Virus record (IMG/VR): IMGVR_UViG_3300020196_000062
Span: 1-49,653 of that record
Length of the DNA stretch: 49,653 nt
Source of the DNA: a virus
Reading direction: 5' to 3' (one strand)
In this document: one piece after another, positions 1 through 49,653 of the stretch
Numbering within the stretch: the stretch's first letter is position 1
How the letters are laid out: each line of letters begins with the position of its first letter
The notes under the pieces: model-generated
What the model saw: only the letters and a program-made list of their open reading frames with translations
Told to the model about the DNA's origin: nothing
Databases searched by the model: none
Position numbers and translations under genes: made by a program

Positions 1-1956
1 CCAGAATTTTTATCAAATTATAAAAACAAGCAACCCAACTGGGGTTTCAATGGATTAGGATATATAGTCTATAAAAGAACATATGCTCGTTTAAAAGATG
101 ACGGTACTACCGAAGAATGGTTTGAAACAGTCGAGCGTTGTATAAATGGCGCGCAAAAAATTGGCGCAGGATACACAAGAGAAGAAGCCGAACGTATATA
201 TGATTACGTTTTTAATTTGAAATGCAATTTTGCTGGTCGAATGTTGTGGCAGCTTGGCACATCAACCGTGGATCGTTTTGGCGCTAATTCACTTTTAAAT
301 TGCTGGGCGACAGCAATGCGTGAGCCAAAAGCATTTTTGTTTCTTTTTGAAAATTTGATGCTTGGTGGCGGTGTTGGTTATAGTATTCGTCGCGAAGACG
401 TTCACGAACTTCCCAAGATTAAAAAAGGTGTAAATGTCATTCATGAAGCTACTAAAGATGCCGATATCATCGTACCTGACAAGCGTGAAGGCTGGGTTAA
501 CCTTCTTTCTAAAGTTTTGGACGCGTTTTACGTCACTGGTAAATCGTTTTCTTATTCCACAATTCTCATCAGAGGTTATGGTGAGTCAATCAAAGGTTTT
601 GGCGGAAAGGCTAGTGGTCCACAAATCCTTATTGATGGAATCGATAAAATTACAAAAATTTTCCAAGCTAGAGAAGGTAAGAAACTTCGTTCAATCGATG
701 TTTTAGATATTTGTAATATTATTGGTAGTATTGTTGTAGCTGGCAACGTTCGTCGTAGTGCTGAAATCGCTCTCGGTGATCCAGATGATATTCTCTATCT
801 TCGCGCTAAGAATTGGGGTTCTGGAAACGTGCCAAATTGGCGAGCGATGAGTAACAATACTATTTATGCTGATAGTTTCGATCACGTTCTTGATGAGATT
901 TGGAAGAATGGATATGAGATCAATAAAGATTCTGGCTATGCAAACGGTGAACCTTATGGATTATTTAATCTTCCCCTTTCTCAAAAGTTTGGTCGCATTA
1001 AGGATGGGCCAATCTCACAGAATCTACTTTATCCAACAGATATAGACAATTGTGAGATGACCAATCCTTGCGCTGAAATAAGTCTTTCTAATTATGAGTG
1101 CTGCAATCTTTGTGAACTGTATCTTAATAATATTACTTCGAAAGAAGAGTTGATTGATTGTGCAAAACTACTTTATAAGACTCAAAAAGCTATCGCTGCG
1201 CTTCCTTTTATTCATGAAGAAACCAATCGTATCGTTCACAAGAATATGCGTCTTGGTCTTGGCGTTACTGGCGTTTGCCAGTCTCTTGATAAGCTTGATT
1301 GGCTTGATGACTGTTACGTCTCTTTACGCAAGTTCGACAAAGAATGGAGCGCAAAGCGTGGATGGTCTGAAAGCATTAAACTTACCACAGTAAAGCCTAG
1401 TGGAACGCTAAGTTTACTTGGTGGCGCTACTCCCGGTGTTCATCCAGCATTCTCTAAATATTATATGCGAACTGTACGCATGTCCAGCAGCGATGCTTTA
1501 GTACAGATTTGCAAAGACATGGGTTATCATGTAGAATTTTTAGTTAATTTTGATGGCACTGAGAATCGCGATACAGTTGTTGTTTATTTTCCATGCAAGA
1601 CTCCCGAAGGATCAATTCTTACAAAAGATATGGATGTAATTAAACAGCTAGATATGGTCAAGAAGCTTCAAACTGTCTGGTCTGATAATGCTGTTTCAGT
1701 TACCGCTTATTACAAGCCAGAAGAGTTAAACGATTTGAAAGCTTGGCTTAAGAATAATTACGAGCATAATATCAAGAGCGTTAGCTTTTTGCTATTTAAA
1801 GATCACGGGTTCAAGCAAGCCCCATATCAAGAAATTGATGAATCTACATATCTTGCCGCCATCAGCAAAGTCAAGCCATTGATAACAAGCTCCTCAAACA
1901 GTAATGAAATGCTTGATATAGCCGAATGCTCTACTGGAGCTTGTCCAATTCGATAA
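1..1956 (+). CDS. nrdJ: Adenosylcobalamin-dependent (class II) ribonucleoside-triphosphate reductase, 5' end outside window
   Basis: The reading frame is open from the first base, so the start lies upstream; 651 residues are visible. It resembles the monomeric Lactobacillus-type class II reductase (about 740 residues), which reduces ribonucleotides with a B12 cofactor. Visible landmarks: LLNCW with the first redox Cys at visible residue 101; NPCAEISL with the thiyl-radical Cys 357 and catalytic Glu 359; the partner Cys 368, exactly 11 residues after the radical Cys as in the Lactobacillus enzyme; and the C-terminal CSTGACP pair (Cys 643 and 648), the swinging-arm cysteines re-reduced by thioredoxin. 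All catalytic residues are present, so the enzyme should be active. It supplies dNTPs without oxygen and without a separate radical subunit. I see no B12 riboswitch in the window, but the true 5' region is missing. Confidence 0.93.
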   Translation, partial: PEFLSNYKNKQPNWGFNGLGYIVYKRTYARLKDDGTTEEWFETVERCINGAQKIGAGYTREEAERIYDYVFNLKCNFAGRMLWQLGTSTVDRFGANSLLNCWATAMREPKAFLFLFENLMLGGGVGYSIRREDVHELPKIKKGVNVIHEATKDADIIVPDKREGWVNLLSKVLDAFYVTGKSFSYSTILIRGYGESIKGFGGKASGPQILIDGIDKITKIFQAREGKKLRSIDVLDICNIIGSIVVAGNVRRSAEIALGDPDDILYLRAKNWGSGNVPNWRAMSNNTIYADSFDHVLDEIWKNGYEINKDSGYANGEPYGLFNLPLSQKFGRIKDGPISQNLLYPTDIDNCEMTNPCAEISLSNYECCNLCELYLNNITSKEELIDCAKLLYKTQKAIAALPFIHEETNRIVHKNMRLGLGVTGVCQSLDKLDWLDDCYVSLRKFDKEWSAKRGWSESIKLTTVKPSGTLSLLGGATPGVHPAFSKYYMRTVRMSSSDALVQICKDMGYHVEFLVNFDGTENRDTVVVYFPCKTPEGSILTKDMDVIKQLDMVKKLQTVWSDNAVSVTAYYKPEELNDLKAWLKNNYEHNIKSVSFLLFKDHGFKQAPYQEIDESTYLAAISKVKPLITSSSNSNEMLDIAECSTGACPIR

Positions 1957-1962
1957 AAAAAG

Positions 1963-1990
1963 TTGAAATATTTTCACTCAAATATAACAT
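1963..1990 (+). promoter_or_regulatory. Class A promoter (TTGAAA-N16-TAACAT)
   Basis: Seven bases after the reductase stop there is a -35-like TTGAAA, a spacer of exactly 16 and a -10-like TAACAT. It fits the spacing shared by 13 other sites in this window and would drive the small basic gene at 2010. Confidence 0.5.
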
Positions 1991-2009
1991 AAATCACATA
2001 TACAATAAT

Positions 2010-2114
2010 ATGAACAAGACATCAGCAAGGACATTTACAGCTTCAACCAAGACCGCAAAATCAGCCGCAAAGCCAGCCGCTCCAGCAAAGCCAAGTGGTG
2101 GCAAGAAGAAGTAA
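2010..2114 (+). CDS. Small Lys/Ala/Pro-rich basic protein (34 aa)
   Basis: MNKTSARTFTASTK followed by an AK/AAKPA-type tail that ends GGKKK. The composition resembles histone H1-like C-terminal tails, so nucleic-acid binding is plausible but unproven. An upstream in-frame ATG at 1926 would overlap the reductase gene and the promoter, so the ATG at 2010 is preferred. It stands alone between a promoter and a strong terminator, which supports a real short transcript. No enzymatic function can be assigned. Confidence 0.6.
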   Translation: MNKTSARTFTASTKTAKSAAKPAAPAKPSGGKKK

Positions 2115-2130
2115 TAAAAAATAAACCCAA

Positions 2131-2165
2131 GAAAGCCGCCCTAAAAAGCGGCTTTCATTTTTTCT
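2131..2165 (+). terminator. Rho-independent terminator
   Basis: GAAAGCCGC and GCGGCTTTC form a 9-bp stem (2131-2139 with 2148-2156) around an 8-nt loop, followed by a T-rich run. It ends the reductase and small basic gene transcripts. Confidence 0.9.
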
Positions 2166-2180
2166 ATCTATTTACAATTA

Positions 2181-2190
2181 TGTGTAATTT
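2181..2190 (+). promoter_or_regulatory. Possible class B promoter variant (TGTGTAATTT)
   Basis: TGTGTAATTT lies 5 bases before the ATG at 2196. It differs slightly from the GTGTAATAT motif found before four other start codons. No good -35 is visible. Confidence 0.35.
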
Positions 2191-2195
2191 TATTT

Positions 2196-2666
2196 ATGAA
2201 CATATTAGTAGATTTATCTGAGCTTATTGCTAAAAAAAGGCAAGGCCCAAAAAGCTCTGCACAAACTCCAGCAAAACCAGACGAGCGTAAAAAAGGGTCT
2301 AGCGTCAATGAACCGGGATCTGCTGGAACATCTCCAGACGCAAAGGAACGTGCAAAAGAAGTTCTAAAAAGAAAAGATGATAAGCAACTTGTTAGTAAAG
2401 CAGAAATAACTTTTAGCGAAAAAGTAATTAACGCTTTAAAGACCAAAGTTAAAAATCATAACGCCAAACATTCCAAGAAAGTAACTTTAGGTCAATTAAA
2501 GAAAGTTTATCGTAGAGGTTTGGGAGCCTTTAGTGCTAGTCATAGACCTGGACAATCAAGAGCGTCTTGGGCTATGGCAAGAGTTAATACATTTTTAAGA
2601 ATGCAGAGTGGCGGCAAAGTCAAAGACGCATATCGTCGTGCAGATCAAGATATCGCAAATAGTTAA
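2196..2666 (+). CDS. Phage virion-associated-type protein with conserved YRRGLGAFSASHRPG motif
   Basis: 156 residues. The N-terminal half is low-complexity, rich in Lys, Ser and Pro. The C-terminal half (about 75-156) contains VTLGQLKKVYRRGLGAF and SHRPGQSRASWAMARVN, a compact domain (DUF5824-like from memory) that recurs in large myoviruses, often near head genes; its biochemical role is unknown to me. The N-terminus MNILVDLSELIAKK resembles the starts of the next larger genes (MNISVNLSNEI at 2863; LVAEISLSNVI at 3867), which hints at a shared targeting peptide. A strong terminator precedes it. Confidence 0.7.
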   Translation: MNILVDLSELIAKKRQGPKSSAQTPAKPDERKKGSSVNEPGSAGTSPDAKERAKEVLKRKDDKQLVSKAEITFSEKVINALKTKVKNHNAKHSKKVTLGQLKKVYRRGLGAFSASHRPGQSRASWAMARVNTFLRMQSGGKVKDAYRRADQDIANS

Positions 2667-2668
2667 TT

Positions 2669-2818
2669 ATGAATACGATTGAAGTTGATATTTTCGGTTA
2701 TAATGATTACGAAGAGGAAGATTTTCAACAAGCTCTTTCTGATCTTCAACAATTTGGTGTAAAAGAAGATGAACTAAATTTAAACTTTGTTAATATAGAA
2801 GAAACAGATGAACAGTAA
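2669..2818 (+). CDS. Small acidic hypothetical protein (49 aa)
   Basis: Starts two bases after the previous stop: MNTIEVDIFGYNDYEEEDF, then a helix-like segment rich in Glu, Asp and Gln. Tight packing between two virion-like genes and a clean ATG-to-TAA frame support it. No known family recognised. Confidence 0.55.
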   Translation: MNTIEVDIFGYNDYEEEDFQQALSDLQQFGVKEDELNLNFVNIEETDEQ

Positions 2819-2862
2819 AATCAGTTAATTAAATTAAAGATTTATTAATCTGAAGCAAAAAA

Positions 2863-3864
2863 ATGAACATATCGGTCAATCTAAGTAATGAAATTCGCGC
2901 CTCTAAGGACAAAAAAGTCCTTAATAAGCCGTTTAGAACACCTAAAGGTCCAAAAAAATTCTCTGTCTATGTAAAAAATGAGAATGGAAATATTGTAAAG
3001 GTGAATTTCGGTGACCCAAATATGGAAATCAAACGCGATGATCCTGCTCGCCGCAAAAATTTTCGCGCTCGTCATCAATGCGATACAAACCCTGGCCCTC
3101 GTTGGAAGGCTAGATATTGGTCTTGCAAAATGTGGGAATCTAAAAAGTCAGTTACAGATTACACTAGTAAAGGTTCTATCGATGATATTGTTCATCAATG
3201 GGATGGAATTACTTTATGGGAAGAAGCAGATCTTTTAAAACTAACACCTTATTTATCAAATGCTCAAGAAACTACTGAAGAAATCGAAACAAACACTGAA
3301 AAAACTAATGAAGAAGCTGCCGAAATGGCTATGGCGCAATTAGCCTATATCGCTGATCATTCTAAAGATTTATTAGAAAAGCTTCGCACTAATCCATCAA
3401 TGGCAGAAAAAATTGAACCGTGGGTTCAAAGCAAAATAACCATTATGGAAGATTATTTATTTTCTGTTTATAATTATTTAGTATATTCTCATGAAATTGA
3501 AAACGACAACGAAGATAATCAAGAAGAAATTAAAGCGGGAATGAGAATAATTAATATTAACCCTTCATGTTTACATTATAACAGTGAAGGTATTGTCAAA
3601 GAAATTAAAGATTTACCTGATAATATGGGAAAAATAGTTTCTTACGAAGTTATTAACAAAGGTGAAAACTTCAAAGAAGGTGATATTTTAACAAAAACAT
3701 TAGATCAAATTGTCTCTTTAGAAGGTGCTTATAATTCTCCAAAAAAAGACATGAAATCTAGATGGAGCATGAAATATAAAAAATCAATTGATTGCGATAA
3801 CCCTAAAGGATTTTCTCAAAAAAATTATTGTGAGCGTCAGAAAAGAGGCGGTAACTATAAATAA
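2863..3864 (+). CDS. Phage structural/prohead-associated-type protein with two conserved phage motifs
   Basis: 333 residues. A conserved N-terminal module at about 31-92 holds FSVYVKN, KVNFGDPNMEIKRDDPARRK and two cysteines (73 and 88) in a KARYWSCKMW block. The C-terminus holds SRWSMKYKKSIDC and NPKGFSQKNYCERQKRGG, another tail seen in phage head-region proteins. The middle (about 130-290) is acidic and variable. Both motifs are familiar from large phage genomes, but I know of no assigned biochemistry. It sits between two other genes with related N-termini, which suggests a capsid or prohead-core role (inference). Confidence 0.65.
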   Translation: MNISVNLSNEIRASKDKKVLNKPFRTPKGPKKFSVYVKNENGNIVKVNFGDPNMEIKRDDPARRKNFRARHQCDTNPGPRWKARYWSCKMWESKKSVTDYTSKGSIDDIVHQWDGITLWEEADLLKLTPYLSNAQETTEEIETNTEKTNEEAAEMAMAQLAYIADHSKDLLEKLRTNPSMAEKIEPWVQSKITIMEDYLFSVYNYLVYSHEIENDNEDNQEEIKAGMRIININPSCLHYNSEGIVKEIKDLPDNMGKIVSYEVINKGENFKEGDILTKTLDQIVSLEGAYNSPKKDMKSRWSMKYKKSIDCDNPKGFSQKNYCERQKRGGNYK

Positions 3865-3866
3865 CA

Positions 3867-4397
3867 ATGAAAACAACATTTAAATTCGACAACAAAAATT
3901 TAGTAGCAGAGATTTCATTATCTAATGTAATTGAAGATGATGAAACAGAAATGCATAGTGAATATATGAGCGAGTGCATGTTGAAAGACGATGCATTTGT
4001 AAATACAGCAGGTATGTCCAGCAGCGATGCTAAATATATGTGCGGTATGTCATATATGAAAAATAGATCAATGCTAAACGAGATGTCCGGTCAACTGACT
4101 GAAAAGCAAAAAACTTTACCTCCTGCTCTTCAAAAAGCTATTTTGAATAAAATGCGTAAAGAAGGCAAGTTGAATGATCAAGGTAAAAAAGAAGCAGGTG
4201 AATCACCTGAAGGCGAAAAGTCTGAAGCCGCTCAAATCGCCGTGTTTCCACAAGAATCAGCGCCTTCAACTGCAGAAATTAATATTCACTTAACAAACGA
4301 AGGAATTAAAATAGACGAAAAGCTAAAAGCTGAACAGAATTCATCTGCTCCTAAAAATCCACAGTTACAAAGCTCAACGTTCGATCCAAAAGCTTAA
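3867..4397 (+). CDS. Phage structural-type protein with LPPALQKAI motif
   Basis: 176 residues, starting two bases after the previous stop. It contains LSNVIEDDE near the N-terminus, an AFVNTAGMSSSDAKYMCGM segment, then KTLPPALQKAILNKMRKEGK, a phrase common in phage head-region proteins. The C-terminal 70 residues are low-complexity, rich in Glu, Ala and Ser. An 18-base stretch coding MSSSDA (4014-4031) is identical to one in the reductase gene at 1480. Function is not known; location suggests the virion or prohead core. Confidence 0.6.
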   Translation: MKTTFKFDNKNLVAEISLSNVIEDDETEMHSEYMSECMLKDDAFVNTAGMSSSDAKYMCGMSYMKNRSMLNEMSGQLTEKQKTLPPALQKAILNKMRKEGKLNDQGKKEAGESPEGEKSEAAQIAVFPQESAPSTAEINIHLTNEGIKIDEKLKAEQNSSAPKNPQLQSSTFDPKA

Positions 4398-4403
4398 TAT
4401 TTT

Positions 4404-4429
4404 AACCGCTAGGCAACTAGCGGTTTTTT
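4404..4429 (+). terminator. Rho-independent terminator
   Basis: AACCGCTAG, GCAA tetraloop, CTAGCGGTT, then a T run. A perfect 9-bp stem that closes the virion-like gene set, 4 bases before the next promoter. Confidence 0.92.
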
Positions 4430-4433
4430 CATC

Positions 4434-4461
4434 TTGACAGTTCCATTTTTCATGTTATCGT
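4434..4461 (+). promoter_or_regulatory. Class A promoter (TTGACA-N16-TATCGT)
   Basis: Consensus TTGACA with a 16-base spacer and TATCGT. The GTG start at 4469 lies 7 bases after the -10, so the transcript should begin at or within two bases of the start codon. Confidence 0.8.
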
Positions 4462-4468
4462 CCATAGC

Positions 4469-4789
4469 GTGAACAAACGAGAGCTTCTGAAAAAGCTTTT
4501 GCATATACCTCAAAAAAATCCAAAACATTTTTGGGGTATGCAATTTAGATTATTAAATAGTCTTCTGAAGAAATTTCCAGACCCTAAATTTTGGGATCAA
4601 CTTTCTGTTGACAAAGTTGATTGTTTGACGTTATATGCTGGTGAAGATGCGAATGGAATAGCGGATAAATATAAGAGATTTATTTTTCAACCTGAATTCA
4701 AAAACCCCGAAATTAAACTTGGCGACAAGCTAGGCGATGATTACAATATAAAGGTAAAACCGAGAACAATTAAAGATTTTTTAAAATGA
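4469..4789 (+). CDS. Hypothetical protein, first gene of the replication/recombination operon
   Basis: 106 residues from a GTG start placed by the promoter just upstream; no Shine-Dalgarno sequence could fit in the leader. It begins VNKRELLKKLLHIPQ and contains KHFWGMQFRLLNSLLKKF and LTLYAGEDANGIADKYKRF. I do not recognise a family. The stop overlaps the recombinase start as ATGA, so the two are translationally coupled and it may act in the same process. Confidence 0.7.
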   Translation: MNKRELLKKLLHIPQKNPKHFWGMQFRLLNSLLKKFPDPKFWDQLSVDKVDCLTLYAGEDANGIADKYKRFIFQPEFKNPEIKLGDKLGDDYNIKVKPRTIKDFLK

Positions 4790-5955
4790 GTAGAAAAATT
4801 AAAGAAGATACAGACACAAATAAAATTACAACTTCTCAAGAGCAACTAAAAAGCTTCTTGAAGAATAATAAAGATTCACATTACAATTTTGAGCCGAGTA
4901 TCGACTATAAAGTTTCAAGTAGCAGTTTATTGCTTGATTATTTTCTTACTGGTGGTTTAGGAACGGGACTTCATAGATTCTGTGGTATAAATGAAGGCGG
5001 CAAGACCAGCTGTGCCCTTCAGTTCATGAAGAATTTTTTAGATCAGTCAAAAAAGCGTAAGGGATTTTATATAAAAGCAGAGGGTCGTTTGAGTAAAGAA
5101 ATGATTGAACGATCTGGAGTTAAATTTGTATTTGATGAGGATCAATGGGTTGAAGGCACTTGTTTTGTTTTTGAATCAAACATTCATGAAACCGTATTTG
5201 ATGCAATGAGAGAACTTGTCGGTAAGAATGATGAAAAGATTCAATATTTCTTTTTATTAGATTCTGTAGATGGTCTTATCAGAAAGGGAGATCTTGACAA
5301 GACTTTTGAAGAATCTCAAAAAGTTGCTGGTGGCGCAGTAATTGCAGCAGATCTAATGAAACGCATTTCGATTGCGCTTCAGAAGCGCGGTCATATTGCA
5401 ATATTTATTTCTCAGGTTCGTGCCGACATTAAACTAGATCCATACAGCAAAGCTCCTATTCGCCAAACTACCGCAACCGGTGGTAATGCTTTGCTACATT
5501 TTGCAAATTGGATTTTCGAATTTGATTCTCGTTTCAAGGGTGATTTGATTCTTGAAGATCCTAACGCTTCTTATGACGAACAAAAGAATCCTTATCTTGG
5601 ACATTTTGTTAAGATTGTTGTAAAGAAGTCTCCAAACGAACGCACTAATTGTACTATTCGATATCCAATTAAATATGGACGAAAGAATGGTACTTCGAAT
5701 TGGGTGGAAAAGGAAATTTTTGATTTTCTAACTATGTGGGAAATTGCAATTAAGAAGGGAGCTTGGATTAGTTTTGACGAAGACTTTCTTAATACTTTAA
5801 AAGAAGCTGGATTCACAGAGTTTCCTGCTCAAATTCAAGGATCTGCTAAGTTTGAACAAATTGTTAATGACAATGAAAAGCTTAAGAACTTCTTCTATAA
5901 GTATATCAGTGAAAATTTACTAAATTTTGGCGATGGAATTTCTATCACTCAATAA
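4786..5955 (+). CDS. uvsX: RecA/UvsX-like recombinase
   Basis: 389 residues. Forms nucleoprotein filaments on ssDNA and catalyses strand exchange in recombination-dependent replication and repair. Walker A is GINEGGKTS (67-75); AEGRLSKEM (98-106) aligns with the catalytic Glu region of RecA; Walker B is FFLLDS ending at Asp 159; ISQVRADI (208-215) corresponds to the RecA/UvsX stretch before loop L2, followed by TTATGGNALLHFAN. The first about 40 residues are a charged extension. Its start overlaps the upstream gene by 4 bases and its end overlaps a nuclease gene by 23 bases. UvsX-type is preferred over cellular RecA because of length and phage context. Confidence 0.88.
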   Translation: MSRKIKEDTDTNKITTSQEQLKSFLKNNKDSHYNFEPSIDYKVSSSSLLLDYFLTGGLGTGLHRFCGINEGGKTSCALQFMKNFLDQSKKRKGFYIKAEGRLSKEMIERSGVKFVFDEDQWVEGTCFVFESNIHETVFDAMRELVGKNDEKIQYFFLLDSVDGLIRKGDLDKTFEESQKVAGGAVIAADLMKRISIALQKRGHIAIFISQVRADIKLDPYSKAPIRQTTATGGNALLHFANWIFEFDSRFKGDLILEDPNASYDEQKNPYLGHFVKIVVKKSPNERTNCTIRYPIKYGRKNGTSNWVEKEIFDFLTMWEIAIKKGAWISFDEDFLNTLKEAGFTEFPAQIQGSAKFEQIVNDNEKLKNFFYKYISENLLNFGDGISITQ

Positions 5956-6340
5956 TAAAAAAAAACGTTGTAAGAACGCTCGCGATTATATTATCAACTG
6001 GACAATCGATAGCCGTAGTAAATTTCAAACAGAGGTCAAAAAATTTTTACGAAACTATTGGCTTCATAATATTGTATTTGAAGAATTTCCTATTGTTGGG
6101 ACTCGTCTAAGTTTGGACTTTTATAATGCTAATAAAAAAATAGCCATAGAAGTCCAAGGCAGACAACATACTGGTTATGTTGAATTTTTTCATCAAAATA
6201 GAATGAATTTTCTACATCAGTTAAATAGAGATAAGAAAAAAGAACGATTTTGTGAACTTAATAAGATTAAACTTGTAACAATTTATGAAAATGATATAAT
6301 AAATAAACATCTTTTTGAAAGTCAAGGTGTAATATTATAA
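5933..6340 (+). CDS. PD-(D/E)XK-type (Vsr/DUF559-like) endonuclease
   Basis: 135 residues from the ATG at 5933 (a TTG at 5927 is also possible). The core reads VGTRLSLDFYNANKKIAIEVQGRQH, the Asp...Glu-x-Gln pattern of small single-domain endonucleases related to Vsr and DUF559, followed by KERFCELNKIKLVTIYEND. The basic N-terminus could bind DNA. It overlaps the recombinase gene by 23 bases, so a recombination or repair role (for example nicking or processing DNA ends) is plausible. It could instead be a solitary homing-type nuclease, but nothing interrupts the neighbouring genes. Confidence 0.65.
   Translation: MEFLSLNNKKKRCKNARDYIINWTIDSRSKFQTEVKKFLRNYWLHNIVFEEFPIVGTRLSLDFYNANKKIAIEVQGRQHTGYVEFFHQNRMNFLHQLNRDKKKERFCELNKIKLVTIYENDIINKHLFESQGVIL
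6327..6335 (+). promoter_or_regulatory. Class B promoter-like motif GTGTAATAT
   Basis: Exact GTGTAATAT, with TAATAT ending 6 bases before the ATG at 6342. The same 9-mer precedes three other start codons at 6-8 bases. Confidence 0.45.
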
Positions 6341-6341
6341 A

Positions 6342-6602
6342 ATGAAAAAAGATTCGCAATCAGAGAATTTTAAGCAATTTAAAATTCCTGAAAATTATTT
6401 TAATAAATTGTATGAGTTTACTGGATCTGATGAATCTTCCAAGGGTTTTATAGTCGCTTATGTTTCGCAAGATGGTTGTCCGACAATTTATACTAAGGTG
6501 GCGAATGCAATCGTAGAAATGGGATTGGTTAAAGCTTTAGAAAAATATTTAAATGAAGTGAATAACAGTCAAGATTCCATTGACATCAGCGAAGAAACCT
6601 GA
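6342..6602 (+). CDS. Hypothetical protein (86 aa)
   Basis: MKKDSQSENFKQFKIPENYF, then a predicted alpha/beta domain GFIVAYVSQDGCPTIYTKV and a helix VEMGLVKALEKYLNEV. No family recognised. It lies between the nuclease and helicase genes and has its own class B motif, so it may also be transcribed separately. Confidence 0.65.
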   Translation: MKKDSQSENFKQFKIPENYFNKLYEFTGSDESSKGFIVAYVSQDGCPTIYTKVANAIVEMGLVKALEKYLNEVNNSQDSIDISEET

Positions 6603-6617
6603 TACGGTGGTTTTGGC

Positions 6618-8132
6618 ATGATTTATTCATATGATTTAGAGACGCAATTGCTTGCTGGATTGATTAAATATCCAGATCGTTATGCTGAAGTTGCGTCATT
6701 TGTAACCGAGAAAGACTTTTGGAGCGAAAGTTCTAAAATTAACCGTACTATTTTTTGCGTACTTCGTCAAGCCATAGACAATGGCGAGAAAATTGACGAC
6801 GTAGTTATCTCTCAAAGAGTTAAAAATTATGGAGTAACTTTCGAAGACAATATTAATCCATCAGATTATATTGAATCATTATCGTTAAAGAAAATTTCTC
6901 CTGAGTCTATTATCAGCGTAGCTAAAGAATTAAAGAAATATACAATCCGTCGCGAAATATCTTTATGCGCTGCTGATATAAATAAGAAGATGAAGTCGAT
7001 ATCTCCATCTTCTGATTATAAAACAATTGTTGAAACTGCGGATAAATTATATAATGATCAAATAAATTTATATGAAACAGGCGCAGATCAACCAGAAGAT
7101 ATTTTTGCTGAAATGGAAGCTCTTATTGAAGAGCGTGGCAACAATCCAGTAACAGAATTCGGTTTTGCTGGTCCTCATCCTAAAGTTCAAGACATGTATG
7201 GATCTTTGCTAAGACCTGGAAATATTACCGTAATCGTAGCTCGTTCAGGTGTAGGTAAAACTCAATTTTGTTTAGATTTTACAACGAAAGTTTCAGAAAG
7301 ATATGAAGTTCCAGTCCTTCATTTTGATAACGGAGAAATGAGTAAAGATGAATTGATATTTAGACAATGTGCCGCCATGACTAAAGTACCGATGCATCTA
7401 CTGGAAAGCGGAAATTGGCGTAAAGCAGGTACAGAAATTGTTGAAAATGTTCGTCTTGCTTGGAAGACTATAAAAAAACAATACAAGCATCTTTATTATT
7501 ATAATGTCGGTGGAATGAGTATTGATGCACAAATAAGTGTTTTAAAGAGATTCTATTATTCTAGAATAGGCCGTGGAAATCCTCTTATTTTTAGTTTTGA
7601 TTATATCAAAACTACAAGTGAACATACTAGCAATAAAACCGAATGGCAACTTGTTGGTGAAATGGTAGATAAATACAAGCGATGCATTCAAAAAGATATT
7701 AAAAGTGATAAAGGGCCATGTATATCAATGATGACATCTGTTCAGTCAAATCGCGCAGGTATTGTAACAAATAAGAGTGCCGCGAATGTAACTGATGACG
7801 AAAGTATCGTTTCTTTGTCAGATAGAATTACTCAATTCTCATCTCATATGTTCATTCTTCGTCAGAAGACTTTTGATGAATTACAGAATGAAGTTGGCTA
7901 TGGAACTCATAAATTTATTAATGTTAAAGCTCGCCATCTTGGCAAAGACATAGCTGGCGCAATCAATCCAGTAAAACTTTCAGATGGTACTTTAAAGAAA
8001 AATTTTGTTAATTTAGAAATTGTTAATTTTTGTGTTACTGAAAAAGGTGATTACAGAGACATTGTGGACAATATTTCGACAACCGCAACTGTAGCCAAGG
8101 ACAATAATGACGACGTACCTAACCTCGATTAA
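6618..8132 (+). CDS. dnaB: DnaB-type replicative DNA helicase
   Basis: 504 residues. A hexameric ring helicase that unwinds the fork 5' to 3'. An N-terminal DnaB-like domain (about 5-110) begins SYDLETQLLAGLIKYPDRY; the RecA-fold ATPase has Walker A ARSGVGKT (208-215), HFDNGEMSKDEL (motif H1a region) and LIFSFDYIKT as Walker B. GGTGG upstream is a plausible ribosome site. It overlaps the primase gene by 26 bases, matching the functional helicase-primase pair. Length is close to cellular DnaB (about 470). Confidence 0.9.
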   Translation: MIYSYDLETQLLAGLIKYPDRYAEVASFVTEKDFWSESSKINRTIFCVLRQAIDNGEKIDDVVISQRVKNYGVTFEDNINPSDYIESLSLKKISPESIISVAKELKKYTIRREISLCAADINKKMKSISPSSDYKTIVETADKLYNDQINLYETGADQPEDIFAEMEALIEERGNNPVTEFGFAGPHPKVQDMYGSLLRPGNITVIVARSGVGKTQFCLDFTTKVSERYEVPVLHFDNGEMSKDELIFRQCAAMTKVPMHLLESGNWRKAGTEIVENVRLAWKTIKKQYKHLYYYNVGGMSIDAQISVLKRFYYSRIGRGNPLIFSFDYIKTTSEHTSNKTEWQLVGEMVDKYKRCIQKDIKSDKGPCISMMTSVQSNRAGIVTNKSAANVTDDESIVSLSDRITQFSSHMFILRQKTFDELQNEVGYGTHKFINVKARHLGKDIAGAINPVKLSDGTLKKNFVNLEIVNFCVTEKGDYRDIVDNISTTATVAKDNNDDVPNLD

Positions 8133-9186
8133 TAATCAAGTAAATCAGATTGAAAAGATCTTAATTGATCTTGGTTATAATTTATCTGATCGCGGTAAAT
8201 ACTGGCAATGCAACGCTGTATACAGAAACGGTGATAACCGCACGGCATTACAAATTTGGAAAGACACTGGTATTTGGCGCGATTTTGTGGCTAATACTTC
8301 TTATCAGCCATTCAAAAGATTATTAGAATTAAGCTGCAACGACGATTCTAAAATAGAAGAAATACTTGTTTCTATCAAAAATAATAACGAATCATTCACA
8401 GAATCAATTAGGACTCCAAAAATGGAAACAGAACAATTCTTTGATCATGACGAAATAAAAACTCTTTTACCTCATTATGATTATTATAATAAGAAAGGCA
8501 TAGATACAGCTATTCTTGAACTTTATCGTTGCGGATTTTCAATGTCAGGTAGAATGAATGGCCGTTTTGTGTTTCCAATCTTTGATGAAAATAAAAAAGT
8601 TATTGGTATAAGCGGCAGACATTTATTATGGAAAACAAATTCTAGTTTTCCAAAATGGAAACATTTAGGCAAGAAAACTGGTTGGATATATCCAATTAAT
8701 ATACAGTCTCAAGAAGACAATATTTTTTCTAAAACTATTGAAAAAAAACGCAGTATAATTTTAGTTGAAGGTATCGGTGATAGTCTTGCCTTATCACAGC
8801 AAGGATATCATAATCATCTTGTGGTTTTTGGATTAGAAATCAGCTCTAAGCAATTGTCATATCTCATGTCCTTATCTGTTGATGAAGTCATAATTGCTAC
8901 CAATAATGATCGCAACAAAACCGACAATCGTGGACTTCAAGCCGCCATAAAAATTTTTCTTAAACTCATTAAATATATTGATATCGATAAAGTTAAAATA
9001 AAACTTCCTATCTGTAAAGATTTTGGAGAAATGCTTGAAAAAGGAATAAGTTTAGAACAATGGGAGAACAAAACAAGAAATAGAATCACCCAAATAGAAT
9101 ATATACTAGATTATGTATATAATACCGACAAAGATAAGAAATCTATTTCTATATTAAAAAATTATCTAGAAAGTTTGAAGCTTTGA
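8107..9186 (+). CDS. DnaG/TOPRIM-type DNA primase
   Basis: 359 residues. Makes RNA primers for replication. The core has the GRFVFPIFDENKKVIGISGR segment (152-171), the TOPRIM acidic motif ILVEGIGDSLAL (Glu 221) and the second acidic motif TNNDRNKTDNRG (Asp 268), followed by KDFGEML. The N-terminal region (30-62: KYWQCNAVYRNGDNRTALQI) looks like the usual zinc-binding domain but keeps a single Cys, so the metal site appears lost. There is no clear C-terminal helicase-binding domain. It overlaps the helicase upstream and the nuclease downstream. Confidence 0.86.
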   Translation: MTTYLTSINNQVNQIEKILIDLGYNLSDRGKYWQCNAVYRNGDNRTALQIWKDTGIWRDFVANTSYQPFKRLLELSCNDDSKIEEILVSIKNNNESFTESIRTPKMETEQFFDHDEIKTLLPHYDYYNKKGIDTAILELYRCGFSMSGRMNGRFVFPIFDENKKVIGISGRHLLWKTNSSFPKWKHLGKKTGWIYPINIQSQEDNIFSKTIEKKRSIILVEGIGDSLALSQQGYHNHLVVFGLEISSKQLSYLMSLSVDEVIIATNNDRNKTDNRGLQAAIKIFLKLIKYIDIDKVKIKLPICKDFGEMLEKGISLEQWENKTRNRITQIEYILDYVYNTDKDKKSISILKNYLESLKL

Positions 9187-10226
9187 AGGAGACATTATCT
9201 GCCAGTAAAATTAAAACACTTAAATCCTGCTCATGGCAGTATTGGTGCAAATACATATTAAAGCTACCAGATAAAACTAATTCTGGAGCGTTGATTGGCG
9301 ATACTGTGCATATTGTTCTTGAGTGTCTTGGTGCGCCAAGGCACAAAAAACATTATACTAAAATACTTGCGAAAAAAAATATTTTTGCTTCTAAAGCTGT
9401 TAAAAGACTTGTCTATAAACACGCTAAACATAAAAATCTTAATGAAAAAAATCAAATAAATGATATTTGCGTCATGACATTAAATGGTTTGATGTATGAC
9501 TTTTTTGGCAAGCAATACGGCGAACCATCTCAAATAATTTCAGAAAAAGATTTCGAGCTTACCGTAGAACAAGAAGATATTCAATACAAAGTCAAAGGGT
9601 TTATAGATAAATTATATATCTATAAAAACATCAGCCTAGTTCTTATTCGTGACTTCAAAACTAATAAAAAGAAGTATGAAGGTAAAGAAATTTCTGACAA
9701 TTTGCAAGATTATATTTACACTCTTGCGATTAGAAAACTTTATCCAGAACTCAAGAACATCAAAATGGAATTCTTGTTTTTAAAGCAAGATTTAAATGAT
9801 AATGCTGTAATGCCCATGCAAACAAAAACCAAGTATGAATTAATTGGTTTTGAACATGAACTAACAGGCTACCAAAAATACGCTGATTCATTTAATGAAA
9901 AAACTGCTACATCAAACATGGCGGCGAATCAAGGCATACCTAAAGACGGCAGTTTTGCCGGAAAACTCTTGTGCGGATTCGCTAAGGAGCGTGATCAATT
10001 AAAGAAAGACGGAACTCCAATGTGGTATTGCACATATAAATTTGGATTTGACTATTTTGCCATAGTAGATAAAGATGAAAAGATCAAAAAATCAGCATTT
10101 ACAAAAAAAGAATTGGCGGGAATTAAATTATTTGATGGAGAAAAAATAATAAAAAAGAAATATTATGGTTGTCCCTGTTTTAAATCTGCTGAAATCATCG
10201 ATCCTTTTGATCTTGACAAGTTCTAA
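9183..10226 (+). CDS. RecB/Cas4-like PD-(D/E)XK nuclease
   Basis: 347 residues. The opening LSASKIKTLKSCSWQYWCKY and GALIGDTVHIVLE are typical of the RecB/AddB/Cas4 nuclease family; the active site is KGFIDKLY (Asp 142) and IRDFKTNKK (Asp 157, Lys 159), then NLQDYIY. Cysteines near the N-terminus (16, 22) and C-terminus (GCPCFK, 330 and 332) could hold an iron-sulfur cluster as in Cas4/AddB, but this is not certain. It starts with TTG overlapping the primase stop as TTGA; no ATG is available. Probable DNA-end processing in recombination. Confidence 0.8.
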   Translation: MKETLSASKIKTLKSCSWQYWCKYILKLPDKTNSGALIGDTVHIVLECLGAPRHKKHYTKILAKKNIFASKAVKRLVYKHAKHKNLNEKNQINDICVMTLNGLMYDFFGKQYGEPSQIISEKDFELTVEQEDIQYKVKGFIDKLYIYKNISLVLIRDFKTNKKKYEGKEISDNLQDYIYTLAIRKLYPELKNIKMEFLFLKQDLNDNAVMPMQTKTKYELIGFEHELTGYQKYADSFNEKTATSNMAANQGIPKDGSFAGKLLCGFAKERDQLKKDGTPMWYCTYKFGFDYFAIVDKDEKIKKSAFTKKELAGIKLFDGEKIIKKKYYGCPCFKSAEIIDPFDLDKF

Positions 10227-10240
10227 TTTCGTGTTAGGAT
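10213..10240 (+). promoter_or_regulatory. Class A promoter (TTGACA-N16-TAGGAT)
   Basis: TTGACA overlaps the end of the nuclease gene; the -10 TAGGAT ends 9 bases before the ATG at 10250, giving a near-leaderless message for the polymerase operon. Confidence 0.8.
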
Positions 10241-10249
10241 GAACGAACT

Positions 10250-11008
10250 ATGCTGCCGTTGTTTAAATCTCACTTTAGTATAGGAAAATCTATACTTACT
10301 TTAGATGATCCAAAGAAAGTAACCGAAGGTGGATCAGATAGCATCTTTAAGATCGCTAAAGATAATAATTTAAAACAGATAATACTCGTAGAAGATACTC
10401 TCATTGGATTCTTTGAAGCGTATAAACGCAGTAAAGAAATGGGTATTCAACTCATTTTTGGACTAAGAATCTCAATGAGGAATTCTGCATTACCAGAAGA
10501 TTCTCAAAGCGAACATAAGGTTATTGTGTTCGCCAAAGATAGCGACGGATGCAAACTTCTCAATAAAATATATTCGAGAGCTTTTTGCACGAATACTGGA
10601 TTCTTGGATTACACAGATTTGAAAGAATTGTGGAACAATGAACATTTAAAGCTTGCCATTCCATTCTACGATTCTTTTATTTATATCAATAATTTTGCTT
10701 TTGGAAACGCAGTTCCTGATATATCATTTACTAAACCAAGTTTATTCTTGGAGAATAATGCATTAGCATTGGATCATCTTTTAGAGGAAAAAGTGAACGA
10801 GTTCGCAACAAATAATGACATTCCTGTCGTTAAAGTCCGCACTATTTATTACAATAAAAAGTCAGATGTCAAAGCTTTTATGACTTACAAGATTATTTGC
10901 AATAGATCATTCGGTAAAGAGAGATCATTAGAAAAACCAGAGCTACCTCATTTTTGCAGCGATAAATTCAGCTTTGAGGCATGGAAGGAAGAAAATGTTA
11001 CGATTTAA
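10250..11008 (+). CDS. Stand-alone PHP domain of DNA polymerase III alpha (split gene, N-terminal part)
   Basis: 252 residues that align in order with the PHP domain of DnaE: SHFSIGKSILTLDD at the N-terminus, IILVEDTLIGFFEAYKRSKE and GIQLIFGLRI where DnaE has the TDHG...AV-FY and P-I-G-E segments, and a tail CNRSFGKERSLEKPELPHF that ends where DnaE passes into the palm. The usual PHP metal ligands are poorly kept (the TDHG His is replaced in VEDT), so it is probably structural, not a phosphoesterase. The polymerase is encoded two genes downstream, with an exonuclease gene between. Overlaps the next gene by 14 bases. Confidence 0.78.
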   Translation: MLPLFKSHFSIGKSILTLDDPKKVTEGGSDSIFKIAKDNNLKQIILVEDTLIGFFEAYKRSKEMGIQLIFGLRISMRNSALPEDSQSEHKVIVFAKDSDGCKLLNKIYSRAFCTNTGFLDYTDLKELWNNEHLKLAIPFYDSFIYINNFAFGNAVPDISFTKPSLFLENNALALDHLLEEKVNEFATNNDIPVVKVRTIYYNKKSDVKAFMTYKIICNRSFGKERSLEKPELPHFCSDKFSFEAWKEENVTI

Positions 11009-11624
11009 TAAAGAACAAAAGTACATTTGTTTTGATTTTGAAACATGTCATCTAAATCTTTTAGATGATAGTAATAAACCTTGGCAGCTAAGTTATATTA
11101 TTGCCAAAGGAAACAACATAGTAAAAGAGGTTGATAATTATATTTACTGGCCTAATTTAAAACTATCTGAAGGTGCCAAACTTGTTACACACTTTGACGA
11201 ACGTAAATATCATTCACTAGCAGCAGATCCTAAAGAAGTTTTATTTACTTTTGAATCATATATTTATGATGAAGATTATTTAATCATTGGACAGAATCTT
11301 CTTGGATTTGATGTTTATATTCACAATATCTATCGCAAACTTTTAGGACAAAAAACTGATTTTTCTTATATAAAAAGAATTATAGATACGAATTGTATAG
11401 CCAAAGCTATAAAAAAAGATCTTAAGCCCCAGAAGGATACGGATTTTACCTTTTGGCAATATCGATTGAATGATTTTCGACAAAAAGGCTTGAAGACAAG
11501 TATCAAAGCTCAGTTAAAAGATTATAAGATTGACTTCGACGAGAACATGCTTCATAATTCAATGTACGACGTTCAGATGAATTTTAAGATTTTTCAGAAG
11601 CAGTTATGGCAAATTGAGATATGA
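10995..11624 (+). CDS. DEDDh 3'-5' proofreading exonuclease (DnaQ/epsilon-like)
   Basis: 209 residues from the ATG at 10995, preceded by GGAAGGAAG as ribosome site (a TTG at 10974 is less likely). Motifs: CFDFETCHL with Asp 14 and Glu 16; IIGQNLLGFDVYIH with Asp 106; LHNSMYDVQMN with His 187 and Asp 192, the DEDDh set. It removes misincorporated nucleotides. It sits between the PHP and polymerase genes and overlaps both (14 and 4 bases), so the three proteins should be made together. This order matches the placement of an exonuclease near PHP in PolC-type enzymes, but here as separate chains. Confidence 0.87.
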   Translation: MLRFNKEQKYICFDFETCHLNLLDDSNKPWQLSYIIAKGNNIVKEVDNYIYWPNLKLSEGAKLVTHFDERKYHSLAADPKEVLFTFESYIYDEDYLIIGQNLLGFDVYIHNIYRKLLGQKTDFSYIKRIIDTNCIAKAIKKDLKPQKDTDFTFWQYRLNDFRQKGLKTSIKAQLKDYKIDFDENMLHNSMYDVQMNFKIFQKQLWQIEI

Positions 11625-14173
11625 ATTTTTTAGAAGATATCAAACCTTACGATAACGCCATGCTTCCCGGCGTTCGATTACCTCAAATTTCTATTGAAGG
11701 TAAATATTACGATCAGTTGCAAATACCCATTTCATCTGACAACTTTACATTTCTAAAGACACTTTGCTATAGAAGTTTAAACAATCTACAATTAAACAAT
11801 AATCAGTACATTGAGCGTTTGGAGATGGAGCTAGACATCTTCAAAGAACTTGACTTCGTTGATTATGTACTACTCAACTGGGACATTCTTAAATTCTGTC
11901 ATGAAAACAATATTCCTACTGGTGCTGGTCGTGGTAGTGCCGCAGGTTCTTTGGTCTTGTATCTTGTAGGTGTTACGAAAGTAGACCCAATCAAATACGG
12001 TTTATTTTTTGAACGATTTGTGAGTCGTTCTCGCGCTAAGAAAATAATTAAAGATGACATTACTTATCTTGATGGATCGCTGTTACCCGATGTAGATAAT
12101 GATATTAGTTATGATCGTCGTGCAGAAGTTATTTCATATATTGAAAAAAAACATCTTGGTAAGACATCTAAAATTCTTACTTTAAATACTCTATCAAGTA
12201 AACTTTGTATCAAAGAATGCGGCAAAATCGTTAGCTCATATTCAGAAACAGAAGTTAACGAAGTCAGTGATAATATTCCAAAACTATTTGGCCGTGTATT
12301 TGAGCTAGAAGAAGCTTACAAAGAAAATGAAAAGTTTAAACAATGGGTAGATCAAAATAAAAATCTCTTTGAGATCGCTAAAAAGATTGAAGGTTTAAAT
12401 AAAAATACAGGTGTTCACCCATCAGGCATTGCTATTTCTTACTATAAGATTGAAGAAGTTTGTCCTGTTCAAAAAACTTCTGATGGCGATTTAGTTAGTG
12501 GCTACGACATGAATTATGTAGCTGAACTTATGGTTAAATTCGATGTTCTTGGTCTTCGTACTTTAACTGTCGTAAACGAGGTATGTAAAAGACTAAATAT
12601 TGAAATGACTTCTATTGATCCTGAAGATCCTTTTATTTATGAGAGTCTCCAAAATCTTCGTACCCCTCAAGGTTTATTTCAGATTGAAGCAGAAACTAAC
12701 TTTAAAGTCTGTCGCAAGGTCAGGCCAAAGTCTTTGGAACAACTCAGTGCAGTCGTTGCTATTGCTCGTCCCGGTGCTTTGGACTTTGCCGATCAATATG
12801 CCACCTATTCTGCGTCAGGCGTATTTCAATTAGTACATGACTTCTTTAAAGAAGAGCTTTCATATACTGGAGGCATTCCTTTGTATCAAGAACAGTTGAT
12901 GAAGATGGCAGTTCGTGTTGGATTTACTTTAGATGAGTCAGAACAGTTGCGCCGAATCGTAGGTAAGAAAAAAGTGGATCAGATGCCAGCGTGGCAAGGT
13001 AAAATTCGTCAGAAAGTATCTGAGCAGAATTTAGATCCTGCAATTGGTGATGTGTTGTGGAAAGTTGCCGAAGATTCAGCTAATTACTCATTTAATAAAT
13101 CTCATTCAATCTCGTATGCAATTCTTGCTGCTTGGACTATTTATCTTAAATTTAAGTACCCTCATGAGTTTTTTCTAGCTTTGCTAAGATTATCTAAGCA
13201 TGAGCCAGATTCTCATCATGAAATTAGTAAAATATCAAAAGAGCTTTTGCACTTTAATATCATTCTTTTACCGCCGGATTTAGCTAAGTCTGCATTAGAT
13301 TTTAAGATTGAAGAGAATAATATTCGATTCGGTCTTAACTCTATCAAAGGTGTATCTGAAAAAACTTTACAGTCTCTACAGAATTTTCGCGAAACTAACA
13401 CTCCAACTAAGTTCGACATATTTATTGCTGCAAAGCAAGCTGGTATTAATATTGGTTTATTATCATCTCTTATTCAAGCTGGAACTTTAAGTTCATATAC
13501 GCATAGACGTTCACGATTAGTTCTTGAAGCTCAAACATTCAATCTACTGTCCGATAAAGAAAAGAAATTTGCATATTCTGTAGCATTAAAATATAATTAT
13601 GATATTCTAAACATTGTTAGTGAATGTGCTTTTAAGGGAGTTTGTCTTAATGAAAACGGCAAGCCATTCATGACCGAAAAGAGAAAGAGTACTTTTAAGA
13701 AAAAATATGACGAGTATAAGAAGATATACGAACAAAACAAAAACCATGAAAAATTTGCCAACTGGGTTTTTGAAAACAAGCTTCTTGGCTATACGCCATC
13801 AATAAGATTAAAAACTATTTTTAAACAGTCAGAATATAGTTTTACTGATACTTTAGAATTTCATTCTGTTTATAAAGAAGATCGTATTAAAATGGTTGGG
13901 GTTATTGATGAGGTTTATAAAGGTAAGACTAAGAAGTCTAATTCGACATTCTATCGTTTTCAGTTAAAAGACGAAGTTGGCAGTGTAAGTGCAATGTTTT
14001 TAGATGGTGGAAAACATCAAAAATTAACAGAATATCTTGAAGATGGTCTTAAGATACCAGAAAAAGAAAATATTGTGGTTTTCACTGGCAGAAAAGGTGA
14101 AGATGTGTTATGGATTGAGGGTATTGGTATCTTAGATGATAAGATATATATGAAACTATCTGACGTAGAATGA
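11621..14173 (+). CDS. dnaE: DNA polymerase III alpha subunit, polymerase part (lacks PHP)
   Basis: 850 residues. C-family DNA polymerase. It starts directly at the palm: ERLEMELDIF, then TGAGRGSAAGSLVLY (100-114), the catalytic LLPDVDNDISYDRR (Asp 157 and 159) and the third Asp in KFDVLGLRTLT (308). Then the fingers with GVHPSGIAIS, YQEQLMKMA, and EDSANYSFNKSHSISYA. The C-terminus has an OB-fold (about 745-800: MVGVIDEVYKGKTKKSNSTF). DnaE is usually about 1,160 residues; the missing first 270 are the PHP gene at 10250. Overlaps the exonuclease and Clp genes by 4 bases each. Confidence 0.92.
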   Translation: MNFLEDIKPYDNAMLPGVRLPQISIEGKYYDQLQIPISSDNFTFLKTLCYRSLNNLQLNNNQYIERLEMELDIFKELDFVDYVLLNWDILKFCHENNIPTGAGRGSAAGSLVLYLVGVTKVDPIKYGLFFERFVSRSRAKKIIKDDITYLDGSLLPDVDNDISYDRRAEVISYIEKKHLGKTSKILTLNTLSSKLCIKECGKIVSSYSETEVNEVSDNIPKLFGRVFELEEAYKENEKFKQWVDQNKNLFEIAKKIEGLNKNTGVHPSGIAISYYKIEEVCPVQKTSDGDLVSGYDMNYVAELMVKFDVLGLRTLTVVNEVCKRLNIEMTSIDPEDPFIYESLQNLRTPQGLFQIEAETNFKVCRKVRPKSLEQLSAVVAIARPGALDFADQYATYSASGVFQLVHDFFKEELSYTGGIPLYQEQLMKMAVRVGFTLDESEQLRRIVGKKKVDQMPAWQGKIRQKVSEQNLDPAIGDVLWKVAEDSANYSFNKSHSISYAILAAWTIYLKFKYPHEFFLALLRLSKHEPDSHHEISKISKELLHFNIILLPPDLAKSALDFKIEENNIRFGLNSIKGVSEKTLQSLQNFRETNTPTKFDIFIAAKQAGINIGLLSSLIQAGTLSSYTHRRSRLVLEAQTFNLLSDKEKKFAYSVALKYNYDILNIVSECAFKGVCLNENGKPFMTEKRKSTFKKKYDEYKKIYEQNKNHEKFANWVFENKLLGYTPSIRLKTIFKQSEYSFTDTLEFHSVYKEDRIKMVGVIDEVYKGKTKKSNSTFYRFQLKDEVGSVSAMFLDGGKHQKLTEYLEDGLKIPEKENIVVFTGRKGEDVLWIEGIGILDDKIYMKLSDVE

Positions 14174-16578
14174 AAAATTTAAATCTTACACCAAGAGCGC
14201 AAAAACTAATAAAAGAGGCATATAAAATTGCCCTTGATCTCAAACAGAATGAAATAACTCATTTGCATTTATTGATAAGTTTTTTTAATTTAAAACAAAG
14301 TCAAATCGAAGAAGCTTTCAGCAATTTTGGTTTTGATGTTGTTAAAATTAAATCTACGGCCACATCTTTTATTAAGTCCAAAATATCTTCCCAGAAAAAG
14401 GGAACGATCAAGCCTTTACTTAATGATGATCTTAAGAATATATTTAAATGCGCTAAAACTATATCTTCTAAATTTGATCACAAGTATATTGGATTAGAAC
14501 ATATTTTTATCAGTTTATTTGAAATCCAGAATGAGATGTTTTCATTATTTTTAATGAGTAATGATTATAATTTTGCTAAAGTTGTAGATTATGTTGAAAA
14601 AAAGTTAGAAGAAGATGATATGCTTCCAATTGGATCTGATGAAGATATTTGCGAAACAAAACCAGCTAAAGAAACTTTCAATATCAAAAAATATAAAGTA
14701 TTAAATATCTATGCTACTAATCTTAATTTACAAGTTTCAAATGGTAAAATCAATAATTTGCATATCAACAAAGAACTTATTCAAAAGATCTCCGAAGTTC
14801 TTTGCCGTAAAAATAAAAATAATCCGCTTATTGTTGGCGAAGCCGGTGTTGGCAAAACAGCATTAGTAGAATCTCTTGCTCAGGCTATAGTTAATAATAA
14901 AGCGTCAGATTTACTGAGCTTAAAGCAAATATATAATTTAGATATTCCGATGATGATTGCTGGCTGCAAGTATCGTGGCGAATTTGAAGAAAAAATTAAA
15001 AATCTTCTTAAAGAAATAACTGATGATCCTTATATTGTTCTATTTATTGATGAGATTCATACTATAATTGGTGCTGGCAATCCCGAAAATGGTAACGATG
15101 TTGCTAATATTCTTAAGCCTTATTTAGCCAGAGGCGAAATTAGCTGCATTGGCGCAACAACTTTCAATGAGTATAGAAAAACAATTGCAGGTGATCCAGC
15201 ATTATCAAGGCGTTTTCAAATAATAAAGATTGAAGAACCAAATAAGGAACAGACATTTAATCTTATTAAAAATATCAAAAATAGCTATGAGAGTTTTCAC
15301 ATTATTGATTTCTCCGATGATGTTCTTAAATTTATTATCGAATCTGCAGAAAAATATATTGAAGGTAGATTTCCAGATAAAGCTTTAGACATAATCGATC
15401 AAGTAGGAGCAAAATTAAAAATAAAGACTTTTGCCAAGTCTTTTGAAATGATTAAGATTGAGAAAAAAATAAGTAGGTTGATTCAAACAAATCAAAATAA
15501 CATACAATCTAAAAAAACAGTTTGTTTACAAGAGCTTCTTTCTGAATATGAGAATTCAACTCGAAAAATGATTGATAATTGGCGAAATAATAAGTATAAA
15601 GTATCAAACAACGACATCTTAGAAGTTATTTCAGATAAAACGAACATACCTATTGAAGATTTAAAAATGCAAGACTTCGATAAAGTAAAATTATTGAAAC
15701 AAAAATTACAAACTGAGATGTTCGGTCAAGACACTCAAATAGATCATATTTATAAAACTCTTATCCGAGCTAAAGCTGGTTTTAGAAATTTTAATAAACC
15801 TATATGTTCTATGCTATACGTCGGTCCTACAGGTGTTGGCAAAACAATGACTGCTAAATTTATAGCTGAAACATTGTTCCCTAATAAAAATAACTTTATT
15901 AATATAGACATGTCAGAATATACTGACAAGACAGCTGTTAATAAACTATTCGGATCTAATCCGGGTTATATCGGTTTTGATAAAGGTGGTGTTTTAACAG
16001 AGCGGGTTCGTAAAAATCCATATTCATTAATACTATTTGATGAAATTCAAAAAGCTGATCAAGATGTTTTGTATTCTTTGTTGCAAATTTTAGAAGAAGG
16101 CAAAGTCACAGATTCATCTGGCAAGATCGTGGATTTTTCAAACACGATTATAGTTATGACTACAAATGTTGGTGCAGATATTATCAATCATTCTTCTATT
16201 GGATTTGGCAAGCAGAAAGCGAGCAAGCAAGACGTTCTTGGTTCAATTAAGAAATTCTTTCCTGCTGATTTATTAAACAGAATAGATGAAGTAGTAATTT
16301 TTAATCAGCTTGATGAAGAAAACTTGAAACAGATAATAAATAAAGAGCTTAAAATATTTGAAAATGATTTGTCTAGTCGAGGTATTGCTCTCAAATACTC
16401 CAAAGAAATAATTGATCTTATTTTTAATAAGCTTCAGTTCGACAATTTTGGAGCCAGACAAGTTATTAAAACTATTCAGCGAGAACTTCAAACTCAAGTG
16501 GCTGAAAAAATGCTAGATTCAAATAAAAAGTTAGAATTGGAAATTTCTGTAAAAGATGGCAATATTTGTGTAATATAG
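14170..16578 (+). CDS. ClpA/ClpC-like AAA+ protein unfoldase
   Basis: 802 residues. An N-terminal double Clp domain (1-145), then two AAA+ modules. D1: Walker A GEAGVGKT (223-230), pore loop GCKYRGEF (265-272), Walker B LFIDEIH, arginine finger LSRRF. A short middle segment (about 420-480) resembles ClpC rather than the long ClpB coiled coil. D2: Walker A VGPTGVGKT (551-559), pore loop GYIGFD, Walker B ILFDE. SSIGFGKQ (675-682) holds an IGF tripeptide where ClpA and ClpX carry the loop that docks on ClpP, so this phage protein may recruit host ClpP. Overlaps the polymerase gene by 4 bases. Confidence 0.9.
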   Translation: MKNLNLTPRAQKLIKEAYKIALDLKQNEITHLHLLISFFNLKQSQIEEAFSNFGFDVVKIKSTATSFIKSKISSQKKGTIKPLLNDDLKNIFKCAKTISSKFDHKYIGLEHIFISLFEIQNEMFSLFLMSNDYNFAKVVDYVEKKLEEDDMLPIGSDEDICETKPAKETFNIKKYKVLNIYATNLNLQVSNGKINNLHINKELIQKISEVLCRKNKNNPLIVGEAGVGKTALVESLAQAIVNNKASDLLSLKQIYNLDIPMMIAGCKYRGEFEEKIKNLLKEITDDPYIVLFIDEIHTIIGAGNPENGNDVANILKPYLARGEISCIGATTFNEYRKTIAGDPALSRRFQIIKIEEPNKEQTFNLIKNIKNSYESFHIIDFSDDVLKFIIESAEKYIEGRFPDKALDIIDQVGAKLKIKTFAKSFEMIKIEKKISRLIQTNQNNIQSKKTVCLQELLSEYENSTRKMIDNWRNNKYKVSNNDILEVISDKTNIPIEDLKMQDFDKVKLLKQKLQTEMFGQDTQIDHIYKTLIRAKAGFRNFNKPICSMLYVGPTGVGKTMTAKFIAETLFPNKNNFINIDMSEYTDKTAVNKLFGSNPGYIGFDKGGVLTERVRKNPYSLILFDEIQKADQDVLYSLLQILEEGKVTDSSGKIVDFSNTIIVMTTNVGADIINHSSIGFGKQKASKQDVLGSIKKFFPADLLNRIDEVVIFNQLDEENLKQIINKELKIFENDLSSRGIALKYSKEIIDLIFNKLQFDNFGARQVIKTIQRELQTQVAEKMLDSNKKLELEISVKDGNICVI
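16568..16576 (+). promoter_or_regulatory. Class B promoter-like motif GTGTAATAT
   Basis: Exact GTGTAATAT inside the last codons of the Clp gene, with TAATAT ending 6 bases before the ATG at 16583. Confidence 0.45.
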
Positions 16579-16582
16579 ATAT

Positions 16583-16786
16583 ATGCCATTACCCAAACCC
16601 TCAAAAAAAGAAACAGAACAAGAATTTATTAACCGTTGCATGGGGGACGACATGATGTTAAAAGATTTCAAAGATCAAAAACAACGTGTTGCTGTTTGTT
16701 ATTCTCAGTATAAAATTCGCTATAAATCTAAAGGCGAAACTAGCTGGGATGATGTTAGAATAGGTGATAGTTTAAATATTATTTAA
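16583..16786 (+). CDS. Small conserved phage protein (PKPSKKETEQEFINRCM motif)
   Basis: 67 residues. The phrase PKPSKKETEQEFINRCMGDD followed by DFKDQKQRVAVCYSQY is recurrent in tailed phages, often in or next to prohead-protease or portal genes. Function is not established. It starts 5 bases after the Clp stop and 2 bases before the FtsZ-like gene. Confidence 0.7.
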   Translation: MPLPKPSKKETEQEFINRCMGDDMMLKDFKDQKQRVAVCYSQYKIRYKSKGETSWDDVRIGDSLNII

Positions 16787-16787
16787 A

Positions 16788-17936
16788 ATGAATCAACACA
16801 ATCCACTTTATAACGTGAATACAAATTCTTCAGCTTCAAACGATACGTTTGATTTCGCAATGCCAGATATTCCTGAGCCTCCTCAGTCTGAAAAGGTAGA
16901 ACCAAAAGATAGAGATGCAGTTGGTTTTAAATTTGGTTTTATTGGTGCTGGTCAAGGTGGAGGAAAATTGGCAGAAACTTTTTCTCAAATTGGATATGCT
17001 AGAGTTGGCGTAATAAATACAGCAGATCAAGATCTTGCGACAATTAATGTTCCAAATAAAATGAAGTTTGGAGAACAGCAAGGTGCAGGTAAGAATAGAG
17101 ATTTTGCCAAGCAAGCATTCTTAAATTGTAAAGAAGATGTTGTAGATTTTATTAAGACTTCTATTGGTACTGATATTGATCGTATTTTTGTTACTGTTGG
17201 TGCTGGTGGTGGAACTGGCGCAGGTGTTTGTTCTGAATTAATAAAAACTATTAAAGAATACCAGTCAACAGTAAAAGCTACTTCACCATATGTTGGTCTT
17301 ATTGTTGCTTTGCCCAAATTATCAGAAGGAAAGAAAGTAAGTCAAAATGCTTATGAGACTTTAGAAGAGGCTTGTGAATTAGTCAAACAAAAGATTGTCT
17401 CTCCACTTATTATTCTCGACAATGAAAGAATTAATAGTTTATATCCTAAACTATCAATTAATAAGTTTTGGCAAGTAGCTAATGCTAATATTTGTTCTCT
17501 GTTTCATCTATTTAATAATATTATAACAAAAAATAGCCAATATACAACATTCGATACAAATGATTTTAGAACTGTCCTAGATTCTGGAATTATGGTTTTT
17601 GGCGCAGCTAATATTACTAATTATAGCAATGAAGCCGAGATTAGTAAAGCAGTCCGTGAAAATCTTAAAAGAAATGTGCTTTGCGGTGAACTTGATCTTT
17701 CTACTGGTAGCACAGCTGCTGCTGTCGCTATCGGTGACGAAAAGACGTTAGACAGCATTCCCCAAGAATATTTAGATAATGCTTTTAATCAACTCAACAG
17801 AACTTTAAAAACTAATAGTACTGTTCATCAAGGTGTTTACAAAGGCGCGAAAGAAGGATTGTCTATATTTACAGCCATTGGAGGAATAACAACTCCAATT
17901 GGCAAGTTGGAGGCTCTTCTAAAAGCAAGCCAATAA
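16788..17936 (+). CDS. FtsZ/tubulin-like GTPase
   Basis: 382 residues. After a disordered, Asn/Pro-rich extension (1-45) comes GFIGAGQGGGKLAETF (T1), INTADQDLATI (T3) and the tubulin/FtsZ signature GAGGGTGAG (138-146, T4). The segment DTNDFRTVLDSG (256-267) resembles the FtsZ T7 synergy loop but is two residues shorter than the NxDFxDV form, so GTPase activity needs testing. It lacks the FtsZ C-terminal tail that binds FtsA/ZipA. Phage relatives known from jumbo phages (PhuZ, TubZ) build filaments that place the phage nucleus or carry capsids. This one is closer in motifs to FtsZ; a role in phage cytoskeleton or in blocking host division are both possible. Confidence 0.88.
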   Translation: MNQHNPLYNVNTNSSASNDTFDFAMPDIPEPPQSEKVEPKDRDAVGFKFGFIGAGQGGGKLAETFSQIGYARVGVINTADQDLATINVPNKMKFGEQQGAGKNRDFAKQAFLNCKEDVVDFIKTSIGTDIDRIFVTVGAGGGTGAGVCSELIKTIKEYQSTVKATSPYVGLIVALPKLSEGKKVSQNAYETLEEACELVKQKIVSPLIILDNERINSLYPKLSINKFWQVANANICSLFHLFNNIITKNSQYTTFDTNDFRTVLDSGIMVFGAANITNYSNEAEISKAVRENLKRNVLCGELDLSTGSTAAAVAIGDEKTLDSIPQEYLDNAFNQLNRTLKTNSTVHQGVYKGAKEGLSIFTAIGGITTPIGKLEALLKASQ

Positions 17937-17945
17937 GTGTAATAT
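17937..17945 (+). promoter_or_regulatory. Class B promoter-like motif GTGTAATAT
   Basis: Exact GTGTAATAT directly after the FtsZ-like stop; TAATAT ends 8 bases before the ATG at 17954. Confidence 0.5.
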
Positions 17946-17953
17946 TAAATACA

Positions 17954-18172
17954 ATGAATAATCAACTTCCTCAATTTTGCACTATTAACACTGCTACTTC
18001 TATTACATGTCCATCCGGCAAAAATATATATGTTGTAGCCGCTACCGCTGGCTTTACAGCTTTGGGCCAAGCTATTACTATTTCTGCTCCAATTAGTTTT
18101 CCAGTTCCATTTAAAGTAACTACAGACATTACTTCTGCGACTGCTAAAACTATCTTCTATTATTTAGCTTAA
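17954..18172 (+). CDS. Small hydrophobic beta-rich protein (72 aa)
   Basis: MNNQLPQFCTINTATSIT, then alternating hydrophobic and Thr/Ser/Ala residues, with almost no charged residues (K19, K52, D55, K62). The pattern fits a small all-beta protein, possibly a virion decoration or neck protein, but I recognise no family. It has its own class B motif and is followed by a perfect inverted repeat. Confidence 0.6.
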   Translation: MNNQLPQFCTINTATSITCPSGKNIYVVAATAGFTALGQAITISAPISFPVPFKVTTDITSATAKTIFYYLA

Positions 18173-18182
18173 TTTATTAGAA

Positions 18183-18215
18183 ATATCGCAGAATAATGCT
18201 ATTATTCTGCGATAT
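18183..18215 (+). promoter_or_regulatory. Perfect 15-bp inverted repeat spanning the start codon of the SSB-like gene
   Basis: ATATCGCAGAATAAT, a GCT loop, then ATTATTCTGCGATAT: 15 of 15 pairs match. The ATG at 18214 (and the alternative ATG at 18196) both lie in the stem, so in RNA the start would be hidden. No T run follows, so this is not a normal terminator. It could be a translational switch or a protein-binding operator. Confidence 0.85.
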
Positions 18216-18801
18216 GAATCTTCAGATTTACAAGCCCAACTCTAAAAATCAGGGTTGTGCAATTAGTTTTCAAATTTCTCATAAGCCAAATAGCGAACCG
18301 CAGTTTTATGTCAACTGTATCGCTCAACATTCATGGAATGATCAGACAAAAACTGGTTCATTTGCAGAGAGTAGAATTAATCCTTCCAAGACTATTGCCA
18401 TCAAATTCAATGAATTTGAGCTTGGCGAGATTATTAACGCTTTTCAACAGAAAACTTCTTACTCCACTTTCCATTCAAGCGAAGCAAGCAAGACACAAAT
18501 TAAGCTTGCTCCTTACGATAAGACAAAGGGAACTGGCGAGTATGTTATTAAGTATACAGCTTTTGGGTTGTCTTTTACTCGTAATGGCGTAGATACTTTC
18601 AAGATCCCGTTAGAACCGGGAGAAGCTGTTAGATTGATCGCTTTTATCAATAAGTATTATTCGCTTCTTGATGATTCTCGCAAGTTAGTTCCAAAGAACG
18701 ATAAGCCAACAAATAAGAAAGAACCAATAGCTCAAGTAGAAACTGCAAAAACCAAGAAGTTGGAGTCGGTTGCTGCCAATTCTGAAGAAATGGATTTCTA
18801 A
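18214..18801 (+). CDS. Putative single-stranded DNA-binding protein
   Basis: 195 residues from the ATG at 18214 (201 from 18196). Begins MNLQIYKPNSKNQGCAISFQ. The globular part (1-155) is beta-rich with GEYVIKYTAFGLSFTRNG and IPLEPGEAVRLIAFINKYY, which recalls Whirly/PC4-like or other phage SSB folds. A Lys/Pro linker then leads to an acidic end, NSEEMDF, like the protein-interaction tip of SSBs (acidic, ending in Phe). I cannot prove DNA binding by eye. Its start is sequestered in a perfect hairpin, which would suit self-regulation as known for T4 gp32. It overlaps the next gene by one base. Confidence 0.5.
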   Translation: MNLQIYKPNSKNQGCAISFQISHKPNSEPQFYVNCIAQHSWNDQTKTGSFAESRINPSKTIAIKFNEFELGEIINAFQQKTSYSTFHSSEASKTQIKLAPYDKTKGTGEYVIKYTAFGLSFTRNGVDTFKIPLEPGEAVRLIAFINKYYSLLDDSRKLVPKNDKPTNKKEPIAQVETAKTKKLESVAANSEEMDF

Positions 18802-20696
18802 TGCTTAAAAAGACAGTTTTAATTCATAGCAATTTTTGCAAAATGTTTACTGGATTTGGTAAGCATAAAAAAAATTTATTATCTTATTTATATAAAACTG
18901 GTAAGTATAGAATTATTGAATTGAGCAACGGATATACTTGGAATTCAGAACAATTAAAGTTCATGCCTTGGGAATCTTATGGATCTTTACCAGAAGACGT
19001 TGAAGTTCTCAAAGAAATTTCTATTGATGAAAGAAGAAAAAATGCATCAGGTTATGGTGCAGAAATGATAGATCATGCTATAAAAGAATTAAAACCAGAT
19101 ATTTATTTAGGCATAGAGGATATTTGGGCTTTCAACGGTTTTACTGATAAAGAATGGTGGAATAAAGTTCATTGTATTGTTCACACCACATTAGATAGTT
19201 TACCGATCTTGCCTGATGCCGTTACAATGGCACCTAAAATAAAAAACTATTTTGTTTGGGCCTCGTTCGCAGAAAAAGCAATGCATAAATTAGGCCATAC
19301 ACATGTAAAAACTGTTCGTGGAACATTAGACACTTCATCATTCTATAAAATATCAAGCGATGATAGAAATAAACTTCGCAATAAATTTAAACTACAAAAT
19401 AATTATATAATTGGATTTGTTTTTAGAAATCAATTGCGAAAATCAGTACCAAATTTATTAGACGGTTTTAAGATGTTTCAAAAAAACAATCCAGAAGCAA
19501 ATGCAAAATTACTTTTGCATACATCATGGAATGAGGGTTGGGATATATTGAAACTTTTAAAAGAAAAAGAAATAGATGTTAAAAATATTCTCACCACTTA
19601 TGTATGTAAGAATTGTGGGTCGTACAGTGTCAAACCTTTTTGCGGTCATGTTATAAATTGCGATGTCTGTAAAGCTCAAAATAGTTGCGAAACTAGCAAT
19701 GTAAAAACTGGAGTCAATGAAACTCAATTAAATGAAATATATAATTTAATGGATGTGTATTGTCATCCATTTACATCCGGCGGTCAAGAAATTCCAGTTC
19801 AAGAAGCCAAACTAGCAGAGCTTATTACTCTTGTCACGAATTATAGTTGCGGTGAAGATTGTTGTACTGAAGAAAGCGGCGGATTACCTTTAGAATGGGC
19901 TGAATACAGAGAGCCTGGAACTCAATTCATCAAAGCATCTACGTTACCTAATAGTATATATACACAATTACAATATGTTTATAATCTAGCAGATGATGCA
20001 CGGCAGCAAATGGGAAAAACTGCAAGACAATTTGTTATAGATAATTTTAGCATAGAAGTTGTCGGAAAATATTTTGAAGATCTATTCGATAGTTTACCCA
20101 AAATAAATTATGATTATGAAAATAAAAAATCAAAACTTAATCCATTTTATGAACCAGATACTAATTTAAACGATAAAGAATGGGTTGAATCATTATATAG
20201 CAATATATTAATGAAAATCGATTTAGCCGGGGTAGATCATTGGATAAACAGATTAAAAACTGATTTAAAAAGAGTTGATGTAATTAATTATTTTCGCAAA
20301 GTTGCCTTAAATGAAAATCAAAGTTTGTTTTTAGATGAAATGTTGCAATCTTTAAAAAATGCTGATACAAATAAAAGAATTGCTTTTATTCAGCCAGACG
20401 GTGCAGAAGAAATTATAATTTCAACATGTTTAATCACTTCTATAAAAAAACTTTACCCTAATCATGATATCTACTTTTTTACAAAAGCGGAAAATTTTGA
20501 TTTGATAAATTCGCATCCAGATATCAAAAAAGTTTTAAACTATTTTGACAAAATGAACGATCCTTTATTTTTTGAAGGCAAAGGTAATTGTCCCAAATAT
20601 TTTGACATAGTATTTGCACCATATTTATCGATAAATAATAATTACTATCGAAATTCCGAAGATATTCTAGAATATAGTATTTATGAATCTAACTGA
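18801..20696 (+). CDS. Multi-domain glycosyltransferase: GT-B domain with zinc insert, DUF4214-like, N-terminal half of GT9-like domain
   Basis: 631 residues. Residues 1-430 form a GT4-type GT-B enzyme (VLIHSNFCKMFTGFGKHK; TSGGQEIPVQEAKLAELI with the donor-binding Glu pair). A cysteine insert at 268-296 (CKNCG, FCGH, CDVC) should bind zinc. About 455-505 resembles DUF4214 (KEWVESLYSNILMKIDLAGV). From 525 on, RIAFIQPDGAEEIIISTCL and HPDIKKVLNY match the N-terminal half of heptosyltransferase-like GT9 enzymes, but the chain stops there; the other half is in the next gene. Likely modifies virion proteins or host surface glycans. Confidence 0.75.
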   Translation: MLKKTVLIHSNFCKMFTGFGKHKKNLLSYLYKTGKYRIIELSNGYTWNSEQLKFMPWESYGSLPEDVEVLKEISIDERRKNASGYGAEMIDHAIKELKPDIYLGIEDIWAFNGFTDKEWWNKVHCIVHTTLDSLPILPDAVTMAPKIKNYFVWASFAEKAMHKLGHTHVKTVRGTLDTSSFYKISSDDRNKLRNKFKLQNNYIIGFVFRNQLRKSVPNLLDGFKMFQKNNPEANAKLLLHTSWNEGWDILKLLKEKEIDVKNILTTYVCKNCGSYSVKPFCGHVINCDVCKAQNSCETSNVKTGVNETQLNEIYNLMDVYCHPFTSGGQEIPVQEAKLAELITLVTNYSCGEDCCTEESGGLPLEWAEYREPGTQFIKASTLPNSIYTQLQYVYNLADDARQQMGKTARQFVIDNFSIEVVGKYFEDLFDSLPKINYDYENKKSKLNPFYEPDTNLNDKEWVESLYSNILMKIDLAGVDHWINRLKTDLKRVDVINYFRKVALNENQSLFLDEMLQSLKNADTNKRIAFIQPDGAEEIIISTCLITSIKKLYPNHDIYFFTKAENFDLINSHPDIKKVLNYFDKMNDPLFFEGKGNCPKYFDIVFAPYLSINNNYYRNSEDILEYSIYESN

Positions 20697-21879
20697 AAAA
20701 ATGGCCTTGGACTGCGGAGTCAAAATATCAAAACCATATTTAGATAAATATTTTTTGCCTCTTAAAAATGATAATTTTATAATTTTTGACACAAGAAGTA
20801 AAAATCCATATGGTGAATATGATTACTTTAATGATGTAATTGACCTAATTAAACCATATTTAAATAAATCAAAAATCGAAATATTTCAATTAGCTACCGA
20901 AAAAAACGCTAAATTAAATTGTAATAAATTATTTATTTCTTTAAATAAAAAACAAGAAAACTATTTAATTTCTAAAGCTAAGATTCTAATAGCCAATCAA
21001 AATTATACTTTGCATGTAGCATCTGTTTTCAATATAAAGTCAATAGGTTTATATTCTTTGTATGATTCAAAGAATACAAGACCAGTATGGAATAAATCTT
21101 CTCAAATAATTTTAGAATCTGACAGAGATGGCAATTTACCATCTTACGGTCAATTGAAAGAAAGTCCAAAAACGATAAATTTTATCAGCCCATATAAAGT
21201 TGCAAAGAATATTTTAGACAATTTAAACATAGAAAATAATCTTGGAAAATATGAACTAGTACATTTAGGTAAAAGTTACAATCAAAAAATTATTGAAATT
21301 GTACCAGACTTTATATCTTCTGAAGATTTCATGAAACATAGATCTATAAATTTGCGATTAGATTACATTAAAAACTTGAATGCTTCGGTTTTTCACTATT
21401 GGGTGTCAAATAGAAAAGTAAACATTATTACTGACAAAGATATTAATGTTTCTTTACTGACTCCATATAAAAATAACATCTTATTATTAACAATTATGAT
21501 GTCACCGAATATCTCTGAAAATTTTTTGAAGCTGTGTAAAAATTCAGGTATACAAATAAAAATTTTTTGCGATGATAAAGAAAAATTAAATGAATACAGA
21601 TTTAAATTTTTAGATTGGGAAATTAATAAAGATTTTGACGATAATAAAAAAATAGAAACTATTAACAATTTTTCTGAATCTTCTAAATTTATAAGTTCTA
21701 AAATTTTAATTTCTAAAGGTAAACAATTTTCTTGCAAGGCTAATTATCTCGCAAACAAACATCTTGACAAGACCGAAGAAAATGTCATACTATGCAAAGA
21801 ATTCGAACAAGAAATAGAATTTTTTAAAATCTACAATGAACGACAAGAACAATTTACATCTAGCACCTCAGTCGCGTAA
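20683..21879 (+). CDS. Protein carrying the C-terminal half of a GT9-like glycosyltransferase domain
   Basis: 398 residues. Its start ATG lies 14 bases inside the upstream gene in the +1 frame. Residues 1-190 continue the GT9-like fold begun there: MALDCGVKISKPYLDKYF, then KAKILIANQNYTLHVASVF, in the place of the donor-binding SG-x-x-HLA segment. The remaining 200 residues are unfamiliar and rich in Asn, Lys and Ile. Either the two proteins assemble, or the enzyme was split by a frameshift; the ATG-to-TGA overlap favours real re-initiation. A promoter for the next gene lies in its 3' end. Confidence 0.7.
   Translation: MNLTEKMALDCGVKISKPYLDKYFLPLKNDNFIIFDTRSKNPYGEYDYFNDVIDLIKPYLNKSKIEIFQLATEKNAKLNCNKLFISLNKKQENYLISKAKILIANQNYTLHVASVFNIKSIGLYSLYDSKNTRPVWNKSSQIILESDRDGNLPSYGQLKESPKTINFISPYKVAKNILDNLNIENNLGKYELVHLGKSYNQKIIEIVPDFISSEDFMKHRSINLRLDYIKNLNASVFHYWVSNRKVNIITDKDINVSLLTPYKNNILLLTIMMSPNISENFLKLCKNSGIQIKIFCDDKEKLNEYRFKFLDWEINKDFDDNKKIETINNFSESSKFISSKILISKGKQFSCKANYLANKHLDKTEENVILCKEFEQEIEFFKIYNERQEQFTSSTSVA
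21764..21791 (+). promoter_or_regulatory. Class A promoter (TTGACA-N16-CATACT)
   Basis: TTGACA, 16-base spacer, CATACT (same -10 as the rIIA promoter). It lies inside the upstream gene and leaves about 38 bases of leader before the ATG at 21836. Confidence 0.65.
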
Positions 21880-22588
21880 CACTTGGGGTTTAATTGAAGA
21901 CGTAGAATATAAAACCAATGAAGATGGATCAATCAACTGGCGAGCGATGGTTAAGCCAGAGCATTTATTCCCTAATCGTGGATGGTTTGAGGCGCGCAAG
22001 CAACAAATGCCTACTTCGATTGAAGGTCTTAGTGATAGTCAATTACTTATCAAGCTTGCTGGTATCAAAGAACTCGCTAAACTTAGAGGATATACAAGTG
22101 TAAAATATGATATCATAAAATGCGAAACGCACTACGTTGCTGTTAAGTGTGGTATAACTTGGATTCCTAATTATGAGTCACAATATGAAAGTTATTATGA
22201 AGATGTCGCAAATGCTACAGTTAATAATACTTCGGATTTCGCTGTCAAATTCTTGGAGACGATTGCGGCTAATCGCGCATTTGTTCGGGCTGTAAGAAAT
22301 TTTCTTAATGTACACATCGTTGGTAGCGATGAAATTGATGCTTCAAAAAAAGGTGCTATATCTGTATTCGAAGATGACAATGAAGTAGCTCTGCCTTCTT
22401 CTCAAGGAATGTTAGAGAAGTCCGCAAAAAATTCAGGGATGCTGTCATTTACAGAATTTCAAGAGTACCTGCGAGAAGCTTGGAAACTAGGCGTTTATAA
22501 AAACGCTGAAGCAAAAGTTTGGACTTCTTATGATGATATTCCTGCAAAAGAAGCTAGAATTTTAATGTCAATTTTAAAAGATAAATAA
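21836..22588 (+). CDS. Conserved phage hypothetical protein, possible recombination/annealing factor
   Basis: 250 residues. Contains WRAMVKPEHLFPNRGWFEAR, LAGIKELAKLRGYTSVKYDI and TIAANRAFVRAVRNFLNVHI. I recall similar phage proteins without an assigned role; the AANRAFVRAVRNFL phrase is reminiscent of Rad52/Erf-type annealing proteins, but this is weak. The C-terminal 60 residues form a separate helical segment. It starts inside the previous gene (44-base overlap) and has its own promoter. Confidence 0.6.
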   Translation: MNDKNNLHLAPQSRNTWGLIEDVEYKTNEDGSINWRAMVKPEHLFPNRGWFEARKQQMPTSIEGLSDSQLLIKLAGIKELAKLRGYTSVKYDIIKCETHYVAVKCGITWIPNYESQYESYYEDVANATVNNTSDFAVKFLETIAANRAFVRAVRNFLNVHIVGSDEIDASKKGAISVFEDDNEVALPSSQGMLEKSAKNSGMLSFTEFQEYLREAWKLGVYKNAEAKVWTSYDDIPAKEARILMSILKDK

Positions 22589-22596
22589 ATATAAAT

Positions 22597-23037
22597 ATGC
22601 ATAAAGAAACCTTATATATTAATATTAAAAAGCTTTCCGAAAACGCAACAATTCCTACTAGAGGGACTGATTTTGCTGCTGGATACGATTTATATGCGGC
22701 AGAAGATACTAAAATTTGTTGTGGTAGCAGAAAGCTAGTTAAGACAAATATTTCGATGGAAATAACTCCCGGTTATTATGGTCGCATTGCTCCTCGCTCA
22801 GGTTTGGCTTATAAGAACGGTATTGATATTCTAGCTGGTGTAATTGATTCTGACTATCGTGGAGATATCGGGGTTATTCTGTATAATACAGATAACGATT
22901 CAGAATTTAATATAAAGAAAGGAGATCGAATCGCTCAGATTATTTTTGAAAGCTGTCACACAGCCACGTTTATAATGTCTGATAAACTTGAAAACACGCT
23001 AAGAGAAGCAGGAGGATTTGGATCTACAGGAGTATGA
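22597..23037 (+). CDS. dut: dUTP diphosphatase (trimeric type)
   Basis: 146 residues with all five dUTPase motifs in order: GYDLYA, PRSGLA, GVIDSDYRGDIG, GDRIAQIIF and the C-terminal GGFGSTG that closes over the active site. It hydrolyses dUTP to dUMP and pyrophosphate, keeping uracil out of phage DNA and feeding dUMP to the ThyX encoded at 39645. Overlaps the next gene by 4 bases. Confidence 0.96.
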   Translation: MHKETLYINIKKLSENATIPTRGTDFAAGYDLYAAEDTKICCGSRKLVKTNISMEITPGYYGRIAPRSGLAYKNGIDILAGVIDSDYRGDIGVILYNTDNDSEFNIKKGDRIAQIIFESCHTATFIMSDKLENTLREAGGFGSTGV

Positions 23038-23315
23038 ACAGTAAACACATAAAAAAAATAATCGATAAACAATTTAAGATCGCTAAACTTGATCTTAGAT
23101 ATGAAGACGTTTGCGAAAATCAAATTCCAAATTGGTATAAAGAACATGCATATTCAGAAGAAGAAAATGAAAAATGGAAGAATTGGACAATTAATTATCT
23201 TCGCGATAAAATGAAGCTTACAAAAGATAAGGCAACAATTGAAACAGCATGGTTAGATTTAAATTATGGATTGCGTACAATATCTAATCAGCCAAAGAAA
23301 AAGAATAGACGATGA
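23034..23315 (+). CDS. Hypothetical protein (93 aa)
   Basis: Starts as ATGA on the dUTPase stop. Charged, helical sequence with YEDVCENQIPNWYKEHAYSE and KLTKDKATIETAWLDLNYGL. Similar short helical proteins occur in phages, but I cannot name a family. Ends with a basic tail (PKKKNRR), and its stop overlaps the next start by 4 bases. Confidence 0.65.
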   Translation: MNSKHIKKIIDKQFKIAKLDLRYEDVCENQIPNWYKEHAYSEEENEKWKNWTINYLRDKMKLTKDKATIETAWLDLNYGLRTISNQPKKKNRR

Positions 23316-23590
23316 AAACAAACAGAGATCAAAGTTTACTAGATCTTTGTAAGATTTTAGACACTGATTATATAGATTATGGAGGCAAAATTTCTCGCTG
23401 GGTTGATACTTATAACCGCAATGATTGTAGCTGCGGTTGTAAGCATTTTATTCCTTTGTACAATGAAAAATACAAAGATGCAGATATGGACTTCGGAGTC
23501 TGTGCAAATAAGAAGAGTAAAAGATGCGGATTGTTAACATTTGAACATCAAGCTGGTTTTGGATGTTTTGAAGTAGAAAATCTTGGGTGA
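23312..23590 (+). CDS. Cysteine-rich, probably zinc-binding conserved protein
   Basis: 92 residues. The pattern CSCGCKHFIPL (39-49), then DFGVCANKKSKRCGLLTFEHQAGFGCFE, is a small metal-binding domain seen in scattered bacterial and phage hypothetical proteins. At least six cysteines and one histidine could form zinc sites. The last codons overlap the 5' end of the tRNA-Ser gene by 5 bases, so processing of the tRNA would cut this message. Confidence 0.7.
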   Translation: MKTNRDQSLLDLCKILDTDYIDYGGKISRWVDTYNRNDCSCGCKHFIPLYNEKYKDADMDFGVCANKKSKRCGLLTFEHQAGFGCFEVENLG

Positions 23591-23676
23591 GGTGGCAGAG
23601 TGGTCTAATGCAGGGCTTTGCTAAAGCCCCGTACTTCAAAAGAGTACCGAAGGTTCAAATCCTTCCCTCACCGCCA
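23586..23676 (+). tRNA. tRNA-Ser (anticodon GCU)
   Basis: Acceptor GGTGAGG pairs with CCTCACC; anticodon stem GGGCT/AGCCC around TTGCTAA; long variable arm GTACT/AGTAC as expected for serine; T-loop TTCAAAT; encoded CCA. Fully canonical. Its first five bases overlap the previous coding gene. Confidence 0.95.
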
Positions 23677-23684
23677 AATTAAAT

Positions 23685-23758
23685 TGTCCGATGGTGTAAC
23701 GGTAGCACAAGAGACTTTGACTCTCTTTGTATAGGTTCAAATCCTGTTCGGACAGCCA
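23685..23758 (+). tRNA. tRNA-Gln (anticodon UUG)
   Basis: Acceptor TGTCCGA/TCGGACA, anticodon arm GAGAC-TTTGACT-CTCTT around TTG, T-loop TTCAAAT and an encoded CCA. Canonical, 8 bases after tRNA-Ser. Confidence 0.94.
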
Positions 23759-23766
23759 TTTTAATA

Positions 23767-23961
23767 ATGCATGAAGTAGATAATATTATAAATAATCTAA
23801 TTAGATCTATTAAATTAGTAGATTCTAATAAATCTATTCCTTATCTTGTCAAAGATATTGATAAGCATGTTCAAGAAGCGTATTCTCAACTTTATAAATA
23901 TAGAGAACAAAATTCAGTGTATAAACCTCTGAATGGCAACAAACGAGGACACTGCTGTTAA
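23767..23961 (+). CDS. Hypothetical helical protein (64 aa)
   Basis: MHEVDNIINNLIRSIKLVDS, a mostly helical sequence with no family recognised. It follows the tRNA pair and overlaps the next gene by 29 bases. Confidence 0.55.
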   Translation: MHEVDNIINNLIRSIKLVDSNKSIPYLVKDIDKHVQEAYSQLYKYREQNSVYKPLNGNKRGHCC

Positions 23962-24136
23962 AATCTCCACTCCTTGTATTAGAAAATGTAATTTACTTAA
24001 TGATAATTGCATTGGCTGTGGTCGAACTTGGCAACAAATCAGAGACTGGTCTTTTTATAAAGAAAGTGAAAGATTATCAATAATGAACGATCTTAAGCCA
24101 AATAAACAATTAAAAAAAGATTATGAGTGCTGGTAA
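23933..24136 (+). CDS. DUF1289-family small cysteine protein
   Basis: 67 residues with STPCIRKCNLLNDNCIGCGRTWQQIRDW, the four-cysteine signature of DUF1289 proteins, then SERLSIMNDL. The family is common in Gram-negative bacteria; its function is unknown, though metal or iron-sulfur binding has been suggested by the cysteines. It overlaps both neighbours, so it belongs to a coupled small-gene block. Confidence 0.82.
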   Translation: MATNEDTAVKISTPCIRKCNLLNDNCIGCGRTWQQIRDWSFYKESERLSIMNDLKPNKQLKKDYECW

Positions 24137-24302
24137 AGGAGACAAACCTAGAAATTGTTTTAGTAAAAAATATAAATCCAATTACGATACAATAATTTGG
24201 AACAGAAAATTTAAATGTCCTGAATGCAAATATGATTTAAAAAATAATTTTAAAGTTTGCCCATCTTGCGGTTATGAATTTATGGTTAAAGGTGAACGAT
24301 AA
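24123..24302 (+). CDS. Small zinc-ribbon protein (59 aa)
   Basis: MSAGKGDKPRNCF at the start, a phrase common in small phage proteins, then NYDTIIWNRKFKCPEC and VCPSCGYEF, a two-CxxC zinc ribbon. The frame starts 14 bases inside the preceding gene. Probable nucleic-acid or protein adaptor; function unknown. Confidence 0.7.
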   Translation: MSAGKGDKPRNCFSKKYKSNYDTIIWNRKFKCPECKYDLKNNFKVCPSCGYEFMVKGER

Positions 24303-24348
24303 TTTTTTAAATAAGCACAATTTAATTAATCCGTGTAAAGATATGTGT

Positions 24349-25299
24349 ATGAAAAAAGCGTTTCTTCTGTTCTTTTTGATTTTAACTGGTTGTTTTTCTT
24401 CAATTAAACCAGCTAAACAAATTGACGATAATCAAAAAAATATTGCTAAAGAAGAAAAAAAAGTTGAAAATACAATCGAAGATTTGGAAAAAAACACTAA
24501 ACAAAAGAAAATACAAACAGCTACATTAGCAGCGGGTATTCAACATTCATTATTGGCCGTAACCAATCCTCCTACACAAGTAAAAACCGCTAAAGACTTG
24601 AATGAACGCGTTATTTCTATAGTTGGTACACCACATATAGACGAACTGAATAAAGTAAAACAAATGGTTGATTTGTTAAATTCAGCAATAATTGAAGAAC
24701 GTAAACGCGGTGAAAAAATGTTAGCGGAAAAAGATGAAATTATTAATAAATTGCAAAAAGAAACATCCGAATTGAAAGAACAATACGACAATCAGATGTG
24801 GGATATGAATGAAAAAGCTAAAGAAATAGCTAAACAAGCAGATTCAAATAAAGCTACACTTGACAGCATGAGCGGTATGTTTGGATTAAATGCTGTATTT
24901 TGGGGTTTAAAGAAATTCTTTTTTAGTGCTATAACTGCAATAATAATATTTACTGTAATATTTATTATATTACGATTGCTTGCTACTATTAACCCTGTTG
25001 CCGGGGCAGCGTTTTCCATATTTGATATGATTGGTTCAATGGTCATATCTGTATTTAAAGGTTTAACTCCAAAAGCTTTTGAAATAAGCAATTTGATTAG
25101 TAAAGATAAATTTGATCAATATAAGGCACCGTTGATTAAAATTGTAGATGTTATACAAGATTTCAAAGAAAAACACAAAGATAATCCCGATAAACCATTC
25201 AAGATACAATATATTTTTGATCAACTAGATAAAGATATGGATAGAGGCGAGAAAGACCTAGTAGATAGTATATTGAAAGAATTGAAGTGGAAAAAATAA
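24349..25299 (+). CDS. Coiled-coil lipoprotein with membrane segments (spanin-like layout)
   Basis: 316 residues from the ATG at 24349 (24343 also possible). A lipoprotein signal MKKAFLLFFLILTGC places the acylated Cys at 15. Residues 25-185 are highly charged and coiled-coil-like, then hydrophobic stretches at about 190-211 and 215-237 and a charged 80-residue tail. An outer-membrane lipid anchor joined by coiled coil to an inner-membrane segment is the plan of one-component spanins, which fuse the two membranes in lysis, but those are much shorter. A membrane scaffold unrelated to lysis is also possible. No endolysin is visible nearby. Confidence 0.7.
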   Translation: MKKAFLLFFLILTGCFSSIKPAKQIDDNQKNIAKEEKKVENTIEDLEKNTKQKKIQTATLAAGIQHSLLAVTNPPTQVKTAKDLNERVISIVGTPHIDELNKVKQMVDLLNSAIIEERKRGEKMLAEKDEIINKLQKETSELKEQYDNQMWDMNEKAKEIAKQADSNKATLDSMSGMFGLNAVFWGLKKFFFSAITAIIIFTVIFIILRLLATINPVAGAAFSIFDMIGSMVISVFKGLTPKAFEISNLISKDKFDQYKAPLIKIVDVIQDFKEKHKDNPDKPFKIQYIFDQLDKDMDRGEKDLVDSILKELKWKK

Positions 25300-25414
25300 A
25301 AAAAGAATTAAAACAAAACAATATTTTTGCGAGTATGTAATACATATCAGCTTTGTATATAAAATAATTCGCAGTTCAATATATAAGTATTTTTGTGTAT
25401 ATTAATATATATTT
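25300..25414 (+). other. AT-rich intergenic region with possible promoter
   Basis: 115 bases without a gene. It contains the palindrome TATGTA-A-TACATA (25334-25346) and, near the end, TTCAAT with a 17-base spacer to GTGTATATT, about 11 bases before the ATG at 25415. The promoter reading is tentative. Confidence 0.4.
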
Positions 25415-26038
25415 ATGACAAATGCGGTTTTAGAAGTCGTTCAAGCCACAAAAAATATAAATGATTATTTGACATTGGCAAACGCCACAATTGCAGCTTT
25501 AATTCTATATGGTGGTTATTTGATGAATTTTACAAGAAAAATAAAACCATATATATCTGTTACAGACGATATTGCTGTTTTAAAAACAGAAGTTGCTACT
25601 ATATCTAAAGAATTAAAACCCAATAACGGTAAAAGTCTAAAAGATCAAGTCAGCGATCTTCAATCATCAACAAAAATAATTTTATATCGCCAACGATGGA
25701 TTTTAGAAAGCATGGAAGAACCAATATTTGAAACAGATGAAAAAGGAAATTTTACATGGGCAAATGATGCTCTCATTCGTTTGACTGATAGATTATTTAA
25801 AGATTTGGAAAATAATAATTGGATAAATGCATTATGCGAAAAAATAAGAGATCAAGTGAATGAAAGGTGGCAATCAGCAATAGAAAATAAAAGAAATTTT
25901 GAACATGAAATAATAATCATAGATGGCAAAAATAGAGCTTTTTCTGTTAAATGTCACGCTGTTAGACAAGATGATGGAATTTATATGGGTAAGTTCACAA
26001 ATATTAAAGAGCTTAAAGATCATGAAAAAATCTGTTGA
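25415..26038 (+). CDS. Membrane-anchored PAS-domain protein
   Basis: 207 residues. One predicted membrane segment (LANATIAALILYGGYLM, about 21-37), a helical linker with coiled-coil character (50-85), then a PAS domain (95-205): WILESMEEPIFETDEKGNFT, WANDALIRLTDR, FEHEIIIIDGKNRAFSVK and IYMGKFTNIKELK. There is no kinase, cyclase or output domain. PAS domains sense small molecules or redox state or mediate pairing. It may couple the phage lipoprotein upstream or a host sensor to a signal. A promoter for the next gene overlaps its 3' end. Confidence 0.75.
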   Translation: MTNAVLEVVQATKNINDYLTLANATIAALILYGGYLMNFTRKIKPYISVTDDIAVLKTEVATISKELKPNNGKSLKDQVSDLQSSTKIILYRQRWILESMEEPIFETDEKGNFTWANDALIRLTDRLFKDLENNNWINALCEKIRDQVNERWQSAIENKRNFEHEIIIIDGKNRAFSVKCHAVRQDDGIYMGKFTNIKELKDHEKIC

Positions 26039-26062
26039 CTTATGCAAATTATCGTGTAAAAT
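26035..26062 (+). promoter_or_regulatory. Class A promoter (TTGACT-N16-TAAAAT)
   Basis: TTGACT overlapping the PAS gene stop, 16-base spacer, TAAAAT in a TGTAAAAT context; the -10 ends 9 bases before the ATG at 26072. Confidence 0.78.
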
Positions 26063-26071
26063 TATTTGCGT

Positions 26072-26776
26072 ATGATCAATCATATTAAAAAATACATCGT
26101 TTCAATTCTAACTTCAGTCGCAGTTTTTGCTGCGGATAATGAAGTTCCAATCACAGCCAACGTTTCAGCTGGCTATAACAATCATTATATTATAAATGGT
26201 TTAGCAAAAACTGAAGGGCAAGGGTTCGGCAGCTTCAATATCGGTACTTCATATTTTGGAGCCGATGTTTATCTCGGCGGCATTGTTCTGCCAGATTCAA
26301 ATGGATTAGATGAATCGCACTGGAATGTTGGTGTCGGAAAGTCAATTCAAATTCTTGAAAAGTGTAGTCTCCGTGTTGATTTGCAAGGACTACGTCATCA
26401 AAGCGCGATTCCCGGTGGTCGTAACTCAATTGAAATTGCTCCAAAAATTGCCTTAGTAAATCCATATATCACTCCGTTCCTTCGCGGATCTCATGATTTT
26501 AATTTAAAGCAATCTGGTTACATTGCTGGTTTTGAGCGTCCAACTGATGTTTTTGGTTGGTTCAGTCTCAATCCAAGCATTGAGTATGGCAAGTTCACAG
26601 ATTATGAAGTTGTAGCCGCCAAAATTGGTGTATCTCGTACCTTTTTTAATCATCTTACTCCTTATGTTGAGGTTGGTTGGTACGACAATAATTTTAGTCC
26701 ATCAAAATATAATATTGCCACTAGAGAGTTCAGCGGTGACATTGTTACTGTAGCAGGTATGCGTTGGTCGTTCTAA
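26072..26776 (+). CDS. Outer-membrane beta-barrel protein (TorF/Gcw_chp porin-like)
   Basis: 234 residues from the ATG at 26072 (upstream TTG is excluded by the promoter). A signal peptide MINHIKKYIVSILTSVAVFA is cleaved before ADNE. The mature part alternates as beta strands (VSAGYNNHYIINGL, FGSFNIGTSYFGADVYLGG, GVSRTFFNHLTPYVEVGWYDN) and ends in RWSF, the C-terminal Phe needed for barrel insertion. The pattern recalls the TorF/Gcw_chp family of small porins. It has a private promoter and terminator, and reads as somewhat more GC-rich than neighbouring genes, so it may be a host-derived cargo gene. Possible roles: surface change or superinfection exclusion. Confidence 0.78.
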   Translation: MINHIKKYIVSILTSVAVFAADNEVPITANVSAGYNNHYIINGLAKTEGQGFGSFNIGTSYFGADVYLGGIVLPDSNGLDESHWNVGVGKSIQILEKCSLRVDLQGLRHQSAIPGGRNSIEIAPKIALVNPYITPFLRGSHDFNLKQSGYIAGFERPTDVFGWFSLNPSIEYGKFTDYEVVAAKIGVSRTFFNHLTPYVEVGWYDNNFSPSKYNIATREFSGDIVTVAGMRWSF

Positions 26777-26800
26777 TAGTGACCTATATTTAAGCAAATA

Positions 26801-26827
26801 AACCGCCAACGAAAGTTGGCGGTTTTT
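26801..26827 (+). terminator. Rho-independent terminator
   Basis: AACCGCCAAC, GAAA tetraloop, GTTGGCGGTT, then T's. A 10-bp stem, 2 bases before the next promoter. Confidence 0.93.
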
Positions 26828-26829
26828 CG

Positions 26830-26857
26830 TTGACATCTTGAGCTTTTTTGTTAAAAT
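26830..26857 (+). promoter_or_regulatory. Class A promoter (TTGACA-N16-TAAAAT)
   Basis: TTGACA, 16-base spacer, TAAAAT; the ATG at 26864 is 6 bases after the -10, so the message should start at the AUG. Confidence 0.82.
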
Positions 26858-26863
26858 TGTTCA

Positions 26864-27457
26864 ATGTCGAGTTATTCTTATCAGATAACTACTTTACTAT
26901 TAGATAGCTTATTCATGCCTTATACTTTTCTGAATGGCAGATCGACTTTTTTGCATCTAATAAAGAATAACATTAAATGTTTTGATGCAAATGAAAACTT
27001 AATAGACAATAATTTGCAATGGTTTTCTAATGAGAATATAAAATTTTATAACGATCAACCATTTTTGACTTCTAAAAATAAAATATGGTTTTTACCAACG
27101 ACAGCCGTATTAAAATCTTCTTTCTATTCAAGAAAAAAAAAGATACCACGCACTCTGAGTTTATTAAAATTGTGTACAATTTTTGATTCTACCTGTCAGA
27201 TTTGCTACGAAAAATTTGACAAACGCGATCTTACCGTCGAGCATATATTTCCTCGTTCGAAAGGAGGGACAAGAGAAATCGAAAATATCACCTTGACTTG
27301 TGCGCGGTGTAATCAGATAAAGAAGGATATGTATCCATTCTTTGATCACAAAAATCGCGATATAAAATCTGTCCCTATGCCTATACCCATCTTGCCTAGT
27401 AAACCCTTAAACACTAGAGAAGAATGGCGTAAGTTTTTCATTTATAAAAAATTATGA
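26864..27457 (+). CDS. HNH endonuclease
   Basis: 197 residues. The C-terminal half holds an HNH nuclease: CQICYEKFDKRDLTVEHIFP, SKGGTREIENITLTCARCNQ and KKDMYPF, with two CxxC pairs for zinc and the catalytic His in VEHIFP. The N-terminal 110 residues are unfamiliar. It could be a free-standing homing nuclease or a host-attack enzyme; the neighbours are not interrupted. It is expressed as a leaderless first gene and overlaps the next by 4 bases. Confidence 0.88.
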   Translation: MSSYSYQITTLLLDSLFMPYTFLNGRSTFLHLIKNNIKCFDANENLIDNNLQWFSNENIKFYNDQPFLTSKNKIWFLPTTAVLKSSFYSRKKKIPRTLSLLKLCTIFDSTCQICYEKFDKRDLTVEHIFPRSKGGTREIENITLTCARCNQIKKDMYPFFDHKNRDIKSVPMPIPILPSKPLNTREEWRKFFIYKKL

Positions 27458-27639
27458 ACATATCTGAATTTGAAAGATCTAAACCTATTAATACTTTTAG
27501 AAAAATTAATGAGCTAAAAAAATTAATTCAAGAAGAACAAATTAAAACTGAGAATTTATATTCAAACCGTATTGCCACTCTTGACTCTATGTTAAAAGCT
27601 GTCAACGAATTAATGGATACATTTAAAAAAGGAGAATAG
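27454..27639 (+). CDS. Small coiled-coil protein (61 aa)
   Basis: MNISEFERSKPINTFRKINE, then heptad-like Leu/Ile spacing (LKKLIQEEQIKTENL, LDSMLKAVNELMDTF). No family recognised. Starts as ATGA on the HNH stop; AAGGAG near its end serves the next gene. Confidence 0.6.
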   Translation: MNISEFERSKPINTFRKINELKKLIQEEQIKTENLYSNRIATLDSMLKAVNELMDTFKKGE

Positions 27640-28283
27640 TGAGCTATCTTTCTACAAATATACCTACGCAGATAGGCTATTTAGATACATCATTTTTATG
27701 CGACAGTCCGCCAAGAACAACTGATAAATACATTCCTGTAGAAATATTTTCAGTTGTATCAATTCCTAGACGATGTTTAATGTTCAACGTAATGAGCGAG
27801 TACGGCGCACAATTTGCGCGTGTTCCTATTCATTATTTAACCAATAGTGAACAACCTATAACTAAATATGCATTAGATTGGTTACAGCTTTGGGATTGTT
27901 TTAGTTATTATTTTACAGTTCAAAGATTTGAGTATCTAAAAAATGTTAGTGCTTATATTTATCTTAAAGATAAAAAAATGCACGTTGCTAAATATTTGTT
28001 TACAATTGATTGGTGTAATGGCGAAGACTATAATTTAGGATATTCTGAAATATCTGCTGGTCATAAATGCGCTCATATTTTTTGGGGCGAAGGTGGACAA
28101 ATGTTCGCCCAACCTAATAACAGAATAATTTTTAGAGACAGCGGAGCATGGATATCATGTAAACTTCCTCCAGAATCAAAAACTTGGAAGCCATTTTCAA
28201 AAGAATTTTCCTGTGAAGGTCTTGCTCACAAATGGACCGCAGGAGATGAAGAATTAATGTATTATGAGTTTCAATCCGAATAG
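27639..28283 (+). CDS. Conserved phage hypothetical protein (214 aa)
   Basis: GTG start overlapping the previous stop (TAGTG), with a clear AAGGAG ribosome site 5 bases upstream. Sequence landmarks: PIHYLTNSEQPITKYALDWL, YIYLKDKKMHVAKYLFTIDW and WGEGGQMFAQPNNRI. I recall similar proteins from other large phages without a known role. No catalytic motif is visible. It overlaps the deaminase gene by 20 bases. Confidence 0.65.
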   Translation: MSYLSTNIPTQIGYLDTSFLCDSPPRTTDKYIPVEIFSVVSIPRRCLMFNVMSEYGAQFARVPIHYLTNSEQPITKYALDWLQLWDCFSYYFTVQRFEYLKNVSAYIYLKDKKMHVAKYLFTIDWCNGEDYNLGYSEISAGHKCAHIFWGEGGQMFAQPNNRIIFRDSGAWISCKLPPESKTWKPFSKEFSCEGLAHKWTAGDEELMYYEFQSE

Positions 28284-28782
28284 CCCTAGACTATCAAAAC
28301 CTGAATACGGATGCTATTTAGCGTTGTCTGCTAGATCCCGATCTGAAGATCCTCACACACAAGTAGGTGTTGCGTTATTTGATGATGAATGGCGCACAGT
28401 ATCTACTGGCTTTAACGGTTTCGGTCCCGGTTACATACCCGATGAAAGCATTTTCAAAGACAGGGAAACAAAATCTTGTTTAATTAATCACGCCGAAATC
28501 AATGCTATATTGTATGCATCAAGGCAACCATACTACGCTTGCATGGTTTATAGTCCATGCATTCATTGCGCCAAAACAATCGCCGCATCGAAAATAAAAA
28601 GCGTGTTTTTTATTAAACAATATTTTAAAAATTCAGAGCAACAACCAGACTTGAAATACGAACAAATTTTTAAATTTTATGGAATAAATTGCATTCAGAT
28701 CAATAATAATAGTATTAACAAAATCTTGTATTGGATAAAAAAAGATCAAGATTTTTTACAATCTCTTCATGATAAACCATAA
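28264..28782 (+). CDS. dcd: dCMP deaminase-type zinc deaminase
   Basis: 172 residues. Zinc-binding and catalytic motifs: NHAEINA (His 76, Glu 78) and SPCIHCAK (Cys 99 and 102), with HTQVGVALFDDEW near the start. Converts dCMP to dUMP, which feeds thymidylate synthesis by the ThyX at 39645. The FNGFGPGYIPDE segment resembles the T4 gpcd region that senses dCTP/dTTP. It overlaps both neighbours. The gene symbol is used for the activity; T4 calls it cd. Confidence 0.88.
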   Translation: MSFNPNSPRLSKPEYGCYLALSARSRSEDPHTQVGVALFDDEWRTVSTGFNGFGPGYIPDESIFKDRETKSCLINHAEINAILYASRQPYYACMVYSPCIHCAKTIAASKIKSVFFIKQYFKNSEQQPDLKYEQIFKFYGINCIQINNNSINKILYWIKKDQDFLQSLHDKP

Positions 28783-28957
28783 AAAAATTTTAGAAGATTC
28801 TGCTGATTTTTTTAATAAAGAAGTTGATAAAGTAATCACCAACATCTCCACCGCTAAAAATGCAAAACAACGTAATAAATATTTGAAACAAATATTTGCT
28901 CTTAAAAATAGATTGCAGTTGGAAGTTAAGATGTTAGACGATCACTCAAATTTTTGA
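28769..28957 (+). CDS. Small charged helical protein (62 aa)
   Basis: MINHKKILEDSADFFNKEVD, then AKNAKQRNKYLKQIFALKNR. Probably an alpha-helical hairpin; no family recognised. It overlaps the deaminase by 14 bases and closes this operon before the next promoter. Confidence 0.58.
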   Translation: MINHKKILEDSADFFNKEVDKVITNISTAKNAKQRNKYLKQIFALKNRLQLEVKMLDDHSNF

Positions 28958-28965
28958 AAAACCTC

Positions 28966-28993
28966 TTGACAGCCACCGAAAACATGGTAAGTT
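28966..28993 (+). promoter_or_regulatory. Class A promoter (TTGACA-N16-TAAGTT)
   Basis: TTGACA, 16-base spacer, TAAGTT. Unlike most sites of this class it has a long leader of about 95 bases before the gene at 29094. The leader holds a small hairpin (CGCAA-AGAA-TTGCG, 29001-29014) and a 19-codon reading frame. Confidence 0.75.
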
Positions 28994-29028
28994 CTTCTCG
29001 CGCAAAGAATTGCGAATTTTAAATAAAA

Positions 29029-29088
29029 ATGAGTGCTACTATTAATTATAATATTAGTTTCGTTAGTTTTAGTTATAAACCACAATAA
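29029..29088 (+). CDS. Possible 19-residue upstream leader peptide
   Basis: An ATG-to-TAA frame, MSATINYNISFVSFSYKPQ, lies in the leader of the next gene and ends 5 bases before its ATG. It has no known relatives and could be chance in AT-rich sequence, or a leader peptide that controls the downstream gene. Confidence 0.3.
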   Translation: MSATINYNISFVSFSYKPQ

Positions 29089-29093
29089 AAAAT

Positions 29094-29417
29094 ATGAGTA
29101 ATACTACAGATAAGCAGACAGACTGGAAGAATCGTGAAGTTGGTGCGCTTTGGAAGAAAGCTGCTGCCAACGGAAAGAGTTCGTATTGCACGGGATATCT
29201 CGTTACAGACGAACTTGGTGCTAAAATTAAGCAACGTGTAATTATGTTTGCTAATAAAACTAAAAATAATGAAAAGTCTCCTGACTTTATTATTTATTTG
29301 TCGAATGAGCAAGATAATCCTGAAGCTACGGCTGCATCTAAGGCAGTAAAGACTGCGCCTCCAAAGAAAGTGCCTCAACCCGCGAGTGCTGAGGATGATG
29401 ATGGTATCCCAATGTAA
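29094..29417 (+). CDS. DUF736-like protein with SSB-like acidic tail
   Basis: 107 residues. The core reads WKNREVGALWKKAAANGKSS, YCTGYLVTDELGAKIKQRV, MFANKTKNNEKSPDFIIYLS, which follows the DUF736 layout (short beta-rich proteins ending in a PDFR/I-y segment). A Pro/Ala/Lys linker then ends in AEDDDGIPM, closely like the acidic protein-docking tip of bacterial SSB. A ssDNA-binding or replisome-docking role is suggested but not shown. Private promoter and terminator imply strong separate expression. Confidence 0.62.
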   Translation: MSNTTDKQTDWKNREVGALWKKAAANGKSSYCTGYLVTDELGAKIKQRVIMFANKTKNNEKSPDFIIYLSNEQDNPEATAASKAVKTAPPKKVPQPASAEDDDGIPM

Positions 29418-29420
29418 GTC

Positions 29421-29447
29421 AAAGCCCCCAGAAATGGGGGCTTTTTG
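29421..29447 (+). terminator. Rho-independent terminator
   Basis: AAAGCCCCCA, GAAA tetraloop, TGGGGGCTTT, then T's. A 10-bp GC-rich stem, 4 bases before the next promoter. Confidence 0.94.
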
Positions 29448-29451
29448 TTCC

Positions 29452-29479
29452 TTGACATTTTTGAAAAACCCCCTAAACT
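29452..29479 (+). promoter_or_regulatory. Class A promoter (TTGACA-N16-TAAACT)
   Basis: TTGACA, 16-base spacer, TAAACT; the ATG at 29487 is 7 bases after the -10. This fixes the start of the UV endonuclease at that ATG and not at an upstream TTG. Confidence 0.82.
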
Positions 29480-29486
29480 GACCAAG

Positions 29487-30431
29487 ATGAAATACGGACT
29501 AGTTTGCATTTCTGAATTACTGCGAGAGAAAAATCCTGATTTGGCTTTCAAAATCATGACTCGCGCTCAATTTCATAAAAAAAATCGAGATGAATCTATC
29601 GCAGAGCTTTCTCGACGTATTTCTCATAACCTTACGGTTACGATTGAAACGCTCAAACATTGTAAGGAAGTAGGTATCAAGCATTATCGGCTTTCCTGCA
29701 AACTATTTCCTTTAATAACTGATCCGACCCTTAACCTTCAAGCAGAACTTTTGCCACATTGGAACATTATTGAACAGAAATTAATGGAAGTAGGTCGTGT
29801 TGCGCGAGAACTCAATATTTCTATTTCTATTCATCCTGATCAATTTGTTGTTCTTGGTTCAGATTCAGATGATGTTTGTGTCAAATCTATTACTGAACTT
29901 AATTTTCATGCATGGGTTTTGAATCAGATGAAGATGCCGCAGACTTATGAATGCCCCATGAACATTCATCCTAGTCTTTCTACATTTGAATCAGCGGAAA
30001 AGTTTGTAGATAAATTTATTCGTAACTTCTTTCGATGCGATATTGGAGTTCGTAACAGACTAGTCTTGGAGAACGAAGACAAAGGTTTTTGGACTTGCAG
30101 TAATTTGTATGACTACTTTCATAATTACATGAAGCAGGTTTATAATTTTCATTTTCCTCTTACTTATGATAATTTGCACGATACCGCAAATCCATCTGTA
30201 CTAGCTGATGGTACTGTTGTGCCTTTTGAGAAGAATTTTATGCGTTTTTATCAGACATGGAATGTTTCTCCTGTATTTCATTGGTCTGAAGCTGAAGATG
30301 GTACGAAACGCAATCATTCCAAAAATCTTACTGTGCCGCCACCTGATATGGGCCTTGATGTTACTTGGGAGATTGAAGTTAAAGGCAAAGATAAAGCTTT
30401 TGTTCATTACATCAAACGTTTTCCTAATTGA
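29487..30431 (+). CDS. uvsE: UV-damage endonuclease (UvsE/UVDE family)
   Basis: 314 residues. A TIM-barrel enzyme that nicks 5' of UV photoproducts. Family landmarks are clear: KYGLVCISELL at the start, NLTVTIETLKHC, HYRLSCKLFPL, ISISIHPDQFVVLGS, MNIHPS, RLVLENEDKGFW (metal-binding Glu), FPLTYDNLHD and VFHWSEAEDGT. Length matches the family (about 300). It should repair UV damage in phage DNA without host nucleotide excision, useful to a phage of sunlit water. Expressed from a near-leaderless message. Confidence 0.95.
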   Translation: MKYGLVCISELLREKNPDLAFKIMTRAQFHKKNRDESIAELSRRISHNLTVTIETLKHCKEVGIKHYRLSCKLFPLITDPTLNLQAELLPHWNIIEQKLMEVGRVARELNISISIHPDQFVVLGSDSDDVCVKSITELNFHAWVLNQMKMPQTYECPMNIHPSLSTFESAEKFVDKFIRNFFRCDIGVRNRLVLENEDKGFWTCSNLYDYFHNYMKQVYNFHFPLTYDNLHDTANPSVLADGTVVPFEKNFMRFYQTWNVSPVFHWSEAEDGTKRNHSKNLTVPPPDMGLDVTWEIEVKGKDKAFVHYIKRFPN

Positions 30432-30455
30432 AAACATAACTTTATATATTATAAT
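30428..30455 (+). promoter_or_regulatory. Class A promoter (TTGAAA-N16-TATAAT)
   Basis: TTGAAA overlaps the UvsE stop; 16-base spacer; perfect TATAAT; the ATG at 30462 follows 6 bases later. Confidence 0.78.
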
Positions 30456-30461
30456 TAGTAC

Positions 30462-30635
30462 ATGAAGCATGTTACTATTAATATCGGGGATGATGATTTA
30501 AAGGATATTGCTGAAATTTTTGACAAAGAAGCTGATTTCAAGCCTCAAGCACGGCAAGATCATTTAATTATTGGTATACTTCGTCAAGTATTAAATAATC
30601 CCAAAACTGAAATCATAGATACTATCGATCTATGA
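30462..30635 (+). CDS. Small hypothetical protein (57 aa)
   Basis: MKHVTINIGDDDLKDIAEIF, then DFKPQARQDHLIIGILRQVL. The length and beta-then-helix start recall small ribbon-helix-helix regulators, but this is only a shape argument. It is leaderless after a strong promoter and overlaps the next gene by 4 bases. Confidence 0.6.
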   Translation: MKHVTINIGDDDLKDIAEIFDKEADFKPQARQDHLIIGILRQVLNNPKTEIIDTIDL

Positions 30636-30931
30636 AATACACACTCAATGTAGATGGCACAAATAATGGCGGTAAGTTTTTGGAAAACTACATTGGACAA
30701 GAAGTAAATATAGAATCTTTATATAAAAATATAGAAGTTAATTCGCCGCCACTTGCTATTTTAAAAACCAATGATGGCAATCAGCATAGCATACAATTAA
30801 TTGATGTAAGATTCATTGGTGAATATATTTATATTCATTGTTTCGCTATACAACATGACAATGAACACGGCGGCAAAGCTTTATTAAGATTAAAACCTGT
30901 TTGCGATTTAGAAAAGATAATTAATCCATAA
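30632..30931 (+). CDS. Hypothetical protein (99 aa)
   Basis: MKYTLNVDGTNNGGKFLENY, then ILKTNDGNQHSIQLIDVRFI and YIYIHCFAIQHDNEHGGKAL. Beta-rich; no family recognised. Coupled to the preceding gene by an ATGA overlap and followed after 6 bases by tRNA-Gly. Confidence 0.6.
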   Translation: MKYTLNVDGTNNGGKFLENYIGQEVNIESLYKNIEVNSPPLAILKTNDGNQHSIQLIDVRFIGEYIYIHCFAIQHDNEHGGKALLRLKPVCDLEKIINP

Positions 30932-30937
30932 TTTAAA

Positions 30938-31011
30938 GCATCATTAGCATAAAAGTAATGTCCCTGTCTTCCAAACAGGTCAAATCGGGGCAGTACCGAT
31001 ATGATGCTCCA
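30938..31011 (+). tRNA. tRNA-Gly (anticodon UCC) with non-canonical D- and T-loops
   Basis: Acceptor GCATCAT/ATGATGC, anticodon arm CCTGT-CTTCCAA-ACAGG, T-stem ATCGG/CCGAT and an encoded CCA are all perfect. However the T-loop is GGCAGTA instead of TTCxAxx (T54, T55 and A58 are lost, C56 kept) and the D-loop is AAAAGTA without the G18-G19 pair. The usual elbow contacts cannot form. The intact stems argue against a decayed pseudogene. Confidence 0.75.
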
Positions 31012-31016
31012 TTTTT

Positions 31017-31301
31017 ATGACGCATAAATTTGCAGTTATAATTGAAAAATATTTTTATTATAAAATACAAAACAACAATAATTTTTATTTACGGATACTT
31101 GTTTTAGATGTTATCAGAGCATTAGTCGATGAAAAACAATCAGCAAATAAATATCACAATGAATTATTTTATAAATGTTCTCAAAACATTGCTAGTAAAA
31201 TCAAAATATTTGAAAACAAAAACAGTATCATTTTTTACCTTGAATTAAACGATGGCTTCTTCGAAAATTTTTTCGAAGAACCCCTTGACAACCCAGAATA
31301 A
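31017..31301 (+). CDS. Hypothetical protein (94 aa)
   Basis: MTHKFAVIIEKYFYYKIQNN, then LRILVLDVIRALVDEKQSAN and IASKIKIFENKNSIIFYLEL. No family recognised. Its 3' end encodes GFFENFFEEP through an inverted repeat and also carries the -35 of the rIIA promoter, so coding and control overlap. Confidence 0.55.
   Translation: MTHKFAVIIEKYFYYKIQNNNNFYLRILVLDVIRALVDEKQSANKYHNELFYKCSQNIASKIKIFENKNSIIFYLELNDGFFENFFEEPLDNPE
31257..31280 (+). repeat. Inverted repeat just upstream of the rIIA promoter
   Basis: TTCTTCGAA, 6 bases, TTCGAAGAA: a perfect 9-bp palindromic pair ending 4 bases before the -35 box. Possible operator or hairpin. Confidence 0.7.
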
Positions 31302-31312
31302 CCTGCCATACT
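31285..31312 (+). promoter_or_regulatory. Class A promoter (TTGACA-N16-CATACT)
   Basis: CCCCTTGACAACCC, 16-base spacer, CATACT; the ATG at 31321 is 8 bases after the -10. The -35 context is almost the same as at 46436-46449. Confidence 0.8.
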
Positions 31313-31320
31313 GACCACGC

Positions 31321-33522
31321 ATGAAGATCCTTGTTGCCGATAAAGTCGTTGCGACCTCGCACGATTTTCCCTCCGTAAATTGTTCGATTGATGCTGAAGA
31401 CATGAGGTACATTTCCTCTCTTCTTCGCAACAATTATTCAAACACAATTCTTGCGACGATTCGCGAGACTTACGCAAACGCCGTAGACGCAAACAGCGAA
31501 AACGGTTTTAGTCCCGAATCGATTGAAATCAAGTGTCCTACTAGTTTTGATCAGACTTTTTCTGTTCGTGATTTTGGTGCGGGTTTGAGTCGCGATCAAA
31601 TTTTTAATCTGTATAGCAAGTTTGGCAAATCTACAAAGCGCGGATCTGATCTTTCAATCGGCGGCTTTGGAATTGGACGCTTTGCTCCTCTTTCTTACAA
31701 AGATAGTTTTACTGTTACTTCTTATCATAACGGAGTAAAGACTATTTATTCTATTTATATCTCAGAAGAAAATGATACGAAGATCGATGAGATATTCAGC
31801 GATCCTACTTCTGAAAAGAATGGTATTTGTATTACTGTTGGAGTTTCTAAGAATGACATCACTAAATTCAATAGTGAAATCTCGACTTTCTTTAGTAATT
31901 TTGAAGTATTGCCGAAGTTTCTAAACGTTCAGACTGAGATTGATAAGCCAAAGATTCTTATCTCTGGCAATGGTTGGCAGATTCGCATAACTTCTACTAT
32001 TTATAATCCTTATGTAAATAGTGGACAAGGTATTATAATAGGAGGCATTTATTATCCCATCAATGCAGAACTCCTTGATTTCAAAAGCGAAGACAATTAT
32101 TATGCTTGGACTAAACATATCACTAAATTAGTTTTTTTTGCTGATATTGGTAGCGTTTCATTGCATCATTCCCGCGAAGCTCTTGAATACAACAAGACTA
32201 CAAAGTCTTATCTAAAGTCTCGTTATAAAACTTTTTGCGAAGAGTTTACTAATTCAATCAAGAGTAATGTCGAGCAATTTGATTGTTTGCGCGATGCTAT
32301 GAATTATTTCAAAGAAATTAAGAATATATTTCCTAGTAATATTTTTGATAAACTTGAATCAAGAGGTGTTTTTACGTTTAAGGGATATAAGATTACTGCT
32401 AGCAATTTTAATCGCGCCACTTACGAAGTAGACAATAAACAGTATCGAATTCCTGTTAGTTCTAAAACTTACACTTTAATTAATAATGATCGTGTAAGTA
32501 TTAGTAGAGGTTATACAATTAGTAATGAGAAAAATTCTTATATTGTTTTTAACGATCTTGCTGAAAATACAAAGGTTGTTCCTCGTTTATTTAATCTGGC
32601 TAAAAAATATACCAATGTCATTGTTATCAGTCATGATTCATCTATCGTTGGTTCTGATGTTGTCAATGGAATTGATAAGTTTAAGGAAATTCATCGATTT
32701 GATCTTGTCAAGTCTGGTTTTTGCAATCTTAGTGAATTGACTCCAGTAAAGCTTCCTTCTAACAGAAAGCCTTCTGCTAGTGGCTCATATACTCCTAATT
32801 ATTTTTATAAGATTCAAGGTTCCGCTTTTCACTCTTCAACTTCTTTTACTCAAGAAATCAACGACGCTGCTATTACGAAGCTTTATTTTCCCATCTCTGA
32901 TGGAAAGCCTATTAATCAGTATTCACAATTTTATCGTGAAAAGAATAAACTTAATAGTCGTTTTTTTAGTGAATTAGACGCATTGTTTGAGGTGCCTATT
33001 TATGGAGTGTCAAATAATGTAGTTGCGACTACTAAATTTAAAAATCGCGCCGACTTCGTTGATGTTGTCAAGTATGTCCAAGATAAATGGAATAATTGCA
33101 CTGATGAAGTTAAGTCGTTGATTCTTGAATATATTTCTTGCAATACTGATGACGAATATAATATTATGACTTTTACTGCCACGGTTGCAGATATTATTAC
33201 TTGTCAGAAATATCATTACAAACTGAAATGTTGTTCAGAACTTCTTAAGAAATTAAATATGTTTGAATTCGCTATTTTTATTAAAAAATGGCGACATGTA
33301 TTGGAGAATCTTAAAATTAATATGTCCCACGACAATGAAACTCCAGTTTCTATTTGTGCAAAATATTTAAATCAAGTCACTGAAGAAATTTATAAAAATT
33401 ATCCCATGCTTGAAGTTCACCGCGATCTTTGGCATTCTGATCGCGACAAAAATGAAGCAAAATTTAAGGAGTACATTTCTTTCATCAATCAGCAGAATTC
33501 TGTTGACGTTTCGAAAATTTGA
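31321..33522 (+). CDS. rIIA: rIIA-like GHKL ATPase
   Basis: 733 residues. The N-terminal ATPase of the gyrase/Hsp90/MutL (GHKL) type shows all boxes: IRETYANAVDAN with Glu 49 and Asn 53; VRDFGAGLS with Asp 84; GGFGIGRFAP (114-123). The rest is long and less conserved, as in T4 rIIA. The next gene is rIIB-like, giving the standard rIIA-rIIB pair. In T4 the pair allows growth on hosts with the lambda Rex exclusion system and is tied to the membrane; the mechanism is still unclear. Near-leaderless start. A promoter for rIIB lies in its last codons. Confidence 0.85.
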   Translation: MKILVADKVVATSHDFPSVNCSIDAEDMRYISSLLRNNYSNTILATIRETYANAVDANSENGFSPESIEIKCPTSFDQTFSVRDFGAGLSRDQIFNLYSKFGKSTKRGSDLSIGGFGIGRFAPLSYKDSFTVTSYHNGVKTIYSIYISEENDTKIDEIFSDPTSEKNGICITVGVSKNDITKFNSEISTFFSNFEVLPKFLNVQTEIDKPKILISGNGWQIRITSTIYNPYVNSGQGIIIGGIYYPINAELLDFKSEDNYYAWTKHITKLVFFADIGSVSLHHSREALEYNKTTKSYLKSRYKTFCEEFTNSIKSNVEQFDCLRDAMNYFKEIKNIFPSNIFDKLESRGVFTFKGYKITASNFNRATYEVDNKQYRIPVSSKTYTLINNDRVSISRGYTISNEKNSYIVFNDLAENTKVVPRLFNLAKKYTNVIVISHDSSIVGSDVVNGIDKFKEIHRFDLVKSGFCNLSELTPVKLPSNRKPSASGSYTPNYFYKIQGSAFHSSTSFTQEINDAAITKLYFPISDGKPINQYSQFYREKNKLNSRFFSELDALFEVPIYGVSNNVVATTKFKNRADFVDVVKYVQDKWNNCTDEVKSLILEYISCNTDDEYNIMTFTATVADIITCQKYHYKLKCCSELLKKLNMFEFAIFIKKWRHVLENLKINMSHDNETPVSICAKYLNQVTEEIYKNYPMLEVHRDLWHSDRDKNEAKFKEYISFINQQNSVDVSKI

Positions 33523-33530
33523 GTTAGCAT
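33503..33530 (+). promoter_or_regulatory. Class A promoter (TTGACG-N16-TAGCAT)
   Basis: TTGACG, 16-base spacer, TAGCAT, overlapping the end of rIIA. About 23 bases of leader lie between the likely +1 and the ATG at 33560. Confidence 0.7.
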
Positions 33531-33559
33531 AAACAAACAATTACGGTGTAAAAAATATT

Positions 33560-34654
33560 ATGAGCAAGCCAGCATATATTGTTACGAACAACGCAATCAC
33601 GGTGATCTACGAAGGTCAGCCGTACACTGTCAACATTGATAATCCAAATTATCACGGGTTGAAGAATGCTCTGCTAAATGCAGAATACGATAACATTGGT
33701 CACTTTCTTGACATCAAGAAGCAGATTGAAGATTTTACTCACGGTAGTATTAAAGTTGTTGCCGAAAAGGTTTATTATGGCAATTATGAACTCAAGGGTT
33801 TTGTGATTGATAAACTGCTTGATTTTTTGCGCTCTGGAGCAAAGGACGCTCAACCTATTCTCAATTTTATTGAGAAGCTTATGTTTAATCCAAGTAAGAA
33901 TAGCGTCGATCAACTTTACACTTTTCTTTCGTATAAGACTTTGCCATTGACTGAAACTGGCAATGTTATTGGATATAAAGGTGTTGATGCTGATTATTAT
34001 TCAAAACATGGTAACAAGAATACAATTGTTATTACTGGTAAGGTTCATAAAAATGGTCGCATTCTAAATACCATTGGTGAGACTATTGAAGTCGCTCGTA
34101 ATAGCGTCGATGACAACAAGGATAATCATTGTTCTCATGGTTTGCACGTTGGTAGCTATGATTATGCCAAGGATTGGGCTGGCAATAACGGCCATCTTAT
34201 GATGGTTGAGTTTGATCCTTCTGATGCTGTTAGTGTTCCTACTGATTGCAGCTTCCAGAAACTTCGTGTTTCTAAATACAAGGTTATTGGTGAGGTTCCT
34301 TTCGAGCGTATCAAGGATGAAGCTCCATTGAATGAACTTTATTATAATACTGATAAAGAAATTGATATTGAAGATGAAAGCGATTGTACTGACAATAGCG
34401 GTTGTAATGTAAATGAGGGTTACAACTATAGTGATTCTACTTATCTCGCTATAAAAAATTATGTTGAGGGTCGTATTGAGGCTGGATCGCCTCCTACCCT
34501 CAAGTCCATTCAATCCCGACTAAAGGGAATTCATATCTCTTGCCAAGAGATCTATGATCTTTGTTTGGAACTAGGATTTACAGTTCAGAAAGATGATGAT
34601 ACTGCATTGAGCAATTGTATTGTTTCAGGTAGTTCAGATTCAAATGATCAGTAA
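33560..34654 (+). CDS. rIIB: rIIB-like protein
   Basis: 364 residues. Family landmarks: YTFLSYKTLPLTETGNVIGY (about 120-139), KGVDADYYSKHGN, VARNSVDDNKDNHCSHGLHV, GSYDYAKDW, MMVEFDPSDAVSVPTDC and KLRVSKYKVIGE. The C-terminal 60 residues form a helix-turn-helix-like segment (LKSIQSRLKGIHISCQEIYD). It follows rIIA as in T4-like phages and probably acts with it. Confidence 0.87.
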   Translation: MSKPAYIVTNNAITVIYEGQPYTVNIDNPNYHGLKNALLNAEYDNIGHFLDIKKQIEDFTHGSIKVVAEKVYYGNYELKGFVIDKLLDFLRSGAKDAQPILNFIEKLMFNPSKNSVDQLYTFLSYKTLPLTETGNVIGYKGVDADYYSKHGNKNTIVITGKVHKNGRILNTIGETIEVARNSVDDNKDNHCSHGLHVGSYDYAKDWAGNNGHLMMVEFDPSDAVSVPTDCSFQKLRVSKYKVIGEVPFERIKDEAPLNELYYNTDKEIDIEDESDCTDNSGCNVNEGYNYSDSTYLAIKNYVEGRIEAGSPPTLKSIQSRLKGIHISCQEIYDLCLELGFTVQKDDDTALSNCIVSGSSDSNDQ

Positions 34655-34663
34655 TTATAAAAT

Positions 34664-34927
34664 ATGAGTGAAATAACTTCTGTTACAACACAACCAGTTG
34701 TCTTTTTAAATGCTATTACAAAGGCAACTCCAGAGCAAGTTGACACATTGTGGTCAATATTGAAGTATAAGGAAATCGGTATTTATCGCAAAATAAAGTG
34801 CATGAGTTCTGTACTTGGGCTTGATTTTGACAAGATACTTACTGATCTGCCGAAGGATGAAACAGGTCGTATTTTGGATTATAAGACTCGTCATCTGATT
34901 CATGATACACTAATTAAGAATTCTTAA
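34664..34927 (+). CDS. Hypothetical protein (87 aa)
   Basis: MSEITSVTTQPVVFLNAITK, then EIGIYRKIKCMSSVLGLDFD and LDYKTRHLIHDTLIKN. No family recognised. Nine bases after rIIB, probably the same transcript. Confidence 0.6.
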   Translation: MSEITSVTTQPVVFLNAITKATPEQVDTLWSILKYKEIGIYRKIKCMSSVLGLDFDKILTDLPKDETGRILDYKTRHLIHDTLIKNS

Positions 34928-34928
34928 A

Positions 34929-35117
34929 ATGAATAAACGTTACATTGTTAGAGATAAAGATGGAACGTATCAGTCAGCCTATAATCTTGCGCTAGGAAAA
35001 AAGAAAGCGTATGATTGGGCCATGCAATGCGCGAAGTCTGTCAATGGTGTTATTTATTATTCCGAAGGCGAAAAAGAGGAAGAGGTTTTTCGCACTCCTG
35101 AAAATCGTCGATCTTAG
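34929..35117 (+). CDS. Hypothetical protein (62 aa)
   Basis: MNKRYIVRDKDGTYQSAYNL, then KKAYDWAMQCAKSVNGVIYY. It looks like one small alpha/beta domain; no family recognised. The stop overlaps the GTG start of the next gene. Confidence 0.58.
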   Translation: MNKRYIVRDKDGTYQSAYNLALGKKKAYDWAMQCAKSVNGVIYYSEGEKEEEVFRTPENRRS

Positions 35118-35380
35118 TGAGAATAAAGGTTTGCGGTTATCCTCAAAACCGCATTTATTTTATGGCTCATTTTCTTAAACTTCATGTATTAGATCCCGGT
35201 CACGATGAAATTTCTAATACAATAAACAGGCACTATAATTTTCAACTTATCAATCTTGATATGGTTGTAAACATTGAACAATCTCATATACACAGCTTAA
35301 TTTTTACGAAAAACAACGCAACGCATCCCATAAGAGTTAAAGAAAGTTTAGATGATATTTTAAAATTAGTTTCAAAATAA
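35117..35380 (+). CDS. Hypothetical protein (87 aa)
   Basis: GTG start sharing bases with the preceding TAG. Sequence: KVCGYPQNRIYFMAHFLKLH, NLDMVVNIEQSHIHSLIFTK, then VKESLDDILKLV. No family recognised. Its stop overlaps the next ATG. Confidence 0.58.
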   Translation: MRIKVCGYPQNRIYFMAHFLKLHVLDPGHDEISNTINRHYNFQLINLDMVVNIEQSHIHSLIFTKNNATHPIRVKESLDDILKLVSK

Positions 35381-35523
35381 TGAACTGCGATTATTGTGGT
35401 AAAAAGACAGCGTTTTTAGAAGATTTAGATTATTGTTCTGTATGCATGGATTGTCTTGGTGAATTAGAAGATCAAGAAAATGACCTATTTGATTTGAATA
35501 AAAAAGATAGAAACGATGAATAA
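35380..35523 (+). CDS. Small zinc-finger protein (47 aa)
   Basis: MNCDYCGKKTAFLEDLDYCS, then VCMDCLGELEDQ: two cysteine pairs (CDYC and CSVCMDC) with an acidic tail. Overlaps its neighbours by 1 and 8 bases. One of four very small two-CxxC proteins in this window (also 24123, 41611, 46124). Confidence 0.65.
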   Translation: MNCDYCGKKTAFLEDLDYCSVCMDCLGELEDQENDLFDLNKKDRNDE

Positions 35524-36229
35524 TTGTAAAATTTTTGTACCGTTAATCTGTTACAACAGAAACTGTCATGCAGATTACATGATGTCAATCTTGCATCTTG
35601 TTTCTTACTTTCACAGATCAAATATAAATGCAATATTTTATCCGATTTTTTTTGAGAGTCTTATCTCAAGAGGACGCAATGCTGCGGTTGCAGAATTTTT
35701 AAGAAGTGATGCGACTCATATTTTATTTATTGATAGCGATATAGCCTTTGAGTCTGAAGATGTTCAAAAGTTGATTGATAGCAACAAAGAAGTTATTTGT
35801 TCTCCTTATCCAAAAAAATACATTAAATTAGAAAACGCAAATCAAAAAAACAAAGAAATTGTTGATTTCGCTGTCGGAGGCACCCTGATTGAGTTAGATA
35901 AAAATATCTATGAAATAGACAGTGTTGCAACTGGTTTTTTACTTATCAAACGTCAAGTTTTTGAAAAGATCTTGATGTTCAACAAAAATCTTACATATAT
36001 TAATGATATCGATGGTTATGGTTCTGGAAAGAAAATGTGGGATTTTTTCAAAGTAGGCATCAATCCTAGAACAAGAACTTATGATAGTGAAGATTGGGGA
36101 TTTTGTCATCTTTGGAGAAATATAGGTGAAAAAGTATATGCTCGCTCTGATATTAAACTAACTCATTGGGGATGGTATGGTTTCAAAGGAGATTTTAACA
36201 AATGGATTGAAACGGCTAAAAAAACGTAA
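35516..36229 (+). CDS. GT-A fold glycosyltransferase (GT2-like)
   Basis: 237 residues. SLISRGRNAAVAEFLRSDAT and HILFIDSDIAF with the metal-binding DSD motif, then ATGFLLIKRQVFEKI and YDSEDWGFCHLW. This layout is typical of phage GT-A enzymes that use nucleotide sugars. A second, related enzyme is at 40295. Possible targets are phage DNA, virion proteins or host glycans; the sequence does not say which. Confidence 0.82.
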   Translation: MNNCKIFVPLICYNRNCHADYMMSILHLVSYFHRSNINAIFYPIFFESLISRGRNAAVAEFLRSDATHILFIDSDIAFESEDVQKLIDSNKEVICSPYPKKYIKLENANQKNKEIVDFAVGGTLIELDKNIYEIDSVATGFLLIKRQVFEKILMFNKNLTYINDIDGYGSGKKMWDFFKVGINPRTRTYDSEDWGFCHLWRNIGEKVYARSDIKLTHWGWYGFKGDFNKWIETAKKT

Positions 36230-36251
36230 ACCCTCCATTTTTGGAGGGTTT
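36228..36251. terminator. Bidirectional terminator between convergent genes
   Basis: AAACCCTCCA, TTTT loop, TGGAGGGTTT. T-rich on the right for the + strand and A-rich on the left, so it can serve the convergent - strand gene too. Confidence 0.88.
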
Positions 36252-36256
36252 ATTTG

Positions 36257-36523
36257 TTAGCCTTTTTCTGTAGGAGGCGAATCTTTCGGTCCTTTACGAG
36301 GTGGATGCATCTTTTTTCGATCTTCTTTTGATATTTTACTTCTTTCTTCGCGATCTAATTTACCATCTTTATTGAGATCGTATTTTTTTAACATTTTTTG
36401 ACGAATTTCCTTGCTAACCTCTGGAGGTCTGCGATGATTTCCTCCTTGACCGGGAGTATGTTCTGGTTTAACTTGAGCGTTGAGACTGAGGGTCAACGCG
36501 AATATTGAGAATAGATATTTCAT
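36257..36523 (-). CDS. Secreted EF-hand calcium-binding protein
   Basis: 88 residues from the ATG at 36523. Signal peptide MKYLFSIFALTLSLNAQ, then a Pro/Gly/His-rich stretch, then one clear EF-hand loop DLNKDGKLDREE, and a Lys/Pro-rich tail. A lone gene on the - strand between + strand operons, closed by a shared terminator. Such short exported EF-hand proteins are frequent in Planctomycetes and Verrucomicrobia, so host origin is likely. Role in infection unknown; calcium binding at the cell surface is a guess. Confidence 0.75.
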   Translation of the reverse strand: MKYLFSIFALTLSLNAQVKPEHTPGQGGNHRRPPEVSKEIRQKMLKKYDLNKDGKLDREERSKISKEDRKKMHPPRKGPKDSPPTEKG

Positions 36524-36589
36524 ATCAAATATAAATGACACTGGAAAAGTACTTTTGGGTACAAATTTTACTTTATCTTTACAAAAATT

Positions 36590-37267
36590 ATGAAATTATT
36601 AGATTTATTTTGTTGCGCTGGTGGCGCAAGCATGGGTTACAGCCAAGCTGGATTTGAAGTAACTGGTGTTGATATAAAAGATCAACCTAGTTATCCTTTT
36701 AAATTCATTAGATCCGATGTTTTAGAAATATTAAAAGATAAAGATTTTCTGAATTCTTTTGATGCTATTCATGCTTCACCTCCATGCCAAGGATACAGCA
36801 ACGCAACTAAGCCTGATTCAATTTATGTTCATTATTCACAAGGCAAAGATACTCCAAAGTTAATTGAGCCGGTTCGCGATGCATTAATTAAGACTAAAAA
36901 ATATTACATTATTGAAAATGTCGCTGGTGCTAAAGATCATCTTATAGAGCCTTTTAAATTAACTGGTTATATGTTTGGTATGCCGATTGAACGAACTAGA
37001 TATTTTGAATGTAACTTTCCAGTAGCGCAGTTAAAAAATATCACTAAACGTGGATATTCTAAAAAATATGCCGAAGATAATGGAATTGACTACCGTGATA
37101 TGAGTGTGACAGGCAAGAGTCGTCGCAAAGGTTCTATTGACACTTGGCGTAATATTATGGGAATGCCTTGGGCTGGACGAGGCTGGGAATTGACAGAAGC
37201 CATTCCACCTGCTTATACTAAATACATTGGTGAACAACTTTTAAATTTGACGCATAAATATATATGA
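36590..37267 (+). CDS. DNA (cytosine-5) methyltransferase
   Basis: 225 residues. Motif I LLDLFCCAGGASMGYSQAG, motif IV ASPPCQGYS with the catalytic Cys 66, motif VI IENVAGA with Glu 109, then ERTRYFECNF (VIII region). The protein is short (bacterial enzymes are 300-400), with a very small target-recognition region (about 140-190), as in other phage C5 methyltransferases. No partner restriction enzyme is next to it, so it is probably an anti-restriction or regulatory orphan. Confidence 0.9.
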   Translation: MKLLDLFCCAGGASMGYSQAGFEVTGVDIKDQPSYPFKFIRSDVLEILKDKDFLNSFDAIHASPPCQGYSNATKPDSIYVHYSQGKDTPKLIEPVRDALIKTKKYYIIENVAGAKDHLIEPFKLTGYMFGMPIERTRYFECNFPVAQLKNITKRGYSKKYAEDNGIDYRDMSVTGKSRRKGSIDTWRNIMGMPWAGRGWELTEAIPPAYTKYIGEQLLNLTHKYI

Positions 37268-37551
37268 CTGCTGATGTACAAAAAGAAATAATTCAATTAA
37301 CTGAGCAATGGTATGAACTTATTAGTGGCAATCATCATAAAGATAAAGACTGCCATTGGTATATAGAAACACGCTGGTCTTATGGCGAGCAACCTGAGTT
37401 TCGAGTGTTGCATAATGGTTATATTACTGATGATATAGAAATCGCTTGTGATTCTTATGAAACAGCATTGACAGAATTGCGTACCATAATTAAAAGAGCG
37501 ATTCAAAGAGAAAAAGAGGCTAAAAAATTACCAAAATATAATGACTGGTAA
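37264..37551 (+). CDS. Hypothetical protein (95 aa)
   Basis: MTADVQKEIIQLTEQWYELI, then CHWYIETRWSYGEQPEFRVL and TALTELRTIIKRAIQREK. Starts as ATGA on the methyltransferase stop. Looks like a small alpha/beta phage protein; function unknown. Confidence 0.6.
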   Translation: MTADVQKEIIQLTEQWYELISGNHHKDKDCHWYIETRWSYGEQPEFRVLHNGYITDDIEIACDSYETALTELRTIIKRAIQREKEAKKLPKYNDW

Positions 37552-37957
37552 ATCGAAAGCATTTACTCTTATAGAAATAGTGTTGGCGACAGTGATATTA
37601 TTATCATTGATCGCCGCACTTGTTATTAACTTTGATTCTTTACAAGCTAATAGATATGCGGAAGCCCGAGAAAATCTTAAAACATTCTTAATTAATAAAC
37701 GCACACAGGCAGCATATCACCAAAAAGACATAGAATTATCTTTCTCTGAAGATTATACGATAAATTCATCAGAAGATTCCGATTTATTGGCGGCAATAAC
37801 TAATGATTTAAAAATAATTGAATCATCTGCAACAAAAATTATTTTTTTTCTTGACGGAACGGTTGAAGAAAGCTATATTGTAACAAGTTCAAATGATGGA
37901 AAAGTTACAAACACTTTTCGTATAAATGTCATTGGAAAAATAAACTACGATAAATAA
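37541..37957 (+). CDS. Prepilin-like (type IV pilin/pseudopilin) protein
   Basis: 138 residues. The N-terminus MTGKSKAFTLIEIVLATVIL is a prepilin signal: a short basic leader, cleavage before Phe 8, conserved Glu 12 (fifth residue of the mature chain) and a hydrophobic helix. Ala replaces the usual Gly before the cut, which is tolerated in some pilins. The rest (about 35-138) resembles a small GspH/FimT-like pseudopilin head. Host prepilin peptidase would be needed. It starts 11 bases inside the previous gene. Pilin genes are unusual in phages. Confidence 0.72.
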   Translation: MTGKSKAFTLIEIVLATVILLSLIAALVINFDSLQANRYAEARENLKTFLINKRTQAAYHQKDIELSFSEDYTINSSEDSDLLAAITNDLKIIESSATKIIFFLDGTVEESYIVTSSNDGKVTNTFRINVIGKINYDK

Positions 37958-37961
37958 TTTT

Positions 37962-38540
37962 ATGTTAAAAATTCAAGTCTGGATGCGCGGCACTAATGAA
38001 TATAGCCGCCACACTATCCCCGGCCCAACTCCTGATCAAACCCAAGAAGAGTTTGAAGAAGCTTATAGAGAAAGCGGTGAGTGTTTCTGCGAAGGAGATG
38101 TTTGGGAGCTTTGTCCATATTTTAACTTTGAGAAGAGAGATTCTATTGATGTATATTTAGGAGGCGACGATAACATCAAAAATAATGAAAAGCCTGTGTA
38201 TGTTACATCTAATTGGGAAGACTTTGAGTTTGTAAAAGGCGGCGGTGTTAATTATATCCCTCAAGAACCAGATGAAGTTGGCAAGGTAAATATTTGGTGG
38301 TATCATGACATGAAGTTCAATGCTGTTTATTATTGGACTAATGTAAGTGAATTTGATCCAAAAAAATTACAGGTGCAATATGGTGTTGATCAAGATGGCA
38401 ATAAATATCTTGAAGATTTAATTTATGACGGCGAACATCCTGATGATTTTAATGATTTTGGAGACAGCGGTTATGGTTATACTGGACCAGAATTCGTATA
38501 CCATCCAGATCAAAAATTTGCTGAACCAAAGGAAGATTGA
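37962..38540 (+). CDS. Hypothetical acidic protein (192 aa)
   Basis: MLKIQVWMRGTNEYSRHTIP, then CEGDVWELCPYFNFEKRD, VYVTSNWEDFEFVKGGGVNY and a very acidic, Tyr/Gly-rich C-terminus. No family recognised. It starts 4 bases after the pilin-like gene, so they may be co-expressed. Confidence 0.58.
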   Translation: MLKIQVWMRGTNEYSRHTIPGPTPDQTQEEFEEAYRESGECFCEGDVWELCPYFNFEKRDSIDVYLGGDDNIKNNEKPVYVTSNWEDFEFVKGGGVNYIPQEPDEVGKVNIWWYHDMKFNAVYYWTNVSEFDPKKLQVQYGVDQDGNKYLEDLIYDGEHPDDFNDFGDSGYGYTGPEFVYHPDQKFAEPKED

Positions 38541-38546
38541 TATAAT

Positions 38547-38915
38547 ATGAGCATGAATCGAAAAGGTTTTTTTAAGACTTTATTCGGAGGCTTTATTGCT
38601 GCCTCTACCGTGCCATCTTTAGTCAAAGCTGAAGATAAGCCTCAAGCATCAAAAGATTTATCACTTAGTGGAGAAGCTTTAAGAATTGATACAAGTGGAG
38701 ATATTCGCTTAGGAACTAATACTCCTAAACAAGTGCTTCATGTTTCTGGTATTGTTTTTCATATTAATGATCGAAGATTGGAAATGTCTGGCACAGAAAA
38801 TGGAGATTTTAAAATAAAATGGCTAGACGTTAAAAATGATGAGTCTCACCCTTGCATTGTGGTCTCAAAGCCACAAACTAATCTTTTTAGCTCAATTCCT
38901 CATGACATTCGATAG
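38547..38915 (+). CDS. Exported protein with Tat-like signal peptide
   Basis: 122 residues. SMNRKGFFKTLFGGFIAAST looks like a Tat-type signal with Arg-Lys in place of twin Arg, cut near VKA-EDK. The mature part has GEALRIDTSGDIRLGTNTPK and VLHVSGIVFHIND, a phrase seen in phage tail-fibre or structural repeats. So it might instead be a fragment of a receptor-binding protein with an added export signal. Start may be 38547 or 38553. Overlaps the next gene by 14 bases. Confidence 0.55.
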   Translation: MSMNRKGFFKTLFGGFIAASTVPSLVKAEDKPQASKDLSLSGEALRIDTSGDIRLGTNTPKQVLHVSGIVFHINDRRLEMSGTENGDFKIKWLDVKNDESHPCIVVSKPQTNLFSSIPHDIR

Positions 38916-39648
38916 TCATAATAAAAAAATACTAATAATTTCCGACATTCATAATCAAGTTGGTAAATTAAATAAGATTATTAGGCACGAAGCCGCTGAC
39001 ATAAATATTGTGTTGGGCGACTGGTTTGATAGTTTTTATTATGATAAGGATGAAGATTATAAAATTACTGCTGATTATTTAATTCGTTACTTGTCTGCTC
39101 CTAATAATTATACATTATGGGGTAACCATGATACGCATTATCTTGTATATAATACTTATGCAATTTGCAGTGGTTATGAAGATCGAAAGTGGAATGCTAT
39201 CAATGATGTTTTAAAAAGCGATAAAAACTATGTGCTAAATAAATTTGAGTGGTTTGCATGGGTTGATAATTATTTATGTACTCATGCTGGATTACATTCT
39301 AGTTTTATAAATCCAACTGCTAAAAATAATTCTGATATTAATCTTTTTCTAATCAAAGAAAAGGAACGCGCCAATATTAGATTAATTTCAGGCTCCGACC
39401 ATTGGTTTTATATGGCTGGTCAAGCTAGAAATGGACATTTTCCCAGAGGAGGAATACTCTGGTTAGATTTTGATAGTGAATTCGCACCTATACAAGGACT
39501 AAAACAAATTGTCGGCCACACTCCTCGCAAAGACAGTAAAATTACTAAATACGCGAAAACAGAAAACTATTGTATCGACACTTCGCTCAATCAATGGCTA
39601 ACTATCACAAATAGAAAAATAGAAATTAAAGATTATAAAGATCTATGA
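38902..39648 (+). CDS. Calcineurin-like metallophosphoesterase
   Basis: 248 residues from the ATG at 38902; upstream in-frame starts lie deep in the previous gene. All metal-binding blocks are present in order: ILIISDIHNQ, VLGDWFDS, LWGNHDTHY, LCTHAGLHS and QIVGHTPRKD. The set resembles serine/threonine or diadenosine-tetraphosphate phosphatases of the lambda PP type. It could dephosphorylate host proteins or nucleotides. Its stop overlaps thyX. Confidence 0.87.
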   Translation: MTFDSHNKKILIISDIHNQVGKLNKIIRHEAADINIVLGDWFDSFYYDKDEDYKITADYLIRYLSAPNNYTLWGNHDTHYLVYNTYAICSGYEDRKWNAINDVLKSDKNYVLNKFEWFAWVDNYLCTHAGLHSSFINPTAKNNSDINLFLIKEKERANIRLISGSDHWFYMAGQARNGHFPRGGILWLDFDSEFAPIQGLKQIVGHTPRKDSKITKYAKTENYCIDTSLNQWLTITNRKIEIKDYKDL

Positions 39649-40298
39649 ATGTCAAACTTGTAGCTATAACTTCACCAAAAATCGGAGGATTAAGTAGTGC
39701 TGAAGATATTGTATCATATTGCGCGAGAGTAAGTAATCCATCTAATCAGATGAATACTGAAACCGCGCCAAGACTTCTAAAATATTTAATCAAGCATCAA
39801 CATTGGAGTCCATTTGAGATGGCAAGTGCTACAGTAGAAATTGTTACAAGCAGAGCTATTGCCTCACAAATTCTAAGGCATAGATCTTTTGCTTTTCAAG
39901 AATTTAGTCAAAGATATAGTGCAGCCACAAAATTAGAAGATATTCAATGGCGAATGCAAGGTAAAACCAATAGACAAGTTGGTGACGCTGAAGTAAATTT
40001 GTCGCCAGAAAAAATCGAATTAGTTAATCAAGCTCTTACTAATAGTCTCAAAGCTTATGATATACTGATTGAATCTGGGATTGCCAAAGAGTGTGCTAGA
40101 ATGATATTGCCATTAACTACGCAAACTACCATATACATGACTGGAACGCTTCGTAGTTGGATTCATTATATCGAATTGAGAGCTAAAGAAGACACTCAAA
40201 AAGAACACAGAGAAATTGCAATAGGTATTAAAAATATATTTATAAACGAATTTCCAATTATTAGTGAAGCACTAGGATGGGTAAATAAAGTTATATGA
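39645..40298 (+). CDS. thyX: FAD-dependent thymidylate synthase
   Basis: 217 residues. The ThyX signature RHRSFAFQEFSQRYS spans 78-92, with HWSPFEMASATVEI before it and CARMILPLTTQTTIYMTGTL after. Uses methylene-tetrahydrofolate and NADPH via FAD to make dTMP from dUMP. It completes the phage route from dCMP/dUTP to dTMP with the deaminase (28264) and dUTPase (22597). Overlaps both neighbours by 4 bases. Confidence 0.95.
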   Translation: MNVKLVAITSPKIGGLSSAEDIVSYCARVSNPSNQMNTETAPRLLKYLIKHQHWSPFEMASATVEIVTSRAIASQILRHRSFAFQEFSQRYSAATKLEDIQWRMQGKTNRQVGDAEVNLSPEKIELVNQALTNSLKAYDILIESGIAKECARMILPLTTQTTIYMTGTLRSWIHYIELRAKEDTQKEHREIAIGIKNIFINEFPIISEALGWVNKVI

Positions 40299-40942
40299 GA
40301 TTGATTCTTTGCATACCGGGCAATAATTTCTCAGGCGTCTTTTTGGATAGTCTGCTTAATTTTTATAATTGGTGCAACGCTAACAAAATCACGGTTCTTC
40401 TATCAAGAAGAGAATCATGTAATATATACTATGTTCGCAATATGTGTCTGGGCGGTAACTCAACAAGTGGTGAAGATCAAAAACCATTTCAAGGTAATGT
40501 TGATTATGATTATATGTTATGGATTGACAGTGATATAATATTTAGTGTAGAAAGTTTCGTAAAATTATATAAATTACAAAAAGATATTGCATCAGGCTTA
40601 TATTTGATGAGCAATGGACAGCAATATGCAACCGTCGAACATTGGGATGAAGAATTTTTTAATAAAACAGGATTTTTTGAATTTTTGTCTCCACAACATT
40701 TGATTAATAAAAATACACCATTTAAAGTTGACTATACAGGTTTTGGCTTTATATTAATAAAGAAAGGAGTATTTGAAAAACTTAAATATCCGTGGTTTAG
40801 ACCATTATGGAAAAAGTTTGGCAATGTTACTGAATTTACTATGGAAGACGTAAGTTTCTGCCATCTAGCAAAAGAACAAAATATGGACGTTTGGGTGCAT
40901 CCCGAAGTTATAGTTAAACACGAAAAAAAGGTTTTATATTAA
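40295..40942 (+). CDS. GT-A fold glycosyltransferase (second copy type)
   Basis: 215 residues. RLILCIPGNNFSGVFLDSLL, then YDYMLWIDSDIIF with the metal-binding DSD, YTGFGFILIKKGVFEKL, and EDVSFCHLAKEQNMDVWVHP. The layout matches the gene at 35516, so the two may be distant paralogues with different acceptors. Overlaps thyX by 4 bases. Confidence 0.8.
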   Translation: MRLILCIPGNNFSGVFLDSLLNFYNWCNANKITVLLSRRESCNIYYVRNMCLGGNSTSGEDQKPFQGNVDYDYMLWIDSDIIFSVESFVKLYKLQKDIASGLYLMSNGQQYATVEHWDEEFFNKTGFFEFLSPQHLINKNTPFKVDYTGFGFILIKKGVFEKLKYPWFRPLWKKFGNVTEFTMEDVSFCHLAKEQNMDVWVHPEVIVKHEKKVLY

Positions 40943-40960
40943 CTTTTGTAATAAAACATT

Positions 40961-41620
40961 ATGAACTATCAATTCGAATTCGACTTCGAAACGCCAGAAG
41001 ATAAAGAAAAGCGTTTTAAAGATTACGCAGATCAACAAGAAAAAATAGACAAAATGTTTGATAAAGACAGCGACAATTATTATTTTTATAATAAATATGT
41101 TGATGGATTTATAGATTTGCTTCCTTATAGATTAGGTTGGGGATTCAAACATAATTGGTTTGATTTACGTTGGTGGATTAAATGTAAATATCAAAAGATT
41201 CGTTATGGTGTTTCTGACGATGATGTTTATTGTTTAGAAGTTAATATTGCTAAATATATTGTTCCCCGCCTTAAATATCTAAAAAACAAAGGTAAACTTG
41301 GTGTTCCTTGTAAATTTATGCCTTCTAATTATTATGATTTATCAGAAGAAGATATGAAAAAGGCTGAACAAATTGGCGAAAAAGAAATGAATTATATTAT
41401 TGATGAAATGATTTTTGCTTTTGATTATATTATTGATCCTGACAAATATCTGCCTTACCCTGTGATATTATTCAAAGAAAAAAATTACTTTAACAGAGAA
41501 AAAACACTTGAAGAAAAAATTTGTTTGGACAAATATGCACAAGAGAGCAAAGAGTTTGAAGCTCGCAAAAAGAATGGTTTAATACTTTTCGCTCAACACT
41601 CTGATATTTTATGGATGTAA
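40961..41620 (+). CDS. Conserved phage hypothetical protein (219 aa)
   Basis: After an acidic N-terminus, the conserved core reads RYGVSDDDVYCLEVNIAKYI, VPRLKYLKNKGKLGVPCKFM and MNYIIDEMIFAFDYI. This core recurs widely in phage genomes without a known role. Also contains a Trp-rich run (WDLRWWIKCK region). The last bases overlap a small zinc-ribbon gene. Confidence 0.68.
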   Translation: MNYQFEFDFETPEDKEKRFKDYADQQEKIDKMFDKDSDNYYFYNKYVDGFIDLLPYRLGWGFKHNWFDLRWWIKCKYQKIRYGVSDDDVYCLEVNIAKYIVPRLKYLKNKGKLGVPCKFMPSNYYDLSEEDMKKAEQIGEKEMNYIIDEMIFAFDYIIDPDKYLPYPVILFKEKNYFNREKTLEEKICLDKYAQESKEFEARKKNGLILFAQHSDILWM

Positions 41621-41775
41621 AAGAAAAAGAAATCAAATACGATAAATGCATTAGTTGCGGTCAATTAACTAATGAGCCTATTTACAAAGACATAACTCTA
41701 AGAGATAATTACATCGAAGGAGCGGGACAATTATGTCCTACTTGCGCTGCTGAACTTGATAATCCCAGTCGATAA
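41611..41775 (+). CDS. Small zinc-ribbon protein (54 aa)
   Basis: MDVKEKEIKYDKCISCGQLT, then LCPTCAAELDNPSR: two CxxC pairs 25 residues apart. The ATG at 41611 overlaps the end of the preceding gene in another frame, and the stop overlaps the next start. Function unknown. Confidence 0.65.
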   Translation: MDVKEKEIKYDKCISCGQLTNEPIYKDITLRDNYIEGAGQLCPTCAAELDNPSR

Positions 41776-42113
41776 TGAAATTAATTTTAGCGGTGTGTTT
41801 GCTAAGTTTAGTTTATATTGTCGGGTGGTATCAAATTCACGGTCAATTTTTGTGGAATTGGTTTAAAAAATATGAATATTATCTTATTTGGATAAGTGTG
41901 CCATCAACTTTATTGTCTATTCGCGCAATAAAATTAATAAATGAGCATTTTAATGGTCTTATTTGGCCTAACAGAATATTAACTTTTACAATTGGTATTG
42001 TATTTTTTACTATACTTACAGCTTGTCATTTCGGTGAAAAATTTACTATAAAAACATTGACTTTGTTAATATTATGCGTTAGCATAGTCATGCTTCAAAT
42101 ATTATGGGAATGA
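41775..42113 (+). CDS. Integral membrane protein, conserved phage type (112 aa)
   Basis: Four predicted membrane segments (about 1-18, 36-52, 67-85, 91-110). Landmarks GWYQIHGQFLWNWFKKYEYY and GLIWPNRILTFTIGIVFF recur in small phage membrane proteins. A holin-like role is possible, but there is no neighbouring lysin and the layout does not match a standard holin class. Overlaps both neighbours. Confidence 0.65.
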   Translation: MKLILAVCLLSLVYIVGWYQIHGQFLWNWFKKYEYYLIWISVPSTLLSIRAIKLINEHFNGLIWPNRILTFTIGIVFFTILTACHFGEKFTIKTLTLLILCVSIVMLQILWE

Positions 42114-42316
42114 AATTTACCTCTGAGCAATACGCGCATATAAATAAAACTCGCGATAAGATATTAGAATTAAATCGACAACAACATAAGTTGTACGATG
42201 ATCTTATTAAATCGTTAGATATTCCTTTTCATGCCGAAGATTGGATGTTTGATTATATTTATAACGAATATGGATCAATAGATAAAATTGAAGATAGAAT
42301 AAATTCAATAAAATGA
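42110..42316 (+). CDS. Hypothetical helical protein (68 aa)
   Basis: Start taken at the ATG at 42110 because it forms the ATGA overlap usual here; an in-frame ATG at 42104 adds two residues. Sequence MKFTSEQYAHINKTRDKILE, then HAEDWMFDYIYNEYGSIDKI. No family recognised. Confidence 0.58.
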   Translation: MKFTSEQYAHINKTRDKILELNRQQHKLYDDLIKSLDIPFHAEDWMFDYIYNEYGSIDKIEDRINSIK

Positions 42317-42495
42317 ATAATTCTAATTTTTATTTAACTTTGGATTTGCCAAAAAATTTCAGTAGACAAGATGCTGAAAAAATTCGCGACGATGTTCTTG
42401 ACTTCCTTGAAGATAAGCGTCATTATGGATCAAAACATGATGGCAAAAACGGCATAACCGTCAAAGTCGTCAGCGTTTCTACAAATCATGATTGA
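42313..42495 (+). CDS. Hypothetical protein (60 aa)
   Basis: MNNSNFYLTLDLPKNFSRQD, then AEKIRDDVLDFLEDKRHYGS and ITVKVVSVSTNHD. A beta-alpha-beta-like small fold; function unknown. Coupled to both neighbours by overlaps of 4 and 8 bases. Confidence 0.55.
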   Translation: MNNSNFYLTLDLPKNFSRQDAEKIRDDVLDFLEDKRHYGSKHDGKNGITVKVVSVSTNHD

Positions 42496-42658
42496 AAAAG
42501 CTATAGAACGTCTTCGCGTTTACAACAAATGGCGCACAGGCGAAGATGATCGCACAATGGATGAAGTTGGTATTATACCTAATCAACTTACTGAAGATAT
42601 TAAAAATATCTGTGATGAACTCGAAAAATTAATTTGTATATATGCAAGTCGTAATTAA
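42488..42658 (+). CDS. Small conserved phage protein (56 aa, YNKWRTG motif)
   Basis: MIEKAIERLRVYNKWRTGED, then NQLTEDIKNICDELEKLI. The EKA-ERL-x-YN-WRRG pattern is very common among tailed-phage hypothetical proteins and, to my knowledge, has no function assigned. The frame starts 8 bases inside the previous gene and ends 17 bases inside the next. Confidence 0.68.
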   Translation: MIEKAIERLRVYNKWRTGEDDRTMDEVGIIPNQLTEDIKNICDELEKLICIYASRN

Positions 42659-42932
42659 CCTTTCAGGAACCTTTTCTATTAGTTCTGAAGCTGTAGAATT
42701 TATAAAAAAGAAAATAAAAGATAAGAATGCTAAAAAAACAATTGGTCCTTATTCATTTGATGGTGATCGAACTAATTATCTTTTGATCGAAGCAGTAAAA
42801 AAATTAAAAAAGAAAGCAAATGGAATTGATGCAGATTTAAAAATCGTAGACATTCCAGATGATATCGAATGGTCTATTTTTGGTTGTTCTGGTAGTGAGT
42901 GGATTGGAGAAAAACATCGAACGTGGCGATGA
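42642..42932 (+). CDS. Conserved phage hypothetical protein (96 aa)
   Basis: MQVVINLSGTFSISSEAVEF, then YLLIEAVKKLKKKANGIDAD and the conserved end IVDIPDDIEWSIFGCSGSEW ending HRTW. The IPDDxEW...EW...HRxW ending is common in phage small proteins. Function unknown. Confidence 0.65.
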   Translation: MQVVINLSGTFSISSEAVEFIKKKIKDKNAKKTIGPYSFDGDRTNYLLIEAVKKLKKKANGIDADLKIVDIPDDIEWSIFGCSGSEWIGEKHRTWR

Positions 42933-43315
42933 AACCGCGAATATTGAAACGCGCAATAGAAACTGCTCATGCGCTTTGTCCTGTCAATTGGAAAGATGTC
43001 AATAATTCACATATTGCATTTCTCGTCAAAAAGAATAAGATTACTAAGATTGGCTGGAATAGAAAACGTACACATCCAGAAATTGTAAAACATCCATATC
43101 ATGATGGATATGTCGGCACTCATGCTGAGCTAGATGTTATTCTTAAATCTGGCAAACAAGATTTGCACGATCACAGTATGATTGTTTTGCGGGTTGATAG
43201 AAAAAAGCAACTTGCCAATAGCAAACCTTGTCCCGGTTGCCTTAGTCTTATTAAATCGTATGGTCTGTATGATGTTTACTTTTCGAATACCGAAGGTAAG
43301 ATAGAAAAATTATGA
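42929..43315 (+). CDS. Cytidine/deoxycytidylate deaminase-fold protein
   Basis: 128 residues from the ATG at 42929, which overlaps the previous stop as ATGA. Zinc and catalytic motifs: GTHAELDVI (His 65, Glu 67) and KPCPGCLSLI (Cys 101 and 104), about 34 residues apart. It differs from the dCMP deaminase at 28264 in length and motif wording, so its substrate may differ (free nucleoside, nucleotide or a nucleic-acid base). Confidence 0.78.
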   Translation: MKPRILKRAIETAHALCPVNWKDVNNSHIAFLVKKNKITKIGWNRKRTHPEIVKHPYHDGYVGTHAELDVILKSGKQDLHDHSMIVLRVDRKKQLANSKPCPGCLSLIKSYGLYDVYFSNTEGKIEKL

Positions 43316-43323
43316 AAAAACCA

Positions 43324-43351
43324 TTGACTTATACCACCTAGAACTTAGTAT
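43324..43351 (+). promoter_or_regulatory. Class A promoter (TTGACT-N16-TAGTAT)
   Basis: TTGACT, 16-base spacer, TAGTAT; the ATG at 43359 is 7 bases after the -10. Confidence 0.78.
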
Positions 43352-43358
43352 AAACACG

Positions 43359-43595
43359 ATGAAGAAAGATTTATATATGAAGAATCCTAACGAGAATGTA
43401 GTTATTCAAAGTGACGATCTTAAATATGATGGGAAGAATATTATTATTCCATCATATTATGCTGGCGTTATTCATGATTATTTGGCTCATGTAGATCATA
43501 AAAATTTGCCAGAGCCAGATAGAGTTGATTATCTCGCTTTTCTTAAATTTATTGAGGATATCCTAGATCATAAAGAGGCTAAGTACAACAAGTAA
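43359..43595 (+). CDS. Hypothetical protein (78 aa), near-leaderless
   Basis: MKKDLYMKNPNENVVIQSDD, then YDGKNIIIPSYYAGVIHDYL and VDYLAFLKFIEDILDHKE. No family recognised. It has its own class A promoter and is followed by GGGAGG serving the next gene, so it probably leads a short operon. Confidence 0.62.
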   Translation: MKKDLYMKNPNENVVIQSDDLKYDGKNIIIPSYYAGVIHDYLAHVDHKNLPEPDRVDYLAFLKFIEDILDHKEAKYNK

Positions 43596-43621
43596 AAGAA
43601 AGGGAGGGTAAATCTATCGGA

Positions 43622-44203
43622 ATGTACGATACTATATTTTGCAAATATCCATTGCCAATGCCAGATGACCCAAAAGGTTATACTGGTTCTCATGATTTTC
43701 AAACTAAAGATTTTGATTTAGCTCTTGAATCATACGATATTGATGAAAATGGTAGATTATTTCTTCATCGTTTTGAACGCGAATGGGTTGAAGGGAATAA
43801 AGATTCTGAAAGCTTCATTGGAAAATTTGGTTATCTTAACGTTACTAAGAAGTGGCTTGAAGAATTAAAAACTACCGCAACTATTGTATTTTATGATTAT
43901 CTATCATCAAATAATACTGATTATGATTATTATATAGAATATGAAGCGGTATTTGTTAATGGTAAAATAACTTCGGTTAATTTAATATCGTTCGAAGCAA
44001 ACGACAATGCTGATAGAAAAAAAAGAGATATTGAATTTGATCTAAAGCTAAAACGAAATTATGAGTTTACAAAGTCTTTGAGATATAAGTATTTTGTTAA
44101 ACCATATAATAAGACTATTAGTTTTATATTTCGCAAAACTAGTAAGATACTTAGTGATTTATCTCGTATTTTACATACAATAGAGAATAAAATCAAAATA
44201 TGA
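43622..44203 (+). CDS. Conserved phage protein (MYDTIFCKYPLP family)
   Basis: 193 residues. The opening MYDTIFCKYPLPMPDDPKGY, then HDFQTKDFDLALESYDIDEN, EREWVEGNKDSESFIGKFGY, belongs to a well-spread but uncharacterised phage family. The C-terminal 70 residues are very basic and seem added. GGGAGG lies about 14 bases upstream of the ATG. Confidence 0.75.
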   Translation: MYDTIFCKYPLPMPDDPKGYTGSHDFQTKDFDLALESYDIDENGRLFLHRFEREWVEGNKDSESFIGKFGYLNVTKKWLEELKTTATIVFYDYLSSNNTDYDYYIEYEAVFVNGKITSVNLISFEANDNADRKKRDIEFDLKLKRNYEFTKSLRYKYFVKPYNKTISFIFRKTSKILSDLSRILHTIENKIKI

Positions 44204-44254
44204 TTTATTTTATAAATGCATTTTTAATTATTAAAAACACAGCAATAGGTCTAA

Positions 44255-44785
44255 ATGATTACTATTACAATTAAAAATAAAGAAATAAATTATATATTAT
44301 CTTTAGCTAAAAAGCGGCATGACGCTAAACCTTCTAATATAAAAAATTCTGGAATTCTTATAAATAGAAATCTTAACAATCCTTTGGAAAATTATTTACC
44401 GCATTTTATTGGAATCGTTGGCGAATACGCTTGGGCTAAACATACAAATAAAAATATTGATGAAACTATTTATGAAATACGAGATGACGAAGACTTTAAT
44501 GGGGAAGAAGTAAAAACAATTACTTATTATGGCTCAGGCGAGCCAGAACTAAAAGTCAAAGTTCAAGAGTACAATAATAAAAAACCATCAAAATATATAT
44601 TGGCGCGGACAAACAAAGATAATATTTTAAAAGCACTCAATTCCGATTCTCAAAAAACTTTAGAAGTAGAATTATTAGCGGAAATATGTCGTTCTGATTT
44701 CGAAAGAGAGAAAATAAAAAAAAGATATGGACAATATAATCCTGACAATTATGTTGTTCCATTATCAAAAATGAAAGAACTATGA
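44255..44785 (+). CDS. Probable restriction-endonuclease-fold protein
   Basis: 176 residues. The pattern IGIVGEYAWAKHTNKNIDET, then DDEDFNGEEVKTITYYGSGE and KYILARTN fits a PD-(D/E)XK-like core (Glu in the first helix, Asp, then Glu-x-Lys in EEVKT). Similar proteins with GE...D...VKT are frequent in phages and are usually annotated as putative nucleases. Activity is inferred only. Overlaps the next gene by 4 bases. Confidence 0.6.
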   Translation: MITITIKNKEINYILSLAKKRHDAKPSNIKNSGILINRNLNNPLENYLPHFIGIVGEYAWAKHTNKNIDETIYEIRDDEDFNGEEVKTITYYGSGEPELKVKVQEYNNKKPSKYILARTNKDNILKALNSDSQKTLEVELLAEICRSDFEREKIKKRYGQYNPDNYVVPLSKMKEL

Positions 44786-45048
44786 AATTTAAAAATTTCG
44801 AAAAAATAGAGTATACTGTTAATTATAATAAACCATTAGGTAGACAGAACGCTTCTGGTTTATGCGATCCTCCACATCTAAAGTATCCTCAAATACATAT
44901 TGATCCGCGATTGTTAACTCGTCGCCAACTTAATGTACTAATAGAAGAAGTATTTCACGCTCATTTTTTTGAGATGCCAGAATACAAAGCAAGAAAATTT
45001 GCAGCCAATTTAGGAAAACTTGTGTATAATAAGTTTGTAAAGAAATGA
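44782..45048 (+). CDS. Zincin-like phage protein with altered HExxH motif
   Basis: 88 residues. LLTRRQLNVLIEEVFHAHFF sits where related small phage proteins have HExxHA (metalloprotease-like helix); here the first His is replaced by Glu (EEVFHA), so the metal site is doubtful. The rest (PPHLKYPQIHIDPRLL before, MPEYKARKFAANLGKLVY after) fits that small family. Probably not an active protease. Confidence 0.55.
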   Translation: MKFKNFEKIEYTVNYNKPLGRQNASGLCDPPHLKYPQIHIDPRLLTRRQLNVLIEEVFHAHFFEMPEYKARKFAANLGKLVYNKFVKK

Positions 45049-45290
45049 ATTTACGAGACACGTTAGGCGATGAAAAATATTTCGACCCTCTTTTTAAATT
45101 AGACTTTCGCGGTCATAATATAATAGGTTTTAATAAACAATTAATAACCTTAAAACATCCTAATAAATGTGACTCTCAAAACAATTGCTGCCGCGATCAT
45201 ATCATAAAATTTCTAAAAGATGAAGGTTATTTAGATCAGTGTGATGACAAAATCATAATTTTAGATATGTACACTCAAGAAAGTCAATAA
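45045..45290 (+). CDS. Hypothetical protein (81 aa)
   Basis: MNLRDTLGDEKYFDPLFKLD, then LKHPNKCDSQNNCCRDHIIK and FLKDEGYLDQCDDKIIIL. Four cysteines, no clear metal motif. Last gene of a long + strand operon; overlaps its neighbour by 4 bases and is followed by a terminator. Confidence 0.58.
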   Translation: MNLRDTLGDEKYFDPLFKLDFRGHNIIGFNKQLITLKHPNKCDSQNNCCRDHIIKFLKDEGYLDQCDDKIIILDMYTQESQ

Positions 45291-45292
45291 AA

Positions 45293-45316
45293 AACCCTCT
45301 ATTTTCATAGAGGGTT
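45293..45316. terminator. Bidirectional terminator between convergent genes
   Basis: AACCCTCTAT, TTTC loop, ATAGAGGGTT, with T-rich sequence to the right and A-rich sequence to the left. It can end both the + strand operon and the convergent - strand gene. Confidence 0.88.
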
Positions 45317-45390
45317 ATATTTTTATGTTATTTTAAACTCCCGTAGGTTATGGCAATACTGTTATTTAAGCTGAACGTTTAGCAGCGACT

Positions 45391-46035
45391 TCAGCAAGAA
45401 TTGCACTCGCATTCTGTGGGTGATGGCAATATTAGTGAAGCTGAATTACTGAATACATTACCTGTAGAATTGTAGATATAAACATCGTAGGAACCAGCAT
45501 CGTTATTTTGTATACCAGATATATTATAAATATAATTAGTTGCATTAGGAATATTTACTGAATCTTTTCTCCATTGATAATTTAAAGGTTGACCATTTGC
45601 TGTCACTACAAATGAAGCATTTCCTCCAAGATATCCAGAAACATTCTGAGGTTGTGTTGATATGCTAGGAGCAATAACAGGGAATACATCAGGTGTCCAA
45701 GGCAAAGGAGGTTGTACAACAGGTGGAACTAGTTGATTATAAATTTGTTGCATTGCTCCACTTTCATATTGATTTTTCTGATCTTGACCGATTTGATTCC
45801 AGACCCAACTTAGCACTTCAGGTTCAGTTAAATTTTGATATGGAATGAATTCACCTGTTGTGGCAGGTATTGCAGTTGAAGAATAAGTTCTGCCATAAAA
45901 AGGTCCACCGCTGCCACCAGAATAATAAGCTAAACAGTCCCAGTGAACTGTAAATACATAATCTGTTTCGCCACTAAATTGTGGATAACATTCCATCACT
46001 CCGACACGCCATAAATTTTGAAAATCATTGCTCAT
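45391..46035 (-). CDS. Virion-type protein: DUF7936-like N-terminus fused to an Ig-like domain
   Basis: 214 residues. N-terminal part (1-112): WRVGVMECYPQFSGETDYVF, TVHWDCLAYYSGG, IPYQNLTEPEVLSWVW, then PPLPW, a phage-specific domain (DUF7936-like, from memory). C-terminal part (120-205) is one Ig-like domain: APSISTQPQNVSGYLGGNAS, NYQWRKDSVNIPNATN and NDAGSYDVYIYN. This Ig wording is typical of Verrucomicrobiota surface proteins. It ends CECNSC. Ig-like domains on virions usually help adhesion to cells or mucus. No signal peptide, as expected for a structural protein. Confidence 0.78.
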   Translation of the reverse strand: MSNDFQNLWRVGVMECYPQFSGETDYVFTVHWDCLAYYSGGSGGPFYGRTYSSTAIPATTGEFIPYQNLTEPEVLSWVWNQIGQDQKNQYESGAMQQIYNQLVPPVVQPPLPWTPDVFPVIAPSISTQPQNVSGYLGGNASFVVTANGQPLNYQWRKDSVNIPNATNYIYNISGIQNNDAGSYDVYIYNSTGNVFSNSASLILPSPTECECNSC

Positions 46036-46123
46036 AATAATCTCTACACTATAATAACAAAAAAAAAGATTTTTTTTATTTATTTTTTCACAATATTGGT
46101 TATGATATGTACAAATACAATAT

Positions 46124-46285
46124 ATGAAAAAGTGTTTATACTGTGATGAATTTATAGATGTTGAAAACGATGATTATCAAAAGGTAGGTAAGAAAATTGT
46201 CTGTGCATTTTGTTACGAAGATTATGCAGATGAATTAGATAATACTTATGTAGAAGATGAAGAATATTCTCGCGAAGAAGAATAA
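46124..46285 (+). CDS. Small acidic zinc-finger protein (53 aa)
   Basis: MKKCLYCDEFIDVENDDYQK, then VCAFCYEDYADELD: two CxxC pairs 23 residues apart and a strongly acidic tail ending EEE. Lies divergently from the Ig-domain gene across an A/T-rich gap of about 90 bases. Function unknown. Confidence 0.65.
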   Translation: MKKCLYCDEFIDVENDDYQKVGKKIVCAFCYEDYADELDNTYVEDEEYSREEE

Positions 46286-46288
46286 ATA

Positions 46289-46297
46289 GTGTAATAT
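46289..46297 (+). promoter_or_regulatory. Class B promoter-like motif GTGTAATAT
   Basis: Exact GTGTAATAT four bases after the stop of the small zinc-finger gene. No real gene starts just after it; the only ATG (46314) opens a five-codon frame. It may drive the structured RNA at 46303. Confidence 0.42.
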
Positions 46298-46302
46298 ATA
46301 TT

Positions 46303-46395
46303 AGCGCAAATATATGCTGGATAAAATTTGATAAATTATCAAAATCCAGTTAAGCCCGAAGCGCATGAAACCGTGTTTCAAATCGGGCTTTTTTT
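46303..46395 (+). ncRNA. Candidate small structured RNA ending in a terminator
   Basis: About 93 bases with no gene, bounded by a class B motif and a T run. Hairpin 1 (46317-46349): CTGGAT/ATCCAG outside, TTTGATAA/TTATCAAA inside. Hairpin 2 (46352-46390): AAGCCCGA/TCGGGCTT outside, TGAAAC-CGT-GTTTCA inside, then T's. Alternatively this is only a 3' untranslated region of the zinc-finger gene. Confidence 0.45.
46352..46395 (+). terminator. Rho-independent terminator with nested stem
   Basis: AAGCCCGA (46352-46359) pairs with TCGGGCTT (46383-46390) and is followed by T's. An inner TGAAAC/GTTTCA stem fills the loop. Confidence 0.82.
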
Positions 46396-46439
46396 CGTCC
46401 CATACCCCCAACTTTCTCAAAAAATCTTGCATCGACCCC

Positions 46440-46467
46440 TTGACAACCCTCAGAAACCTGCTAAATT
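46440..46467 (+). promoter_or_regulatory. Class A promoter (TTGACA-N16-TAAATT)
   Basis: CCCCTTGACAACCC, 16-base spacer, TAAATT; the ATG at 46476 is 8 bases after the -10. The -35 context nearly equals that of the rIIA promoter. Confidence 0.8.
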
Positions 46468-46475
46468 CATCGCGT

Positions 46476-46736
46476 ATGGATAACCCATCACAAAAGACTG
46501 GCCGTGGTCGTCCGAAGGGATCGACCAGTACCATTGAAATCACGTTGGCTGACTTGCTTGCCAAGCTCAACAACGATCCAAACGCAATCGTGCAAGTTGG
46601 TCGCACTTGGTACGCGAAGTACAAGAGCGTTCCTGCGACCTCTTCGCAAGATGGTGATGCGCTGCCTCCCGAAATTCAGGAGCAGCTTCAAGATACGAAG
46701 GAAGAGGATTCGAAAGTCGAGTTCGTAATTTCCTGA
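46476..46736 (+). CDS. AT-hook small DNA-binding protein (86 aa)
   Basis: Start fixed by the promoter at the ATG at 46476. MDNPSQKTGRGRPKGSTSTI holds a GRGRPKGS AT-hook-like motif that binds the minor groove of AT-rich DNA. Then a helix (ITLADLLAKLNNDPNAIVQV), VGRTWYAKYKSV and an acidic tail. Composition is more GC-rich than neighbours. It precedes a RuvB-like ATPase by 5 bases, so it may bring that motor to DNA or regulate the operon. Confidence 0.7.
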   Translation: MDNPSQKTGRGRPKGSTSTIEITLADLLAKLNNDPNAIVQVGRTWYAKYKSVPATSSQDGDALPPEIQEQLQDTKEEDSKVEFVIS

Positions 46737-46741
46737 TAAAT

Positions 46742-47665
46742 ATGTTTAATGAACTTGTCGGGCAAGATGCTGTAAAACGCAAGCTACAATTTTATATTGA
46801 AGCTTACAAAGTTACTGGATCTTTTCCGTTTCTTAATTTCATTGGAGCTAGAGGTCTTGGCAAATCAAAGTTTGCCCAAGAGTTCTCCAAGAACATCATT
46901 GGTTCCAATGGACGTAAGAAACCGCTACTGTCGCTCAACAGCAGCAGTATAAAATCGGGCAAACAGTTTTTTGAACAAGTTTTTCTGCCCCATATCAACG
47001 ATCAAGAAGTTATTGTCTTCTTTGATGAATGTCATGCGTTACCAACAGATTTTGTATATGCTTTACTGACTATTCTCAATACAGAAAAAGATAATAAAGT
47101 AGAATACACTGCTGGCGATAATGTATACAGTTTTGATTTCAAAAAACATCATTTTATATTTGCAACAACTGAGTCGCAAGATTTATTTATTCCGTTGCGC
47201 GATAGATTGACTTTCATTGAATTTTCAGATTACACTGAAGATGATTTGCAGCAAATATTTAGAATATCATTGCCAGATATACAATTTGATGATGAAGCAT
47301 TACATATTCTAGCTCAAACTAGTCGTGGTAATGCTCGCTCTTGCGTCCTCCGCGCAAGAGATGTAAAAATTTATACTGACCGACTTTCAGCGAATAAATT
47401 TACAAAAAACGACGCAATTAATTTGTTTCATATTCTAGGAGTGTTACCTCACGGTTTAAATAGAATTGAATGGCAGATACTAAATATATTGCGTAAAGAA
47501 GGTAGTTGTAGTCTATCAATGTTGGCTGCAAAAACTGGCTTGTCAAGATCCGCTATACAAAAAGATTTTGAATTATTTTTGATTAGAAAAGGACTTATCA
47601 ATATTGATGTATTGCGACATATTACTGTTCATGGTTGTAAAGTATTAGAAAGTATAAGTAAGTAA
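46742..47665 (+). CDS. RuvB-like AAA+ branch-migration ATPase
   Basis: 307 residues. FNELVGQDAVKRKLQFYIEA at the start, Walker A GARGLGKS (35-42), Walker B VFFDECHAL (Asp 95, Glu 96), sensor 1 IFATTES, arginine-finger region PLRDRLTFIEF, sensor 2 RGNARSCVLRARD. The C-terminus is a RuvB-type winged helix (IEWQILNILRKEGSCSLSML to LFLIRKGLINI). Bacterial RuvB (about 340) drives Holliday-junction migration with RuvA; no RuvA is visible, so the upstream AT-hook protein might supply DNA contact (inference). Confidence 0.84.
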   Translation: MFNELVGQDAVKRKLQFYIEAYKVTGSFPFLNFIGARGLGKSKFAQEFSKNIIGSNGRKKPLLSLNSSSIKSGKQFFEQVFLPHINDQEVIVFFDECHALPTDFVYALLTILNTEKDNKVEYTAGDNVYSFDFKKHHFIFATTESQDLFIPLRDRLTFIEFSDYTEDDLQQIFRISLPDIQFDDEALHILAQTSRGNARSCVLRARDVKIYTDRLSANKFTKNDAINLFHILGVLPHGLNRIEWQILNILRKEGSCSLSMLAAKTGLSRSAIQKDFELFLIRKGLINIDVLRHITVHGCKVLESISK

Positions 47666-47680
47666 GAAAGTATGTATGTT

Positions 47681-47752
47681 GCCTCTCAAGCATAGATGGC
47701 GATGCAGGGGTTTTGTAAACCCCAGAGCAGAGTTCAAGTCTCTGGAGAGGCT
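47681..47752 (+). tRNA. tRNA-Thr (anticodon UGU)
   Basis: Acceptor GCCTCTC/GAGAGGC, anticodon arm GGGGT-TTTGTAA-ACCCC, T-arm CAGAG-TTCAAGT-CTCTG. CCA is not encoded. First gene of a tRNA cluster, 15 bases after the RuvB-like stop. Confidence 0.92.
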
Positions 47753-47764
47753 TTAGATTTCTCC

Positions 47765-47792
47765 TTGACAATCGGTGAAAATATAATAGGTT
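47765..47792 (+). promoter_or_regulatory. Class A promoter for tRNA cluster (TTGACA-N16-TAGGTT)
   Basis: TTGACA, 16-base spacer, TAGGTT, between tRNA-Thr and tRNA-Lys. A TATAAT also lies nearby (47782-47787) but at a spacing of 11. Confidence 0.65.
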
Positions 47793-47812
47793 GTCGATGT
47801 TCTTTAAATAAT

Positions 47813-47887
47813 GCGTTCGTAGCTCAACGGTAGAGCATCGGCCTTTTAAGCCGGTGGTTGTGGATTCGAATTCCACCGGACGCACCA
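47813..47887 (+). tRNA. tRNA-Lys (anticodon UUU)
   Basis: Acceptor GCGTTCG/CGGACGC, D-stem GCTC/GAGC, anticodon arm TCGGC-CTTTTAA-GCCGG, T-arm GTGGA-TTCGAAT-TCCAC, encoded CCA. Canonical. Confidence 0.96.
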
Positions 47888-47899
47888 TTTTTTCAGATT

Positions 47900-47972
47900 T
47901 TAAGCAGTGAGGTTCACTTATATCTAACGTGTGTTAGTAATATAAGACGGGAATACGTTCCCCGCTGCTTAA
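47900..47972 (+). ncRNA. Candidate three-way-junction RNA between tRNA genes
   Basis: Not a standard tRNA but almost fully paired: P1 TTAAGCAGTG (47900-47909) with CGCTGCTTAA (47963-47972), one G-U; P2 CTTATAT/ATATAAG topped by CTAAC-GTGT-GTTAG (47917-47946, two-base bulge); P3 GGGAA-TACG-TTCCC (47949-47962), stacked on P1 with no gap. The order resembles a tRNA without a D-arm, but the loops do not fit. Likely co-transcribed with the tRNAs. Confidence 0.6.
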
Positions 47973-47998
47973 TTAATTTAATATGTAGTAGTTTCTAT

Positions 47999-48071
47999 GG
48001 GCCGTTAGCATAATGGTTTGTGCAGCGAACTCATAATTCGTCGGTTGCTGGTTCAAGTCCAGCACGGCCCA
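47999..48071 (+). tRNA. tRNA with CAU anticodon (Ile2 favoured over Met)
   Basis: Acceptor GGGCCGT/ACGGCCC, anticodon arm GCGAA-CTCATAA-TTCGT, T-arm GCTGG-TTCAAGT-CCAGC. The T-arm is the same as I recall for E. coli tRNA-Ile2, whose CAU is changed to lysidine to read AUA. Met elongator cannot be ruled out. CCA is not encoded. Confidence 0.9.
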
Positions 48072-48095
48072 CAGAGACTATTGCATATTTATTAT

Positions 48096-48167
48096 AGTCC
48101 AATAACTCAACGGCAGAGTAAACTCTTTATAAGGGTGAAGTTGTGGGTTCGAATCCCGCTTGGACTA
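48096..48167 (+). tRNA. tRNA-Ile (anticodon UAU)
   Basis: Acceptor AGTCCAA/TTGGACT, D-stem ACTC/GAGT, anticodon loop TTTATAA (anticodon TAT) on a four-pair stem with one A-G mismatch at its base, T-arm GTGGG-TTCGAAT-CCCGC. UAU reads AUA directly, which is rare in bacteria. CCA is not encoded. Confidence 0.85.
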
Positions 48168-48173
48168 TGATAT

Positions 48174-48248
48174 GGCCCATTCGTCTACTGGCTAGGACAT
48201 CAGATTTTCAATCTGGGAAAGAGGGATCGATACCCTCATGGGCTACCA
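48174..48248 (+). tRNA. tRNA-Glu (anticodon UUC)
   Basis: Acceptor GGCCCAT/ATGGGCT (one G-U), anticodon arm TCAGA-TTTTCAA-TCTGG, T-arm GAGGG-ATCGATA-CCCTC, encoded CCA. Confidence 0.93.
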
Positions 48249-48267
48249 ATTTTTGTTATTTTCAAAC

Positions 48268-48343
48268 GGCTTAGTAGACCAACGGCAGAGTCAACAGACT
48301 TAAAATCTGCAAAGTGTGGGTTCGAATCCCACCTAAGCCACCA
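48268..48343 (+). tRNA. tRNA with UAA anticodon (Leu) but short variable arm
   Basis: Acceptor GGCTTAG/CTAAGCC, anticodon loop CTTAAAA on CAGA/TCTG, T-arm GTGGG-TTCGAAT-CCCAC, encoded CCA. The anticodon should read UUA (Leu), yet the variable region is only 5 bases, while leucine tRNAs normally have a long one. The D-stem has a mismatch. It shares its D-loop and T-arm with the tRNA-Ile(UAU). Confidence 0.82.
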
Positions 48344-48364
48344 TTTTATTGTAATAATAAAAAA

Positions 48365-48373
48365 GTGTAATAT
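48365..48373 (+). promoter_or_regulatory. Class B promoter-like motif GTGTAATAT
   Basis: Exact GTGTAATAT; TAATAT ends 8 bases before the ATG of the IscU gene at 48382. Confidence 0.5.
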
Positions 48374-48381
48374 AATTATAT

Positions 48382-48777
48382 ATGAGTGATTCATACACCT
48401 TATACAATAACACAGTGATGGATCATTTTATAAATCCTCGCAACATGGGGGATTTAGCAGATGCAAATGCAATTGGTGAGGTTGGTGCGGCAGCTTGCGG
48501 CGACATAATGAAAATTAGTCTAAAAATAGACGATAAAACTAATACAGTTATTGATGCTAAGTTTAAAACATTTGGGTGTGGAAGCGCGATAGCAGCTTCT
48601 AGCATGGCTACAGAATTAATAAAAGGCAGAACTATAGATGATTTGCAAAAGAATTTTAATAACGATCAAATAGTAGAAGCTCTTGGAGGTTTACCACCTG
48701 TAAAAATTCACTGTAGTGTTTTGGCTGAAGAAGCATTACAAGCAGCTTTAGAAGATTATAAAAAAAATTTTAGATAG
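48382..48777 (+). CDS. iscU: IscU-type iron-sulfur cluster scaffold protein
   Basis: 131 residues, full family length. Starts SYTLYNNTVMDHFINPRNMG; cluster ligands Cys 39 with Asp 41 in AACGDIM, Cys 66 in FKTFGCGSAIAASS and His 110-Cys 111 in KIHCSVLAEEA. The LPPVK motif (104-108) that the HscA chaperone binds is intact. IscU builds [2Fe-2S] clusters with cysteine desulfurase IscS and passes them on; no IscS is here, so it would plug into the host system. It lies alone among tRNA genes with its own class B motif. Confidence 0.93.
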   Translation: MSDSYTLYNNTVMDHFINPRNMGDLADANAIGEVGAAACGDIMKISLKIDDKTNTVIDAKFKTFGCGSAIAASSMATELIKGRTIDDLQKNFNNDQIVEALGGLPPVKIHCSVLAEEALQAALEDYKKNFR

Positions 48778-48807
48778 CAAAAGATTTTTCCTTTTTAAAA
48801 TTTTAAC

Positions 48808-48890
48808 GTTCCCGTAGCCGAGCGGAGCTTCTACCTCCGTCATCGTAAATGGAGCTGAAAATACAGGTTCGAATCCTGTCGGGAACGCCA
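48808..48890 (+). tRNA. tRNA with ambiguous anticodon arm (Arg-UCU or Thr-CGU with 8-nt loop)
   Basis: Acceptor GTTCCCG/CGGGAAC, T-arm ACAGG-TTCGAAT-CCTGT and encoded CCA are perfect. The middle can fold two ways. Fold 1: CGGAG-CTTCTAC-CTCCG (48823-48839), a perfect 7-nt loop with anticodon UCU, but then no D-arm and a 23-base variable region. Fold 2: CTCCGT-CATCGTAA-ATGGAG (48835-48854), an 8-nt loop holding CGT. The two folds share CTCCG and exclude each other. Confidence 0.7.
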
Positions 48891-48897
48891 ATTTAGT

Positions 48898-48968
48898 TCC
48901 AGAGTAGCTCAACGGTAGAGTAGCGCACTTTAATGCGCGTGTTAGAGGTTCGAATCCTTTCTCTGGAG
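48898..48968 (+). tRNA. tRNA with 6-nt anticodon loop (UUA in anticodon position)
   Basis: Acceptor TCCAGAG/CTCTGGA, D-stem GCTC/GAGT, T-arm AGAGG-TTCGAAT-CCTTT are good. The anticodon stem GCGCA/TGCGC closes a loop of only six bases, CTTTAA. Taken from T33 the anticodon is UUA, which would read the UAA stop; alternatively it is a Lys-type CTTTTAA loop that lost one T. CCA is not encoded. Confidence 0.7.
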
Positions 48969-48975
48969 TCATCTT

Positions 48976-49653
48976 TCAATACATTTTAAATCCACTTAAA
49001 TCAACTTCATTAACTTTATATCCACTACTTAATGAAGATATTGTGTTATTTACTTCATTTATATAATTTGGTATATTTGTTGCTAAACCAGCGGAAGTTC
49101 CGAACGTCATATACCATGCGCCAATTACTACTATCTCGTTGTTGATAATAGTAGAAACAATATTGCCACTGTCGCCGCCGATCAAAGCTTCAAAATATTG
49201 CGCTCTGTTAGCATCTTTTGATATATTTATCAACGTATTTGTTGATCCAAAAGTCGTATTAATCAAGCCATTTTCACCAATTAAAGCTTTTCTCTCTTGA
49301 TCTGAATACAGCAGAGGAAAATTAATTGCGTTGCCGAAATATTTAAGATAATTAGCTGGCAATACATTATATACCTTTAGCGAAGAATCAACCTCTTTAT
49401 CTAATTCACCTATCAAGATATCAGTATTAGCAACTCTTTTCGTTTTCATAACATTGTATACAAGAGATACATTGTTGTTATTAATAAAGAAAATCATAAA
49501 TGGCGATTGCGAATAAGGTACATGATGAGCTAACAATACATGTTTCTTGGTTATAAGAGTCCCGCCGCCGACTCCTCCAAGAGGAACAACGGCAGCAGAA
49601 TAACCACTTAAATCAAGACTTTTTGCCCAACAATTATTATTTCGCGGCCAATT
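48976..49653 (-). CDS. Trypsin-like serine protease, 5' end outside window
   Basis: The frame is open to the window edge on the - strand; 225 residues are visible. GTLITKKHVLLAHHVP holds the catalytic His region, ANTDILIGELD the Asp region and ALIGGDSGNIVSTI the nucleophile Ser in GDSG, the classical chymotrypsin-fold order. The upstream part (NNNCWAKSLDLSGYSAAVVP) resembles the lead-in of extracellular proteases. It ends 8 bases from the tRNA on the other strand. It could be a virion-borne or secreted protease or a maturation protease; the neighbours beyond the window would decide. Confidence 0.8.
   Translation of the reverse strand, partial: NWPRNNNCWAKSLDLSGYSAAVVPLGGVGGGTLITKKHVLLAHHVPYSQSPFMIFFINNNNVSLVYNVMKTKRVANTDILIGELDKEVDSSLKVYNVLPANYLKYFGNAINFPLLYSDQERKALIGENGLINTTFGSTNTLINISKDANRAQYFEALIGGDSGNIVSTIINNEIVVIGAWYMTFGTSAGLATNIPNYINEVNNTISSLSSGYKVNEVDLSGFKMY

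Follow-up and report, generated by a model that had tools for sequence, protein, structure and literature searches.

Do the promoter-like hexamer pairs that lie almost against the start codons of an uncultivated phage act as promoters, and is leaderless translation an organised mode of expression in this phage? These questions were examined in a 49,653-nt fragment (here termed the window; IMG/VR record IMGVR_UViG_3300020196_000062), which has a GC content of 33% and derives from a densely packed phage with a coding share of 96%. A near-identity search for close isolates, with bases 1 to 25000 of the window against phage records, returned no match, and the window proteins displayed only remote matches to phage records (DnaE, ClpB, and RIIA), with the best DnaE matches less than 30% identical. 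Relatives were compared in two sets: (i) 29 records for the composite promoter pattern defined below; and (ii) 24 records for searches of sigma-like proteins, IF3, and S21.

Class A promoters in the window

An earlier note on this DNA had described 14 hexamer pairs as one promoter family with an exact 16-base spacer, and had placed nine of them 6 to 9 bases before a start codon. All 14 pairs were found to be present with 16 bases between the hexamers, and the nine gaps were 7, 9, 9, 6, 7, 6, 8, 7, and 8 bases. Four of the pairs are not leaderless mRNA promoters, and the pair at 21764..21791 (+ strand) was rejected as a promoter: it lies inside an ORF in which TTGACA is conserved as part of the coding sequence, whereas its -10 is not conserved. 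The list had also missed one leaderless promoter, at 6580. The operon assignments (RIIA, UvsE/UvdE, HNH, and PHP-exonuclease-DnaE) were correct. The sites are given below as -35, spacer, -10, gap, and start codon.

4434..4461, + strand: class A leaderless promoter, TTGACA-16-TATCGT-7-GTG (4469); functionally uncharacterised gene before a RecA-like gene; kept in L016, L019, L021, and G014
6580..6608, + strand: class A leaderless promoter, TTGACA-17-TACGGT-9-ATG (6618); DnaB-like helicase; kept in 12 or more relatives, down to 55% identity
10213..10240, + strand: class A leaderless promoter, TTGACA-16-TAGGAT-9-ATG (10250); PHP/exonuclease/DnaE polymerase operon; -35 overlaps the end of the preceding gene; kept in 17 or more relatives, down to about 41% identity
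26035..26062, + strand: class A/B hybrid leaderless promoter, TTGACT-16-TAAAAT-9-ATG (26072); GTG precedes the -10; G003 and L093 retain both TTGAC and GTGTAA
26830..26857, + strand: class A leaderless promoter, TTGACA-16-TAAAAT-6-ATG (26864); HNH endonuclease
29452..29479, + strand: class A leaderless promoter, TTGACA-16-TAAACT-7-ATG (29487); UvdE/UvsE UV endonuclease
30428..30455, + strand: class A-like leaderless promoter with a weaker -35, TTGAAA-16-TATAAT-6-ATG (30462); small ORF; kept in close relatives only
31285..31312, + strand: class A leaderless promoter, TTGACA-16-CATACT-8-ATG (31321); RIIA; -10 is TAGAGT or TAAAGT in relatives
43324..43351, + strand: class A leaderless promoter, TTGACT-16-TAGTAT-7-ATG (43359); 78-aa ORF; kept in G003
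46440..46467, + strand: class A leaderless promoter, TTGACA-16-TAAATT-8-ATG (46476); 86-aa ORF before a clamp-loader/RuvB-like ATPase
28966..28993, + strand: class A promoter with a leader (about 30 to 100 nt); the 29094 gene follows a short ORF of about 19 to 23 aa; site preserved in both G003 and L093
33503..33530, + strand: promoter-like pair with a leader of about 22 nt before RIIB, TTGACG-16-TAGCAT; the -10 is conserved and does not overlap RIIA coding sequence
1963..1990, + strand: promoter-like pair with a leader of about 12 nt, TTGAAA-16-TAACAT; 34-aa ORF at 2010; region kept in L014 and L018
47765..47792, + strand: class A promoter upstream of the tRNA-Lys (47813) cluster, not of an mRNA

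The pairs at 1963, 28966, and 33503 are preserved in near relatives. When the whole window was searched, as the earlier note had proposed, the 16-base spacing was found to be enriched: exact TTGACA-N16-TAnnnT occurred seven times on the + strand and was absent from the - strand, while the other spacers from 8 to 25 gave 0 to 3 matches on the + strand. The composite pattern (TTGACA with at most one change, TAnnnT, and ATG or GTG at a gap of 6 to 9) was detected at spacer 16 at eight sites on the + strand and none on the - strand, compared with a mean of 0.78 and a maximum of 4 in 200 dinucleotide shuffles. The site at 31285 is a ninth leaderless spacer-16 site, which falls outside the composite pattern by its -10 of CATACT.

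Conservation of class A among relatives

The composite pattern was present in 28 of the 29 relative records, at up to 17 sites per record, with mirror controls at 0 to 1 per record and strand. Enrichment was confined to spacers of 16 and 17, a sigma-70-type spacing, with 86 and 93 distinct sites, respectively; an ATG was positioned 6 to 9 bases past the -10 at 41 of the former and 53 of the latter. An exact 16-base spacer is thus not the rule that had been proposed: the 6580 promoter has 17, the longer spacer is as common as the shorter one in the clade, and it dominates in G005, G014 (22 of 24 sites), G016, G024, and G027. Both lengths are used and drift between orthologues, and a preference for 16 was seen only in the window's own subclade. 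Similarly, the distance from -10 to start codon, earlier described as fixed, spans the range of 6 to 9 bases. Footprinting of orthologue upstream regions revealed that the -35, the -10, and the gap are kept while the spacer varies in sequence and length, and the leaderless arrangement was retained before orthologues down to about 40 to 50% protein identity. This comparative evidence from sequence (enrichment, controls, and conservation) strongly supports the proposal that this phage uses leaderless translation as an organised mode of expression.

A second promoter class and sigma-like proteins

De novo k-mer search identified only two strong positioned promoter motifs: TTGACA, located at -35 to -38, and GTGTAA, located at -12 to -16. 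The latter defines class B (GTGTAAnnn-N5-9-ATG), which is without a -35 and is also positioned for leaderless mRNA. This second class, the genome-wide Shine-Dalgarno (SD) absence, and a probable Verrucomicrobiota host make up most of the picture and go beyond the earlier note. Class B sites in the window were as follows.

2182..2190, + strand: class B leaderless promoter, GTGTAATTT-5-ATG (2196)
6327..6335, + strand: class B leaderless promoter, GTGTAATAT-6-ATG (6342)
16568..16576, + strand: class B leaderless promoter, GTGTAATAT-6-ATG (16583); small gene before an FtsZ/TubZ-like gene
17937..17945, + strand: class B leaderless promoter, GTGTAATAT-8-ATG (17954)
33546..33554, + strand: class B leaderless promoter, GTGTAAAAA-5-ATG (33560); RIIB
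48365..48373, + strand: class B leaderless promoter, GTGTAATAT-8-ATG (48382); IscU/NifU_N

Class A was found before about 10% of genes and class B before about 10%, compared with 0 to 1.5% in the mirror control. The median distance to the preceding gene was 40 bases for class A, 22 for class B, and -0.5 for the remaining genes, and is thus promoter-sized for the two classes. Under strict motifs, the two classes together account for only about 30% of the genes that are spaced or come first (233 of 767); for many operon heads no promoter was recognised. The two classes were partitioned by gene type: class A precedes a replication/RII set (helicase, UvdE, polymerase, and RII), and class B mostly tail, tape measure, terminase, and virion genes. 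This placement of a -35-less element before structural genes is that of a late promoter, though class B precedes PhoH and RNR too. Sigma-like proteins of two families, with matches to sigma PHROGs, were detected in 16 of the 24 relatives; none is encoded in the window, which is a fragment. Class B is probably read by a phage-encoded sigma factor, for which these proteins are candidates. A description of the sigma candidates as devoid of region 4, like T4 gp55, was dropped; Sigma70_r4 was hardly found, yet a C-terminal helix-turn-helix-like stretch was discerned by eye.

Shine-Dalgarno absence and probable host

SD 4-mers were found before 6% of the window genes versus 5% in the control, which is background, whereas a Clostridium positive control gave 49 to 51% versus 4 to 5%. 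Since the absence is genome-wide, the lack of an SD is not special to the class A-promoted genes. Genes inside operons are also SD-less and are not leaderless; their translation must therefore begin in some additional way.

The window IscU, a single transferred gene, grouped in a few-column tree with Verrucomicrobiota (support 100/94), which makes this the probable host phylum. In a check for mislabelled matches, the 'Betaproteobacteria' hit (L102) proved to be recorded among the relatives of the Methylacidiphilales genome. Two of three candidate-host samples were SD-poor with a TAnnnT peak at a gap of 6 to 9, while in the third (G052) the TAnnnT peak was only weak and SD sequences were slightly in excess. 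In this phylum, 10% of transcription start sites (TSS) in Akkermansia muciniphila are leaderless (PMC4782308), and Verrucomicrobia include SD-scarce members (PMC10783764).

Discussion

We consider it very probable, as one joint explanation, that the window and its relatives form a clade of large DnaE-encoding phages, that the class A sites are genuine sigma-70-type promoters, and that class A, class B, and the SD-less genome make up a host-matched leaderless expression programme. By their geometry, class A sites would place the transcription start at, or about 0 to 3 bases from, the start codon, where they may be read by host RNA polymerase with its primary sigma factor; with this placement, early/replication operons would be made as leaderless mRNAs and translated without an SD. 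Class B, via a phage-encoded sigma, would render structural and nucleotide-metabolism operons leaderless too. This mode would fit the probable Verrucomicrobiota host, whose own transcripts include leaderless ones.

An unlikely alternative accepts the promoters but has transcription begin at a more distant upstream position, or at the -10 followed by processing, such that short leaders would serve SD-independent, A-rich initiation and the gap would reflect compaction. Leaders do exist at 28966, 1963, and 33503, and in a phage that is SD-less everywhere and 96% coding short leaders could be a by-product. However, the gap peaks sharply (6 to 9 bases in class A and 5 to 6 in class B) and is depleted at 3 to 4 and beyond 10 bases, and compaction alone would not produce a peak of this kind; moreover, the sum of spacer and gap centred on 23 in several records, as would be seen with a start codon anchored at +1. 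Far less credible, and largely refuted, is a reading of the motifs not as promoters but as operators for regulators, or as matches that arise by chance in AT-rich DNA. At 33% GC, one-mismatch matches are frequent by chance (46 of TTGACA-N16-TAnnnT found in the window, 30 expected), and 21764, alone among the 14 pairs, is a chance or coding match; yet exact matches were strand-biased and specific to the sigma-70 optimum of 16 to 17, mirror and shuffle controls were near zero, and both hexamers were conserved while the spacer was not.

Leaderless expression could also be a takeover device that biases ribosomes (e.g., the IF2/IF3 balance) rather than a match to the host, for which phage phiYS40, with its reported change in IF2/IF3 balance, provides a precedent (PMC3594737). 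We assign this reading a low probability: the search of the 24 clade records for phage-borne translation factors favouring leaderless mRNA (IF3 C-domain and ribosomal S21) found none, and candidate host genomes are already SD-scarce with leaderless promoter geometry. Within the host-matched programme, we put forward tentatively that the clade gave up SD initiation and tied translation firmly to promoter position, with host sigma serving the early operons and phage sigma with GTGTAA the late ones, each temporal class being translated from the mRNA 5′ end.

Most descriptions of leaderless initiation concern individual genes or a small number of bacterial phyla. If promoter position takes the place of the ribosome-binding site for early and late genes alike, this clade of abundant environmental phages offers a natural system in which to test the competition of leaderless mRNAs for ribosomes. 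In addition, its positional promoter motifs can be used to correct the start codons called for metagenomic phages, and the results suggest that initiation style (SD-less, leaderless geometry) can help to predict host phylum.

Comparison with known systems

Late promoters of phage T4 (TATAAATA) are -35-less and rely on the phage sigma-like gp55, and their mRNAs are leadered and SD-bearing. Class B resembles them in being -35-less with a candidate phage sigma-like factor, but differs in its GTGTAAnnn element and leaderless position, and the clade proteins find their matches in other sigma PHROGs. In the lytic Thermus thermophilus phage phiYS40, most middle and late mRNAs were shown by experiment to be leaderless (PMC3594737), and its host phylum commonly uses leaderless genes. 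The present clade, whose leaderless mRNAs are deduced by comparison, is environmental and appears unrelated, has early/replication operons that also appear leaderless via a full -35/-10, and lacks the SD genome-wide. In Deinococcus-Thermus, a -10 located a few bases upstream of the ORF yields leaderless mRNA, and an added -35 raises expression (PMC12340547; PMC3160421); that pattern is host-wide and -10-centred, whereas class A nearly always retains a consensus -35 at 16 to 17 bases. In the likely host phylum, the leaderless TSS of Akkermansia and the few SDs of Verrucomicrobia parallel the leaderless mRNAs predicted, and the SD absence observed, for the phage clade, but these are bacterial data in which no phage was studied. 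Lambda is named as the first leaderless case (PMC3160421). Its cI mRNA comes from a classic sigma-70 promoter that starts at the AUG; this is one gene, compared with about 20% of genes in the clade. Individual leaderless phages were already known, whereas here the arrangement seems to be an organised property of the clade as a whole.

Class A promoters within the window

All 14 promoter-like sites of the earlier note, described there as class A promoters (TTGACA-like -35, TAnnnT or CATACT -10, start codon 6-9 bases past the -10 at nine of them) with an exact 16-base spacer, were correctly located, and 16 bases separate the hexamers in each. Exact TTGACA-N16-TAnnnT was found at seven positions on the + strand and none on the - strand, while other spacers of 8-25 gave 0-3. 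When an ATG or GTG 6-9 bases past the -10 was included, the spacer-16 pattern had eight + strand occurrences and no - strand ones, compared with a mean of 0.78 (maximum 4) in 200 shuffles. The bare pattern at the one-mismatch level was just 1.5x chance in the window; therefore, position carries the case. Motif search and distance to start confirmed enrichment of spacing 16 and of the start position, but 16 is not exclusive. Site 6580 (DnaB helicase), a member of the set that had been overlooked, has a spacer of 17, which is also preferred in five relatives (G005, G014, G016, G024, and G027), and the spacer-16 preference is confined to the window's own subclade (7/8 strict sites in both the window and its relative G003). 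The exact spacer is accordingly not a rule. Regarding leaderless placement, a leader follows sites 1963, 28966, and 33503, although relatives retain them, and site 47765 serves tRNAs, not mRNA. Site 21764 was rejected as a promoter, the match being coding sequence. Two further features were observed:

~29017-29092 (+), short ORF of 19-23 aa between class A promoter 28966 and gene 29094, conserved in the window, G003, and related locus L093
47740-47815, tRNA-cluster promoters, sharing with those of G003 a GTTCTTTAAA box past the -10

Conservation of class A in related viruses

About 90 related viral loci (100% to 37% identity) were collected with the DnaE and RIIA proteins as queries. On the coding strand, spacers 16 and 17 were overrepresented, at 86 and 93 distinct sites, respectively, versus 6 and 14 on the opposite strand, with the first ORF ATG lying 6-9 bases past the -10 at 41/86 and 53/93 of these. 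Of 29 relative records, 28 contained the composite pattern (gap 5-9 from -10 to start codon, spacers 15-18); mirror control searches yielded 0-1 per strand. Across the window and 12 fetched records (near-identical G002 excluded), only spacers 16 and 17 showed start codons of called genes clustered 6-9 bases past the -10. A de novo k-mer-by-position search, given no motif beforehand, recovered TTGACA (-35 to -38) and GTGTAA (-12 to -16). When orthologues were compared one by one (DnaB, PHP, UvdE, HNH, RIIA, 4469, 26072, 43359, and 46476 keep class A elements), TTGACA, TAnnnT, and the gap were conserved, while spacer letters varied and length drifted between 16 and 17; N-termini aligned in most relatives.

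Class B and the division of genes

The class B element, GTGTAAnnn-N5-9-ATG without a -35, was found at 128 gene starts versus 36 other ATGs at such gaps and is conserved in relatives. Class A first genes include helicase, UvdE, polymerase, and RIIA/B; those of class B include tail, tape measure, terminase, virion proteins, protease, Hoc, PhoH, and the RNR small subunit. RIIB and gene 26072 have features of both. The median gap to the upstream gene was 40 bases for class A (the promoter length), 22 for class B, and -0.5 for the remainder. Of the 767 genes that are spaced or first, 233 carry a strict A or B label; therefore, the two classes are not the entire transcription programme. A Sigma70_r2 match was detected in 16 of 24 relatives, and two conserved sigma-like families were traceable, one of them encoded by G005, which is closely related to the window. 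Class B may be read by one of these families. The analysis directly demonstrates the motif sequences, their placement and conservation, the division of genes, and the lack of SD signals; sigma use, timing, transcription start positions, and host are inferred.

Shine-Dalgarno scarcity and gene content

SD 4-mers precede 6% of window genes versus 5% in the control interval and are likewise low in 12 relatives; the same method gave about 50% for a Clostridium genome. SD absence is therefore not peculiar to promoter-bearing genes. A strong SD-like stretch (AAGGGAGGG), rare in this otherwise SD-less genome, lies upstream of one gene at 43622 (+). IF3 and S21 genes were searched for in 24 relative records and none was found.

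The window is a linear IMG/VR phage record of 49.65 kb with nearly all genes on the + strand. Its genes encode RecA-like, DnaB-like helicase, Toprim primase, PD-(D/E)XK nuclease, PHP-RNaseT-DnaE polymerase, UvdE, and clamp-loader-like ATPase proteins; HNH, RIIA/RIIB, ThyX, and several tRNAs are also present, together with:

14170-16578 (+), phage-encoded ClpB/ClpC-like AAA+ protein, a ClpB-like protease (phrog_4871, E 5.5e-207)
16788-17936 (+), TubZ/FtsZ-like gene (Tubulin match, E 7.3e-12; compare phages positioning DNA with tubulin)
45391-46035 (-), DUF7936 and Ig-like domain gene, among the few - strand genes, with + strand neighbours on both sides
48382-48777 (+), IscU/NifU_N iron-sulfur scaffold gene with a class B leaderless-type promoter, shared among fetched relatives only with G002

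Probable host

The best matches of the IscU gene are chromosomal isc operon genes of Verrucomicrobiota (73-77% identity; next matches 66% or less), with which it groups in a tree (support 100/94) built on a short alignment. Candidate host samples G033 and G050 are SD-poor, and TAnnnT peaks there at gaps of 6-9 (3.5 versus about 0.75 per position); the peak is weak in candidate G052. In 24 relatives of G033, the class A composite pattern was clearly more frequent than its mirror control. In Akkermansia muciniphila, 10% of transcription starts are leaderless by experiment, versus 0.4% in E. coli (PMC4782308), and a listing of SD-scarce genomes includes Akkermansia and another Verrucomicrobia bacterium (PMC10783764). 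These findings suggest a host within this phylum.

Comparison with known systems

Leaderless phage mRNAs are already known; what is new is the two-class, clade-wide arrangement in SD-less phages with probable Verrucomicrobiota hosts. Thermus phage phiYS40 has the most extensive leaderless phage mRNAs known, for middle and late genes (PMC3594737), and in Deinococcus-Thermus many ORFs lie adjacent to a -10 (PMC12340547). The arrangement of the window's clade would function like the phiYS40 mode, the likeness being one of expression mode. Giant phage AR9, in contrast, has mRNA leaders of 26-491 nt (PMC5312081), as opposed to the leaderless geometry of this clade.
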